From positions 10,381,220-10,445,219 of the forward strand of contig CM068839.1 of assembly GCA_028554795.2 (NCBI GenBank): a stretch of 64,000 nt of DNA, written 5' to 3'. Origin of the DNA: Sinohyriopsis cumingii. Lineage: Eukaryota > Mollusca > Bivalvia > Unionida > Unionidae. The position numbers and the translations under genes were made by a program. The notes beneath the pieces are model-generated. The model worked only from the letters and a program-made list of their open reading frames with translations. It did not search any database and was not told the origin of the DNA. Below, in pieces: positions 1 through 64,000 of this stretch; positions within the stretch are counted from its first letter, which is position 1, and the number at the start of each line of letters is the position of its first letter.

Positions 1-530
1 CTACGTCATGTTATCAGATTGTTCCTTTTGCGTGGAATCTACCTCAGATTAGGAAAACCACTATGTGCAAATAATTTAAATTGCAGTTACTCGTCGTATC
101 CATATTTTATTCCTTGCAGTATCATAAGTTACAGATACAAAATAAACGTATTCACCTTTTTCTTTCCCTCTCACTTAATTATGTTTTCTTTCTTTTGGGA
201 CGTGCGTGAAGAAAATTTGAAAGAGACTGCAGTCGATCTTAAAAGACTATTTTGTTCTTCATTAATGCTGACTACTGATATCTTTAGAATAAGACATGAA
301 ATAAATACATTCCAAAGAAGAATCTACCCCATCTCAATCTTTATCTTTTGAAGAACATTTGTCCGGACTTTAGAAGCACTTTATTAGACTACTACTGCTG
401 TACAATCCAAATGATCCAGTGGATTTACAGCTGGGGAAAATGTGATTTTATATAAGTTTATATAGTTGTTCTATTTAAATCATTTAGGATTCAATAGTAT
501 TGGTTATGTATGTAGGGTCCCCTTCCCTCA
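1..530. other. AT-rich intergenic DNA
   Basis: No ORF with recognisable protein similarity, no RNA gene and no clear repeat is visible here. Short open frames exist but have low-complexity composition and mostly lack an ATG start. Confidence 0.5.

Positions 531-563
<33 letters not shown>
531..563. repeat. (CA)n microsatellite
   Basis: An uninterrupted run of CA dinucleotides about 32 bp long. Simple sequence repeat of host intergenic DNA. Confidence 0.9.
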
Positions 564-566
<3 letters not shown>

Positions 567-2149
567 ATCCGCACGCACTTGAAATTTTCTTAATGTGTTT
601 GTTACTAAAAGTTTCTTTTTTTTAAATGTACGCTCTTCCATGATTCAGTTAAGAACCTGGATGAACATGAAATTACGTCGCTTCTCAAAGGTTATAGGTA
701 AATCTTACTTAGAACAGTTGTATGACAATAATTGCTGGACAAAAAATTAATGACATTTCATTGAAAAACTGTCTTCGACTTTCAACGAAGGAGATGGGTT
801 GAGTAAGTTATCTTTGGTCATCCCTTGAATGTATTAGTCACTTTCGTCGTTTGGACAGACATAAGCAAACCCTACCCACAAAAAATAACTTTTCAGAACA
901 AGCTCAAATATGGATAGTCACTGTTTTACTAAAGGAACGTTTTAGTAAAATGTTATTGTTAAACACAGAATGTTAAGTACTAATTAAGAAACAACAAGTA
1001 TGGGTTCGGGTAATTGAAAAACGTACAAATCATTTAAGTGTAATCGGAAAAAGGAAATAACACTTGTAACTGTCCTCCCCCGACTTGTCTTTGAACGGAA
1101 GCTTTTCTCTTCCTTTGGTTCTCTTCCTAGCACATGCTTAACGGCAGCTAATTCTGCACGTGCCGGAAAGAGGGATGTTGATTAATATGTATTCGGTCAA
1201 ACAGGATTGTTTTGACCCCTCCTTACCAATTAATAATATTTGGGACAAATACATCAACTCAGTCAAAACCTAAAAACATCCTGTATATTGTAACCATTCT
1301 TAGCGATGCTGTTAAAGATAGATAGCTGTATACGTATAAAGAACAAGTCGTAAACTAAAGACTTGACAAGCGAACAGGAAAACAACTCAAAAAGTTAGAT
1401 TCGTGATAAAATCTACACTATAAGGATGGGTGGATATATTAGCGATTATGCAAGAGAAAAAGTGGATAAGGAATTTGCGACAGGGAAATGCTATATTTTT
1501 ATGATTATTGACAGTAAACAGTCAAAATATTTAAAGGAATATAGTTTACACCAAAATGACCATCTGTTCCTGCAAACGGCTGTGAAAAACTTCAGCTTAT
1601 ATACTGATTGCATATTCCAGGATCGTAATCAATTTAGTTGAAATTGCTGCATCATATTATTTACCCCTGCAACAAAAATAATGCTGAATAGTACATGATG
1701 TACTTTTTCATTCCTGCTTACTGTTTTATTAAAAAAAGACATTATCATGGCTAACAATGATCGTTTCAATCGACCCAGATATCATCAAATTCTGACAAAA
1801 TACTGGACTTGGAAAGACTCATTTCTCAACAAGCACAAGAAAAGAGAGAAAGAGAGAGAGACTCTTTATTGACTCTTATTCGACTTCCAAATTTAAACTA
1901 AAAATGACAGATAGGAAAGACCAAAGAAAACCCACTGTTTAGTACTGACGACTCAGTATAAAAATAGCATTGTTTTATTGAAATCAGCTTCTAAAATTTA
2001 CCGTGGACAAAGCATGACAGCAATAATGCTGAAATCCAAGCAATTTAACTTAAAAAACCCATCTCAGATATAGATTGAGTTGCATACTCTTTGTTTTTAA
2101 AGTTGGTTTGGGGGTGGGGGTTGGTGTAATGTTTTACATCTTGCAACAC
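564..2149. other. Intergenic DNA without supported genes
   Basis: AT-rich sequence. The only ATG-initiated frame of note (1426-1641) encodes 71 residues that resemble no family I know. Nothing here can be supported as a gene. Confidence 0.45.
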
Positions 2150-2300
2150 AAGTAGGTTATTGAGTGCAGAGGCAATTGGAGTAAAGTGCCTTTCCTAAGG
2201 ACGATAGCTGACCAAGGCTGGTCCGAGAGTATAATTCAAACTCGCCTAATTTCGGTCGTGAGTCCGGCACGCTAGCCACTGAGCTAATGCGGCTCCCTAT
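2150..2300 (-). repeat. tRNA-derived SINE-like copy (minus strand)
   Basis: On the minus strand a tRNA A-box-like stretch (TTAGCTCAGTGGCTAGCGTG, about 2269-2288) is followed by a diverged B-box region. The distal part shares the GGAGTAAA-TGCCTTTC-TAAGG segment with the copy at 15580-15780, so both belong to one family. The B box is decayed (GTTTGAATTAT), which argues for an old copy. Confidence 0.55.
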
Positions 2301-2309
2301 ATTAAAAGT

Positions 2310-3230
2310 AATGCATTCTTTATAGATAAAGCTTCTTTTAATCAAGAAAAGTCGTTATATTCAAATGATGAAAATGTAAACCAACCGAAACGCTTACCGT
2401 ATGTACTTCTGCATATACATAGATCAAGAACAGGTCTCTCCCTTATTTTCAGTTGTACCGCGTCTCTTATGCCGACATATACGGTTGCATTTTAAAGTGT
2501 ATGTACAGCCTTTTAAAATTTCCAAACACATCAATTATCTGTTCAATGAGAACTATATTTTGATGTTACACGGGGGCACCTGTTTCATCTATTGACAAGA
2601 ACCAGTAGTACGCATTTCCATTGAAAACTTTGATTCAATCCTTTCATCTTGATTTATCTACCTTAAATGGATTAGGGGAACTGCCTTACGTCAAATACTA
2701 ATGTAATTATCTTACATCAATTAGAAAATAAATTTTATTTGATCTTTCATTGATATATGTGATATTTGTTTTGAGGTTTTTATTGCAATGCATGTCCTTG
2801 GTTATACGAAAAGTCGCATGTCGTTTTAATTCAGGATTTTATTGCGATACTGTAGTGAGTGCACTGAACACTGACGCATAAAGAAACACAGTTAATCGTG
2901 AATGTAAGATCCTATAACCCATTTTCCCTCCTGTTCTTTTTTAATGAGATTTAATTGAACCTCCTTCTCGGCAGATTCCGAAATTCGGATCTGAATAACT
3001 TCAGTTTCCTGAGTTATTTATCAGTATTTTAAAACCTTGTATTTTCAGTAAGGAAACAAAACCTCGATCTGAATGCAAGGTTACCATTTGTTGTACAGGT
3101 ACATGAGCCAAAAGTGTTTACAGAAAAACTAAATAAAAACAAAAGTGTCTCATGGTCTGGTCTTATTTCTATAGGACTTAGTGTCTATACAGAATGTCAG
3201 CAAAGTAAGTGAACAGGTTAGAGTGTTGTT
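2310..3230. other. Intergenic DNA
   Basis: Non-repetitive AT-rich sequence. No supported gene or regulatory feature. Confidence 0.4.
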
Positions 3231-3231
3231 A

Positions 3232-3320
3232 TTCGTCCCAAGATCGAACCCGTGCCATGAGTAACGGCAACTGTCATCAAACTCATGCCCCAGCACCCTA
3301 ACCTCACGGCCACGCGTTCA
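3232..3320 (-). repeat. tRNA-like fragment (SINE head or tRNA pseudogene)
   Basis: The minus strand carries GTGGCCGTGAGGTTAGGGTGC (A-box-like, about 3292-3312) and GGTTCGATCTT (B-box-like, about 3240-3250), spaced as in a tRNA-derived promoter. There is no good cloverleaf acceptor stem, so a SINE head or tRNA pseudogene is more likely than a functional tRNA. Confidence 0.45.
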
Positions 3321-3855
3321 TTCTCACGAAAAGAGAGAGTATGGTCCAAATGAAGGACTCTAGACACACGAGAACTCATTCGCTGTCAGGCTGAATTAAC
3401 ACTCAACTATATGCATAAACCTATTGGATTTTTATTTAGAATTTATGTAGAAGGACACTAATATAAACAAACTGGATAAACCATGCCTGCCTATGTATGA
3501 GTGTTGCCACATTTCCTAAATAACGAAAAAGAAACAAAATAAACAAATAGAAAAAGGAAATGAAGAAAACCACAAAAGAAGCAATACAAAACTATGTGAT
3601 GATTTACAGTGACTAAAATATATATCCGCTCTAAGCTCTCCATATGTATAATGCTTCTAACGTGAGAAATACTCCGCAAGTACAAGAGGGTTGTATTTTT
3701 TCAGCTTGAGAAAGGTATATCATTACACATTTGAATCGATGCGAACTTATATCTCACGCACCTTTCCACACCCTTGTACGATCCGATGAGAATGAGAACA
3801 CGTGTACTATTTCTTGTGTGAGTTCCGATCTTCTTTCATCCTTTCTTCTGCGGTT
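3321..3855. other. Intergenic DNA
   Basis: No gene, RNA or repeat that I can support. Confidence 0.4.
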
Positions 3856-3859
3856 TGTG

Positions 3860-4505
3860 AGCGGTACTTTATTACTAGTGTCGGCGATATTTTAATACTA
3901 GTGTCAATGATACTTTAATATTAGTGTCAGCATTACTTCAATACTAGTGTCGGCGATACTTTAATATTAGTGTCCGCGATACTTTAATGCTAGTGTCAGC
4001 GTTACTTTATTATTAGTGTCAGCGTTACTTTATTACTAGTGTCCGCGATACTTTAATACTAGTGTCAGCGTTACTTTAATACTAGTGTCAGCGTTACTTT
4101 AATACTAGTGTCAGCGTTACTTTATTACTAGTGTCAGCGATACTTTAATACTAGTGTCAGCGTTACTTTAATACTAGTGTCAGCGTTACTTTAATACTAG
4201 TGTCAGCGTTACTTTATTACTAGTGTCAGCGATACTTTAATACTAGTGTCAGCGTTACTTTAATACTAGTGTCAGCGTTACTTTATTACTAGTGTCAGCG
4301 ATACTTTAATACTAATGTCAGCGTTACTTTATTACTAGTGTCAGCGATACTTTAATACTAATGTCAGCGTTACTTTATTACTAGTGTCAGCGATACTTTA
4401 ATACTGATGTCAGCGTTACTTTATTACTAGTGTCAGCGATACTTTAATACTAGTGTCAGCGATACCTTAATACTAGTGGCAGCGATACTTTATTACAAGT
4501 GGCAG
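3860..4505. repeat. Tandem array, 23-bp unit, about 28 copies
   Basis: The unit is close to TACTTTAATACTAGTGTCAG plus CGT. Units alternate irregularly between CGTTAC and CGATAC at one junction and between TTTAATAC and TTTATTAC in the core. Left-end units are more diverged than central ones. It is a minisatellite. Spacing is the repeat itself, with no unique spacers, so it is not a CRISPR array. Confidence 0.9.
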
Positions 4506-5185
4506 CACAGATAAAACTCGATATCGGTCGTGACGTCAATACTATTGCTATATTGTTAATTTTGTTTCGAAAAAAAATAACGTTAATTTTACCTAATTTT
4601 GATTTCAAAAACCTATGGGACTGTATAAACCTGGGCGTTATATATTGCGCTGGTGCTACATATGTTTCGGTCTCAGTCTTTTATGCCTGAAAGCCGAATG
4701 ATTGGAAACACGGTGGCCAAGCAAAAGATTAGTTGTCTAAAATGTCATCTAAACTGTCACCGCTTTTCATTTATTTATTTATTCATAACTTTTCACATTT
4801 CCTCTTTTATTCTGAATGCATGGATACGAGAGCAGAGAGAACCGACAGTAGTTCAACCATCTGTAATTCATCGTACTAGGATACATACATCTCATTTGTT
4901 TGCTTCTTCATTTTATGATGATATCAAATGCTTTAATACTTTCAGCCATCTTGTGGAATTTCCTCCCGTAACAAATGAAAATTAATTCCATGAACATACA
5001 GATGACATGACATGCATAAAGAAAAAATAAACTAATCCAAATATGCATTGAAATAAGCAAGACAAAAAAAAAATGTTAACAATTACTATTCTACTATTCC
5101 TATTAAAATAATTCTAAGGAACGACCCCCAATAGTGTATGACTACTCAAGCCAGAATAGATATATCTACCCCAACTAGTGTATGA
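4506..5185. other. Intergenic DNA
   Basis: Two overlapping open frames (4499-4690 and 4653-4985) have no recognisable domain. They begin inside or next to the 23-bp array and are probably chance ORFs. Confidence 0.4.
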
Positions 5186-5284
5186 CTACTCAAGAGAGAG
5201 AGAGACAGAGAGAGAGGCAGGCAGGCAGGCATGCATGCATACATACATACATACATACATACATACATACATACATACATACAT
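5186..5284. repeat. Compound microsatellite (AG)n-(GGCA)n-(CATA)n
   Basis: A purine-rich AG tract, a short GGCA run and an ATAC/CATA tetranucleotide run of about 55 bp (5229-5284) lie in series. The frame read through it (5146-5442, minus) is a repeat shadow. Confidence 0.9.
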
Positions 5285-5519
5285 GGATGCATAATAAGCA
5301 ATATCCTCTTAATGATGTCCATTAGTATTTTATTAGAAGAAAAGTAAAGAAAAAGAGGTATTGAATGGAAAGAAAAGGAAAGAAAAGGAAAAGAATGGAT
5401 AGACGGAAGAAAGAAAGTATGACAGTAAAGAAATATAACCAAAAATATTATAAATACACATGTCTGTCAAATCATACAATCCAAAAGAAAAATAGAGAAC
5501 GAGTATTCATTCTAAGTCA

Positions 5520-5795
5520 CATGCCTACATAGAAGTAGTATATGGGGCCAATATGGGGAAATCTAGGAATTTACATTTATGGAGACAATATGGGGATGTA
5601 CGGGATTTAAAAATAATGGGCTACTATTGGGATGTATTGGAATTAATATTGCTATGTCACTGGGGATGTATGGGAATAACATAACTGCGCAACTATGGGG
5701 ATATATGGGAATTTAACATGAGTGGGTACTATGGTGATGAATGGAATTTTAACCGTAGCAGTTTCGGGCCTGTATGGGATGGTAAATAAATTTAT
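5520..5795. repeat. Degenerate minisatellite with GGGAATTTAACAT motif
   Basis: About seven degenerate units of 35-45 bp are built on TATGGGGATGTATGGGAATTT. The 13-mer GGGAATTTAACAT at about 5707 also occurs in the terminal minisatellites of both Polinton copies (about 26773, 26811; 46255 with one extra A). It may be a relic of a Polinton end or an unrelated minisatellite. Confidence 0.6.
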
Positions 5796-5929
5796 TCAGC
5801 TGGACTACTATATCGTCCAAAGGAATTTGGTGTATGCATTTGTTTCAAAACTAAAAAAGAACGATTGATATGAAAGGGGTTGTGTAAGGAGTTCGAATAC
5901 ATTTTCTTGTAAAGAGGCCCCCACACAAG

Positions 5930-6670
5930 TTGTTATCGACAAACACCTTTTTGACTGACCAACAATATATTGACTGAACAATACTTATTCTAATTTACCA
6001 ACAACTATTCAAACTGGTTAACACCTATTTACACTGAACATGGTCTATTGTGACTTACAAGCATCTATCTGGACTAATCAACTGCTAGTTTGACTAAAAC
6101 ACCTATTATAATTGATCCATGGTTATTGTGACTAACAAACACCTCACCTATTCTCACTGACCACAACCTATTCAGAACTATCAATAGTGACTGACCAATA
6201 CCTATCGCGACTTACCACCACCTATTCTAACAGATCAATACTGATTGAAATAAACTATGTCCATAGCTACTGATTAAAACTTATTGTAACAAGCCAACAT
6301 ATATTCCGACTGACCAACATCTATTTGATTGAATAAGACCAAATTTGTAAATAACCGAAACTTATTCTGAATGACCAATATTTAATGTGATTGACCAGCA
6401 TCTATTATCACTAACAGCACCTATTTTGAATGAACAACATATATTGACAAACACCTGTTTTGACTGAACAATGCCAATCTTGCGACTAACCAAAACCTAT
6501 CCCGACTGATCAAAACCAAACGAAAATCTTCTCTGACTGACCAATATCTATTGTGACTGATCAACATCTATTATCACAGACCAACATCTGTTTTGACTTA
6601 ACAACCCATATTCTAACCAATACAGGCTCTAATAAAACAATACTTCTTCTATCTTACAAAAACATATTCT
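5930..6670. repeat. Highly degenerate short tandem array
   Basis: Repeated variants of TGACTGACCAACATCTATT recur every 20-30 bp across about 740 bp, with many substitutions and indels. It looks like an old, decaying minisatellite. No coding potential is seen. Confidence 0.7.
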
Positions 6671-7424
6671 GACTCACCAAAGACGGGTTTCGTTTACTTT
6701 TATATCGTATGAGGAGCTGTAGTTATAGGCTTCCTTTTCTATGACAGTCAAGCTAAATAGTATTGTTGATGTACATGGTACATTGAGTGTCTGTAATTGT
6801 AAAGTGAAGGAATAATGTATCCGTAGCTTGATAAAGAAAGGGAAGTTTAATATTGTCGGTGCACTGGCTATTTTATATATGGACCAATGAATGGATATAA
6901 AGAGTGAATGAAATAGCGAAGAAAGGAAACGAAATGGGTCCGAAAACAAAACAAAGCAGAGAAGTTAAATAGTGCGGTCCCTAAAACACGCTCTTTGGAA
7001 AAAATTGCTCTTACGAACCAACAAGTTGCACTGAGCAGTGTAACCGTTTTACGTCGGGTCTCTATATAGTGAGAGAAACGAACTATCGAATAAGACTCTA
7101 TGTTATGATATTATTATCTCTCCGTATTCATCAACACCATTACACGACCTAGGGAATCAAGATCATCGAAGGTCGTACCATATCACAGAGATAATCTATT
7201 GTTCGAATTTGTCTCGATGTAAACTTGATCGGAGATCGGATATGATCGGATATGATCCTCTGTGCTGCATACAAACACATTATCTGCTGAAGCTCGTGTT
7301 AGTAGTGGATTTGCTGCGTAACTCTTTTGTCGACCATCTCAGTAACTCTACGGGTCTGCTAAATTCCAATCATACGGGAGATTTTAAACTGTCTATGGTG
7401 ATTGAAAGTCGCAAACTATCGTGA
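6671..7424. other. Intergenic DNA
   Basis: Open frames of 70-90 residues at 6674-6949 (minus) and 7209-7424 (plus) show no domain, and I cannot support either as a gene. Confidence 0.4.
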
Positions 7425-8370
7425 CTTTTTTGTCTGAAAATTCCGTTTCAAGTCTAACAACATATCATCAAACAAGTCAATTACAAACGCGGCCAATTTC
7501 TGTGCGAGCATATCGGAATTAAATCTTTGAATCTGACAGCATAAATAAGGCTAAATAAATGATTGTGTTTCCTATCGCCCTGGTTTTAAATTAGGGTAGG
7601 TAGGTAGTTTTGTTTAAAGCTTATATGTGTATATGGTTAATAAATATAATGTACTAAGAACTTCAAGTACTGGGCTAAACTTGATGCACAAATAAATTGC
7701 TTCTTAAATTCATTTTTTACGGTGGAGGGAGACGGTGGAGTGCTAGGGTCGGCAAGTCAGCAACGAAAAACAGGAAGGTCGGAGGACAGGAAACATATTT
7801 TTCGTGCCTAAATGTATGTTGCGTGGTTCGAAATTTCCCAAAGTCAGCTTACTCAGGAGTTGGATGTGAAAAGAAGGTTTTACTGTTTAAGTATAACCTT
7901 CACCCTTGGTTTATCTTGACTTTCTAGGCCCTGATGATGGCGGTGATACGGATCGATCATCACATCTTGTTTCAGGATGACACTCGCTCTAAGTACTGAC
8001 GTAAAATAGTTCACTACAACTCAAAATCTTTTGAAAATACAGATTTGCTTTCAAGAATGTATCCTAGGGATCGTCCTATTGCCTTTCTCTCCCATCGATT
8101 AGTTACAATGACCCAATCGTATTTCCTTAGTACTTCATTGTTTCAACCATTCATTGACTCGCATATAAAACAGCGATTGGGTTGGGAATATTAACTTTCC
8201 CTTTTTTCCAAGCTACAGATAATGTTATTGTTTCTGTACATGTGCACACTATACCATGTTCATCAGCAATGTACTTTGCTTGTTTTAGCAACTGACAAAT
8301 ATAACTGTAACTCTCCATTCGATATAAAAGTACACGAAACCTCAAACGGAATTTAGAAACTTGTGATCTT
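7425..8370. repeat. Segmental duplication, copy A
   Basis: Blocks here recur in the same order at 9241-10205. Examples are ACAAACGCGG-CAATT followed by GGAATT-AAATCTTTGAATC-GAC near 7485-7545 (matching about 9280-9340), and ATATAAAAGTACACGA near 8325 (matching about 10158). The copies are diverged and differ by indels. No gene is supported in either. Confidence 0.6.
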
Positions 8371-8806
8371 GTTTTTGTTAACGTCGTTTTTATTTTTCTG
8401 ATATCGTTTTGGATCTAACTACACCTGAAGTTAAACCTAAATCCAATACTGACTGATTTACTTCTAGCTTTAGTACACCGGATCTCAAAAGATTTATATG
8501 CTCGTCCTTGCCGCCACCATTGCCATCGTTGCCCTTTGTTTATCTGTTAGTTCGTTCATTTAAACGGTTGCCTCGGTTGAAAATCAAAATGTTAATTCAT
8601 GGTCACTGCTACATTTAATCGAACAAGAATTACAAGTTTCAGAGAATAAAGGCTTACATTTTATAGTTACACTTTCCCTGAACGTAACTGTCGTGCACTT
8701 TATACCGCCCAAACTATAAACAGTTCCTTTTTCTGATCTGAGAAAGATAATATCAAAGCGAAAATGTTTAAATGCTACACTTCATGTCTAATCTAAAATT
8801 GAATAG
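8371..8806. other. Intergenic DNA
   Basis: Unique AT-rich sequence between the duplicated block and the 37-bp array. Nothing else is supported. Confidence 0.4.
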
Positions 8807-9252
8807 GTCATAACCAATCTCGGCTTTACGTCTGACATTGTCGGTCATAACCAATCTCGGCTTTACGTCTGACATTGTCGGTCATAACCAATCTCGGCCT
8901 TACGTCTGACATTATCGGTCATAACCAATCTCGGCCTTACGTCTGACATTGTCGGTCATAACCAATCTCGACCTTACGTCTGACATTGTCGGTCATAACC
9001 AATCTCGGCCTTGCGTCTGACATTGTCGGTCATAACCAATCTCGGCCTTACGTCTGACATTGTCGGTCATAACCGATCTCGGCCTTACGTCTGACATTGT
9101 CGGTCATAACCGATCTCGGCCTTACGTCTGACATTGTCGGTCATAACCGATCTCGGCCTTACGTCTGACATTGTCGGTCATAACCGATCTCGGCCTTACG
9201 TCTGACATTGTCGGTCATAACCGATCTCGGCCTTACGTCTGACATTGTCGTC
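8807..9252. repeat. Tandem array, 37-bp unit, 12 copies
   Basis: The unit reads CGGTCATAACCAATCTCGGC followed by CTTACGTCTGACATTGT. The first seven units carry ACCAATCTC, and the last five carry ACCGATCTC. This clean left-to-right switch suggests local spread of one variant. The 71-codon minus frame over it is a shadow. Confidence 0.92.
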
Positions 9253-10205
9253 TCAATCCGTCCAACACAAGCTAGTGACAAACGCGGACAATTCCTCTGA
9301 TGACTTTGGAATTGAAATCTTTGAATCCGACGGTGTAAGAGCATCCTATCGTTTAAATATTTTTCAGAAGTCAATTTGCTTGCTGGTTGAATATGGAGAA
9401 AGAAAAAAAATCATCGAGTGATTCAGTGTGGCTTTCACACATGCACGACATTGCCTTCTTCGGTGGTGGTATTGATAAGTGTGGTAATGTGTATACATCA
9501 ATTATATCATTATAAAAGTCGCTAAGATGCAATTGTACTACTGTTGTCGTCGTACCTTCACTTCTGGCTCATTTGTATAGGTTTGTTTTTGTATTTTGTG
9601 ATCGTTTCATGATGAGATTCCCTATCAATATATACTATCAATAAGATTTTCAACGAATCAAGACGAATGAGCGGAAAAACATCAAAACATATGGTGAGAT
9701 ATTTTATGAAAGTGATTCGATCATTCATGACATTTAACAAAACATCTGCGGAAATTCAAAACCTGTCCCGAGACTAGAGTGAAGATATCTGTTACGTATG
9801 TCAATATAAATGGAACTGGGCCCCAGAGTATCCACAATTCCAAAGAAACATAACCACTCCTCCGAAGAACTGTAACAAGAACGAAGATCAATGTTTTGTG
9901 TTCACATTTCAAGCCATTATTCCTCAAACCGTCAAAAGTACAATAGAAAAAGAGGAAAATGAGGAGAACGAAGAGAAAGAGAAGGAAAAAGCCACTTCAT
10001 AAAAATCAAACGTAGACACTAACAAGACATCATCCGACAGAACAATTAACTTTTGTGAAATGGCGTGCTTGAAATTCATTATCATTTCTATTTCACGAGA
10101 ATAGTATTATTCCCTTTTTACCTTCTTATATCATGTTAGATTGTAATTCCCCATTCAGTATAAAAGTACACGACACCGAAGGCTGAATTCAGAACTTGTG
10201 AGTAC
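9253..10205. repeat. Segmental duplication, copy B
   Basis: The partner of the block at 7425-8370, with matched motifs at its start and end. A TATAAAAG box (about 10159-10166) is conserved in both copies, but no reading frame follows it. Confidence 0.55.
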
Positions 10206-11445
10206 AGGTACTACAGTCAATCAGTAAAAAGGAGGAAATTCATGGTAGCACCCTATATTCAGTAGTGGCCTTAGCGAGGGGCGAAAAGTTCGCACCGAGC
10301 AAGCGGGGTGGCTGGGGGGGGGGGGGGGGAGGGAACTGGCGAAAATTTTGGAGTTTTTTAAAACATTATCATTAAAGCAAATTATTCAACAGTAAAATTG
10401 ATTTTAAAAACAAACCTCTATTTTTATATGAACATTTTAGAGAATTTCTTCAGTGATATAGAAATTAGATTTTGAGGGTCCATTGTCCTCTCTTGTGGTT
10501 AGAAATCAGACCCCTGGATGACTCCGTGCTAATTGCCTTATACTATATATGCATATAGCAACTTGTAACTTACACCATCGTAAAGTAGATATTCCAAATT
10601 TTCCCCTGTGTACGATGTGTGTGTCTTCTTTACTTTAACACTTGTTTAGAGGACAAAAACGAAAATATTATTCTAATGCTTACACGTTTCCTGTATTTCA
10701 AAGAAACACTTTATTATATTTGTATTCCCATCTAAAATACGCTCTCCAATAATATGGCAGCCGCTCAGACTGGTTTGCAACTGTGATACGTATAAGCCGC
10801 GAAACTAACTTAGTTTGGAACTTAACTCGGTGAAGTTGTGGGCCCATGGTTCCTTATTTACCGACCATATAAATGTCCAAAAAATAAAACTCGGGATCAA
10901 CGATTTTATTCTCAGATTGTTACAGTCTTCCCAAGAATCCTTTTTATATAATTTTGATTTTCTTACATACGGACATTTTTGGATCTGCTTTTTTTCTTTT
11001 CTTCCTTGAAGTAATAAGTGCTACATTTTTCATCTTCATACGAATCTAACGTGAAAGTGGTGGGCCATGCACGCTTGATGTAAAGAGAACAGTGTGCCTG
11101 ACAATGTTTTTTTTTAAAAAATATTAAGGCGAGATAAATGTTGACTATCATAGTAAAATGGTGTACTAGGTACGGCGTTGTAAAGAAAAGAGTTGAGACG
11201 ATAGTTTCTTAAATGATATTTTTTCAAGGATAATTATCTTTAACTTGAACAATAACATCAGGCCGTGGAAAATATACGTATGATAAATTCAATCCCCATA
11301 ACCTGCGTTTGTGTACAAAATCGACCTGTACCGATTAATTATTTGACATTTGGCTTAGCTATTGATATTAACAATTATAAAATTCAGGCCATACATTTCC
11401 ATACGTTGTGCAATCATCTTATTCTTTCTAACCTGGTTTTGAGAG

Positions 11446-11476
<31 letters not shown>

Positions 11477-12884
11477 AATAATAATAATAATAATAATAAT
11501 GATAATAATAATATTCTAATGATTAAATTTTCTATGTATACTCAGTCTCAATATAAAAAAAATCATTTGCATGTCTACGGTACATATTAACAAGTCTTCA
11601 TCAAAAACAAGTCACTCTAGTCAAGTGAAGCTGTTAATAGTAGTTTTAATAACATGTAGATATAGTATTTCCTCGGAAGAGAATAACTCCATACATCTGA
11701 AAGCCGACGATATGTTTTCGCTCCTGTTTCATATTTTAACAGTTACATCGATGTACTTAACTTGCTTGCTTACATAAACATATTATCCCCAAACCCTATC
11801 GGACGTGATTTGTCAAATTTTGCAAGGGCAGTTCAATGAGTATTTTCGAATAAAAAATACCCAACCCATTTAACGTCAGACAACGTCAGACAAGCATCCA
11901 TACTATAAGAAAGCTGTTGTTTAGTTTTCTTTAATAGAGTCTAAATTGCACAAACATTGAGTTCTAGATACGCATTCCTTGTTTAAACTCCCAACAAATA
12001 TGTCACACAAGTACGTCGTATAAATGCGTAAGTATCAAACGTGTATATGTTATATTTATATTGCTTTAGAAAAAAACCATCCATATGCCAAGCTGCACTG
12101 AAAATGTGGGAAACATTTCTAGTTTCCCATCAACGTCATGGAGCCACTTAAACAGCAAACAATCATACGCATTTTTATATAACCGCTAAATACAAGTCAC
12201 GTCAATTCGTGACTCAACTTTCTGACCGAATTATCTTTACATTATTTGGTGACCTACTGCCTTCGATCTACAAAATAAGGTAACGCTTACAAAACCCGCA
12301 CGTAAAGTTACTGTCCTTTGGGGGTCAATTTAAAATATATTCATGGGCCAAGTTTATGTCAACAAGTATTCCTCAACAAAAATAGATATGCTAATCCATA
12401 GCGTATCATCTCTTCTTTTTTAAAATACATTTTCCTCATTATATCTTTTCTTATAATTCTTTTCATTATTATCTCTTTCTTCCATACCTTGGTTTTGACT
12501 AAAGATGCGCCTTCCTTGCGCACGAATTTAAAACGAATTAAAATCGATTTCCGTCAAGGTTACTGCAGTCATCCTACAAATCAGTAATTATTTGATTTAA
12601 TGACTCTGTTGCCCACCCCACCCCACACACACCCCCGACAAATTCCTTTCATATGATGCATTATTCAAATTGTATGTTGTGTTGTAATCAGGAAATCAAC
12701 GGTACATACATTTCTAAGCACACGCGTCGCTCCTAACCTGTTTTTTTCTCTTTCAGAAGAGAAGGCTTGATATACAGTAATATTGATAAATTATTTACAT
12801 TTTGACACACACTAAATATTCATTTCTTTATTTTGGATCAGTTGCATGTTGCAGATAGTAAGAAAAAAGTAGCATTCAACGAGA
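10206..12884. other. Intergenic DNA with G-run and microsatellite
   Basis: Contains a poly-G run of about 15 bp (around 10315-10330) in a G-rich context that looks like a dispersed repeat (about 10260-10540). An (ACA)n-(ATA)n tract lies at about 11447-11515. No supported gene. Confidence 0.55.
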
Positions 12885-13264
12885 AAAAGAATCCCATCAA
12901 TTATTTAATGCAAACTGATTTAATCGATCGGTGACAGTCATTCAGTAAATTGTACATTTAAAAAGAATCCCATCAATTATTTAATGCAAACTGATTTAAT
13001 CGATCGGTGACAGACATTCAGTAAATAGTACATTTAAAAAGAATCCCATCAATTATTTAATGCAAACTGATTTAATTGATCGGTGACAGTCATTCAGTAA
13101 ATTGTACATTTAAAAAGAATCCCATCAATTATTTAATGCAAACTGATTTAATCGATCGGTGACAGACATTCAGTAAATTGTACATTTAAAAAGAATCCCA
13201 TCAATTATTTAATGCAAACTGATTTAATTGATCGGTGACAGTCATTCAGTAAATTGTACATTTA
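12885..13264. repeat. Tandem array, 76-bp unit, 5 copies in a dimeric pattern
   Basis: Units start at about 12891, 12967, 13043, 13119 and 13195. Diagnostic sites alternate: GACAGTCATT in units 1, 3 and 5, GACAGACATT in units 2 and 4, and TTAATTGAT instead of TTAATCGAT in units 3 and 5. Units 2-3 match units 4-5, implying a 152-bp higher-order duplication. Confidence 0.9.
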
Positions 13265-15510
13265 GGCAGAAGATTTTACGTCACGCATTCGTATATTCTT
13301 TCAAACGCAAGTTTCATCATTTTCATCACTGGCTTCATATCCGGTTAATTCTCCCATAAAAACTGTAAGTAATCTCCCTTACTAAAAAGAATCCAGTACA
13401 ATGAAGAAATTCTAAATACTCTGACGCTAAAGAAACGTAGGTGTGATGGCTTCAAAAAATTTATGTAAAAATAAAGGAGTTGGAACAGTGCAAGCAACTT
13501 TTAAAGTTCACATTTTATAATGAAAATGAACATTGATATAAACTGCCACTGACTTCATGCTCCAATTAAATCAATTTTTTTGATGTCCAACATTTTGAAA
13601 TTTACCTTAACATGGTTAAAGATTATAAAATCTGTACACTTGTGTGATCTGAAAATATATAAAAATAAATGTAATGTAAACCTTGAAATGTGTTTTTACA
13701 ATCGAAATTTGACAATATGGAATACAATAGCGAGCACAGATTGCCATCATGACGCTAAATATAAGTGTATTTGAAAGTCTCTCTTAATGATTTTGTCGTT
13801 ACACTAGGATCGTGTGATTTAAATACCTTTAGATGATAGTAATGATAATGAACACGTGATCCCATCAGCCGTATTTTTATCGACGCCTTGCACGGAGATC
13901 AAACGCATATTGCATAAAGGTATACTGAACATGGAAAATACATAGAGTAAAAGCAAACAGATTTCAGACTAGGAACGGTGATGAAATGAAAAGTAAAAAT
14001 GTTGATGGTAAAATGAAAGAAGGTCTTTTGAGATATGTGTTATGCCGAAGTAAGAGCAGTTAGTCAGCTGTTTCTACCTTTGGTTAGTTTGTCACGTGTC
14101 TTATATACATAAATCAAAAAAGTTGTAAAGGGATAGATAAAGAATTCCAAAGAATTCAAATTTGCTATATATGGGAACACAATGACACAGAAAATATACT
14201 GGTTGAAGATTATTTTTTTTATATAAAAAATGAAACTAAAAACATAAAGGAATGAAAGAAAGCAAGATAGTTTGACAGGACATTAGGGTGGGTAGGGAGG
14301 CTGAAAGATAGGATTGTTTTATGACTCGTGCAAATTTAGAGTGTACACTTGTACATATGCATTCATATGTAGCAATACAAATTAAATGGCATGTTGGCGA
14401 GTCAAAAGCCATTGTTTGAGCATAATGACCCGTTACAAGTTATTCTCGCCCCACCAGAAATGTACGATGGAGACCACGGTCACGGTTTACGAAAGAGCAA
14501 TTCAAAGAAACCTGCGAGAAGATGTGTTAGTTTTAGCTTCACTTTGTTCATACACTGTGCTCCAAATGACAGGAATAGGTTTTAGGCTTCCAATACATTT
14601 TAGGTCAAGCAAGAAAACGCGAAGGTGAAAATTTATACAGTAGTGTCACTCTCCTTATTATTTGTCATTTTTGTCAAATGGAAGAAATTCATGTGTGATT
14701 GCTATTACTTTCAATTACTAACTGTGCACTAAAATTACACCCATATTACTGTCATCTATACCTGTTTTAACTTATAGTGTTACGGCACTCATGCATGGAT
14801 TTGACTTCGTTTATATATACAAACTGCACTCAACGGATTTTGACATGTACAAAGAAAACATGTAACTACATGTATGACCACATGCAGAAATACCATCTGA
14901 TATACTAGAATAACGCCATGCATATATACTAATTGACCAATAAATAAGAAACTATGGCATTTCTGATACAGAAGCACAACTTTGGATTTGTTTAAATTCA
15001 TGTTTGCATCTTGGCAATCTAATGGTTCAGAGCTGGTACCGTCAGTGGTTTGCAGCAGGTATCTTTTTATCTAAAAAATATTGAAAAACAACACGTTTGT
15101 TATTATCTTGTACTGGTATACATTTCAACCTTGTACAATGGAAACAAAATCGAGAAATAAAAGAACAAAAGTTTATTCAAGCTAAACTATAAAGGACAGA
15201 CTGCACAATTAGGTGAGTGTGTCAAAGCAATCGCAAAAGAAATAAATATTGCAGCAACTGACGCTCTATAGCCCGTCTCATCCTATTAAGATAACGACTA
15301 TTTTGTGAAAGCCCTATTATGCAATGGCATACATTTGCACTCGTTACGATAAAGAAATGAATAATGCAGTCATAGTTGTACTATCCCATCTCATGTTCAG
15401 TAGATAATATTTGTATTATACAATGTACGTAAGATCCTTTACGCTTGAATGTAAAAAATGAATAAATAAAATAATTAAACGAACGAGAACATAATAATGA
15501 TGTATCCTGT
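13265..15510. other. Intergenic DNA
   Basis: AT-rich. The open frames at 13580-13774 and 14386-14628 encode no recognisable domain. Nothing is supported. Confidence 0.4.
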
Positions 15511-15545
<35 letters not shown>

Positions 15546-15785
15546 TTAATAAATCTTTTGTTGTTGTTGTTGTTTGTTTGGTTATTAACGGCACTTCTAG
15601 CACACTATTGGTTATGTTAATGGTATCTAAGTGCCTTTGTCAAGGTCACACTGAAGGAGTAAATTGCCTTTCTTAAGGGTAGGCCGAGCCAACCGACTCT
15701 GGATGGCTAGGTTGGGTGTCGAACCTTGGTTTACGAGTCCGACGCTCTAGCAACTGAGCTATCGCGTCTCGTCTAGTAAGCCACG
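15511..15785 (-). repeat. tRNA-derived SINE (minus) with (AAT)n tail
   Basis: On the minus strand an A box (TAGCTCAGTTGCTAGAGCG, about 15743-15761) precedes a B box (GGTTCGACACCC, 15714-15725). The body reads through CCTTAAGAAAGGCAATTT and ends near an AAT/TTG simple repeat (15516-15565) that could be the SINE tail. Same family as the copy at 2150-2300. Confidence 0.7.
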
Positions 15786-15924
15786 AATCACAACGATACG
15801 TAATGTTTTAATTTCAAAGACACTGATCACATCAACTCTTTATAATTCAAAGTGGAAAGTTTTAAAACAGTGATTTCGTTTGGGATGTTTGTTTTTACAG
15901 GAGTTGCCTATCGTACAGAAATAT

Positions 15925-16150
15925 TGTTGTTATAGGGTTTAACGCCAATTGCAGCACCGGATAGGCTATACATGGCGACCAGTATAAATGGTGGAGGAAG
16001 AATCCAGGAAAAATCACGGAAAGAACCATCGACCCACAAGAAGCAACGGGCAAGGTTTCTCACATACCCACAATGGCCGAGCCCGAGACTCGAACCGACG
16101 CAGACAGCGGTGAAATGGCAGTGAGACCACTCGGCCACTCGGGGACCCGT
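15925..16150 (-). repeat. tRNA-derived SINE (minus), second family
   Basis: The minus strand begins CCGAGTGGCCGAGTGGTCTC (A box, about 16123-16142) and continues to GGTTCGAGTCTCGGG (B box, about 16083-16096). This is Leu/Ser-tRNA-like. The downstream body is unlike the copies at 2150 and 15580, so it is a different SINE family. Confidence 0.7.
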
Positions 16151-17461
16151 ACAAAAATGTCTCAATTAAAAAGATTGTATCAAGAAATTATTTAGCATAG
16201 TGTTTTTATACGTGAAAACTCAACTAAAACTGCTGTCTATAGGTTTTTATTTATTGTAGAAACGCACGTGTGTCTATATCGTTTGGACACCACTCCATCG
16301 CAAAGTTGGTTTTCATGATCTGAAGATGGTCCAGATGTCATACCTTAGCCTTCTTGAAGGTCATTTTTTTATTAAAAAAATGAGGTAATTTACACCTATA
16401 CTAATGAATACTAAGTTTACATTGGTCGCAATGCCTTTGCATTTGGCGATTTTGAAGTGTAACATCATTGTAACTGATTTGTTTTTGTTTCTCTTTTTTC
16501 AGCGGCTTTAGAGGTGCACGGTTTAGACCAATTACAAAGTAATGATTCCTAACCACCGAACTTTATGGGTTTGTTTTAGTGAAGCTATCGGGGCTATATT
16601 ATCGTGTTTAACATATGTAAGATTTGTAAAGCTGTGGCGCAATGCCAATAAACACAAACTCAATAGACGCTTCATCAATCCAGGTGCTAGGATGCAGTGA
16701 TCCCCTCCATTGTAATTTAGCACCGTATACTATAGCATTTAGGTTCATCTGAAACCGGAACAACTGTGTTCAATGTAGATTCAGGTCTACTATTGCATGT
16801 CACACAACGGATTCTTGGTGTGCATTGTTGTTTGCTTTAAGAAACCAATAGATAAATAAATGACATAGTCACTTTTCTAGCATTGCACCGCAAGAAAACG
16901 AATCAATATCAACCACAGGTTTCTTCAATGGCGTTAACGTTAACATTTGGGAATTTATGCACAGCGGAGCTAGCAGTCTGCTTGCATAATGTCGTGAACG
17001 AAAGCGGATATACTTTCTGACCTTCAGTCACATGTGTTGACAGCTAAAAATAAGAACCCATTTGTGATTGGTTACTGATAAACATCTGACCTTTTCCCAG
17101 GGTATGAACCGTGATTAGATTTGTTAAATATGTAGGTTGATCCTTAAGGGGTCATAAATGTTCATATTTGATCAGAAGGTCATCATATCTGCTGAAAGGA
17201 ATGATTCTATTATTTGAGGCTTGGGCAATTTTAGGGACGTGATTCTCTCAACAAGTTCGAGATAAGTATGCGAAGGGTCACGTATTTGCAAGGTGGCATG
17301 AAGTCAAATAATTCCTCAGAACATATGAGATGAATGGATGAATGTGGAAGACCGACTTATCGACTCTGTTTAAACATTAACATTCTAAATCAGAGAAAAT
17401 TAAAATATAAACTTTCGAAGACCTCAGCTATTAGGGCAATGTAGAATTAACACGCGCAGAA
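16151..17461. other. Intergenic DNA
   Basis: No supported gene or repeat. Confidence 0.4.
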
Positions 17462-17701
17462 GTATGCAATTTATCTGTATATTTGCTTATAAGTCGCGTC
17501 CAACCGCAAACTGCATAGACCCGGATCTGCCATCGCATAACACGCCTGCAGATCTGTGTCTCTGCAGTATGCTAGGAGTAATCCGTAGGACAATCAACAT
17601 ATAGCCTAGTGTGCAAGTGCATTATGCTATGTAAGATCAGGATCGTGTTGTTTGCAGTTTGGCTCGACTTATAAGCAAATACAGATGGTAATTGCATAGC
17701 A
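17462..17701. mobile_element. MITE-like foldback element
   Basis: Two arms of about 50 bp are inverted relative to each other: 17462-17514 (TATGCAAT...TTTGCTTATAAGTCG...CAAACTGCA) and 17650-17701. They match with a few mismatches and small indels around a core of about 135 bp that encodes nothing. The size and long terminal inverted repeats fit a non-autonomous DNA transposon. The target duplication is not clear. Confidence 0.65.
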
Positions 17702-18127
17702 CTTGTTGTTACGTCATTATTATTAAAAACTCCAATTCCGTGACTTACGTCAGACTCATTACTCAGTACAAAACCACTTCATACGATTCAGATGCCAGTA
17801 TTAAAATCTTACAGTATCTACTGCTTCAATGGAACTGTTACAAAATCTGAAATTAAACTTAGCAGAATTATACACACCATGTCCATGAAGATAGTAAACA
17901 TTTAATATTTTAGCAGTTTCTGATCAAACTTGTTGTTTTAAAGAGCACTTTGACCATTGCAATTAAATTTTTGTCATAATATTTAACTGACTTGATCTTG
18001 GGATACCTTTCAAGAACAGGAAAAAGAGGTTCACGCACAAACACTTTCGAATTTCTCGTCATTGTCAAAGTTTGTGTCATTTGCATTGACCCACATTTAA
18101 ACATCTCTAGCGATACATCAGAGCAGT
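17702..18127. other. Intergenic DNA
   Basis: No supported feature. The 64-codon minus frame at 17910-18104 has no recognisable domain. Confidence 0.4.
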
Positions 18128-18440
18128 AGACCGCTCCGGTGGCCTATTGGTTAGAGCGTCCGCCTCGGATGCGGGAGGTCATTGGTTCCATCCCCGGCTG
18201 AGTCATACAAAAGACTCATAAAAATGGCGCTAACAGCTGCCTCGCTTGGCGCTCAGCATTAAGAGGTTAGTGTTAGGACTGGTCGGCCTGGTCTCAGGAT
18301 AATGTGACTGGGTGGGACATAATGCTACATGTCTGCGGCATGATGCCACAATGCTAGACATCACTATAAACTGTTACACTGCAGGCATCGTATAATGTGA
18401 CTGAAAAATTGTTAAAGCTACGTTAAAAATCCAAATCACA
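18128..18440 (+). repeat. tRNA-derived SINE (plus)
   Basis: A tRNA-like head holds an A box (TGGCCTATTGGTTAGAGCG, from about 18140) and a B box (GGTTCCATCCC, 18184-18194). The body contains AGTGTTAGGACTGGTCGGCC and ATAATGTGACTGGGTGGGAC. It ends in TTAAAAATCCAAATC followed by a (CA/CG)n tail. The full length is about 310 bp. Confidence 0.8.
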
Positions 18441-18469
18441 CACGCGCGCGCGCGCACACACACACATCA
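18441..18469. repeat. (CA)n/(CG)n microsatellite
   Basis: An alternating purine-pyrimidine tract abutting the SINE 3' end, probably grown from its tail. Confidence 0.85.
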
Positions 18470-20394
18470 GAGCGGTTTATCTGAAAAATTAGGATTAAAC
18501 GATTGTGTTCTACCACCAAAGAGTTTAAAAATTTGACCAAATATATTCTTTTGACCCCTAAAATGCGTCAAAAAGGAAGGATAAAGAGATCATAGATAAT
18601 AAAACACAAGAGTTCTAAGACAATAATAGGAGAACACTTCACATGTAACAAGGCCTAGGTGTCTTAGCACAGGGAATAACTATAGCTATTAAAAATTCAC
18701 ATGATCCCATGGTGGTAGAGTTTTTAATTTATTGATTTCTTTATTTTTTCCCCATGAAAACACCACAGACTATGTCTATACTATTTATGAGAAGTGAGGT
18801 TTACGGCGGTATTTTTTTTTCCGGTGGTATGTACAGCTGTACTTTTACAATGTAATGGTTCGACAGTAGTTTCTGTCAGAAAGGAATGTACGGAATGATA
18901 TTAACAGCATGTTTTCAGTATTCCTGACAGAATTGTTTTAAAAGTTATGTTTTTTTAATACAAAATGTTTGTATCTGTCACAAATTAATGATGAGCATTA
19001 CAAATAGAATTATTATTTATCATCCTTTAATCACATGTTTGACCTGTGTCACGTATGTCGATGCGGTGGCCAAATGTGATGCTGTGAAACATATTCGGGC
19101 CAAATCCAACTTTCGGCGAAAACAAATTGTATTAAAAAAAGCAAACATAGAAACCCATGTAATGTTTTACTTATTTAATAGGGTATGTGAATATGTTAAT
19201 TATATGTATTCCTTTGTGAGACTGCGAATTATCCTACGATTTTCAGTAGCGTACTTCTTTTCTGTTTGAACCTTATGTAATTTCTCAGTCATCTAAATAT
19301 GTTCTCGTTTGTTGAGTACGCGTGATTTATGTTTACTGTCCCTATCTGATACTCAAAGTTTCGCTCCCTACTATATCAAACTGTGGTTAGAAACTTGTAG
19401 GCTTCAGTATCAAGACTTCTGTTTATATCAATAGTCTTTCTAATGCCAGCACGGTGTCTTTCACAGTATCAGCTATATATTGTAACTTTTGTTACTGCGT
19501 TCAGATTACAACTTATACAACAATTAGCATACACATATTGCTGACCATTTAATTGGGAGCTGTCATTTTCTTTTGAGTTTGAACATTTTCTTTTTATTTT
19601 CTCTCCAGATAATTTCTTTTTTTTTCTCCAAATTATATCATGGAGATACGATAGAGTTATCTTGCTACAAAGCAGAGCAGGATACGTCTCCAGCTATTAA
19701 CAGACGGAAATTAAACAAAAATAGTGTCAGGCCTCTGTCCCAGACCACTGATTTGCAGATCCCTAATGTAAATGCGGTATACTGTTGTACTTATAGCAAT
19801 ACATTTAGATAATGCGGTACAAACATTTTCGTGGTACCCAGCTCGTAGTATTTTCAAACAGTATGACAGCCTGTTACTGAGAACACGTGATCCTGAGAGT
19901 CCAGATTCACTTCAGCAACTTGATGGGTGTTGTCAAACTTGGACTAGAGAGTATCAGCCCTTATTTTCAGGATCTCAGTCATTCTAAAGACTGTAACCAT
20001 GATGGTCATAGTCTTTGAATCCATCTGGGGATTGTTCCAATCACTCTTTTGGTTTGCTGGATATATACCTGAAGTAGTTATTTGTTAATGTGCGTGCTGA
20101 GGAAATTCCAAAGTATTTAGGGAAAGCGCGCGTGCAAAGTAACAGAGATGAATTGAACCGTGTCTTCAACGACTGATATAAAAGGACCTTTCTTTAAATA
20201 CCTGGATAGACAACCCAACCACAATCAGGACCGGTGTTTACCTTATAAGAGTTTTGTGAAAAGCTGGAAGACAGGCTGAGAAAGGTCTTCTTTATCTGAT
20301 TCTTCTATGATTTTTATTACTTTGAGATTTACTGATTAAAGAAAAAACAGAAAAAGAAACTGTTCTATTGGAAATGTTTGATGATTGTGTTAAA
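18470..20394. other. Intergenic DNA
   Basis: Several short open frames (18988-19269, 19573-19812, 19772-19987) lack recognisable domains. A pyrimidine tract ending TCTCTCCAG near 19608 resembles a 3' splice site, but no convincing exon follows. Confidence 0.4.
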
Positions 20395-21725
20395 TATCCA
20401 TCTCATTATTTTATTGTATTTCCATATAGTTAATTATTACAAGATGTTATTTATTATATTTCCATCTAATTATTGATTACAAGATGTACTTTATTATATT
20501 TCCATCTAATTAATGATTACAAGATGTACTTTATTATATTTCCATCTAAATAATTATTACAAGATGTTCTTTATTATATTTCCATCTAATTAATTATTAC
20601 AAGATGTTCTTTATTATATTTCCATCTAATTATTTATTACAAGATGTACTTTATTATATTTCCATCTAATCAATTATTACAAGATGTTATTTATTATATT
20701 TCCATCTAATTAATTATTACAAGATGTACTTTATTATATTTTCATCTAATTAATCATTACAAGATGTACTTTATTATATTTCCATCTAATTAATGATTAC
20801 AAGATGTACTTTATTATATTTCCATCTAATCAATGATTACAAGATGTACTTTATTATATTTCCATCTAATTAATGATTACAAGATGTACTTTATTATATT
20901 TCCATATATTTAATTATTACAAGATGTTATTTATTATATTTCCATCTAATTAATGATTACAAGATGTACTTTATTATATTTCCATCTAATCAATTATTAC
21001 AAGATGTTATTTTATATATTTCCATCTAATTAATGATTACAAGATGTACTTTATTATATTTCCATATATTTAATTATTACAAGATGTTATTTATTATATT
21101 TCCATCTAATTAATGATTACAAGATGTACTTTATTATATTTCCATCTAATCAATTATTACAAGATGTTATTTATTATATTTCCATCTAATTAATTATTAC
21201 AAGATGTACTTTATTATATTTTCATCTAATTAATCATTACAAGATGTACTTTATTATATTTCCATCTAATTAATGATTACAAGATGTACTTTATTATATT
21301 TCCATCTAATTAATGATTACAAGATGTACTTTATTATATTTCCATCTAATTAATGATTACAAGATGTACTTTATTATATTTCCATCTAATTAATGATTAC
21401 AAGATGTACTTTATTATATTTCCATCTAATTAATGATTACAAGATGTACTTTATTATATTTCCATATATTTAATTATTACAAGATGTTATTTATTATATT
21501 TCCATCTAATTAATTATTAGAAGATATACTTTATTATATTTCCATCTAATTAATTATTACAAGATGTACTTTATTATATTTCCATCTATTTATTCATTAC
21601 AAGATGTACTTTATTATATTTCCATCTAATTATTGATTGCAATATGTATTTTATTATATTTGCATCTAATTATTGATTACAATATGTATTTTATTATATT
21701 TCATTCTAATTATTGATTATGACAA
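20395..21725. repeat. AT-rich satellite, 40-bp unit, about 33 copies with higher-order structure
   Basis: The unit is close to TTTCCATCTAATTAATGATT followed by ACAAGATGTACTTTATTATA. Variant units recur at fixed distances. The rare unit TTCATCTAATTAATCATT occurs at 20741 and 21221, 480 bp or 12 units apart. The CCATATATTT variant at 20901 and 21061 is 160 bp apart. Segments of 4 and 12 units were therefore duplicated as blocks. Outer units are more diverged. Confidence 0.93.
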
Positions 21726-22487
21726 ATAATTTCGCAATTTTTTTGGAATCTGCTTTTGTGAAGCTATGGGAACTTTAACAAAAATCACTTGATATGCAAA
21801 CATTATACTCTGTGTGGCTATGTAGGGTAATTTTAACGGTTTACCGAAGTTGTATACGCAGTAGATGTTAACTCATTTGAACAACAATCATATATCAAAA
21901 TTGAATAGTGGTTTTGCACTTATCGTTGACCTCAGTTTTTATCCTTAAGTGTGAGATCTCTTTTGGTTTGAATGATACCCAACGAGGATTTATCAAACCA
22001 TGAATGGGTCGATACATACTCCTAAAAAGCCAGCAGGAATATTTTTCAGGGGCATAATCTGCTGATTGTATCGTTACAGTGTGTACCAAGTGACCCTAAT
22101 TAGAGTAGTCCGAATGCCGACGGACAGATAAACAAGTGATTTTACATAATCATTTTGATTTTCAATAGCCTATTCCTCTTGGTTCATTAAAGATTGCGTT
22201 GGAAATTTAATAAAATTTCAGCCGTAAGATTGTCCTGTTGTTTGAAAGTCTCACTTTACATTGCATATGCATTTGTACTTGGTTGACTTCTGACCATGAC
22301 TCACATCCGAGGTGTTATCCACGTAATCATGACGCTTTTAGCAATAAAATGAGGGTATATTTCAACTTCTTCTAAACGTGCCATCCAAACGAAACATAGG
22401 ATATGATTTCATTCTTTGTACATAATCTATTTACGCTATAAATAGCAGCTTTGATTTTTTCCCCAATGAATAGCAGTCTAAATTCAC
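21726..22487. other. Intergenic DNA
   Basis: No supported gene or repeat. Confidence 0.4.
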
Positions 22488-22680
22488 TGTATCATTTTCG
22501 GCTAATAGGGCCAAACTGTATTCCTCATATTTGTTGACATAATTAGTCTATATTCGTTATTCGTTATTTGTATTATTTTCGGCTGTAAGGACCAAAACGT
22601 ATTCCTCATATTTATTGATTTAATTAGTCTATATTCATTATTTGTATCATTGTCGGCTGTAAGGGCTAAAACGTATTACA
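22488..22680. repeat. Three-copy tandem repeat, about 80-bp unit
   Basis: Units starting near 22488, 22568 and 22645 share TGTATCATTTTCGGCTGTAA and CGTATTCCTCATATTTATTG with substitutions. The third unit is partial. A small local duplication. Confidence 0.75.
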
Positions 22681-23210
22681 GGATAAAATAATTGCAAGAT
22701 GGCATAATTTTATGTTTTCCCCCCAAAATGCGATGTGTTTATGTGGACGCCAAACTTTCGCTCCGGTGCTTCAGAACATCATAGTCTAGGGCAGAAAGTA
22801 TAAGGTATAGATGATAGCGGTTGTGAAAAGAACGTTTAGCGCTGGTTGTAAGTGACCTGATTATAGCACTCTTACGTAATCAATATAAAGCCTCATTATT
22901 AACTATGTGTATCCATTCCAATCAATTATTATCAAGTTTGAATGATGCTGTTACATGTTCTGTATAAAGACAGTTGTTTTATAAATTTAAATGTTTTATC
23001 CCATTCGTAAATGATGCATGTCCAACCACAATGAGCTTAAAAAGATTCAAGGACAAACAATCAGCAATCTTATGACAAAAGACATATGTTTACTTTGATC
23101 TCGAAATACCTGCACGTTGAAACTCTAGCGTTATATACGACAAAAATGAGAAGAAGAAAACAAAAAGAAAAAAAAAACCCAAAGAAAATAAAGGAAGCGT
23201 GAGCAAAAGG
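22681..23210. other. Intergenic DNA
   Basis: No supported feature. Confidence 0.4.
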
Positions 23211-23546
23211 TCATATATTATCAAACAGTTAACCAATTTATGTAGAATAATTCTTTTACAATAACAAAAACGTAAAGAAGAAGGAAATTAATAATCATAA
23301 GAAGGAATGATGACTAATTTTCAAAAAAAGTCTTCAAAGGAACGCCATACATAACTAACGCAAAATCTCCCTTTGAAAGAGGGGATTTACATAGTTGAAA
23401 TAAAGAATGAAAATTTTTCATGAATATTTAAATCGCTCATCTTATAGGCTTAAATCTCATGTTTCATCAGACAGTTGACCAAATTATTTAAAACAAATCG
23501 TGTTCAAACAATAAAAGCGTAAAGAAGAAGGAAATACAGAAATTTA
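23211..23546. repeat. Diverged direct repeat about 245 bp apart
   Basis: About 90 bp at 23211-23297 is similar to 23457-23546. Both contain CAGTTGACCAA-like sequence, an AACAATAAAA stretch and CGTAAAGAAGAAGGAAAT. Confidence 0.55.
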
Positions 23547-23689
23547 AATAAAGGGTGCCTATGTGACTTGACTATTTCAAAAGTTAATTTTAATGAATTA
23601 CTTGAGTTTTATTTCAATGGCTTAAAGTCCTTATCAAAGATATTAAACTTCATAGGAGCGATTCAGTAGGAAATATTACCTGTCCATGT

Positions 23690-24150
23690 ATCTTAGTCTT
23701 TTCAAGCTGATCAATACAGGTAAAAATTATTTTGTGTTTTTGTTGATTTTTGCTAAAATGTTTGATTCTAAATTACTCAAGATAGGAAGAAGAGGTAAAA
23801 TGTTTAATATTGTACATTTACTGTACCATCATGTCAAAAGTCGAATGAAATTCAATAATATCTTATTCGAAGAATGTGTACATGTAACTGGCATGCGTCA
23901 AGGGAAAGATTTGTTGCCCTTTTCTCCATGCTTATTAATGACATTGATGCAGAAGTTAATAACAGTGGTCTTCAAGGTGCTGACATAGGTATTCTACAAC
24001 ACTTATGATTCCATACACGGATGATCTAGTTACATTTTCTGAGTCAAAAGAGGGTTTCACAAAGGCCTGTGCTATGAAGATGTTGTGATAAGTGGCACGT
24101 TCACATTAAAACAAACAAAACTGTTATCTATATCTATTTTTGCGTAACCT
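23690..24150 (+). pseudogene. Non-LTR retrotransposon reverse transcriptase relic
   Basis: The frame at about 23760-23990 encodes a stretch ending FEECVHVTGMRQGKDLLPFS. This resembles the conserved RT segment where a variable loop is followed by T-G-V-R-Q-G-x-x-L-S-P. After a frameshift and stops, nearby codons read YTDDLVTFSESKEG, the decayed catalytic Y-x-D-D box. Only this central RT portion is recognisable. It is a dead, truncated LINE copy. Confidence 0.7.
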
Positions 24151-25055
24151 TTAGTTCTAGACTGTATCTATGTTGTGTGTAATTTTTGTTCATGGCCGTA
24201 AATTGTTGTGATCATCTATAAACAAGATATAACATAGCTATTTTTTGTCCATAGGTGTAGATTCTATTTTAAAGATATTGAGCTGTAAATATGTGTTTAC
24301 AAGTTAAAGTCAATCTTAATATTGAACCTGTTAACAGGTTAATGGTAATTGAGGTGCGGTGGGGTATTAGAAGAAGTGAATAATTTATCATTGGATGGGT
24401 AGGTCACGTGAACAGGTATTGTGAAATATCAGATTGAGTATTAAACTCTGTCACGTAGGGTATATTGCGACATATAGTCGTAATATGATTCTTGGAGATG
24501 CATATAAGGAGAGAACTGAGCAATTAATTCATACCTATTTTGGATTGTCATTCCACATGTTCTTATGTTAATATCAGTCTGCAAATTTATTTAAAGTTAT
24601 GTGCAGATATATTTTGAGAGGAGACATTTTTTTTTTGTTGGTTTATTCATTTGAACTACACAATGCTCATTGGTCTTAAATATGATTTAGGGACTATTGT
24701 GAATTTATTCAAAGGTGTTCTTGACAATGCCGTTGTGGTACATTAAGCGTTGTGGTACATCAAGAATGTTGGGACATCAGTACATTCAAGGATATTGAAT
24801 TCATTCAGAACATTCAATTCTTTTAGAGTTATGTAGAACGTTTTGTGAATATTTTAGATTTAATTCATAATATTTAAGTTCCTCTGAAATTTTCATTTTA
24901 TACTTTTGATAATTAAATTATTTGCTAAGTTTTACAAAACTTGCTGGATTTGCTTCTTTCTGTAACTTAGTATATGACCATAGACTCGTAACAAAACCAA
25001 AACTGTGTCTTTCCATAAATGAAGTAGAATAGGAAATGTTGTTAAAATTAACAAA
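24151..25055. other. Intergenic DNA
   Basis: May include more of the decayed LINE, but I cannot align it by eye. No supported gene. Confidence 0.35.
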
Positions 25056-25135
25056 ATGTATGTATGTATGTATGTATGTATGTATGTATGTATGTATGTA
25101 TGTATGTATGTATGTATGTATGTATGTATGTATGC
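25056..25135. repeat. (TATG)n microsatellite
   Basis: About 19 copies of the tetranucleotide. The poly(Y-I-H-T) open frames on the minus strand are shadows of it. Confidence 0.93.
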
Positions 25136-26134
25136 GTGCATGTATGCGTGTGTGTGTGCGTGACACATACAGCAGTCACTGAAAGAAAAAATGGGCATAT
25201 TAAGTATGTGATTTATTGATTTGTCTTGGTTTAGAGGAAGTGTGAAAAAATCAAGCTGTTAGGAACATAAAGGTTGTCGTATCAATGGCTAGCTGACTAG
25301 ATTATAAGAATTTAACCAAGAGTCAAAATTACCAAAAACAAATTAATTATAGAGATTATTAATCGCTTTGGCTATAAAGAGTATTTGGGTATAGTAACAG
25401 TGACGAATGTAAGTATTTATTACGTCTTAAAAACCAGTCAATGGTATTAAAGTCAGCAATATCTCCAGAACCATCAACATGTGTGCGGATTGGGTAGCCT
25501 GGACTTGCTCGTTTCATGACTGATAAATCAGACGCAGCTTTATTGAGTCAAAACCAATATTAATCTGACAGCCTTTGAGTTTCAATTTGTTTCCGAATTT
25601 AAAGCTTTTTTACTTAAAATTAAACCATCAAGAACCGCCCAGCATTTTAAAATCTATTGAATGACTGCTGTTCAGGAGTGTAATGAACTTTGGAATAATT
25701 TATAATCTAATTTAAATGAAGCATTGTGTTTTAGTTTTTAAATTCAAATGACAATCTGCCACAGTGTCTCGTGAATACTGCGAGTTTTGTTCTTCCAGTT
25801 TATATGTCTGTAATTCAAAGACGGTTAGACTTGATATGAATAACAGGAGAAAATATTCGGGAGGTAACCATAAAAATACCCCATCAGACATGGAGAACTC
25901 TTATAAGCCCTTATCCAGTTTGGAAAGCAAAAGATACCAGCAAATTAAAAGCGTTTCAGACCTCTACATAGATCAGAGCAATCATTAGCATATTATACAG
26001 TAGCATATATACCACGGGATGGGAAGGATCCTTTAAATCTTTACATTCACTGGAGTCAAGGAGAAATTTCACCAGCATGGTAGAATCTCAACTATTTATA
26101 TTTTGGTGGGGCCAAAAATAACTTTATTAAGACG
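25136..26134. other. Intergenic DNA
   Basis: No gene supported. The 74-codon frame at 25764-25988 has no recognisable domain. Confidence 0.4.
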
Positions 26135-26490
26135 AAGCAACTCCATTGAGCAAACAAGATGGATTTTAGGGTGGATGATATCTAGGCACAAACAAGATGG
26201 ATTTAAGGGCGGATGATGACCAATGCAAACAAAATGGATTTTAGGGTAGATGATGACATGGGAAAAACAAGATGGATTTAAGGGTATATGATGACTAGGG
26301 GCAAACAAGATGGATTTTAGGGCGAATGATGACGTGGGGCAAACAAGATGGATTTCGGGTGCGTGATGACTAAGAGCAAACAAGATGGAGTTTAGGTAAG
26401 ATGATGACTTGGGGCAAACAAAATGGATTTTAGGGTGCATGATGACTAAAAGCAAAGACGATGTAGTTTAGACTGGATGATGACTAGTGT
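26135..26490. repeat. Tandem array, 37-38-bp unit, about 9 copies
   Basis: The unit is close to ACAAGATGGATTTTAGGGTG plus GATGATGACTAGGGGCAA, with single-base length changes. The 119-codon minus frame (26096-26455) with its repeating H-P-K-I-H-F-V-C pattern is a product of the array. Confidence 0.9.
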
Positions 26491-26700
26491 TAATACATTT
26501 TAATGCACTTAATGGATAGCTGATGTTAACTCTGGTACCACGCAAAATAAAATAAATAAACAAACAAACAAAACACGATGCATCTACAATGTTAAATGAG
26601 TATGTTTCGCTCATTCAAGGTTCAATTTAGCTAAAATCATTATAAGGCATGCCCGCTAAATGATCTTTAGAAGCAAAGCCAGCTTTGTATGATGTGCACG
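26491..26700. other. Intergenic DNA left of the older Polinton
   Basis: AT-rich sequence with short (AAAC)n tracts. The exact Polinton boundary and target duplication could not be located. Confidence 0.35.
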
Positions 26701-26709
26701 TGGCAGTAG

Positions 26710-26910
26710 TAATAGGGGGCTGTCTAGGGACAATTTCACTTGCCATTAAAAACAGGGTCCCGCACTCTGGGGACAATGGGAATTTAACATTGTGGGGTTG
26801 TCTAGGGACAATGGGAATTTAACATAGGGAATTTTAACATGGATGGGTTTATAGAGGGACAAAAAGTATTGTGCCTCTCTAGGGACGATGGGAAAATACA
26901 TTACAGGGAA
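26710..26910. repeat. Terminal minisatellite of older Polinton copy
   Basis: Three to four imperfect units contain TCTAGGGACAATGGGAATTT followed by AACAT. It occupies the same place, just outside the first minus-strand gene, as the minisatellite at 46195-46400 of the younger copy and shares GGGAATTTAACAT with it. This suggests it belongs to the element end. Confidence 0.55.
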
Positions 26911-27079
26911 GGTGACGTCACGCTACTGACGATTAGCAGCAATGTAGCAAGGGACTGACCTCAATCGTGACCAAAGAGCGGGAAAAATCTCTAGAGCGTT
27001 TGGGCGGGACAGAGACAGAGCTAACATATACAACAGACAACATCCAAACATAAAAAACTATACAACTGACTTTAAAAAA

Positions 27080-27093
27080 TTGAAAAGGGCCTC
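27080..27093 (-). terminator. Decayed histone-type stem-loop, older copy
   Basis: The minus strand reads AGAGGCCCTTTTCA and then diverges. The 5' arm and loop match the stem-loop at 46472-46487, but the 3' arm GGGCC is lost, so the hairpin can no longer form. Confidence 0.55.
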
Positions 27094-27109
27094 TGGGTTT
27101 ATGTTAACA

Positions 27110-27349
27110 TCATTTCTTTAACATAGAAGGCATCGCATAGGTCTTCTTCTCTTCCTTAAACTTCTTCTGACTGCTGGTCCGTAGATAAGGATTCTCTTCA
27201 AACAGCCTTGTCTCTTCATTAATTCTTCTTTTCCAAACGCTCGTATCCGTGACACTGATAATTGTCCATGATGATCTGACATACATGATTAAGTCCGTAC
27301 GGAACAGCATTGACGATACGAGAGAAGACGATTCTACGTTTGTCCACAT
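27110..27349 (-). CDS. Small basic terminal protein (older copy)
   Basis: A 79-residue frame starting MWTNVESSSLVSSMLFRTDL, homologous to the 76-residue protein at 46510-46740 of the younger copy. The N-terminal 30 residues are well conserved. The C-terminus has diverged and lost the Cys-x-x-Cys-x-x-Cys tail. The frame is still open, unlike most of this copy, but that can be chance in a short gene. A minus-strand TATAAATA lies about 40 bp upstream. No function is known. Confidence 0.5.
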   Translation of the reverse strand: MWTNVESSSLVSSMLFRTDLIMYVRSSWTIISVTDTSVWKRRINEETRLFEENPYLRTSSQKKFKEEKKTYAMPSMLKK

Positions 27350-27577
27350 CTTGTGACGAGAACAGATGAAGGGAATGCAGTGTAATGAGGTTATTTATAG
27401 TGGAAGTGTGGATCGAAACGGATTGAGTTTATTCACCAATCCTACACGCGTTACAAAATTCAGTCACAACACGGAGTCGGTCTTCCAATCCGAAGAAAGC
27501 GGACTGTGACATCAAATTCCCTATATAGATGCTCTAGCGTCTGTGCGCAGTCAATCTATGCGACAGAGTTTTCAAAC
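27350..27577. promoter_or_regulatory. Divergent promoter region, older copy
   Basis: Lies between the two divergent terminal genes. It keeps two CCAATCC boxes (27436-27442, 27485-27492), an inverted GGATTG upstream of the first, a mutated CRE (TGACATCA, about 27507), a plus-strand CTATATAG (about 27523) and a minus-strand TATAAATA. The arrangement is the same as at 46741-46959, so it was ancestral. Confidence 0.65.
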
Positions 27578-28039
27578 ATGACAGAAACTAAGATGACAAT
27601 GAATCGGTGTGCACCAGCCGTGGAGACGGGAAGCGATGGAATATCAGCGGCTACCAAAGTCAGCACAGTCCTACTTTCAGAAGAGGTCGATTTTAATTGG
27701 GATTTAGTCGATTTTCTTTCTTCTTCGCAAGAATTTGTTCCGGTACCTGTACCTTCGCCACCTTCTCCTTCTTTACTACACGTCGAGGATTTTAAACAGA
27801 GACAAAGAAGAATTGAGAAATTTTTACAACAGCAGAAAGAAGCAGAACAAGCTTTTCTCCTTCAACAGCAACAGCGAGAAGAAGAAGAGGCAAGAAGGAA
27901 ATGACAGGAAGAAGCAGCAGAGAAGAAACAAGGTCTAAGAGAGAAGGAGGACAGTGAAAGTCAAACGATAATGGCGCTCTCAGAAATTTAGCAGAGTTAA
28001 GGAGTCTTAAACAAATGTATCAGACTTCTTTGTCACGTT

Positions 28040-29797
<1,758 letters not shown>

Positions 29798-29983
29798 AAG
29801 AGAAAAAGACCTTCCTGAGCCAAACAACCCAGCCCTGTTACTACGCCTGCGATACCTCCCTTAGTGATTTCTACCAAATCATTGAGCCAGTCCAGAAGTA
29901 GGTCTTGGCCGTGGCAAAGGTTTAAGGCAGTTAAAGATGATTACGTCCCATTCCTGAGTTTGTGTTTTAAACAAATACCGAAC

Positions 29984-30016
29984 GGTCCTTTTCAGGGCCA
30001 CCCACATCTCTCGAAA
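29984..30016 (+). terminator. Histone-type 3' stem-loop with downstream element, older copy
   Basis: GGTCCTTTTCAGGGCC (29984-29999) is followed directly by ACCCA and then by CTCGAAAAGCGAT. One G-T change in the 5' arm still pairs as G-U in RNA. It sits where the stem-loop follows the Gln-rich gene in the younger copy (47569-47584). Confidence 0.75.
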
Positions 30017-30204
30017 AGCGATAGTATTTCAATTGTTAAAATCAATTAAAACTCAAAAGCCCCTTTTTACCCATGATGTACGTGTGTGAGCGAGTGAGTG
30101 CGTGAGTGTAGGTCCATTTTCTTAAATATCAAAACCAAGGGACACTTACGTTTTCTGCCTGGTCTATTCTGTTACAACTTTTACAATCCAATTCACAACA
30201 AAAC

Positions 30205-30678
30205 ACTTTCAAAAGTTTATAGATTTCTTCTGTGTCTATGTTCACTCTCTCTGTTTTTGGAATTTCTTCACTTTCACATTTTTTCCTCCTCTTCTTCCTC
30301 ACTTTCTCTTATTCTTCTTTTCTTCTCTTTCTGCACGTGTTTGAGTTCTTCCTTTGGGAAGGGTACCTCTTCTTCATCCTGTTCTTAACCCCTCTCTTCG
30401 TCTTGGTCCTGTTGAATGTTAGGGTATTCTGAAGACCAATGTCCTTTTTCTTGACAAGGAAAACGGGTATCCTGACTTTTGTCTCTTCTGACACCTGGTT
30501 TGCTTTTGTGACAGTCTGGATACTCTGAAGACCAATGTCCTTTCTTCTTACAGATATAGCAAGTATCTTGACTTTTATCTCGAAAGGAGGAGTAGTCCGT
30601 CGGCTTGCCTGAATAAAATTGTCTTATGACACCTTGCAAAGCTCTGATCAGAAATTCGATCTGTGTGGGCCCTTCCAT
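30205..30678 (-). pseudogene. CCHC zinc-knuckle protein pseudogene
   Basis: Homologous to the minus gene at 47845-48318. The first 97 codons are open from MEGPTQIEFLIRALQGVIRQ. In both knuckles the last Cys is replaced by Tyr, and in the second an additional Cys is lost, so neither could bind zinc normally. The acidic and basic tail is broken by stops. Confidence 0.75.
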
Positions 30679-30811
30679 CGTTCTACTCGGTTAGTGAGTG
30701 AAATGAATATTAGAAGGGAAAACATATATCATTTATATATACGATGGTTTGACATGGACATAAAGTGACCCATGGCGTTTAAAATGTAGTCATTTGACTT
30801 TTCGCAGTCAA

Positions 30812-33800
30812 GATGAAACGATCGCATCATGTCGCCTCGTATAGTAGCTGAAGTCTTGGCACAAATTCATGCCAGTGATTTTGAAGATGACATGAGTGAA
30901 CCAGATTCCAGATCCAGAGATTCTACGCGCAACCAAAGTTCACCACCATTAGTAAACCATGTGAAGTACAACAACATTCGAGAGACGGAAAAGCGCTCAT
31001 CTAGAAAGTTTAGAACGACGGCTTACACTTACACTGTGAAGTTTAAAGATTTCAAGTCTGAAGTACCGTTGGAGAAAACAGAGGGCTTCATCACCGATAT
31101 GTGAGATTCTTTGATACCCACACTGAAACGACAATATCAAGCCAAAGTTGACGACCGGTTGAGACTTTCCATTCATCACGACAATTTAAATTCCCCGGTT
31201 TGGATCGAGTTTAGCAGCCCAGCAGAATTAACACCTACCAAAGTCAACGACGAGATTCAACACGTGCAACAATCCAATGACAAGTTTCACATCACCGATG
31301 GAAACGTGACACTGTTTATGACCCACGTGTCTCTTTCCCAAGGGACAGGGCGCAAAAAGGTGTTACTGATCAACGACCTTCGTAGCACCAAAACAAGTCT
31401 CGTCCAAATTAACAACCCTAAAGACAAAATGTATTTAGCCAGGGCCATCGTTGTGGGACGAACGTATGCCAACAAGAACAACACGGTATAATGGAAAAGA
31501 GTCTTGGAGAACATTCGAAAATCGAACCAGGCCAAACAATAAAGTGAAGCAGAACTGTTAAAGCAAGCAGGGTTATCCAAAGACACACCCTGTGGCATTC
31601 CTGAAATGCAAAAATTGCAAGATGTCCTAGCTCCACTCTACACATTGAAAGTGCACCCTCAAGAAGTGTGCAGACCTCTATTATTTCGAGGCAAAGATTT
31701 CAGAGACGGAAAATACATTTACGTCTATCATCACGATGAACATTTCGATGCCATTACCAGGATGTTTGGCCTCTCAAGCATGTCTAGACGAAGGACAGAA
31801 ACGAGTGCATTGCCCAGCTTACCAGCGCAGTTTTCTCAGCCCTACCTGTACCTGTTACCAACAAGATCTAAGGACGCAAGGTTCATAGCAGAAAAGTGCT
31901 TGTCAACTGCTAAGATTCTGTCCTACTTGTGGACAAGGAATACGTACCAATAGTGCCAAGTTACACGTTTTTCGAGGACAGAAACGATGTCACATTTGTC
32001 GCCAAATCGTTGACTTGGAACACGAATGCTACATTCAAGAATACCATTTCAATCAGGAGGAGGAAGATGACCAGAAGAAAGGCAATTTCATCTTTTTCGA
32101 TTTCGAATGCATGCAAGAGACTGGCATTCATATTTCTAATTTCTGTGTGGCTCATCGTGCGTGCGAGAAGTGCATCCAAGAGCATATCTTTAGTGATTGC
32201 CCCCACCGCAGCAAGATTCCTGGAGGACGTGAAAAAATCTTTCGGGGACCGAACACGCTAGCCGATTTCTCCGAGTGGATTTTAGACCCCATCGACGAGA
32301 CGTGGAGCCAAGAGGACATTGAAAGTTACGGAGATTGTCATCGCCATGCCACGGTGATAGCTCACAATTTCTCGGGATACGATAGACAGTTTCTTTTGAG
32401 ATACTATACCGAACAAGGTACCGAACGTCCTAAAGTGACTTTGAACGGAGCCAAAATCATTTCCATGCAAGTGGAACAAGAGCAGTTTAAAGATTCAATG
32501 AGTTACTTGGCCATGCCTTTAAGTCGAATGCCTAAAACCTTCTGAATGACAGAAATGGCCAAAGGTTTTTTTTTTCTGCACTTTTTCAATACAGAAGCCA
32601 ATCAACACGCTGTTCTACACTATTTGCCCGAGGATCACGACTACGACCCCGACGACATGCGTACCGAACAATGAGAAGCTTTCTACGCATTGTACCAGGC
32701 TCACGCATCGGCCCCCTTCGACTTTCAGGAAGAAATGTTAAAGGATTGTCGTTCCTACGTGGACATTTTACGGCGTTGCTGTGAAAAATTTCGAGAACTG
32801 TTCATGGAACACGGAGGGATCGATCCTTTGAAAGAAGTCTGCACTATTGCCAAAGCGTGTTCCTTAGTGTACCGCCAACGATTCATGCCGGAAAACACAC
32901 TAGCTGTCATTAGCCCTCAAACGACCAATTTTGTCAAACGTTAGTACTCGGTCAAAGCCCTACGTTGGTTATATTACTTGTGCGACAAGGAAGAGAAAGG
33001 AATCCTGCACGCCCGCGACGGAGGACGCGAAAAGACAATCCGAACGTATTGGGTGGATGGTTGGGACTTACAAAACCCGAAAATCATGAACAAATTTAAC
33101 GGCTGCTTATTTCACGGATGTAACCACAGTGCTAACTTCAACGTGGTACTAAAAGTCAGTTTTTACAACGGACCATGGACTCTTTAACGAGGTCACTTGA
33201 CAGCGGCGCTTGAAGTTAGAACAGCAAGGATATCAAGTGGTGGAAATGTGGGAACACGAGTACGATCACCGTTTGAAAACCGATCCCGAGTTTAAATGTA
33301 TCGTGGAAGGTTACAAGTTGATGGACCCAATGAACCCGCAAGACAGTTTGTACGGTGGATGGACGAATGCCACCTGTTTGTTGTATCAAGCCGACGGGAA
33401 CGTGGGTCAGCGTGGAATTGTTTAAAGCTCTGGACCTGGGATAACAACTGTTAGAAGTGTATGAAATTTACCACTTTCCGAAGACTCAAAAATACCACAA
33501 GGGCGACGAGACTCAGAAAGGCTACGTGGATGCCTTTTTGAAACTGAAACAAGAAGGCAGCGGCTATCCTTCCTGGTGTCACACTCCCGGAGACCAAATG
33601 AAATTCAAAGAGAAATACTGGGAGCAGGAAGGCATCACTTTTGACCACATCGAGAAACATGACTAAAACGCAGTCGATCGTTTGCCAAGGTGATGTTAAA
33701 TTGCTTGTGGGGCAAAATGGCACAAGACCGTGTTTCCCCAAGACAGAGTATTTGACAGAACCTTCCTGGTACTTTCAGATGATTCGCCACAAAACCAAAT

Positions 33801-33945
33801 ACATGAAACACGTGGACGCTTTCGTGAGGACTTGATCTTAGTCAATTACGAAGAAGAACTGGACTTTGTACAAGCTGACGAATTTAGAAATGTCATCATT
33901 GCGGCTTACGTGACAGCCCATGCTCGCTTAAATTTGTTGCAGTAA
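30812..33945 (+). pseudogene. Protein-primed DNA polymerase B pseudogene
   Basis: Follows the reading order of the PolB gene at 48453-52510 through at least eight frames, including long pieces at 31111-31491, 32015-32545 and 33210-33425. The exonuclease motif FFDFECMQE (about 32094) and AHNFSGYD (about 32361) remain visible. The polymerase motif A region (DxxSLYP) is deleted within about 33395-33405. The gene ends at about 33945 because a deletion removes motif C and everything after it. Confidence 0.85.
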
Positions 33946-34475
33946 AGCATCAAGGGAACTTTGCTATGACTACTACTACTACCACTACACCTACTAAAGG
34001 GATGCTGTTAGTGTCAAACCTGACGGATGCGAAAGCGATGCCACTCGTTATCGTGGAATATTTATTGGTTTTCATTGTCAATGTCAATCTTCACGCGAGA
34101 CCATGCGACTACTACCCTGCGGGTGTCGCCGAAACTAGCAAACTGCTATCGATTTCACCCTTCCCTCATCGAAATGAACCTGTGAAAGACGAATATTCGT
34201 TCCCTGTGCGTTGCCTGAATACTGCGACGTTGAAAGTCGTTTTTAAACGTTCCAAGGTAAATGGCCTAGGTGTCTGGGAGGAACTACCCCCGAAGAATTA
34301 GCCAGAGCCGAATTTTTCTACTTGGGTGAAGGGGTCAAAGTCAAGTGCTTCAGTGTAACTACACGAGTCGGAACAGAAAGATTCGGCATACCTGGAACAT
34401 GCTTGATGGTCTCCAGGTTGTCACTACCTATCTTTAGTGGGACGACGTCAGTAATCCCTGGATGGATAATTACCA
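33946..34475 (+). pseudogene. BIR-domain IAP-like pseudogene
   Basis: Starts abruptly at TAAAGCATCAAGGGAACTTT, which corresponds to about position 52689 of the younger copy, so the first 45 or so codons are missing. NEPVKDEYSFPVR and the following BIR region are recognisable, but frameshifts and loss of the zinc-ligand block make it non-functional. Confidence 0.7.
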
Positions 34476-34915
34476 AGAGAACATTTGAGGTTTGCCTGTA
34501 GAGTTGAGAGAACGTATTTACAGAGAGTTGGTCAAAATATAAGTTCAACTCAAAAGAACAATTGCATCCGTTAAATCACCGATTTTGGAACCACTGGTTC
34601 CTGAAGGGTATAAGAGGACTGATTTATTTCAAGTGTTCCATTGGTCGGACATTGATGATTCGCGTGAGATTCATAAAAGTTTTGGATGCCACTCATTCTA
34701 CTTACAAGGTGATCCTAATACACCGAGTTCCAACGGATGAGTTAGAGGATTACCAAATTATTTCACACCAAGAAATCGTGGTTGAAGAGGAAACTTCTGT
34801 ATGACGTGTGGTGTGTGAGTTAGTGACTAAACCATTTTGGTACGGAACTAAAATAAAACCGATCCTGTTCAAAATATACACTTATTACCTCCGACAAAAG
34901 AGTGTTTAAAAACGG
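34476..34915 (+). pseudogene. F-box-like protein pseudogene (single copy)
   Basis: Homologous to the paired genes at 53223-53678 and 53691-54209. Only one is present here, with an early stop in the LPVEL-R-ERIYREL region (TAG at about 34499) and further stops. The duplication in the younger element therefore either came after their split or was lost here. Confidence 0.65.
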
Positions 34916-35142
34916 GCTACCATGTCACAACCTTTATCACTCGTGATTCAAGTCCATGAAAGGAAATCAATGACACTATTAAGACGGTGGAGGATTACCA
35001 ACACGTATTACGAGAACTGTGTCCATTGAATTGGGGTAGACGTGTGGTGTGTGTCTTAGTACCTTGCTTTCTGGGATTTCGTTTGCCAGCCGATTCCTTG
35101 TGTACTCTTTACCAACAGTACTTGCCACCAAATAAAGCATGA
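34916..35142 (+). pseudogene. Remnant of small ORF (74-residue protein homologue)
   Basis: Matches the gene at 54154-54378, with recognisable TVEDYQHVLRELCPLNWGRR-like coding near 34985-35045, but frameshifted and containing stops. Confidence 0.55.
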
Positions 35143-35390
35143 AAGTGACCCCTTTAAATGTCCACAAGTGATTCATTTTGTTCAAAGCCTTGCGCTTTCA
35201 TCTGGATACTTCTCGGCCTCTATGCGAAGAAAGATTCGTCAACTGTTATTTATGTGTATGACGAAGTGTGTGTAGCTTGTGACTTACACACTCATTGGAC
35301 AGATGTACGTGACTGGAAAAAATTGGGGTTTTGAGGCTTGGACCAAAGAATTGGTCAACTATGCCCAAGAGCTGTGATCCTCAATTCAAA
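35143..35390 (+). pseudogene. Remnant of small CxxC protein
   Basis: Homologous to 54369-54710. The DVRDWKK region is detectable near 35305-35330. The start is mutated and the frame is broken. Confidence 0.5.
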
Positions 35391-35666
35391 CATCCAGGGA
35401 AAAAAGTAACTTTTAAACGTGTGTTAGTGACAGTTCTAGAAGATGAACCCGTCACCGAGGATAACCACTCCCTTCAGGGCAGGACTGTCGCAGACATTCC
35501 CAAACGACCATTCCGGGAGGACGCCTGTGTGACCCTACCCAATGTGGAGACTGTAAGAACATTACACACTGTCCCTAGGACACATTGGTTACCAAAAACG
35601 TGTTGTACAGTGACTTGTTTATATTCCACTTTGATAGTTTTGATTGTATTTTATCGTTTTTCTTAA
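35361..35666 (+). CDS. Tail-anchored-type membrane protein (older copy)
   Basis: Open from a conserved ATG (MPKSCDPQFKHPGKKVTFKR) to the end, with the same layout as 54589-54918: a hydrophilic N-terminus, PNVETVRTLHTVPRTHWLPK, a Cys cluster, and a hydrophobic C-terminal segment (YSTLIVLIVFYRF). The membrane segment is shortened by a stop. Overlap with the preceding gene remnant is retained. It is probably not functional given the state of this copy. Confidence 0.45.
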   Translation: MPKSCDPQFKHPGKKVTFKRVLVTVLEDEPVTEDNHSLQGRTVADIPKRPFREDACVTLPNVETVRTLHTVPRTHWLPKTCCTVTCLYSTLIVLIVFYRFS

Positions 35667-35793
35667 CCATTTGGCTTTTATGTATTTGTGTCTTTCGTGT
35701 TGTTCCATTTTAATTTGCAATAAACGTGTCCTGAAAAATGATAAAAACGATTGTTTTGTCTCTCATCGTCTCAAAAGTGACATTCCTTACACT

Positions 35794-36243
35794 ATGGCTA
35801 CCTCTGCTGTCTCTGCTCCCTCTTCCTCCACTTTCAAAGTCATCGACGAACACTTAGATCGTGCAAGTTGAGAGGCCTTGTATCTTTGTCATCCCTATAA
35901 CATGTTAATTGCAGGACCTAGTGGTTCAGGCTAAACCTAATTTGTCAAACGTTTGATTGAACATAAACATCATTTGATCGATCGTCCACCTCAACGTATC
36001 GCGTGGTGTTACAAAGAGTGGTAAAGCCCATCGAACCATCAGTCTCAATGCTCATTACGTGGTCTTGTTAGGAACCCCTTGGCTGACTCAGGCGTACGAC
36101 GATGCCACTCAAACCACACACGCCTATCTACTCGTGGATTTAAAACCCATAACCCCCGATTATTTGCGATTTCGTCCCCGTTTGTTTCACTAATGGTGTC
36201 AAGACGGAGGGTCTGTACTGTACACGTCACCGTTGTCGACTTA
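35794..36243 (+). pseudogene. Packaging ATPase pseudogene
   Basis: Keeps the N-terminal MATSAVSAPSSSTFKVIDEH. It has stop codons before and inside the P-loop region (the GSGKT codons are followed by a TAA). It lacks about 235 bp that in the younger copy encode the Walker B and sensor motifs. Confidence 0.8.
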
Positions 36244-36298
36244 ACAGAAAATCTATAAAAACCTCGGACACTTTGGGTCTCTCTCACACAGCGTCAAC

Positions 36299-37217
36299 AT
36301 GACGTCCCTTCAGTCTCATCTTCCCGTCAAATTGATTCGTGCCTTGTACGGCATCAGTCGCGAAACAAATCACAAATACGTTCTCGTGTCTTAGAAGCCA
36401 GTCTCAAAGAAGTCTTACGATTGTTTAAAGTGACAGCACGTCAATTACTTCAAGGTATCATTCACATTCCTCATCAAACCAAACGCTTTTTTAGAGAGAA
36501 ACAAAGTAGCCTTGACGGAACTGGCCGATCCCCCCACCGACACTCAAACCAAAAAGCATATCATTTTGAAACCAGGAGGGAGAGGTTCTCTATGAGATGT
36601 CATGATTCTCTCACTCTTAAAACGAGATCCTAATTCCCCCAAAGTTCTCCCCAAGAAATAAGCCACTCCCAAAAAAGTCAAAACGAACCCCAAACAGGAA
36701 AAAGAGTAAGGTGTCAAGACAAGGTCACAACCCCAGAAAAAGAAAGTCCACTAAAAAAGAAAAAGAAAAGTCCCCGAAAAAAGTCCCCAGAAAACAGCTT
36801 CTACCTGCAAGAGGGACACTTCGGCCAGGACGCAACCTTACATTCGCAAACTACGACCTGCAGCGACGGTGACCGCGTCTCCAGTATCCTCAGGTTCTTC
36901 CACTTCTCTGTTGTTGGTGATGCCAGCCAAACCCAATTTGACACACGTTCTTCCTCAATTGATGAAACAATGGAACCCCGCGTGTTCATAAACTTATCCA
37001 GCGGTGACAGCATTCTCATCTTTAGCTGCAGTGGCAGCTGCTTACAAAGGATCTGCTCCCAAAATCAAAGTCCAAGAGAGATCGGGCATGTTTACTGGAT
37101 TTGTCCAAGCAAGAACTATCTCGATTTAGTCCTTTGCGAACCCATCCACGATGCGTGATGCCTATCATCAAGTTGATACGACGTAAAGACAATCAGTGGC
37201 GAAGCATTTCAGTGTAG
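36299..37217 (+). pseudogene. Basic core protein pseudogene
   Basis: Homologous to 55802-56743. It starts MTSLQSHLPVKLIRALYGIS and retains the run of Ser/Pro/Lys repeats (about 36660-36800) and the C-terminal LIRRKDNQWR region, but with several frameshifts and stops. Confidence 0.75.
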
Positions 37218-37236
37218 AAAAGGCCCGAGGAAAAGA

Positions 37237-37675
37237 ATGGGAATCAGTGCTTTTGTGCTCCTGAACGCCCAAAGATGTCACCCCCCAGAAGCCATCCCTC
37301 TTCTAAACCCAATGGAGAAAAAGGAAAGGACTGCCTCCTCGTTTAGTCAAATATGGAAACATATGTTGTCCGTCCTGTCCAAAGCTTCTCCACCCATGCA
37401 AAAAAATCTCATTCAAACCGCCTCCAAAGATGTCATCGATACCGTGTACGAATTTTGTTTGAACGTCTGGAAAACCATAATACCTTTGTCTAAACACCAG
37501 AACAAATGCTTAGCCAAACATCGTCACGTTCTTCGCCAAATGCTTCAAAAGAAAATACCCATTTGTCAAAAGAAGATGTTGGTAGAACGCGGAGGAATTT
37601 CGCCTATGTTGTTAGGACCCATGAAGAAAGGAATATTATAAACCTTGCTGAGAGGACTCGTGGGAGCAAGATAAA
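37237..37675 (+). pseudogene. pX/mu-like core protein pseudogene
   Basis: The 134-residue frame 37237-37641 keeps the conserved body (MLSVLSKASPPMQKNLIQTA and LVERGGISPMLLGPMKKG). The N-terminus is out of frame relative to the ATG at 37275 that corresponds to the younger gene. A TAA removes the last ten or so codons. Confidence 0.7.
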
Positions 37676-37747
37676 AAGGACCAAGAAGATAAAAGGGATC
37701 TCTGGAGTACAAAAATCTCAGATCTCAGATGCGACCGTTGAAATCGG

Positions 37748-38645
37748 ATGGAAGGACGAAAACTGGCTTTAGTGCCTTGCAAACGATGGATGGAACACCA
37801 TCGTTGGCAAGAACAACGGACCCCGCAATTGCCTCCCAATCCGAATTTGACCGATATGTCCCAGTTACAACAAGAATTGCAGTTGTTATGGATCTCAACA
37901 ATTTGTTCGAAACAGAAAATTCGCAAGTACTGTCAACTCTTGCAACGACTACAACTCTTTCACCAGAACGTTTTAGACGAAACAGCTCTGCCCACTCTGA
38001 AAGATTTTAAGACCTTGATGAAAAGTCCATCACCACCACTACCACCACCACCCCCAGTGGTCACGACAGACGCAGCCCCACCAATGCCTGAGGAATAAGA
38101 GGTACGAGAAGTTTTTCAAACACCGTCAGTAGCTTCCATTCCTAGCAAGATTCCAGAGTCCTTCTTGACCCTTCCTCCACATCCCAACGAGAATAACTGA
38201 AAGCTTAGGTTAAAAAGATGATGTCCACTCCTCTTTCGACAGATGTAGAAAAGAAAGAAGGGAAACCAGAAGTGAAAAAAGAAAGAAAGACCAAAGACAA
38301 TCAATGACCACCTCCACCTACACCACCACCACTACGTTCGAATTCTACTCCCATGGCACATCGGGCACATAATGTCATTTCCAAACCACCCTTTCGCCCC
38401 ATCCAACGAGAACAACTGAAAGCTTAGGTTAAAAAGATGATGTCCAATCCTCCTTCGACAGAAGTGAAAAAGAAAGAAAGGAAACCAGAAGTGATAAAGA
38501 AAAGAAGACCAAAGCCATTCCATGACCACCTCCACCACCACCACTACCTTCGACTTCTACTCTCGTGGTACATCGGACATTTAATGCCGTTTCCAAACCA
38601 CCCTTTCGCCCCATCCAAAGTGGCATCAGCGAAGAGTGGGTGACG
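37748..38645 (+). pseudogene. Conserved hydrophilic protein pseudogene with internal duplication
   Basis: Homologous to 57238-57864 (MEGRKLALVPCKRWMEHHRW at the start). The frame runs 116 codons to a stop at 38098. Downstream, a segment of about 218 bp is tandemly duplicated (38182-38400 and 38401-38620; both contain CTGAAAGCTTAGGTTAAAAA), lengthening the linker region. Confidence 0.7.
38182..38620. repeat. Tandem duplication, about 218 bp, inside pseudogene
   Basis: Two successive copies share AGAAAGCTTAGGTTAAAAAG-like sequence and TTTCCAAACCACCCTTTCGC. The younger element has no such duplication. Confidence 0.7.
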
Positions 38646-39720
38646 TATTAAAAAACGGAGAAGTTGTTATCCAGCGTTTACTACGATCCATCCCATCCTG
38701 TAGGTTACGGAGCAGTTCAGAAACTATATCGTGCTGTCAAAATATGTCTGAAAGGTCTCCTTTTACCTCAGTTCCCATTCGACGAAAATTTTCCAGAAGT
38801 CGCACCCAAGTGGACAGATTGATCAACAATGGCAAGCCGATTTCGACTATGTCTCTCATTGGGCCACCTACAATCATGGCTACAATTATTTCTTTTGTGT
38901 TATCGACGTCTTTTCCAAATTTGCCTGGGTCGTGCCATTGACTTCCAAATCGAGCAGCGAATTAGTGCAAGCCCTCCAACTGGTGTTGAAAAAAAGTGGT
39001 CGTCACCCTCTTCGATGGCAACTGACAAAGGCATCGAATTTCTGAATCAAGCTTTCCAAAAAGAATTAAAGAAACGTAACATTCATTTCTTCACCACCGA
39101 GAATCCCGAAACCAAAGTCAGCATCGTGGAACGCTTTCAAGGCACCTTGACAGAACGCATGTCGAAATATTTTACGCATCACCACACTCTCAAGTACATC
39201 TACATCTTACCTCACCTAGTTCAAGCGTACAACCAAACTTACCATCGAAGTAGTGGACGTACAACCCAAGAAGTGACTCCCGACAACGAAGTGTTCGTTT
39301 TCGAGTGCCTGTTTGGTACGTCCCTGACGGTGGATATCCCCCCAAAAAGTGGAGTATTGGTAGTAGGGGATTGGGTGCGCATTGGCAAAAGCAAACGCAC
39401 TTTCGACAAAGGTTACTTACCAACTGGATCACAAAATTGTTTCATGTCACTGGAGGAGTACGTGGCCGCCATCCTGCCGTCTATAAGTTGGAAGACATGA
39501 ACGGGGAAGTGTTAAAAGGAATGTTTTACTTGCCCGAGTTACAAGTTGTGGCCAACAAAGAAGAAGAAGTGTACGACATCGAAAGCATTCTCGAACGAAG
39601 AACCCATAAAGTGGGAAAACGACGTGTCAAAAAAGTCAAAGTATGTTGGAAAGGATATCCTTCCACTTTTAATTCTTGGATCGACGCTTCGCAAGTCATC
39701 GACTATAAAAGAAGCGATCA
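38635..39720 (+). pseudogene. Chromodomain integrase pseudogene
   Basis: Aligned with 57885-58997. The longest open piece, 38829-39500, contains the second half of the catalytic core (the Asp-x-Gly and Glu blocks appear as TDKGIEF and SIVERFQG). Another frame carries the C-terminal chromodomain (DIESILERRTHKVG...WIDASQVIDYK). Frameshifts separate the pieces. Confidence 0.85.
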
Positions 39721-39722
39721 TC

Positions 39723-40134
39723 ATGCCCTTCCACACGGACTCAGCTACCGCTACCACCGCTGTGACACTCCTTCACCCAGTTCTTCTCTGCAAGATCTAC
39801 AAAAACAACCCTTGTGGGTGTGGTGTGGAGAACGTGTACTTAAAACTCAAATCGTCTTTTCTGCCAAATCTTTGTGGTGTATTGTGTCATTGGTGCAGCC
39901 ATTGCCAGTTTGAGTTTGCAACAAGGAGATCAACAATTGTGGACTATTTTTCTGAGCAGTTTCATTGGTTACATTCTTCCCAATCCTTTCCTGAAATACT
40001 CCTCGAACGGGAACAACGAGAGCCTTGCGTCCAACCTCAGCCACCACCCCAACAACAGCAAGTACATTTTGGGCGGAAATACTCATTCGACTTCGAATGA
40101 CCCCTCGGATATCAGCAGAACTCTGGAAATATGA
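39723..40134 (+). pseudogene. Polinton membrane protein pseudogene
   Basis: Homologous to 59003-59419. It begins MPFHTDSATATTAVTLLHPV, then is frameshifted. The segment IGAAIASLSLQQGDQQLW appears in the frame at 39874-40134. Confidence 0.7.
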
Positions 40135-41060
40135 ACAACAACAACACCACCACCACCACCACCAACAACAACAACAACCAATCTTACTTAACATTACCCA
40201 GTGACAGTTCCATGGAGGTGTCTCCCAACAATAATTTGTACTGTTACACGGCCAAATTACCAATGGTATCACGATGTCTATTGGGAAGTGGCTTTGGTGA
40301 AAATCATTCACCCTACATAGATATATTTTTAAAAGAACATCACTGAAACTCAAAACACTATTCCGGTGGCAGTTCTGAACACCCACATGCAACAATTCTT
40401 GTTGGAAACATTCCTACAGATGCCTTTAAGATAACACTACCTGTCCTTGTTTCTTTTCGGCATGTCTATCAGTTCAAAATTCCTGCAGGTTATTATTTTA
40501 GCGGTCAAAATTTGTTGGACACAATTGATATCAGATTTAAGGCAGTGTTTATCAAAGCCTTGTCCAAAGTGAACAAATCTAACAACTTCGAGAACCATAA
40601 AGTGGCTTGTTGCCTAATGATAAAATTTCCAGATGAGAAAACGATTGTCATTCAATTTTGTGCTGGGTGGATACCTCAGCATGGTTACGAATATAATAAC
40701 CAAAAACATTAGCATACCGTTCATCAGCAACCGTTCAAATTTTGTGAGTTTTCTTCGTTCCCCGGTAGAACCGAACCAAGGACTGAGTTTGATGTTTGTG
40801 TATTCCGATGTGACAAAGTACAAGGTGGTGGTACACACCTCCGTACCGTTACTGCATGTCAACCTTTCAACATGGATTATGCCACGAACGCTGACAAGGA
40901 AGGTGGAAACATTTATCACTTTCACCGCGAATTTTTACATCCTCATTATTTGCCGTAAGTAAGTCGTATCTCGACACTGTCAACATTGCTATAAAAGGAG
41001 ATGTGGGACAAAATATTCCATTCACCAAAGGCAAAGTCTCGGTGAAACTCCATTCTTGAA
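40131..41060 (+). pseudogene. Penton-like minor capsid pseudogene
   Basis: Homologous to 59416-60321, with an added (AAC)n/(ACC)n-derived Asn/Thr stretch at the N-terminus. The frame is broken after about 70 codons. An internal deletion removes about 120 bp. At 40998-41035 it still has the base missing from the younger copy. Confidence 0.75.
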
Positions 41061-41078
41061 AAAAGATTCTCGTAAGTC

Positions 41079-41485
41079 ATGTGTCCAGTGTACCGAGGTG
41101 TCGCTCGACAGCGAGGAAATGGTTTAGGAGATAGGTTGAAATCGGCCTTTCGTTCGGTAGTCCCAGTTTTGAAACCGATGGTGACTGACACGAGGATTGC
41201 ACGCAAAGGATTTCTCCAAAATGTCATCATCGACAAACAAAACACTAAAGAAGCATTCTTGAGAGCAGGCAAAACTGTCTTGCTGCAAACGGCAAAGACA
41301 TTTTGGGCCGACGAGAAACGCCTATTAATGCCATGGACGCTGCCGAGTCAGGCATTCCTGCTTCCCTGACACCACAGCAAGGACAAGACAGAGAGAGACG
41401 ACGAAGAAACACCCCTTTAGAAGCTTTCATGCTCATAAAGCTAGAAACAAGAACCGTCAGAGACTTAGATGTTTTTGATTATTAA
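41079..41485 (+). pseudogene. pVI-like virion protein pseudogene
   Basis: Starts MCPVYRGVARQRGNGLGDRL and covers most of the 138-residue younger homologue. A shift near 41290 moves the C-terminal RTVRDLDVFDY into a second frame. A short deletion removes part of the central helix. Confidence 0.75.
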
Positions 41486-41503
41486 ATCACAGAGAAAAAA
41501 AAA

Positions 41504-42822
41504 ATGATGCTCCGCGAGTCTTGCGCATGTTCCCAGTCGGAACTGGATCTGCTTGTTATGCCACCCACGATGATGACGATGCAAGAATCACAATGGGTAT
41601 AATTTCATCCCATTTCCTCTCTCAAGGACTCAGGATCAACCTCCATCGAGTTTGAAATCAAAAGACAGACAGAAGATTGCATCGTTCTGAATAGCAGTAC
41701 TTGTACTTGAAATTCAAAGTTCAAGATCCGACTGGAAATCCTATAGACACTGAAGCAGTAGCTCACGTCAACAATTTATTGCATTCCTTGTTCAGCTTAG
41801 TGAATTTGTACTTGTATAACAAACTGGTCAGTAGCAGTATGGATACCTACCCTTACCAAGCGTACCTGCAAAATCTCTTGACGTACGGAAAAGAATCCAA
41901 GAACACTCATCTGGATGCTTGAGTCGCATGGAAATATGACACACCCGGCCATTTTGAAAAAACCGAAGCGGATACAACAAAAAATAAAACATATGGGGTT
42001 TATAGAACGAAGAAACAAAATCAAAGGAGAACACAAATGTTTAGAACTGATGAATCGTTTGCATTTGGACATGTGGTTGCAAGACAAGTATTTGCTGAAA
42101 TGTATGGATGTCCGCCTAAGTTTGAATCCAGCAGCTCCGCTTTCCATTTGATATATGCATCTGATGATAATTACAAAACTGTCATCGAAGAAGCAAACTC
42201 TACGTACGACACGTGGAAGTGTTACGTGAAGTGGGAAACGACATCAGTCACACTTTGAGCAGAACGACTGCCAAGTATCCGATACGACGCGTGGAAGTGA
42301 AACTTTCACCATTCCTAGACCAGAGGACAGCTCTCTATGATCGAAGATCATCTGTTCCAGTTACCCAAACGTTTAATCCTTGGTATGGTGAGCAACGAAT
42401 CCTTCAATGGAGCCAAGAATGAAAATCCTTTCAACTTTCATCACATCAAGGTGAAGAAAATCGAAATCAGTCGCGATGGAAAGACCTTGGGGACCAGACC
42501 CTCTAAACCTGACTTTTCTCCCAATAAGATGAATTACTTGAGATCGTACTTGTCCCTGCACGAGGCCACCGGACGGTTAGGGACGAACGCCAGTCATGTC
42601 ATTAAGTACGAGGATTATGCAGGAGATTACGCTTTGTGTGCTATTTATTTCACTCCAGAGCATGGCAGCGACGAGGGACATTTCCACCCTATAAAATCTG
42701 GCCAAATTCGTGTGGAACTTCAGTTTGCAGAAGAGCTGAAAAAGACAGTGAACGTCATCTTGTACGCCGAATTCGATAATACATTGAAATCATCAGTTAG
42801 AGAGAAGTCATTCTAGACTATT
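41504..42822 (+). pseudogene. Major capsid protein pseudogene
   Basis: Homologous to 60798-62135. Recognisable pieces include LYLYNKLVSSSMDTYPYQAY (41800-41860) and the 159-codon frame 42337-42816. Stops and indels separate at least four frames. Confidence 0.85.
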
Positions 42823-42829
42823 AGAAACT

Positions 42830-43310
42830 ATGGAACACTGTAATCTCTCTTTGAATGTTGGAGAATCTATGGAAATGGCGATGTGAGGATACCTTGGAAG
42901 CAGAACCCCAAGGCAAAGACGAAAAGGACATAGTGATGAATTCCAGATGGCCAGAGCAAGAACAACATTTAGTCTCCTATTTTGCCAAACACCTGGCAGA
43001 AAAAATTACAGAATTGATCAAAAAAGATTGTTATGGATGTCAAAACGATCATCCCAGTCAAATTAAACACGATACATTTCTGATGCTGAGTCAAGAAGAA
43101 AAATTGGACGAGTGTCTGGACGAAGCTTGGAGTCGCATCTCGGAAGAAGCCGTATTGCATCAGTGGTATAAATACATGCGTGCTCATTCCTGTCCTCCAT
43201 TGATGACTCTAGAGATCCATCACATCGAAGCTCTCTTGGCTAAGAGTGCAGAGACGAAACGAAGAAATGGTTACTGGTCAGACATTTTCAAGCAAAAAAG
43301 TCAGGATTGA
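42830..43310 (+). pseudogene. Cys/His (CYGC) protein, older copy
   Basis: Most of the gene is open (42855-43310). It carries CYGCQNDHPSQIKHD, the same Cys-x2-Cys-x3-His core as 62141-62644, but the last Cys of the motif is replaced by Phe. The ATG at 42830 is out of frame with the main piece. Confidence 0.6.
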
Positions 43311-43366
43311 ATTGATCACTTATCATTACCTTTGAAGAAAATCCACAAGAAAAGAACACACAAAAA

Positions 43367-43923
43367 ATGGATACCTGGGGAACTTTATAACCTTGTGAAC
43401 CACAGTTCGTACCCTGCGTCTTGGAATCATGTCGTGTGTGCCAAAGATGAACTGCCTCATGGCAAACCCCAAGACCATCAAGCTTATGTCATCAACACGG
43501 ACGACAGTCATCTCCCATGAACCCACTAGGTAGCCGTCTACTTTGCTAAAGAAGGTTGTGTGGAGTATTTTGATTCGTATGGATTGTAGCCTTTGGAAGA
43601 AGATGTCATCGACTTTATGAGATGAAATAGCCAGACGACACGATTCAAATAATGTGAAATTAAAAAGGCACATATTCCATGGTGTGTGGACAATATTGTG
43701 TGTATTTTCTTCATCAACGCAGACTTGGGTGTTCTTTGGAACATTTAGTAACTTATTTTGATAGTCACTCATCTAGAAACGATGACAAAGTAGATTGATT
43801 TGTGACCATTATGGTTATCTTTTGTATTTAGCTAGACAACGTAGTGTAAATCAATGGCCCAATGACGTCAATCACTGGAAGACTTGCTTCACTTCACAAC
43901 CCTGTCAACCTTGTCCAATATAG
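43367..43923 (+). pseudogene. Adenain-like protease pseudogene
   Basis: Homologous to 62670-63230. The segment with the catalytic His is present but followed by a stop (TAG at about 43529 replaces the Trp after His). Further stops lie at about 43588 and 43650. The Cys region reads VCGQYCVYFLHQ after a frameshift. Confidence 0.8.
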
Positions 43924-44215
43924 ATTGTTCTTTGAAAACATGTTGTTTGTTTATGGATTGTTAAAAAAATTAAATTGTTAATAGCTAATTGTTGTTTGTT
44001 AGTTAACTGAATAAAAATGTTGTGTTTTGAAAAAAGGCGTCTGTCGTTTGTTTTCCATTTTTATGATGAACCATACTCTTTGAGTTTTCTCTATCCCTCA
44101 CCCTCAAATCAAAATATCCTAGCGTTCAGACTCTAAACAGTGTAGGGATGTTTTCGATCGCATCCGCGCTTAAACCATATAAAGTGAGTCAGTCTCCAGT
44201 CTGACCATGACGATC
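43924..44215. other. 3' flank of older protease gene, with poly(A) signal
   Basis: AATAAA at 44010-44015 is followed by TGTTGTGTTTT, as downstream of the younger protease (63344). A CATATAAAG box near 44177 and CCAGTCTGACCATG correspond to the upstream region of the right-end Gln-rich gene, after which homology ends. Confidence 0.6.
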
Positions 44216-44235
44216 AGGAAACCCCGAAAGTCACA

Positions 44236-45940
44236 CAGTTGTCAGTGAAATCCAAAATAGTCTAAACAAAATAGGGAAATGGGCAGATAAATGGGGGTTC
44301 AAACTATCTCACGAGAAAACCATTGCAGTCCTATTCTCCCCCAAACGTCAAATCAAATTAAAATACTCTAAACTTACCATGCAAAATAAAATCATTAAAT
44401 TTGTTAAAGTTGCTAGATTTCTGGGTATGTACTATGACGAACATCTAAACTGGGGACATCATATAGACCAAATAGTTAACAGTTGTAATAAGGATCTAAA
44501 CTTACTGAAAAACCGTAAAGGGACCACATGGGGATCCAACCAGGAAACTCTACTAACACTATACATGGCGTTAATAAGATCTAAATTAGACTACGGGTGT
44601 CAAATATATAACTCGGCACCTTATAAACAGCTTAAGAAATTATACTCCATTCAATGTAAAGCACTAATAATATGCACCGGCACTCTGCCGTCTGTATCCC
44701 TAGCTCAATTCCAAATTATAACTAGAGAATTACCACTGCGCTTAAGAAGGCAGGAGTTAACATTAAGGTACGCAGCTAGATTATCAACCCACCCAAATTC
44801 ACACCCCACCCGGGTAGCCATCAATAAATGTAATAAACCATTCAGCAATAAATTAGTACCCAACGTACCTGCAGGAAACACGTACATCAACTAACTGGAC
44901 GATTACCAATAGCCAACTTCCAGGCTGAAATCACTAAAAGCTATGACACAATGCCATGGACTAACATGAAACCATCAATCAACATACAATTAACGAAACT
45001 TGGCAACAAAAACGAACAGGAGCATAAGATAAAATCAATATCCACAATATAAGTAATGACTAAATACCCTAATTCAGTCAAAATTTACACTGATAAATCC
45101 AAAATATCAGAACCTCCCAGAACAGCAGCAGCAGTAGTAATCCCTGAATTGAACATTAAAATGGGAAATAGACTACCGGATCATTGCTCCATATACACAG
45201 CTGAATTCGGGGCCATCAAGGAAGCCGTAAGATGGATTAAAGAAAATAATATAAAAAAACAGAAATATTAAGTGACTCGCTAAGCGTCGTCTCATCTATC
45301 CTCAACAATATCACCGACAAACATAACTGTCAATTAAAGATCTTAATAATAACCATCAAATAGTTGACTTCATGTGGATACCATTCCCCATTGACATCAA
45401 AGGAAATGAATTAGCTGACCAAGTAGCGAATCAAAAACTACATGACCTAACTAATACTAACCTCCACTACAGCGTCAGTGAATTAATAAGTAAAACCAAA
45501 ATTTATATTAATAGGATATGGCAAGAAAACTGGAACCGATCTACTACAGGCAGTAAACTACACTCCATCATGAAAAACGTCACCAGACCCAGGAAACCAC
45601 CAAAAGTGAACAATAACGATCAAGCATCATAAATATAATTTACGCAGGAAAAACCAAATTGGCCAGCAGCTTTTGGGCAATACATAGGAACCCAACCCCA
45701 CAACCCAAACTGCTACCACTGCCGGGTTCCAGAAGACCTAACAGGTATATTCAACACCTGCCATAAACTAAAGAAATAAAGAACTAAAATAAAAATAGAG
45801 CTAATTAAGATAGGATCCCCGGAAACATACCTAGAATGTTTAATGAATAACAACCCTAACTTAAATCTCGCATATATAAATATAATTAACTTCATACATG
45901 AATTTGGGTTACAAAACGAAATATAAAAACCAAAATTCCA
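44236..45940 (+). pseudogene. Truncated I-type non-LTR retrotransposon (RT and RNase H)
   Basis: In frame from about 44239 and then 44379-44894, the coding matches the end of a LINE reverse transcriptase: after the lost Y-x-D-D box come a KWADKWGFKLSHEKT-type segment, FLGMYYDEHLNWGHHIDQIV and LIRSKLDYGCQIYNS. After stops, 45056-45271 reads VKIYTDKSKISEPPRTAAAV and then an E-F-G-A-I-K-E-A segment, and 45372-45632 has DIKGNELADQVANQ. These are the RNase H signatures of I-group elements. It is 5'-truncated and inactive, and lies just beyond the older Polinton. Confidence 0.85.
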
Positions 45941-46194
45941 TAATTAAATTGTTATCAAATAAGAGACTGACTAATAAACCAAACGTTAGGACCAATAAAA
46001 TGCCTTTGACCTGTCTTAAGTGACCCGAGTTCTTCGGCAAAGAAATCTATCTTATCCAAATAATTTTAGCCAGAAAATAACATAACACACTAGTACAGGC
46101 TAACAAACCTAAACATAGCGAACAAGTAAGATCAGATGTCTTTGACTCGTCTTAGCGACCCGATTGATCAGCAAGGACATCAGTAGTGAAGTGG
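45941..46194. other. Spacer with imperfect 128-bp-apart repeat
   Basis: CCTTTGACCTGTCTTAAGTG near 46004 and CTTTGACTCGTCTTAGCGAC near 46139 begin two similar blocks of about 40 bp. They could be LINE 3' tail or the outer end of the younger Polinton. Confidence 0.4.
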
Positions 46195-46405
46195 GATACT
46201 ATAGCGTCAATGGGACTTAGCATTAAAAAGACCCTTGGGAACATATAGCGTCAAGGGAAATTTAACATGGAGAAAAATCGTGGGAACATATAGCGTCAAG
46301 GGAAATTAACATGGAGAAAAATCGTGGGACTGTTGAGCGTCAAGGGGAATTTAAACAGGGTGGGACTGTATAGCGTCAAGGGAAATGGAACATGGGATTT
46401 TTTTT
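46195..46405. repeat. Terminal minisatellite of younger Polinton copy
   Basis: Five imperfect units of 36-45 bp contain ATAGCGTCAAGGGAAATTTA followed by ACATGG. They precede the first gene at the same place as the array at 26710-26910 of the older copy. Confidence 0.7.
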
Positions 46406-46449
46406 TTATAAAAATTTTTTAAAAAAAGGGGTAGGCAATGGAAAGGCTA

Positions 46450-46487
46450 TCTCTTTTCGAGAAATATGACTGGCCCTGAAAAGGGCC
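46450..46487 (-). terminator. Histone-type 3' stem-loop with downstream element (minus strand)
   Basis: On the minus strand CCAAA is followed by GGCCCTTTTCAGGGCC (46487-46472), giving a 6-bp stem and TTTC loop. Then comes AGTCA, and CTCGAAAAGAGA at 46461-46450. It lies about 23 bp past the stop of the small basic gene. The sequence is the metazoan replication-dependent histone mRNA terminator pattern, bound by SLBP and cut with U7 snRNP pairing to the purine-rich element. Confidence 0.82.
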
Positions 46488-46509
46488 TTTGGTTTATGTT
46501 AATATGCCC

Positions 46510-46740
46510 TTAACATAAAGGGCATTTGCGACATCTTCTTTTCCTCAAACTTCGTCTTACAGCAGGGCCATACATCAGAGTCCTTTTGAGGCAACCTTGT
46601 CTCTCTATATAGACTCTTCTTATCCACAGGCTGCTGTTGGTCCTGTGGACAACGGTCCACTTGGATCGGACATACATGAGCATGTCCGTCCTGAACATCA
46701 TTGTTGACACAAGGGTTGAAGATTCAACGTCTGTCCACAT
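46510..46740 (-). CDS. Small basic terminal protein
   Basis: A 76-residue protein of unknown function at the left end of the element. The N-terminal half (MWTDVESSTLVSTMMFRTDM) is shared with the homologue at 27110-27349 in the older copy. The C-terminus is strongly basic (RRSLRKRRCRK) and ends CRKCPLC, three Cys spaced x2. There is no signal peptide or membrane segment. The start is the ATG at 46740, about 50 bp downstream of a minus-strand TATAAATA (about 46789-46798). A histone-type stem-loop follows the stop, and no AATAAA is seen. It diverges from the Gln-rich gene with a shared upstream region. It is not a histone by sequence. A DNA- or RNA-binding or regulatory role is only a guess from charge. 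Confidence 0.7.
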   Translation of the reverse strand: MWTDVESSTLVSTMMFRTDMLMYVRSKWTVVHRTNSSLWIRRVYIERQGCLKRTLMYGPAVRRSLRKRRCRKCPLC

Positions 46741-46959
46741 GTTGAGGCTCCGAGAATAGGTGAATCAATGCAGTGAACGGCGCTTATTTATAGGGACAGG
46801 AAGGATTGAAACGGATTGAGTTCATTCACCAATCCGAACACGCGTTACAGAATTCAGTCAGCCCGCATCCAATCCGAAGAGAGTAGTCTGTGACGTCACG
46901 TAGTCTATATAGATTCGCTAGCGCTTGTGTGCAGTCAATCTATGCGACAGTGATTCAAC
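46741..46959. promoter_or_regulatory. Divergent promoter with CCAAT, CRE and TATA elements
   Basis: The region holds CCAATCCG at 46829-46836 and 46869-46876, and the inverse CGGATTG at 46812-46818, so the first pair forms a dyad. A consensus CRE, TGACGTCA, lies at 46891-46898. A plus-strand CTATATAG at about 46906-46913 is about 50 bp from the ATG at 46960. TATAAATA on the minus strand serves the other gene. The layout is conserved in the older copy at 27350-27577. Divergent pairs with CCAAT and TATA boxes are typical of metazoan histone genes. Confidence 0.75.
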
Positions 46960-47541
46960 ATGACGGAAACTCAGAAAACGATCCATTGGGGTGCACCAGC
47001 AGGGGAGACTGCCCAAGGGAACTCGGACTTACTTTCAGAAGAGGTGAATTGGGATTTTGTGGATTTTCTCTCCTCGCAAGAATTTGTTCCGGAACCTTCG
47101 TTACCTTCTTCATTACCGCAAGTGGAAAATTTTAGACAGAGACAGAAAGAAGAATTGGAGAAATTTATACAACGACAAAAGGAAGCGGAACAGGCTTTTC
47201 TCCTACAGCAACAGCAACAAGAAGAAGAGGTAAGAAAAAAACAACAGCAGCAACAGCAAGAAGAAGTAGCAGCAAAGAAACAAGAGGGTGAAAATCAAAC
47301 GGTCACGGTACTGTTGGACATTTTAGCGGAGTTAAGAAGTCTGAAACAAATGTATCAGACTTCTTTATCACGACCGAAGAGAATACGACCTTCCCGAGCT
47401 AAACACGTCAACCCTGTGACTAAGCCTACCGTACCACCCTTAGTGATTTCAACCCAATCATTATCATCATCAACATTACGCAGTCCAGAAGTAGGCCTTG
47501 GCCGTGGCAAAGGCATAAGGCAGTTAAAGTTGATTGCTTAA
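46960..47541 (+). CDS. Gln/Glu-rich coiled-coil protein
   Basis: 193 residues. Residues about 25-55 hold a WDFVDFLSSQEF segment, which looks like an acidic/aromatic activation-type patch. Residues about 60-115 form a highly charged Gln/Glu/Lys coiled coil with poly-Gln runs. A second Leu-rich heptad region (TVLLDILAELRSLKQMYQTS) follows near 120-140, and a basic Ser/Pro/Arg-rich tail ends the protein. It resembles bZIP-adaptor or scaffold proteins only in composition, and I do not recognise a family. The ATG at 46960 has a TATA box about 50 bp upstream. The gene ends 27 bp before a perfect histone-type stem-loop. Its homologue in the older copy is broken by an insertion. Confidence 0.8.
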   Translation: MTETQKTIHWGAPAGETAQGNSDLLSEEVNWDFVDFLSSQEFVPEPSLPSSLPQVENFRQRQKEELEKFIQRQKEAEQAFLLQQQQQEEEVRKKQQQQQQEEVAAKKQEGENQTVTVLLDILAELRSLKQMYQTSLSRPKRIRPSRAKHVNPVTKPTVPPLVISTQSLSSSTLRSPEVGLGRGKGIRQLKLIA

Positions 47542-47568
47542 ACTCACCCTTTCACCATGAAGAAAAAA

Positions 47569-47608
47569 GGCCCTTTTCAGGGCCACCCACATTTCTCGAA
47601 AAGAAATA
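47569..47608 (+). terminator. Histone-type 3' stem-loop with downstream element
   Basis: AAAAAA precedes GGCCCTTTTCAGGGCC (47569-47584), which is followed by ACCCA (47585-47589) and, after eight bases, GAAAAGAAAT (47598-47607). This matches the replication-dependent histone mRNA 3' end in stem, TTTC loop, A-rich 5' flank, ACCCA 3' flank and purine-rich downstream element. It is 27 bp past the stop of the Gln-rich gene. Confidence 0.88.
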
Positions 47609-47844
47609 CAATTTCAATTTGCCAATAACTCAAAAAAAAAAAAAAATAAACCCCACCCATTTTACCCTTATAGTACGTGTCTGTGTATGAGTGCGTGAGT
47701 GTACGTTCTTATTTTAAAATCAAAACTCAAAGACTCTTACCTTATATCATTCATTTATTCTTTTATCCATTTTTTACAATCCAATTCACAATTCACAACA
47801 CATCACTTTAATAAAAAGTTCATTGACTTCTTCTTTCTCCTTGT
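47609..47844. other. Convergent intergenic region
   Basis: Between the 3' ends of the Gln-rich gene and the zinc-knuckle gene. It contains poly-A and T-rich tracts. On the minus strand, no clear AATAAA is seen for the zinc-knuckle gene except TTTATT-containing sequence near 47755 (reverse AATAAA), which would lie about 90 bp past its stop. Confidence 0.45.
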
Positions 47845-48318
47845 TTAGTCTCTCTGTTTTTTGAATTTCTTCACCGTCTTTTCCTCATTTTCTTCCCTTC
47901 TTCTTTTCTTCTTCTCCTGTTTCTTTGCCTCTTGTAAATAGAATTGTCTTTTTTCTTCCTCTTCTTCCTCTGAAGAATCCCTCTCTTCTTTCGAAGAATC
48001 CCTCTCTTCTTCTGAAGAATCCCTCTTTTCTTCTGACTCCTCTTGTTTCTTTTTTGGGCAATCTGGAGACCAATGTCCTTTTTCTTTACAATAATAACAG
48101 GTATCTTGACTTTTGTCTTTTTTAGTCCCTGTTTTTGTTCTTTTTTGACGGTCTGGACACTCTGAAGACCAATGCCCTTTCTTCTGACAGATATAGCAAG
48201 TATCTTGACTTTTATCTCGAAAGGAAGGAGAGTAGTCTGTCGGCTGGTCTGAAGAGAATTTTCTAATGACCCCTCGCAAAGCTCTGACGAAACGTTCCAT
48301 CTGGTTAGTCTCTTCCAT
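47845..48318 (-). CDS. Two-zinc-knuckle (CCHC) nucleic-acid-binding protein
   Basis: 157 residues from the ATG at 48318. A longer frame exists upstream but would need a GTG start. Two zinc knuckles of the C-x2-C-x4-H-x4-C type lie at residues about 41-54 (CYICQKKGHWSSEC) and 74-87 (CYYCKEKGHWSPDC). Each is preceded by the same DKSQDT, so the knuckle was duplicated. The C-terminal half is an acidic Ser/Glu repeat (RDSSEEE three times) followed by a Lys/Arg-rich tail. Such knuckles bind single-stranded nucleic acid in retroviral nucleocapsids and cellular CNBP-like proteins. This is not a standard Polinton gene. TATATAAAAG (minus, about 48372-48383) lies about 55 bp upstream and is back to back with the PolB promoter. 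Confidence 0.82.
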   Translation of the reverse strand: MEETNQMERFVRALRGVIRKFSSDQPTDYSPSFRDKSQDTCYICQKKGHWSSECPDRQKRTKTGTKKDKSQDTCYYCKEKGHWSPDCPKKKQEESEEKRDSSEEERDSSKEERDSSEEEEEEKRQFYLQEAKKQEKKKRRREENEEKTVKKFKKQRD

Positions 48319-48365
48319 CGTTGTGCTCGGCTTGAGAGTGAAATGAATAGTGAAAGGATAAGACA

Positions 48366-48452
48366 CACACCCTTTTATATACGCTAGTCTGCCATGACTA
48401 TAAAGTAGTTTATGGTGTTTGAACTTGAGTCATTTGACTTTTTGCTTTCAAG
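48366..48452. promoter_or_regulatory. Back-to-back TATA promoters for zinc-knuckle and PolB genes
   Basis: A minus-strand TATATAAAAGG (about 48372-48383) and a plus-strand CTATAAAG (48398-48405) lie about 25 bp apart. Each is 45-60 bp from its gene's ATG, the spacing expected for a TATA box and a short leader. Confidence 0.7.
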
Positions 48453-51400
48453 ATGAAACGATCTAATTCGTTCGAGAAGAAAGAAGAAGAAGAAGAAAGA
48501 AGTAAGAGGCAGAAACGTGATCTATCGCCTCGTACCAGGGCTGAAATCTTGGCACAAATTCATGCCAGTGATTTTGAAGAGGACATGAGTGAACCAGAAT
48601 TTGAAACCTCTAAACCAAGTTCACCACCCTTAGTCAACCCTGAAAAATACTATTCCATTCGAGAGACGGAAAAGCGCTCCTCTAGAAAATTTAGAACCAC
48701 GGCTTACAAATACACGGTGAAGTTTAAAGATTTCAAGTCCGAAGTACCGTTAGAGAAAGCAGAAGGGTTCATCACCGGAGTGTGGGATTCTCTGCTCACT
48801 GCACTCAAGCGACAATGTCAACCCAAAGAAGACGATCGCTTGAGACTTTCCATACAACACGACGGTCTGAAATCCCCTGTTTGGATCGAGTTTAGCACCC
48901 CTGCAGAATTGACCGCTTCCAAAGTCATGGACAAGATTCAACATGTGCAACAATCTAATGACCAGTTTGACATCACCGATGGAAAAGCCACATTGGACAT
49001 GACCCACGTCTCTCCTCCTCAAGGGACCGGACGCAAAAAGATGTTATTGGTGAACGACCTTCGCAGCATTAAGCGTAGCCTTGTCCAAATTCACAATCCT
49101 CATGACCAGATGTGTTTAGCCCGTGCCATCGTGGTGGGACGAACCTATGCCAACAAGAACGACACAGTAGAATGGAAAAGAACCTGGAAAACTATTCAAC
49201 AATCCGACCGAGCCAAACAACGAAATGAAGCAGAACTCCTGTTGCAACAAGCTGGCCTGTCCAAAGACACACCCTGTGGCATTCCTGAGATGCAAAAATT
49301 GCAAGATGCCCTAGCTCCACGATACACCTTGAAAGTGCACCCTCAAGAAGTGCGCGGGTCTTTGTTGTTTCGAGGCCAAGAATTTAAGGACGGAAAATAC
49401 ATTCATGTCTGTTATAACGATGGCCATTTCGATACCATTACCAGTATCACTGGATTCCTAGGATACGGTTATTATTGTGAGAAATGTGATTATGGTTATA
49501 ACAATCGAGAGCAACACAAGCATTGTGGATCGAAATGCCCAGGATGTTTGGCCTCTCCACCCTGTCTGAGCGAAGAACCAGTGCCTTGTTCAACTTGTCT
49601 GCGCACGTTTGTCAGCCCTGCCTGTTACCAGCAACATTTGAAAACACAAGGTTCACAGAAGAAATGTGCTTGTCAACTCCTGAGATTGTGCCCTACGTGT
49701 GGACAAGGCATACTTACCAACAATGCCAAGGCACACGTATGTCGAGGAAAGAAAAAATGTCACATTTGTCACCACATCGTGGACTTGGAACACCAATGCT
49801 ACGTGCAAAAATACCAACCCCCACCAGAGAAAGAGGACGGTCACAAGAAGAAAGGCAATTTCATCTTTTTCGATTTCGAATGCATGCAAGAGACTGGCAT
49901 TCACATCCCTAATTTCTGCGTGGCTCATCGAGCGTGCGAGAAGTGCATTCAAGAACCTATCTTCAGTCATTGCCCTCACTGCAGCAAGATTCCTGGAGGA
50001 CGTGAAAAAATCTTTCGGGGACCGAACACGCTAGCTGATTTTGCCCAATGGGTCTTAGACCCCATCGACAAGACGTGGAGCCAAGAGGACATCGAACGTT
50101 ACGGAGATTGTCATCGTCATGCCACGGTGATGGCTCACAATTTCTCCGGATACGATGGACAGTTTCTTTTGAGATACTATACGGAACATGGCACCGAGCG
50201 TCCTAAAGTGACTTTGAACGGAGCCAAAATCATTTTCATGCAAGTGGGACAAGTGCAGTTTAAAGATTCGATGAGTTACTTGGCCATGCCTTTGAGTCGA
50301 ATGCCTAAAACGTTTGGAATGACAGAAATGGCTAAAGGGTACTTTCCACACTTTTTCAATACGGAAGCCAATCAACACGCCGTTCTACCCCATTTGCCTG
50401 AGGCTCACTATTATGACCCCGACAACATGCGTACCGAACAACGAGAAGCTTTCTACGCTTGGTACCAGGCTCACGCCTCGGACCCTTTCGACTTTCAGGA
50501 AGAAATGCTAAAGTATTGTCGTTCCGACGTGGACATTTTACGGCGTTGCTGTGGAAAATTTCGAGAACTGTTCATGGAACACGGAGGGGTCGATCCTTTG
50601 AAAGAAGCTTGCACCATTGCCAAAGCGTGTTCCTTAGTGTATCGACAACGATTCATGCCTGAAAACACCGTGGCTGTCATCAGCCCTCAAACGACCCACT
50701 ATGTCAAACGTCAATACTCGGTCAAAGCCCTACGCTGGTTACATTACTTGTGCGACAAGGAAGACAAGTGGATTCAGCATGCCCGCAACGGAGGGGGCGA
50801 AAAGACCATCGGAACGTATTCGGTCGATGGCTGGGACTTAGAAAACCCCAAGATCGTGTACGAGTTTAACGGTTGCTTATTTCACGGATGTCCCGTCTGT
50901 TACCCTGACCGTGGCACTAAAAATCAGTTTTTACAACGAACCATGGAAGACCTGTACCAGGACACTTGTCAGCGACGCCTAAAGTTAGAACAGGAAGGAT
51001 ACCAAGTGGTGGAAATGTGGGAACACGAGTACGATCACCGTATGAAAACCGATCCCGAGTTTAAACGCCTCGTGGAAAGTTACCAGTTCATGGACCCGCT
51101 GAACCCGAGGGATAGTTTGTACGGAGGAAGGACCAATGCCACCTGTTTGCTGTACCAAGCCGACGAAGAGAAAGGAGAAGAAATCAAATACTTGGACGTG
51201 TGTTCGCTGTATCCCTACGTGTGCAAATATTGTCGCTTTCCTGTAGGGCACCCGCAATTGTTAACGGAACACATCGACCTGAAAAACATTCGACAATACG
51301 AAGGCTTGATCAAGTGTAAAGTTTTGCCTCCCACGAACCTATACCATCCCGTCTTACCTCACCATTGTCAAGGCAAACTAATGTTTCCATTGTGCCGTAC

Positions 51401-52510
51401 TTGTGCCGAAACGTGCAACCAAGACCAGCCTTGTCAGCACACCCAAGAAGAACGGGCCTTGACGGGAACCTGGGTCAGCGTAGAATTGTTCAAAGCTCTG
51501 GACATGGGATACCAACTGTTAGAAGTGTACGAAATTTGCCACTTTCCCAAGACACAACAATACCGCAAGGGTGACCCCAGTCAGAAAGGCATTTTCGCCG
51601 ACTACGTGGATGCCTTTTTGAAACTGAAGCAAGAAGCCAGCGGCTATCCTTCCTGGTGTCACACTCCCGAAGACTAAATAAAATTCAAAGAGAAATACTA
51701 CGAACAAGAAGGCATCACTTTAGACCACATCGAGAAAAACGAAGGCAGGCGATCGTTTGCCAAAGTGATGTTAAATTGCTTGTGGGGTAAAATGGCACAA
51801 CGACCATGTTTACCCAAGACGGAATATTTGACAGAACCTTCCCGCTACTTCCAGATGATTCACGACAAAACCAAATACATGAAACACGTGGACGTCGTTC
51901 GAGAGAATTTGATCTTGGTCAATTACGAAGAAGATCTGGACTTTGTACAAGACGACCCTTTTGGAAATGTCATCATTGCGGCTTACGTGACAGCTCATGC
52001 TCGCTTAAAATTGTACGAAGCTTTAGAACTGTTAGAAGAACGCGTCCTGTACTTTGACACGGACAGCTGCATTTACATCCATCACCCGATTCAACATCAC
52101 CCTAACATCGAAGGAGACCGTTTAGGAGCTGGACAGACGAGCATCCCGACGACAAGATTCTAAGTTTCGTCAGTGGCGGTCCCAAAAATTACGGCTACGA
52201 ATACCGGGACAAACAAGGAGAAGTGCACACGACGTGCAAAGTGAAAGGACTGACTCTGAATTATCGTACCAGTCGAGTGGTCAACTTTGGGGTATTGAAA
52301 GAAGCCTTGCAATCGGGAGAGGATGGAAACTTTAAAGTGACCACTTACCAACCGAACAAGATTGTACGTTTACCCACTCCCCACATCGTCAGTCGACCTT
52401 TGGAAAAAGTCTATCAAATTGTATACCAGAAGCGAGTTCGACTTCCCAATCATTTCACCTTACCGTACGGTCACGTCGGTATTGGTCTGTATATAAAAAA
52501 GGAACCCTAG
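48453..52510 (+). pseudogene. Protein-primed family B DNA polymerase (two lesions)
   Basis: Replicates the element DNA from a protein primer. The N-terminal ~460 residues contain a conserved basic region and a Cys/His-rich cluster (residues about 345-455). Exonuclease motifs are FFDFEC (about 471), AHNFSGYD (about 563) and YCRSDVDILRR (about 688). A GCLFHGCPVCYP block (about 810) is typical of Polinton polymerases. Palm motifs are A, DVCSLYP (about 914); B, KVMLNCLWGK (about 1103); and C, DTDS (about 1200). The reading frame is interrupted by a TAA at 51675-51677, where the older copy has CAA, and by a one-base length change near 52125-52130. Coding resumes in another frame to the TAG at 52508-52510. 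Motifs B and C lie beyond the stop, so no full enzyme is made without readthrough. An assembly error is possible. Confidence 0.93.
52487..52497 (+). promoter_or_regulatory. TATA box for the BIR gene
   Basis: TATATAAAAA lies inside the last codons of PolB, about 65 bp before the BIR gene ATG. The gene therefore has its own promoter overlapping the preceding coding region. Confidence 0.6.
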
Positions 52511-52555
52511 GCAAGATCGATAGTTCATTGTGACTACCAAGACCGAGCGAACAAG

Positions 52556-53194
52556 ATGAATACTTTCAGAGAAACACAGAACAAGTTGTTTAGAAGGGCA
52601 CAATTCAAGTGTGAGGCTTCGGAAGTGGAATGCGATTGTGAGCCTTGCGATGGGTACGATGCTGTACCTTGTGACCTGAGCGATGCCGTAAAGCATCATG
52701 GGAACTTTAGTCCCCCTACCCCTATCATGGAAAGTGATGCTGTGCGTGTCAAACCTGTGGGATGCGAAAGTGATGCCGCTCGTCCTCTTGGACATTTTAC
52801 TGGGTTTCGTTTTAAAGGGGAATGTTCACCTTCACGTCTACCCCCCTACGGATGTCATCCAGCCCTGAGCAAACTCCTGCCCATGTCACTCAACCCTCAT
52901 CGAAACGAACCTGTGAAAAACGAATATTCGTTTCCTGTGCGTTTGTCGGAATACTGCGACTTTGAGAATCGTCTTCAATCTTTCAAAGGAAAATGGCCTA
53001 AGTATCTGGGAGGACCGACCCCCGAAGAATTAGCCAGAGCCGGATTTTTCTACTTGGGCGAAGGAGATAAAGTCAAGTGCTTCAGTTGCGGTGTGTCACT
53101 TCACCACTGGGAACCGCAAGATTCGGCCTACGTTGAACATGCTCGATGGTCACCGAATTGTCATTACTTACCCTTAGTGGGACCGAGACATTGA
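52556..53194 (+). CDS. Single-BIR IAP-like protein
   Basis: 212 residues. Residues about 125-206 form a BIR domain: an N-terminal FPVRLSEYCDFENRLQSFK, then W-P, LARAGFFYLGEGDKVKCFSC, HW, and EHARWSPNC. The zinc ligands are C175, C178, H195 and C202. BIR domains bind caspases or IAP antagonists, and large DNA viruses use them to delay host-cell death. No RING domain follows, so it would not be a ubiquitin ligase by itself. The first 120 residues are Cys-rich and unrecognised. It lies between PolB and the F-box-like genes, in the same orientation. A degraded homologue lies at 33946-34475 of the older copy, so the acquisition predates the split of the copies. Apoptosis inhibition is an inference from the family. 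Confidence 0.85.
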   Translation: MNTFRETQNKLFRRAQFKCEASEVECDCEPCDGYDAVPCDLSDAVKHHGNFSPPTPIMESDAVRVKPVGCESDAARPLGHFTGFRFKGECSPSRLPPYGCHPALSKLLPMSLNPHRNEPVKNEYSFPVRLSEYCDFENRLQSFKGKWPKYLGGPTPEELARAGFFYLGEGDKVKCFSCGVSLHHWEPQDSAYVEHARWSPNCHYLPLVGPRH

Positions 53195-53222
53195 AGTAAC
53201 TTCTTACCATAATAATCTGTTC

Positions 53223-53678
53223 ATGGATACTTTACAAGAGAACATTCGTGCTTTGCCTGTGGAGTTGAGAGAACGCATTTACCGAGAGCTGGTCAAAATA
53301 CAAGTGAAACGTAAAGAACAATTGCATCCGTTACGTCACCGGTGTTTGAACCACTGGTACCTGAAGGCTATACAAGGATTGATTCAATTGAAAGTGTTCC
53401 ATCGGACAGACATTGATCAACGATCCTCTAGTTTTAAAAAGGATTGGTTTGGTATGGACGATTGTAGTTACATCATTGTAAACGTACTGCATCGAATTCC
53501 AGAGGAAGAGTTAACGAATTACCAACATCTTGAACACAATGTCAACTTAGTGAAAGAGGAAACTTCTGAACGAATTGTAATGTGTAGATTAGTGACTCAA
53601 CGATTTAAATTCGACACTGAAGTGAAACCATGTTTGTGCAAAGAGTACATTTCTTGTGTCAGACCAAAGAGGATTTAG
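53223..53678 (+). CDS. F-box-like small protein, paralogue 1
   Basis: 151 residues. The N-terminus contains NIRALPVELRERIYRELVKI, whose LP-x-E-L-R-x-R-I-Y-x-x-L pattern resembles F-box or F-box-like domains that recruit SCF ubiquitin ligases. The match is to the first helix only, so the assignment is weak. Residues 50-150 are unrecognised. The first 120 bp are almost identical to the start of the next gene (53691), after which the two diverge sharply. Starts at the ATG 29 bp after the BIR gene stop. Confidence 0.65.
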   Translation: MDTLQENIRALPVELRERIYRELVKIQVKRKEQLHPLRHRCLNHWYLKAIQGLIQLKVFHRTDIDQRSSSFKKDWFGMDDCSYIIVNVLHRIPEEELTNYQHLEHNVNLVKEETSERIVMCRLVTQRFKFDTEVKPCLCKEYISCVRPKRI

Positions 53679-53690
53679 TATGACCGATTC

Positions 53691-54209
53691 ATGGATACTT
53701 TGCTAGAGAACATTCGTGCTTTGCCTGTGGAGTTGAGAGAACGCATTTACCGAGAGCTGGTCAAAATACAAGTGAAACGTAAAGAACAATTGCATCCGTT
53801 ACGTCACCAGATCTTTAACCACTGGTACCTGAAGGGTATAAGAGAACTGATTCGTCAGAAATTGTTTCAGTGGTCAGACCTTGTTCAATACTTCCAGGCC
53901 CCCGATGATTCACGTGTTGATCATTTTGGTTACTTCGAGATTCACCTAGAGCAACCCATTGAGGAAGACGAGGTAAAGGATTACCAACATATTTTCCGTG
54001 GAATCTACTTAGCGGAAGAGGAAACTTCTAATCGAACTCTGACGTTTCGGTTACAGTATGCAAGATTTACATTACCCACTGGAAAACGAAGATCTCTGGC
54101 TAGAAAGTACGTGTATTCTTTTCGAAACAAAGAGACTATAAAAACAGGCAGCTATGCCACGACTTATGTCGTATGTCATCCAACAGATTCCGTGGAAGGA
54201 ACTCAATGA
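53691..54209 (+). CDS. F-box-like small protein, paralogue 2
   Basis: 172 residues. It shares residues 1-42 almost exactly with the protein at 53223-53678, including LPVELRERIYREL, and keeps a lower similarity afterwards (a PIEEDEVKDYQH segment against PEEELTNYQH). Starts 13 bp after the stop of paralogue 1. Its 3' end overlaps the start of the next gene by 56 bp, and a TATAAAAA box for a downstream gene lies within it (about 54138). Only one such gene exists in the older copy. Confidence 0.65.
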   Translation: MDTLLENIRALPVELRERIYRELVKIQVKRKEQLHPLRHQIFNHWYLKGIRELIRQKLFQWSDLVQYFQAPDDSRVDHFGYFEIHLEQPIEEDEVKDYQHIFRGIYLAEEETSNRTLTFRLQYARFTLPTGKRRSLARKYVYSFRNKETIKTGSYATTYVVCHPTDSVEGTQ

Positions 54210-54378
54210 CCATATTCAAACCGTGGATCATTACCATCGATTATTACAAGAACTGTATCCATTCAATTTGGGACGACAAGTGGTGTGTGTCTTAGTGACT
54301 TGTTTTCTGGGATTTCGTTTACCAGCCGATTCTTTGTGGACTCTTTACGATCAGTACATACCACCTCCATGGCCTTAA
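54154..54378 (+). CDS. Small unknown protein (74 residues)
   Basis: Starts at an ATG inside the end of the preceding gene, in another frame. Contains IPWKELNDHIQTVDHYHRLL and a hydrophobic stretch (VVCVLVTCFLGF, about residues 43-54) that might be a short membrane segment. Its stop TAA lies just past the ATG of the next ORF. A degraded homologue is at 34916-35142. Function unknown. Confidence 0.6.
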   Translation: MPRLMSYVIQQIPWKELNDHIQTVDHYHRLLQELYPFNLGRQVVCVLVTCFLGFRLPADSLWTLYDQYIPPPWP

Positions 54379-54710
54379 ATGGTCACGAAAAACTCCTTTT
54401 GCTCAAAGCCTTGCGGTTTCATCTGGATACTTCTCGACCTCAACAGGAAAAAAAGATTCGTCAACTTTTAGCTACCCAAGACGTGTATGACGATGTGTGT
54501 GTAGCTTGTGACTTACACCCTCATTGGACAGATGTTCGTGACTGGAAAAAGGGGGGTTTTGAGGCTTGGACCCAAGAAGTGGCCCAGTATGCACAAGAGT
54601 TGTTCAAGGAAAAAAGTTACTTTTCAACCTGTGTTAGTGACGGTGCCAGAAGAACCCGTCACCGAGAACAACCACTCACTTCAGGACAGGACTGTCATGG
54701 ACATTCCTGA
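54369..54710 (+). CDS. Small unknown protein with CxxC motif
   Basis: 113 residues from the ATG at 54369. The open frame upstream lacks a convincing start. The sequence begins MALNGHEKLLLLKALRFHLD and has a helical N-terminus, then CVACDLHPHW and an aromatic-rich segment. It overlaps the previous gene by 10 bp and the following one by about 120 bp. Supported by its homologue in the older copy and by its compact overlapping context. Confidence 0.6.
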   Translation: MALNGHEKLLLLKALRFHLDTSRPQQEKKIRQLLATQDVYDDVCVACDLHPHWTDVRDWKKGGFEAWTQEVAQYAQELFKEKSYFSTCVSDGARRTRHREQPLTSGQDCHGHS

Positions 54711-54918
54711 AAGGTCATTCCGGGAGGACACTTGTGTGACAATACCTCATGTAGAGACTGTAAGAACATTACACACTGTCCCTAGGACATCTTGGTTACC
54801 CAAAGCATGTTGTACAGACACTTGTTTATATTCCACTTTGATCGCTTTGCTGTGTTTTATATTCCTGTACATCACTATTTGGGTTGTATGTATTTTTGTC
54901 TTTCGTGTTCATATTTGA
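54589..54918 (+). CDS. C-terminal membrane-anchored protein
   Basis: 109 residues from the ATG conserved in both copies (54589; 35361 in the older). An in-frame ATG at 54532 is an alternative. The N-terminal 80 residues are hydrophilic and conserved (RKKVTFQPVLVTVPEEP; ETVRTLHTVPRTSWLPK). A CCTDTC cluster precedes a C-terminal hydrophobic segment of about 22 residues (ALLCFIFLYITIWVVCIFVF), so it looks tail-anchored. AATAAA follows at 54926. The first part overlaps the CxxC gene in another frame. Function unknown. Confidence 0.65.
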   Translation: MHKSCSRKKVTFQPVLVTVPEEPVTENNHSLQDRTVMDIPERSFREDTCVTIPHVETVRTLHTVPRTSWLPKACCTDTCLYSTLIALLCFIFLYITIWVVCIFVFRVHI

Positions 54919-54925
54919 AACATTC

Positions 54926-54954
54926 AATAAACGTGTTCTGAAAAAGTATATAAA
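54926..54954 (+). promoter_or_regulatory. Adjacent poly(A) signal and TATA box
   Basis: AATAAA (54926-54931) is followed by GTGTTCTG and then TATATAAA (54947-54954), about 55 bp before the ATPase ATG at 55002. The end of one transcription unit and the promoter of the next are packed into about 30 bp. Confidence 0.7.
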
Positions 54955-55001
54955 CTCTTGTCTTGTTTGTTTTTCGTGTCACAAGTGACATTTCTCATAC
55001 C

Positions 55002-55745
55002 ATGGCTACCTCTGCTGTCTCTGCTCCCTCTTCCTCTACTGTCAAAGTCATCGACGAGCACTTAGATCGTGCCAGTTGGGAGGCTTTGTATCTTCGCCAT
55101 CCCTTTAACATGCTCATTGCTGGACCTAGCGGTTCAGGCAAAACCGAATTCGTCAAACGTTTGATCGAACATAAACATCATTTGATCGATCGGCCCCCTC
55201 AACGGATCGTGTGGTGTTACAAAGAGTGGCAATCGGCGTGCAGCCTCTTGCGAGAAAGTCAAGGCGATTCCATCGTGTTTGTGGAAGGCATTCCTAAAGA
55301 AGACGACGGCATCGTCTCTGACTCCCGTCAAACCCATTTGGTCATTTTCGACGACATGTTAGGAGAAGACGAAGAAGAAATTAAATTGTGGTTCACGCGC
55401 AAAGGGCATCACCGTAATGCCAGTGTCGTTTACATCACCCAAAATTTGTTTCAACAAAGTAAAGCCCATCGCACCATCAGTCTCAATGCGCATTACGTGG
55501 TCTTGTTTAAAAGCCCTCGAGATAAATCGCAAGTGCAAGTCTTAGCCAAACAGTTAGGAACGCCTTGGTTGACTCAGGCGTACGACGATGCCACTCAAAC
55601 ACCACACGCCTATTTACTCGTCGATTTGAAACCTACGACCCCCGAGGATTTGCGATTTCGTACCCACTTGTTTCACCACTGGTGCCAAGACGGAGGGCCT
55701 GTCCTGTACACGTCTCCGTCCTCGACTTCATTTCACTCCCCATGA
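55002..55745 (+). CDS. Virion genome-packaging ATPase (FtsK/HerA type, A32-like)
   Basis: 247 residues. Pumps the element genome into the capsid in related viruses. Walker A is GPSGSGKT (residues 41-48). Walker B is HLVIFDDML (about 112-120, with DD at 117-118). YITQNLF near 144-150 is the sensor region. Length is normal for Polinton packaging ATPases. The start is taken as the ATG at 55002, which begins MATSAVSAPSS and is conserved in the older copy. The reading frame is open a little upstream without a better ATG. Confidence 0.92.
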   Translation: MATSAVSAPSSSTVKVIDEHLDRASWEALYLRHPFNMLIAGPSGSGKTEFVKRLIEHKHHLIDRPPQRIVWCYKEWQSACSLLRESQGDSIVFVEGIPKEDDGIVSDSRQTHLVIFDDMLGEDEEEIKLWFTRKGHHRNASVVYITQNLFQQSKAHRTISLNAHYVVLFKSPRDKSQVQVLAKQLGTPWLTQAYDDATQTPHAYLLVDLKPTTPEDLRFRTHLFHHWCQDGGPVLYTSPSSTSFHSP

Positions 55746-55754
55746 AAAAAAAAT

Positions 55755-55763
55755 CTATAAAAA
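55755..55763 (+). promoter_or_regulatory. TATA box for the core protein gene
   Basis: CTATAAAAA lies 10 bp past the ATPase stop and about 40 bp before the next ATG. Confidence 0.6.
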
Positions 55764-55801
55764 CCTCAGACCCTTTTTCGTCTGTCTCACACAGTGTGAA
55801 C

Positions 55802-56743
55802 ATGACGTCCCTTCAGTCGCATCTTCCCGTCAAATTGATTCGTGCCTTGTATGGCATCAGTCGAGAAAAAGATCCACAAACACGAGCCCGTGTCTTAGAA
55901 GCTAGTCTCAAAGAAGTCTTACGATGGTTCACGGTGACGGCACGTCAATTACTCCAAGGAATCATTCAGATTCCTCATCAAACCAAACGCTTTTTCGATC
56001 GAAACAAAGTCGCTTTGGTCCAACTGGCCGATCCCCGCATCGACACTCAAACCAAAAAACAAATCATTTTGAAACCTGGAGGGAGCGGTACTCTAGGAGG
56101 GGTCATCATTCGCTCACTCTTAAGATGGGATCCTAATGCCCCCAAAGTTATCCCTAAGACAAAAGTTCAACGAAGCCCCAAGAAGAAAAAGACCAGGTCC
56201 CCAAAGAGAAGAACTTCTCCAGTGGCGGGACACTCCTCTTACCAGACACCACCCCGAAAAAAGAAAAGAAGCCCCCAGAAAAAGAAACAGAGAAAAAGTC
56301 CCCAGAAAAAGAAAAGTCCACAGAAGAAGAAAACTAGTCGCAAGAGAGGCACTTCGGCCAGGACACAACCTTACACTCGCAAACCACGACCTGCCACAGC
56401 GTCTCCGGCAGCCTCACGTTTGTCCACTTCTCCGTTGATGTCACCAGGAACTGAAGAGTACTTGGAGACGTTGATTACACCAAGAACTTCTCCGTTGATG
56501 ACCCCCAAAAGAACTTCCCCAGTGGCAGGACCTTCCCATTTAGCGGCAGTGGCTGCTGCTCACAAAGTACCTTCTCCCAAAATCAAAGTCCATGAAAGAT
56601 CGGGCATGTTACAAAGTTTACTGGATTTGTCCAAGCAAGAACTGGCTCGATTTAGTCCGTTACGTACCCCTGCACGACGTGTCATGCCTGTCCTCAAACT
56701 GATACGCCGTAAAGACAATCAGTGGCGACGCGTTCCAGTATAA
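55802..56743 (+). CDS. Basic Ser/Pro/Lys-rich virion core protein
   Basis: 313 residues. The N-terminal ~100 residues look folded (LIRALYGISREKDPQTRARV; LLQGIIQIPHQTKRFF). The middle (about 115-185) is packed with SPKKKK, SPKRR and SPQKKK repeats, similar to the DNA-condensing tails of linker histones, protamines and adenovirus core proteins. The C-terminal part has Pro/Thr/Ser repeats (TSPLMTPKRTSPVAG) and a final basic segment. The position beside the packaging ATPase and the pX-like gene suggests a genome-condensing core component. That role is inference. The start is the ATG at 55802, and the open frame upstream is read-through of the ATPase region. Confidence 0.75.
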   Translation: MTSLQSHLPVKLIRALYGISREKDPQTRARVLEASLKEVLRWFTVTARQLLQGIIQIPHQTKRFFDRNKVALVQLADPRIDTQTKKQIILKPGGSGTLGGVIIRSLLRWDPNAPKVIPKTKVQRSPKKKKTRSPKRRTSPVAGHSSYQTPPRKKKRSPQKKKQRKSPQKKKSPQKKKTSRKRGTSARTQPYTRKPRPATASPAASRLSTSPLMSPGTEEYLETLITPRTSPLMTPKRTSPVAGPSHLAAVAAAHKVPSPKIKVHERSGMLQSLLDLSKQELARFSPLRTPARRVMPVLKLIRRKDNQWRRVPV

Positions 56744-56747
56744 AAAA
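56739..56747 (+). promoter_or_regulatory. TATA box overlapping the core gene stop codon
   Basis: The stop TAA (56741-56743) is part of TATAAAAAA. The ATG of the pX-like gene is about 55 bp downstream. Confidence 0.6.
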
Positions 56748-56801
56748 GGCCTGTGACCGAGTAGGGTATCAGTGTTTTTAGGTGCTCCTAAAGACTCAAA
56801 G

Positions 56802-57188
56802 ATGTCACCCTCCAGAAAACCCCAAGGAAAGAAAAGGAAAGGACTGCCACCACGTTTAGCCAAACATGGGGACCTGTTATCTGTCCTGTCCAAAGCTTCT
56901 CCACCCCTACGAAAAAAACTCATTCAAACGGCCTCCAAAGAGGTCATCGATACCGTGTGCGAATGTTGTTTGAACGTTTTGAAAGGCACGATCCCTTTGT
57001 CCAAACACCAGAAACAATGCTTAGGCAAACATCGTCACGTTCTTCGGAAAATGGTTCAAAAGAAAGTTCCCATTCGTCAGAAAAAGAAGATGTTGGTCCA
57101 ACGTGGAGGCATTTTACCTCTCTTGTTAGGCCCCATACTGAAAGGAGTCTTGGGAACCATGTTGGGAGGACTGGTGGGAGCAAGATAA
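56802..57188 (+). CDS. pX/mu-like small core protein
   Basis: 128 residues. Conserved Polinton/adintovirus protein: LLSVLSKASPPLRKKLIQTA, then CECCLNVLKG, a Lys/His/Arg-rich stretch, and the C-terminal RGGILPLLLGPILKGVLG. The R-G-G-I-L-P-L-L signature with a following Gly-rich hydrophobic tail is characteristic of adenovirus core protein X (mu), a small DNA-condensing peptide precursor. Starts at the ATG at 56802. The frame extends upstream only through non-ATG codons. The stop overlaps a GATAAAAAGG box serving the next gene. Confidence 0.8.
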   Translation: MSPSRKPQGKKRKGLPPRLAKHGDLLSVLSKASPPLRKKLIQTASKEVIDTVCECCLNVLKGTIPLSKHQKQCLGKHRHVLRKMVQKKVPIRQKKKMLVQRGGILPLLLGPILKGVLGTMLGGLVGAR

Positions 57189-57237
57189 AAAGGCCCTCGA
57201 AAGTCCCAAGATCTCAGAATTCACCCCTGACAACCCC

Positions 57238-57864
57238 ATGGAAGGACGAAAACTAGCTTTAGTGCCTTACAAACGATGGATGGAATACCATCGGTGGCAA
57301 GAACAACGCACCCCGCATTTACCTCCCAATCCCAATTTGAGCGAGATGTCCCAGTTACAACACGAATTGCAATCCTTGATGGATCGCCAAGATTTGTCCG
57401 AAACAGAAAAATCGCAAAAGTACGGTCAACTCTTGCAACGACTGCAACTCTTTCACCAGAAAGCTTTAGACGAAACAGCTCTACCCACTCTGAAAGATTT
57501 TAAGACCTTGATGAAAAGTCCAGCACCATCACCAGTACCAGTACCAGTACCAGTGGTCAAGACAGAAAAAGGAAAAGAAGAAGAAGGGTTTCAAACTCCA
57601 CCAGAAAAAGTACGCAAGTTAACAACACCACCTACCTCCAGAATTGGATGGATTAAAAAGATGATGACCGCCCCTTCTTCATCACAAGAGAAAAATAAAG
57701 TGAAGACAGAAGTGAAGACAGAAGTGAAACAAGAACCGATATCTCCCGCTCAGACATCCTCCTCTTCGACACCTATTGCCGGTCGCACACGCAAAGCATT
57801 GCAATCCAAGAAAATACCCCAAGAGAAAAAGAGTAGCATCCTCCAAGAGTGGGTGTCTTATTAA
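57238..57864 (+). CDS. Conserved Polinton hydrophilic protein of unknown function
   Basis: 208 residues. The N-terminal ~95 residues (RKLALVPYKRWMEYHRWQEQ, then a Leu-rich helical region ending LPTLKDFKTLM) are of a type that I recall next to Polinton capsid genes. The rest is low complexity: Pro/Val repeats, KVKTEVKTEVK and basic Ser-rich segments. ATG 50 bp after the previous stop, downstream of a GATAAAAAGG box. The older copy carries a tandem duplication in the linker region. Possibly a virion or scaffold protein, though nothing in the sequence proves it. Confidence 0.65.
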   Translation: MEGRKLALVPYKRWMEYHRWQEQRTPHLPPNPNLSEMSQLQHELQSLMDRQDLSETEKSQKYGQLLQRLQLFHQKALDETALPTLKDFKTLMKSPAPSPVPVPVPVVKTEKGKEEEGFQTPPEKVRKLTTPPTSRIGWIKKMMTAPSSSQEKNKVKTEVKTEVKQEPISPAQTSSSSTPIAGRTRKALQSKKIPQEKKSSILQEWVSY

Positions 57865-57884
57865 CACACCAACCAACACAAAAA

Positions 57885-58997
57885 ATGGAAAAAGTGTTAG
57901 CCAGCATTTACTACGATCCCTCGCATCCTGCAGGTTACGCAGGAGTTCAAAAATTGTATCGTGCTGCCAAAACGCGACTGAAAAGTCTCCGTTTACCTCA
58001 AGTGCAACGATGGTTACAAGAACAAGCTACCTACACTTTACACAAACCCATTCGACGCAAGTTTGCCAGAAGTCGCACCCGAGTGGAAGGCATCGATCAT
58101 CAATGGCAAGCCGATTTAGCCGATGTCTCTCATTTGGCCAGCTACAATCGTGGCTACAAATATTTGTTTTGTGTCATCGACGTCTTTTCCAAATTTGCCT
58201 GGGTCGTGCCCTTGACTTCCAAATCGAGCAGCGAGTTAGTGCGAGCCTTACAACGGGTGCTGAAACAAAGCGGTCGTCACCCTCTTCGATGGCAAACGGA
58301 CAAAGGCACCGAATTTCTAAACCAAGCTTTCCAAAAAGAATTAAAGAAACGTGACATTCATTTTTTTACCACCGAGAATCCCGAAACCAAAGCCAGCATC
58401 GTGGAACGTTTTCAACGTACTTTGAAAGAACGCATGTGGAAATATTTTACGCATCACCACACTCTGAAGTACATCGACATCTTACCGCACCTGGTGCAAG
58501 CGTACAACCAATCTTACCATCGAAGCATCGGACGTGCCCCGCAAGACGTGACTCCCGACAGCGAAGTGCTGGTGTTTGAGCGCCTGTTCGGTACGTCCCC
58601 GACGAGGGCTGTCCCCAAGAAAAGTGGAGAGTTGGTCGTAGGAGATTGGGTGCGCATTGGCAAAACCAAACGCACTTTCGACAAAGGTTACTTACCTAAC
58701 TGGACGACCGAATTGTTTCGCGTCACTGGACGAGTGCATGGCCGTCATCCTGCCGTCTATAAATTGGAAGACATGAACGGAGAAGTACTCAAAGGAACGT
58801 TTTATTTGCCCGAGTTACAACGTGTCACCAAAAAAGAAGACGACGTGTACGACATCGAAAGCATTCTCGAAAGCAGAACCCGTAAAGTGGGCAAACGACG
58901 TGTCAAAGAAGTCAAAGTACGTTGGAAAGGATATTCACCCAGTTTCGATTCTTGGATCGACGCTTCGCAAGTCATCGACTATAAAAAGAAGAAGTGA
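57885..58997 (+). CDS. Retroviral-type DDE integrase with chromodomain
   Basis: 370 residues. Inserts the element DNA into the host genome. An N-terminal helical region is followed by the catalytic core: Asp in WQADLADV (about 77), Asp in QTDKGTEF (139) and Glu in SIVERFQ (174). Asp and Glu are about 35 residues apart, as in retroviral and Ty3-like integrases. Residues about 225-310 contain an SH3-like segment (VGDWVRIGKTK). Residues about 315-368 form a chromodomain (YDIESILESRTRKVG, then VKVRWKGYSPSFDSWIDA). Chromodomains bind histone tails and can direct insertion into chromatin. Starts at the ATG at 57885, 20 bp past the preceding stop. The full length appears intact. Confidence 0.95.
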   Translation: MEKVLASIYYDPSHPAGYAGVQKLYRAAKTRLKSLRLPQVQRWLQEQATYTLHKPIRRKFARSRTRVEGIDHQWQADLADVSHLASYNRGYKYLFCVIDVFSKFAWVVPLTSKSSSELVRALQRVLKQSGRHPLRWQTDKGTEFLNQAFQKELKKRDIHFFTTENPETKASIVERFQRTLKERMWKYFTHHHTLKYIDILPHLVQAYNQSYHRSIGRAPQDVTPDSEVLVFERLFGTSPTRAVPKKSGELVVGDWVRIGKTKRTFDKGYLPNWTTELFRVTGRVHGRHPAVYKLEDMNGEVLKGTFYLPELQRVTKKEDDVYDIESILESRTRKVGKRRVKEVKVRWKGYSPSFDSWIDASQVIDYKKKK

Positions 58998-59002
58998 CCA
59001 TC

Positions 59003-59419
59003 ATGCCCTTTCACACAGCAGACGCAGCTACGTCGACCAGTCCTTCTTCCCCTAGTTCTTCTGTGCAAGATTTACAAAAACAACCCTTGTGGGTGTGGTG
59101 TGGAGAACGTGTGCCTAAAACGCAAATCGTCTTTTTCTGCCAAATCTTCGTGGTGTACTGTGTCATCGGGGCAGCCATTGCCAATTTGAGTTTGCAACAA
59201 GGAGACAAACAATTGTGGACCATTTTATTGAGCAGTTGCATCGGTTACCTGCTTCCCAATCCCTCCCTGAAATTCTCCTCAAACGGGAACGTTGTGTCCA
59301 GTGCCAGTGTCAGTGCGAGTCACCAGTCCAACCACAATCAGAACCCCATTTTGGGCGGAGACACGCCTCTGACGTCCAGTAATATCCCCTCGGACAGCCA
59401 CAGAACTCTAGAATTATGA
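59003..59419 (+). CDS. Polinton double-hydrophobic membrane protein
   Basis: 138 residues. A conserved core LWVWCGERVPKTQIVFFCQI is followed by two hydrophobic stretches (about residues 43-62 and 72-88) and LLSSCIGYLLPNP. This pattern recurs between integrase and minor capsid genes in animal Polintons as I know them. The N- and C-terminal tails are Ser/Thr-rich. The stop TGA overlaps the ATG of the minor capsid gene (ATGA), so the two are translated from a tightly coupled region. Confidence 0.75.
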   Translation: MPFHTADAATSTSPSSPSSSVQDLQKQPLWVWCGERVPKTQIVFFCQIFVVYCVIGAAIANLSLQQGDKQLWTILLSSCIGYLLPNPSLKFSSNGNVVSSASVSASHQSNHNQNPILGGDTPLTSSNIPSDSHRTLEL

Positions 59420-60321
59420 GTCACCAAAACCAATTTTACTTAACTTTACCCAGTGACAGTTCCATGGAGGTGTTTCCCCACAACACGTTGTGCTGTTACA
59501 CGGCCAAATTACCTCAAGCCATCCCCTTAGATCACGAAGCCCATTGGGAAGTGGCTTTAGTAGAAATGATTCACCCGACCCAAGTCCTCAATGTCCTTCC
59601 CAATCAAAATAAATTTGATGTGGAAGTTTATGACCAACAAATACAACAGTGGATGGATACTTATAGCAAATATGAGAAGAAAACCCCTAACAAAGAAAAT
59701 CCAAAGTGGACCACCTATCAGTTGTTCATTCCCCCAGGCTATTATTTTAGTGGTCAACATTTGGTCAGCACCATAGCCACCAGGTTTAATGGCGTGTTTG
59801 GGGAAGCTTTTAAGAATGTCAAGAACAAAACTATCACCCTGGAATACCACAAAACAGCTCGTCGCTTCCTGATGAAATTTCCTGAGGGGGAAAAAATCAT
59901 GGGTTTCTATTTTTATGATGAATTGTTTGACATGTTGGGCGGTGACATAAAGATGAGGAAGACAGTAGAACTACAAACACCACCCCAAAAAACCATCATT
60001 TTCAGCAACGAGTCTTTTGGCCAGTATTTTCGTACCCCGGTAGAACTGAACCAAGGACTGAATTTGATGTTTGTGTATTCCGATGTGGTGGAATACAACG
60101 TGGTGGGACACACCTCCGTGCCATTACTGCGTGTCATTCCTTTCAAAGTGGATTCTGCCACGAACGCTGACGAGGAAGGTGGAAACACTTATCACGTCCA
60201 CCGCGAATTTGTCCATCCTCACTATTTGCCGGTCAGCAAGTCATATTTGGACACGGTCAACATTACTATAAAAGGAGATTTTGGACAAATATTCCATTCA
60301 CCAAAGGAAAAGTCACGGTGA
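59416..60321 (+). pseudogene. Penton-like minor capsid protein, C-terminal frameshift
   Basis: 301 residues to the current stop. A single jelly-roll minor capsid (vertex) protein of Polintons: LPSDSSMEVFPHNTLCCYTA at the N-terminus, HWEVALVEMIHP, WTTYQLFIPPGYYFSG, and VHPHYLPVSKSYLDTV near the end. Near 60286-60290 it lacks one A that the older copy still has. As a result the normal C-terminal ~20 residues are in the next frame (to about 60359) and are replaced by eleven unrelated residues. The body is intact. The lost strand probably matters for folding, but this is not certain. TATAAAAGG at 60267-60275 lies inside the gene and could serve the next one. Confidence 0.85.
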
Positions 60322-60366
60322 AACTCCATTTTCGAAAACGGTTCTCTCACGATTCATAAGTAAGTC

Positions 60367-60783
60367 ATGTATCCAGTGTACCGAGGGGTTGCACGACAGC
60401 GAGGACACGGTTTAGGAGACATGTTAAAATCGGCCTTTCGTTCGGTGGCTCCGGTGTTGAAACCGATGGTGACACGCGGATTGCACGCCTTGAAAGATGC
60501 GGCACTGACGCAAGGCAAAGAATTTCTCCAAAATGTCATCATCGACAAACAAAACCCTAAAGAAGCCTTCATGAGGGCTGGCAAAAATGTCTTGCTGCAA
60601 ACGGGAAAAGACATTTTGGGCCGACGAGACACACCTATAAATGCCCTGCACGCTACCGAGTCAGGCATTCAGCAAGGACAAGGCAGAAAGAGACGACGAA
60701 GAAAACACCCTTTCACCAGACTTCAAGCTAGAAAGGCCAAGAAAAGAAGAACCGTTCGAGACTTAGACGTTTTCGATTATTGA
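60367..60783 (+). CDS. pVI-like membrane-active virion protein
   Basis: 138 residues. Begins MYPVYRGVARQRGHGLGDML, followed by an amphipathic helix region (FRSVAPVLKPMVTRGLHALK). It ends in a strongly basic region (GRKRRRRKH, KAKKRR) and RTVRDLDVFDY. The R-G-x2-x-Q-R-G-x-G-L-G N-terminus and overall layout match the Polinton/adintovirus proteins compared with adenovirus protein VI, an internal capsid protein that disrupts endosomal membranes. Placement between minor and major capsid genes agrees. Starts at the ATG at 60367. Confidence 0.75.
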   Translation: MYPVYRGVARQRGHGLGDMLKSAFRSVAPVLKPMVTRGLHALKDAALTQGKEFLQNVIIDKQNPKEAFMRAGKNVLLQTGKDILGRRDTPINALHATESGIQQGQGRKRRRRKHPFTRLQARKAKKRRTVRDLDVFDY

Positions 60784-60797
60784 GAAAGAGAAAAAAA

Positions 60798-62135
60798 ATG
60801 ATGCACCGAGAGTCTTGCGCTTGTTCCAAGACGGAACTGGATCTGTTTGCCATGCCCCCCACCATGATGACCATGCAAGAATCCCAGTGGGTGGAATTTC
60901 ACCCCGTCTCCTCACTGACCGATTCCGCTCCCATCGAGTTTGAAATCAAAGGACAGCCCGAAGATTACTTCGATCTGAATAGCAGTTACTTGTACTTGAA
61001 AGTCAAAGTTCTAGATAAGGGAGGAGATACTATAAACGGCGAAGAGAAAGTAGCTCCCGTCAACAATTTCATGCATTCCTTGTTCAGCTCAGTGGACTTG
61101 TACTTGAACAACAAACTGGTTAGCAGCAGCATGGATACTTACCCTTACCGTGCCTACCTGGAAAATCTCTTGACGTACGGAATAGATGCCAAGGATTCTC
61201 ATCTCAATGCCTGTGTGCTGTGGCAACCTGACGAAGCGGGCGAATTTAATGAAACAGGTCTTGAACCTGACCCCAAATCAAAAACAACCACCAATGAGGG
61301 ATTTGTAGAACGAAGAAACAGAATCAAAGATGGACAGAGTTTAGAACTGATGGATCGTTTGCATTTGGACATGTGGTTGCAAGAGAAATATTTGCTAAAC
61401 GGAGTGAATGTTCGCCTGAGACTGAATCGTAGCAGTGCCGCTTTCCATTTGTTGGCTGATGACAATGCTACTACTGGTGGCAATCCCAAAAACAAAATCG
61501 AGGAGGCCAAACTATACGTACGACGCGTAGAAGTGTTACCCAAAGTAGGTAACGACATCAGTCAAACGTTGAGCAGAACGACCGCCAAGTATCCCATCCG
61601 ACGTGTGGAAGTGAAAACGTTCACCATTTCCAAGGGACATCAATCCATGATCGAAGATCATCTGTTTCAAGGACAGTTACCCAAGCGTTTAATCCTTGGT
61701 ATGGTCATGAATTCAGCCTTCAACGGAACCTTCCTTGAAAATCCTTTCAACTTTCAACACTTCAACGTGAAGAAAATCGAAGTCAGTCGCGATGGCAAGA
61801 CCTTGTGTACCCGACCTTTCGAACCTGACTTTGCCAACAAAAATTACTTGAGATCGTACTTGTCCCTGTACGAAGCCACGGGACAGTTAGGAACCAACAC
61901 CAGTCACGGCATTACGTACGACGATTATGACGGAGGCTACGCTTTGTGGGCTTTCGATTTCACTCCAGACCAAGGCAGCGACGAGGGACATTTCCACCCT
62001 ATAAAATCCGGCCAGATTCGTGTGGAACTTCAGTTTGCAGATAAACTGAAAGAGACAGTGAACGTCATCCTGTATGCCGAATTCGATGATACCATAGAAA
62101 TCAACAGTTTGAGAGAAGTCATTCTAGATTATTAG
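60798..62135 (+). CDS. Major capsid protein (double jelly-roll, hexon-like)
   Basis: 445 residues. Forms the icosahedral shell of Polinton virions. Recognised by its position, length and conserved pieces: MTMQESQWVEFHPVSSLTDS, IEFEIKGQPEDYFDLNSSYL, SVDLYLNNKLVSSSMDTYPY, RLHLDMWLQEKYLLNGVNVR and GHFHPIKSGQIRVELQF near the end. All fit the Polinton major capsid family. Starts at tandem ATGs at 60798 and 60801. The open frame upstream is non-ATG. Fully open, unlike the older copy at 41504-42822. Confidence 0.93.
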   Translation: MMHRESCACSKTELDLFAMPPTMMTMQESQWVEFHPVSSLTDSAPIEFEIKGQPEDYFDLNSSYLYLKVKVLDKGGDTINGEEKVAPVNNFMHSLFSSVDLYLNNKLVSSSMDTYPYRAYLENLLTYGIDAKDSHLNACVLWQPDEAGEFNETGLEPDPKSKTTTNEGFVERRNRIKDGQSLELMDRLHLDMWLQEKYLLNGVNVRLRLNRSSAAFHLLADDNATTGGNPKNKIEEAKLYVRRVEVLPKVGNDISQTLSRTTAKYPIRRVEVKTFTISKGHQSMIEDHLFQGQLPKRLILGMVMNSAFNGTFLENPFNFQHFNVKKIEVSRDGKTLCTRPFEPDFANKNYLRSYLSLYEATGQLGTNTSHGITYDDYDGGYALWAFDFTPDQGSDEGHFHPIKSGQIRVELQFADKLKETVNVILYAEFDDTIEINSLREVILDY

Positions 62136-62140
62136 AAGCC

Positions 62141-62644
62141 ATGGAAGACTGTTATCCCTCTTTACCTAGTGGAGAAAGTTTGGAGATGGAATGTGAGGAG
62201 ACCGTGGAAGGAGAATCCCAAGACAAAGACGAAGAAGTTGTCATGATGAAGTCGAGATGGCCAGAACAAGAAGCCCATTTAGTCTCCTGTTTTGCCAAAC
62301 ACTTGGTCGACAAAATGACGGAATTGATCAAGAAAAATTGCTATGGATGTCAAAACGATCATCCCAGTCAAATTCAACACGATAAATGCCTGATGTTGAG
62401 TCAAGAAGAAAAATTGGACGAGTATCTGGACGAAGCTTGGAGTCTCATCTCGAACAAAGACGTGTTGCACCAGTGGTATAAAGACTTGCGTGAACATTCT
62501 TGTCCACCATTAACCACTCAAGAGATCCATCGTATCGAAGCTCTCCTGAATCAGAGTGAGGAAACAGAACGAATAACCGTTTATTCGTCAGACATTTTCA
62601 AGCAAAATTTCAGGATCGAATTGACAACGTATTATTACCTGTGA
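62141..62644 (+). CDS. Cys/His-motif (CYGCxxxHPSQ) protein
   Basis: 167 residues. An acidic N-terminus precedes a helical region and CYGCQNDHPSQIQHDKC (Cys67, Cys70, His74, His80, Cys83), which could bind zinc. The C-terminal third is charged and helical, and ends NFRIELTTYYYL. The C-Y-G-C-x3-H-P-S-Q-x2-H core is conserved in the older copy and is familiar from animal Polintons, where it has no agreed function. Starts 5 bp after the major capsid stop. Confidence 0.7.
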   Translation: MEDCYPSLPSGESLEMECEETVEGESQDKDEEVVMMKSRWPEQEAHLVSCFAKHLVDKMTELIKKNCYGCQNDHPSQIQHDKCLMLSQEEKLDEYLDEAWSLISNKDVLHQWYKDLREHSCPPLTTQEIHRIEALLNQSEETERITVYSSDIFKQNFRIELTTYYYL

Positions 62645-62669
62645 AGAAGAAAAAAACACACACAAATCA

Positions 62670-63230
62670 ATGGATACCTGGGAACTTTACTACCTTTTGA
62701 ACCACAGTTCGTATACGGCTTCTTGGAATCCTGTCGTCTGTGCTAAAGATGAACTCCCTCATCGCAAACCTAAAGACCATCAAGCTTACGTGATCAACAC
62801 GGACGACAGTCATCTCCCAGGAACCCACTGGGTAGCCGTCTACTTTCCTCAAGAAGGATGTGCGGAATATTTCGATTCGTACGGATTGCCCCCTTTGGAA
62901 GACGATATCATCGACTTTATGAGAAGAAATGCTCAAACCACCCGATTCAATAATGTGAAATTACAAGGCACAGATTCCTTGGTGTGCGGACAGTACTGCG
63001 TGTATTTTCTGCATCATCGCAGCCTGGGCTATTCCTTAGAACATTTAGTGACTCATTTCGATCCTCGTTCTTCTGCTAGAAACGATGTGAAAGTAGATCG
63101 ATGGTTTTGTGACCATTATGCTTATCTTTTGTCTCAAGCTAGGAAACGTAGTGTCCATCAATGGCCTAATGATTTCCAACAGTGGAAATCACAATTTCAT
63201 TCACAACGTTGTCAGCCCTGTTCAAAGTAG
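62670..63230 (+). CDS. Adenain-like cysteine protease (virion maturation)
   Basis: 186 residues. C48/Ulp1-like protease that cleaves virion proteins during maturation in adenovirus-like systems. The catalytic His is in GTHWVAVYF (His53), the acidic residue in YFDSYG (Asp69), the oxyanion Gln in LQGTD (Gln99) and the nucleophile Cys in LVCGQYC (Cys106). Gln-to-Cys spacing is 7, as in adenain. The length is close to the 200 residues of adenain. It is the last large gene, followed by AATAAA at 63344. Confidence 0.93.
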   Translation: MDTWELYYLLNHSSYTASWNPVVCAKDELPHRKPKDHQAYVINTDDSHLPGTHWVAVYFPQEGCAEYFDSYGLPPLEDDIIDFMRRNAQTTRFNNVKLQGTDSLVCGQYCVYFLHHRSLGYSLEHLVTHFDPRSSARNDVKVDRWFCDHYAYLLSQARKRSVHQWPNDFQQWKSQFHSQRCQPCSK

Positions 63231-63565
63231 ATTGTCTATTGAGAAAAAATGTTGGTGATTTGAAAAAAAATTGTTTGATGTTATAGTGTTGGATTATTGT
63301 TAAAAAATGTTAGAGTTGTTGTTTAGTGTTAAGTGATTTTTGAATAAAAAATGTTGTGTTTTGAAAAAATGTCTTTGTCTTTTGTTTAGGTAGAATAATG
63401 TTGGATTGATGCTCTTTGATTTCTTACTATCCCTCTCATGACACTCACTAAACGTTGCGGCTCGAAAACCGTGTGGGGATGTTTTCCTTCACGTCCGCGC
63501 TTTGACTTTAAGAACCGGGTTGTTTCCAGTCTAACCATCCATTGTCGACTCATCCTCCTACGAAG
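63231..63565. other. 3' flank of protease gene and upstream region of right-end gene
   Basis: T-rich with TGTTGTT-type repeats. AATAAA at 63344-63349 is followed by TGTTGTGTTTT, a standard cleavage/poly(A) context. GGGGATGTTTTCCTTCACGT and CCAGTCTAACCAT (about 63475-63540) are conserved with 44150-44210 and probably belong to the promoter of the next gene. A TATA box is unclear here, but the older copy has CATATAAAG. Confidence 0.6.
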
Positions 63566-63766
63566 ATGTGCTCCAAACTAAAGCTCAACGAAGCCTACGT
63601 GAATTTGCATAGGGTCAGACACAGTCTGATACCGAAGCCAGAAGAAATAGAGAATGTGAGAATGTTAAAAATCACTGAAGACCTGATAGAAGAGCTCTTC
63701 AGAGAAGAAATGAACAGGGAAAAAGAAGAATGGACAGAGAAGTACAGACTTCAGAGACAGCAGCAA

Positions 63767-63799
<33 letters not shown>

Positions 63800-63928
63800 C
63801 AACCTGAACCTGACAGAGGCTTTGTCGATTGTCGTATCGACACCAAAAAGTTCTTCTTCTCTTTCCGAAGAAGCAGACCTATCGCCAGAAAGTCTATCCT
63901 CAGAGGACATCGCATCCTTAGAAACTAA
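63566..63928 (+). CDS. Right-end Gln-rich protein
   Basis: 120 residues from the ATG at 63566 (MCSKLKLNEAYVNLHRVRHS). A charged helical region (KITEDLIEELFREEMNREKE) is followed by a poly-Gln run (about residues 70-87), then DCRIDTKKFFFSFRRSRP and a very basic C-terminus. Similar in style, though not clearly homologous, to the left-end Gln-rich protein. Its counterpart in the older copy is lost beyond about 44215. A histone-type stem-loop lies 30 bp past the stop. Function unknown. Confidence 0.7.
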
Positions 63929-63958
63929 AAAAAGAATGCCATAGCAAAACAAAAAAAC

Positions 63959-63998
63959 AGCCCTTTTCAGGGCTACCCAATACTCTAGAAAAGAAATA
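63959..63998 (+). terminator. Histone-type 3' stem-loop with downstream element (right end)
   Basis: AGCCCTTTTCAGGGCT (63959-63974) differs from the other stem-loops by a compensating pair change at the stem base (G-C to A-T). ACCCA (63975-63979) and, after a gap, CTAGAAAAGAAAT (about 63985-63997) follow. The paired change preserves the hairpin. Confidence 0.85.
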
Positions 63999-64000
63999 AC

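Follow-up and report, generated by a model that had tools for sequence, protein, structure and literature searches.

Histone-type 3' stem-loops at the terminal genes of an adintovirus-like Polinton

Known histone-type hairpins and the element under study

Metazoan replication-dependent histone mRNAs are processed at a hairpin, bound by SLBP, and at a downstream element, paired by U7. HCMV reportedly requires SLBP: like SARS-CoV-2 and potato spindle tuber viroid, it is a case of a virus or non-histone RNA with a tie to SLBP or to the loop of the histone hairpin. SLBP is described as binding the SARS-CoV-2 frameshift RNA (PMC12166091), and loop 27 of the viroid as equal to the loop of the histone hairpin (PMC6827988). 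There the two cases concern frameshifting, and replication and trafficking, respectively; genes of DNA viruses with histone-type 3' ends are not their subject. The extended stem, moreover, is missing from the viroid, for whose hosts no SLBP homologue has been reported (PMC6827988). The histone 3' end is presented as the one exception among eukaryotic mRNAs (PMC7026596), and no such end was found for Polintons or adintoviruses in the literature searched, including term searches of PMC11071296 and PMC11071308.

The element described here starts in a window of 64,000 nucleotides (the whole stretch of DNA analysed) and runs past its end, a complete Polinton spanning positions 46180 to 66143 (19,964 bp). 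It is an adintovirus-like Polinton: it shares with Polinton/Maverick elements and adintoviruses a B-family polymerase (PF03175, predicted to be of the protein-primed type), an rve-chromodomain integrase, a packaging ATPase of the A32 type, inverted repeats at the termini (roughly 316 bp, 98% alike) and a 6-bp target duplication, GACATC; it also has candidates for their double-jelly-roll capsid and adenovirus-type protease genes.

46174..46179, no strand: target-site duplication GACATC, left copy; the identical hexamer comes immediately after the right repeat
46180..46495, no strand: left terminal inverted repeat; inverted mirror copy at 65830-66143 (L009 2230-2543), 98% identical
47845..48318, minus: CCHC-like knuckle gene, named by eye from its motif; without stem-loop, AATAAA at 47759 (minus)
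48453..51677, plus: B-family DNA polymerase (PF03175, 1.4e-37); reading frame interrupted in this copy, continuing in part at 51768
52556..53194, plus: BIR-domain gene (PF00653, 9.5e-24)
55002..55745, plus: packaging ATPase, A32-like (PF04665, 8.2e-8)
57885..58997, plus: rve integrase with chromodomain (PF00665, 2e-14; PF00385, 2.9e-7)
60798..62135, plus: putative major capsid protein, 1095 homologs
62670..63230, plus: putative adenovirus-type protease (PF00770, E 0.0087, below cutoff); AATAAA downstream, at 63343

The product of the gene at 60798..62135, a candidate for the capsid protein, had no capsid match in the Pfam profile search; neither for it nor for terminal gene 2 were relatives confirmed in IMG/VR. 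Genome-wide, 40 matches to the terminal repeat were scored, 96-100% identical; as read from their coordinates, 30 of them form 15 opposed pairs, 13-23 kb apart.

Stem-loops and terminal genes

The Polinton carries five histone-type stem-loops, each of which follows a small terminal gene on its 3' side and is on the gene's own strand. These outermost genes, of which the left end has two and the right end three, are short and either divergent or in tandem. Two of the stem-loops sit within the terminal inverted repeats, one per repeat, and three outside them. An earlier note on this DNA had placed three hairpins in the window: all three are real and lie where it put them, while two more beyond the window bring the total to five. 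The position given for the minus-strand copy was also right, to which it may be added that this copy is inside the left repeat and is mirrored in the right one.

46447..46458, minus: GAAAAGAGATAG, the purine-rich downstream element 13 nt past the stem at the left-repeat gene
46472..46487, minus: stem-loop 1, within the left repeat; RF00032 34.1 bits, fold -11.4 kcal/mol
46510..46740, minus: terminal gene 1, 76 aa, basic (translation); stop 22 nt ahead of the stem-loop; 28 distinct 3' regions compared
46785..46792, minus: TATAAATA, a TATA box ahead of terminal gene 1, read in the sequence
46960..47541, plus: terminal gene 2, 193 aa, an ORF divergent to gene 1; 20 homologs
47569..47584, plus: stem-loop 2, then ACCCA; RF00032 41.2 bits, fold -11.4 kcal/mol
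47598..47609, plus: purine-rich downstream element GAAAAGAAATAC of gene 2, 13 nt past the stem
47645..47650, plus: AATAAA (motif scan), 61 nt beyond stem-loop 2, where it may serve as a fail-safe poly(A) signal
63566..63928, plus: terminal gene 3, 120 aa, Gln-rich (ORF and copies); stop 30 nt ahead of the stem-loop
63959..63974, plus: stem-loop 3, with an A-U outer pair, then ACCCA; RF00032 31.0 bits
63988..63999, plus: purine-rich downstream element GAAAAGAAATAA of gene 3, 13 nt past the stem
64821-64836 and 65838-65853, beyond the window: stem-loops 4 and 5; RF00032 31.0 and 30.6 bits

The terminal-gene hairpins have a 6 bp stem and a UUUC loop. Within the window, the details given earlier hold: the hairpins lie 20-30 bp past the stops (22 nt for gene 1, 27 for gene 2 and 30 for gene 3), two of them (genes 2 and 3) are followed by ACCCA, the purine-rich element keeps a nearly constant distance, starting 13 nt past the stem in all three, and the right-end copy features a compensating change, from G-C to A-U. 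The distance is 11 nt in the right-repeat copy of this Polinton. The ACCCA cleavage-type region is present at genes 2, 3 and 4 and degraded at both repeat-borne genes (AGTCA and CCATA), where it is found in a number of other Polinton copies.

The stem-loops were evaluated by RF00032, the Rfam Histone3 covariance model, for which the gathering cutoff is 34 bits. Two of the five score above it (47564-47608, plus, 41.2 bits, E 9.6e-9; 46447-46492, minus, 34.1 bits, E 4.2e-6), and three fall below, at 30.6-31.0 bits, among them the one at 63954-63999, plus (31.0 bits, E 6.4e-5). No match at E<=5 was found between 47609 and 63953: the inner genes are without a stem-loop of this type, and presumably use AATAAA. 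At the level of letters the enrichment in the window is only moderate, a pattern scan that allowed up to 3 mismatches finding 4 matches where 0.86 would be expected, a count reached in 1 of 100 shuffles; chance is excluded by the covariance-model E-values along with the genome-wide pattern.

These 3' ends resemble those of histone mRNAs (RF00032; SLBP, U7 snRNP, HDE) in stem-loop size and loop, in flanks of CCAAA/ACCCA type, with ACCCA intact at three of the five, and in the near-constant spacing of the purine-rich element; the gap from stop to stem is likewise short in four of the five genes, and uninterrupted reading frames and TATA boxes are further features in common with histone genes. 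The terminal genes differ from the latter in being part of a mobile, virus-like element, in that some have a downstream AATAAA and in that they match no core histone: tblastn with H2A, H2B, H3 and H4 gave no match at a cutoff of 1e-4 in L001-L009 and L040-L059, nor at 1e-2 in L067-L070. The AATAAA lies about 60 nt past the stem at two of the five genes, 2 and 3; for the repeat-borne genes 1 and 5, neither AATAAA nor ATTAAA occurs on their own strand from the stem to the element's end.

The description of these genes as unrelated stands only in part. Promoter blocks and 3' ends recur among the right-end genes, whose cassettes were therefore probably duplicated. At the last gene, where the stem-loop lies far from the stop, the frame may have changed in this copy, since a search with its protein gave two environmental homologs with longer C-termini. 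For terminal gene 2, an AlphaFold2 model of low pTM (0.25), with a long helix at 53-136, offered no functional lead.

Conservation in copies and diverged relatives

Fifty loci (L010-L059) were fetched, 30 collected by repeat identity and 20 by a strong stem-loop. They contain 104 strict stem-loops, of which 97 follow a same-strand terminal gene at a distance of no more than 300 nt; six of the remaining seven have a diverged same-strand match to gene 5 at 414-435 nt upstream, and L045 has none. The outer pair is G-C in 76 of the 104, A-U in 27 and G-U in one, both sides changing. All six pairs were present in 99 of 110 3' ends of terminal genes, ten had one defect and one (gene 3, L056) had no stem-loop, bearing in mind that many copies are near-identical and that both ends of one element are counted separately. 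Conservation at the repeat-borne genes 1 and 5 partly reflects selection of the loci, chosen by repeat identity or strong stem-loop. No selection for the hairpin applies to 13 gene-4 copies at or below 55% protein identity: 12 keep all six pairs and one has a single defect.

Among 3' ends with a stem-loop, the downstream core is located 13 nt past the stem in 27 of 27 cases for gene 2, 28 of 29 for gene 1 (one without the core), 7 of 9 for gene 3, 22 of 24 for gene 4 and 17 of 18 for gene 5. Mean pairwise identity is 0.955-1.0 for the hairpin, but 0.678-0.845 in the sequence immediately before it and only 0.400-0.739 from +61 to +100; 16-nt windows more conserved than the hairpin are 10 of 134 for gene 2, 5 of 134 for gene 3 and 7 of 134 for gene 4. 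For the downstream element identity is 0.88-0.98, except in gene 2, where a value of 0.858 is hardly above the flanks (0.818, 0.825). The ACCCA stretch scores 0.767 in gene 3, 0.81 in gene 1 and 0.833 in gene 5. Hairpin and spacing thus outlast the surrounding sequence.

A second Polinton, decayed and divergent, occupies about 27.1-44.2 kb of the window (about 27161-44210 by tblastn), with a capsid piece 51% identical. It keeps the stem-loop at gene 2, while its minus-strand hairpin retains the 5' arm only.

29984..29999, plus: stem-loop in the second, decayed Polinton; RF00032 28.7 bits, below gathering; one G-U pair

Attribution of this hairpin to a separate host gene was rejected, given its location in the decayed Polinton. 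P0133, an environmental homolog of gene 2, continues beyond the usual stop, and on back-translation its tail can accommodate 37 of the 40 nt that make up hairpin and element, compared with at most 33 in 5000 shuffles; the tail evidence comes from this one homolog, the other 19 being uninformative on the hairpin. Two distant animal Polinton contigs, found as contaminants in GTDB, gave no RF00032 match, and neither is shown to reach the element ends. In IMG/VR the exact stem-loop pattern occurs 0 times, and two looser patterns hit 2 and 3 contigs, all five judged chance; contig L066 has an RF00032 match below gathering (24.8 bits, E 0.011), with no ACCCA or spaced purine run by eye.

A histone-type 3' signal on terminal Polinton genes, the central claim of the earlier note, is strongly supported by the Rfam model, strand and position, the spaced element, the paired change, the many copies and the second, diverged element.

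Proposed processing and alternative readings

Most probably, the outermost genes use host 3' processing of SLBP/U7 type. Host SLBP would bind the hairpin, U7 snRNP would pair with the purine-rich element (GAAAAGARAT) and CPSF73 would cut just 3' of the stem; the products would be short, intronless, poly(A)-minus mRNAs, whose stability and translation would largely be confined to times when SLBP is available, as in S phase, in oocytes and in cleavage-stage embryos. It is from sequence that we infer this processing, the absence of poly(A) and the coupling to S phase. A profile search of the host genome for U7 (RF00066) returned no match, which does not show absence.

A single capture of a histone 3' end, followed by passive copying in gene-plus-UTR cassettes while the real ends lie at poly(A) signals, would fit the blocks repeated at the right end, the AATAAA past two of the hairpins and the single defects seen in some copies. 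Such a relic is unlikely, however: hairpin and spacing have outlasted their neighbourhood, the outer pair has changed on both sides, the repeat-borne genes are without a poly(A) signal past the stem, and the signal persists in another, diverged element and also, as judged by back-translation, in a single environmental homolog. Still less probable is a hairpin with another role, as a replication structure of the terminal repeats or a transcription terminator, histone-like by convergence: two of the five copies do lie inside the repeats, but the other three are outside and all are gene-sense, and loop, flanks and spaced purine element together fit the histone model. A GC-rich palindrome amplified in a recent transposon burst, already disfavoured, can hardly be entertained: the modest letter-level enrichment and the 96-100% likeness of copies from the repeat search are what such ascertainment would give, yet one element has the hairpin at five positions, with a best E of 9.6e-9, and diverged copies retain it.

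Host SLBP/U7-type processing of the terminal genes being preferred, a broader reading appears somewhat better than even: the short genes lining the ends may form a histone-mimicking module, expressed through host SLBP and U7 as S-phase- or embryo-restricted, poly(A)-minus non-histone mRNAs, which would couple regulatory genes to host DNA replication, the outermost ones having a repeat-borne stem-loop as their sole recognised 3' signal. That the terminal genes act early is suggested by position only.

Should a histone-type end prove usual on five genes of a multi-copy virus-like element, the "histones only" rule would be broken; there would be a clue to the timing of Polinton expression, whether in S phase, in the germline or in the early embryo, and the terminal genes might escape RNA-seq of poly(A)-selected libraries. 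On the 2.9-Gb genome, 75 RF00032 matches were scored and 24 were opened: all 24 are Polinton ends, so that in such a genome these matches are unsafe as markers of histone genes.

Extent of the intact element and its terminal signals

The intact Polinton is bounded by a pair of inverted repeats, both flanked by the six bases GACATC; the element therefore spans 46180-66143 (19,964 bp), with window numbering continued past the right end of the window. It contains a B-family polymerase, an rve integrase with a chromodomain, an A32-like ATPase, a BIR protein, a candidate capsid and a candidate protease, and an element with such a gene set is a Polinton, although here the polymerase reading frame is interrupted. 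A search at E <= 0.001 gave 1095 homologs of the capsid candidate: those named by organism, among the 120 listed, come from the molluscs Mercenaria, Crassostrea, Ostrea, Saccostrea and Littorina, plus one bacterial MAG label.

Features of the element. L009 is the locus that extends the sequence past the right end of the window; terminal genes 1 (minus strand) and 2 (plus strand) are at the left end, genes 3, 4 and 5 at the right end.
46180-46495: left terminal inverted repeat, 98% identical to the right copy
L009 2230-2543: right terminal inverted repeat, 98% identical to the left copy
L009 826-1191: gene 4, in tandem with gene 5, beyond the window
L009 1531-2079: gene 5 reading frame, in tandem with gene 4, beyond the window
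47759, minus strand: AATAAA, 3' of the CCHC gene
54926: AATAAA, 3' of the ORF ending at 54918
63343: AATAAA, 3' of the candidate protease gene

The BIR (inhibitor-of-apoptosis) domain gene lies within 52556-54209, followed by two similar tandem genes (53223-53678 and 53691-54209), in whose region 201 nt are repeated at 89% identity. The terminal repeat itself contains short direct repeats, 35-45 nt long (46217-46395).

Three hairpins had been claimed in the earlier note, at 46472-46487 (minus strand), 47569-47584 and 63959-63974, and all are found exactly there; the total per element, given there as three, is five, two signals lying beyond the window. Scores were obtained with RF00032, the Rfam covariance model of the histone 3' UTR stem-loop (gathering cutoff 34 bits).

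RF00032 matches of the five terminal genes.
46447-46492, minus strand: gene 1, 34.1 bits
47564-47608, plus strand: gene 2, 41.2 bits
63954-63999, plus strand: gene 3, 31.0 bits
L009 1221-1236: gene 4 stem-loop, 31.0 bits
L009 2238-2253: gene 5 stem-loop, 30.6 bits

For the three matches in the 64-kb window, E-values range from 9.6e-9 to 6.4e-5. Each of these hairpins has a 6-bp stem and a 4-nt loop, with predicted energies of -11.4, -11.4 and -9.0 kcal/mol for genes 2, 1 and 3; 4, 2 and 6 of 200 shuffles, in that order, fold equally well or better. Two signals, on divergent genes, are present at the left end and three at the right, the outermost at each end falling within the terminal inverted repeat. 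No RF00032 match was found for the remaining genes, between 47609 and 63953, in a whole-window scan at E <= 5.

Neither AATAAA nor ATTAAA occurs on the gene's own strand, between stem and element end, for the repeat-borne genes 1 and 5. AATAAA follows the stem at 61 nt in gene 2 (47645) and at 63 nt in gene 3 (64037); in gene 4 the first such motifs are farther off, ATTAAA (65057) and AATAAA (65217) lying about 220-380 nt past the stem.

The divergent layout of genes 1 and 2, together with the TATA-like boxes and CCAAT-like motifs recognized there by eye, resembles that of histone gene pairs. Between them (46740-46960) lie CCAATCCG-type motifs and one TATA-like box per gene. A promoter-like block, GGGGATGTTTTCC-TCACGTCCGCGC, is common to the right-end genes (63470-63510; L009 710-790 and 1480-1580), and in genes 4 and 5 a TATA-like motif comes after it; since the block is shared, it seems that cassettes of promoter, gene and 3' end have been duplicated as units. 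The first codons of the gene 5 frame run through this block, so its true start is likely L009 1630 rather than 1531. The stop of this frame is more than 150 nt 5' of the stem-loop in this element, and the relatives P0141 and P0142 have longer C-termini; the frame may be altered in this copy.

Conservation of the signal in the host genome

The element is present in many copies. A search of the host genome with the left repeat gave 5405 candidates, of which 40 were scored, all 96-100% identical; judged by eye from the coordinates, 30 of these 40 can be matched into 15 opposed pairs at distances of 13-23 kb. In the 2.9-Gb genome, 75 sites received an RF00032 score (589,472 first-look candidates). 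Of these, 24 were opened: the 20 best-scoring, each with 4 kb of flank on either side (L040-L059), and, as 601-base pieces, four from the bottom six (L067-L070). All 24 are Polinton ends. Histones H2A, H2B, H3 and H4 had no match in L001-L009 and L040-L059 at 1e-4, nor in L067-L070 at 1e-2.

The 50 loci L010-L059 contain 104 stem-loops fitting a strict pattern, which do not represent 104 independent elements, because certain elements contribute both of their ends as separate loci. Placement after the terminal ORFs of other copies, which the earlier note had proposed to look for, is the rule: 97 of the 104 follow a same-strand terminal gene by no more than 300 nt (28, 24, 7, 20 and 18 for genes 1 to 5). 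Six of the other seven are preceded, at 414-435 nt, by a diverged gene-5 match on the same strand; the last, at L045, has no such match, but occupies the expected right-repeat position.

Absence of the hairpins from other copies, which would have spoken against the claim, is the exception: all six pairs are present in 99 of 110 terminal-gene 3' ends (a count omitting rows from the window and duplicate L009 rows), ten have one defect and one has no stem-loop. The near-constant distance previously claimed for the purine-rich run 3' of the stem also holds, its core being mostly found 13 nt past the stem in all five genes.

Conservation of the 3' ends, by gene. Columns, in order: intact six-pair hairpins; core at 13 nt past the stem (rows with a recognisable stem-loop; gene 4 counts L045 twice, for two overlapping matches); distinct rows used for mean pairwise identity; identity of the 16-nt hairpin; of up to 25 nt upstream; of the ACCCA stretch; of the downstream element; of +61 to +100.
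Gene 1: 28/29; 28/29, one without core; 28; 0.996; 0.845; 0.81; 0.882; 0.400
Gene 2: 24/28; 27/27; 26; 0.971; 0.818; 0.97; 0.858; 0.739
Gene 3: 8/11; 7/9, two at 14; 11; 0.955; 0.831; 0.767; 0.983; 0.634
Gene 4: 21/24; 22/24, one at 14, one at 15; 24; 0.969; 0.678; 0.968; 0.934; 0.731
Gene 5: 18/18; 17/18, the exception (11) being the copy in the intact element itself; 18; 1.0; 0.685; 0.833; 0.945; 0.650

Windows of 16 nt more conserved than the hairpin number 10 of 134 for gene 2, 5 of 134 for gene 3 and 7 of 134 for gene 4. Among copies with protein identity of 55% or less, the hairpin is intact in 12 of 13 for gene 4, whose loci were picked independently of these hairpins, and in 13 of 13 for gene 5, where it lies within the repeat used to pick many loci. 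The outer base pair of the 104 strict stem-loops is G-C in 76, A-U in 27 and G-U in one; the other pairs are largely dictated by the pattern itself. In this Polinton family, then, the outermost genes systematically carry a real signal that is under constraint.

Proposed function and literature

In histone mRNAs, according to passages of PMC7026596 and PMC5011920, SLBP binds the hairpin, U7 snRNP pairs with a purine-rich element and the pre-mRNA is cut 4 or 5 nt past the stem. AAAGAG, found within the gene 1 purine element, is exactly complementary to the CUCUUU that is marked in mouse U7 in PMC7026596; genes 2 and 3 have AAAGAA in its place. By analogy, the terminal-gene hairpins would be bound by SLBP, the purine element would pair with U7 snRNP, and cleavage would fall 4 or 5 nt past the stem. 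Transcripts of the terminal genes would then be short mRNAs lacking poly(A), with stability and translation that would track SLBP; for this reason, expression would be expected in S phase, oogenesis or cleavage. These sequences are best explained by a signal that acts as a histone-type 3' end, which is quite probable; coupling of the element to S phase is a plausible consequence, somewhat favoured.

In the open-access papers searched, none was found joining histone stem-loop and Polinton, and papers touching Polinton, histone and stem-loop together include none on this subject by title and abstract start. Searches for the histone stem-loop with transposons, and for viral histone genes with stem-loop and polyadenylation, returned papers that, judged by their listing, are unrelated; among the SLBP-and-virus papers listed, none is, by title, about histone-type 3' ends on viral genes. 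HCMV reportedly requires SLBP. The novelty of histone-type ends on Polinton genes is likely but not proven: each part was already known, and the combination is new as far as the literature searches reach. By term search, the adintovirus survey PMC11071296 mentions a histone-like 'Histoid' gene in adomaviruses, and no stem-loop, hairpin or polyadenylation; PMC11071308 mentions neither histone nor stem-loop. Two further papers describe SLBP binding to a SARS-CoV-2 frameshift RNA (PMC12166091) and a viroid in which one loop matches that of the histone hairpin exactly (PMC6827988).

A second Polinton and more distant relatives

Of the 20 relatives of terminal gene 2 in the databases, P0133 is the sole informative case for a test of the sequence beyond the gene: it extends beyond the usual stop, with a tail that is compatible with 37 of 40 nt of the stem-loop and purine element (mean 24.9, maximum 33 in 5000 shuffles). 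Two contigs filed in GTDB as bacterial MAGs, under an Escarpia endosymbiont (L060) and Breoghania (L061), carry animal-type Polinton capsid genes, 41 and 43% identical, and ORFs resembling polymerase and integrase can be recognized by eye in L060; RF00032 has no match on these contigs, which, at 11.8 and 8.4 kb, may stop short of the element ends.

A second, decayed and divergent Polinton occupies about 27.1-44.2 kb of the window (27161-44210), about 2 kb to the left of the intact one. Compared with the latter, a capsid piece is 51% identical, another piece 41% and longer polymerase pieces 72-82%. Its gene-2 stem-loop is kept at 29984-29999, with one G-U pair, ACCCA and the purine element at 13 nt; of the gene-1 hairpin the 5' arm alone remains. 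Its right end passes, by eye, into a reverse-transcriptase-like element (ORF 44379-44894). Weak tblastn matches at 7343-7543 (41% to polymerase) and 9694-9897 (37% to the CCHC protein) hint at further old fragments of Polintons or other mobile elements.
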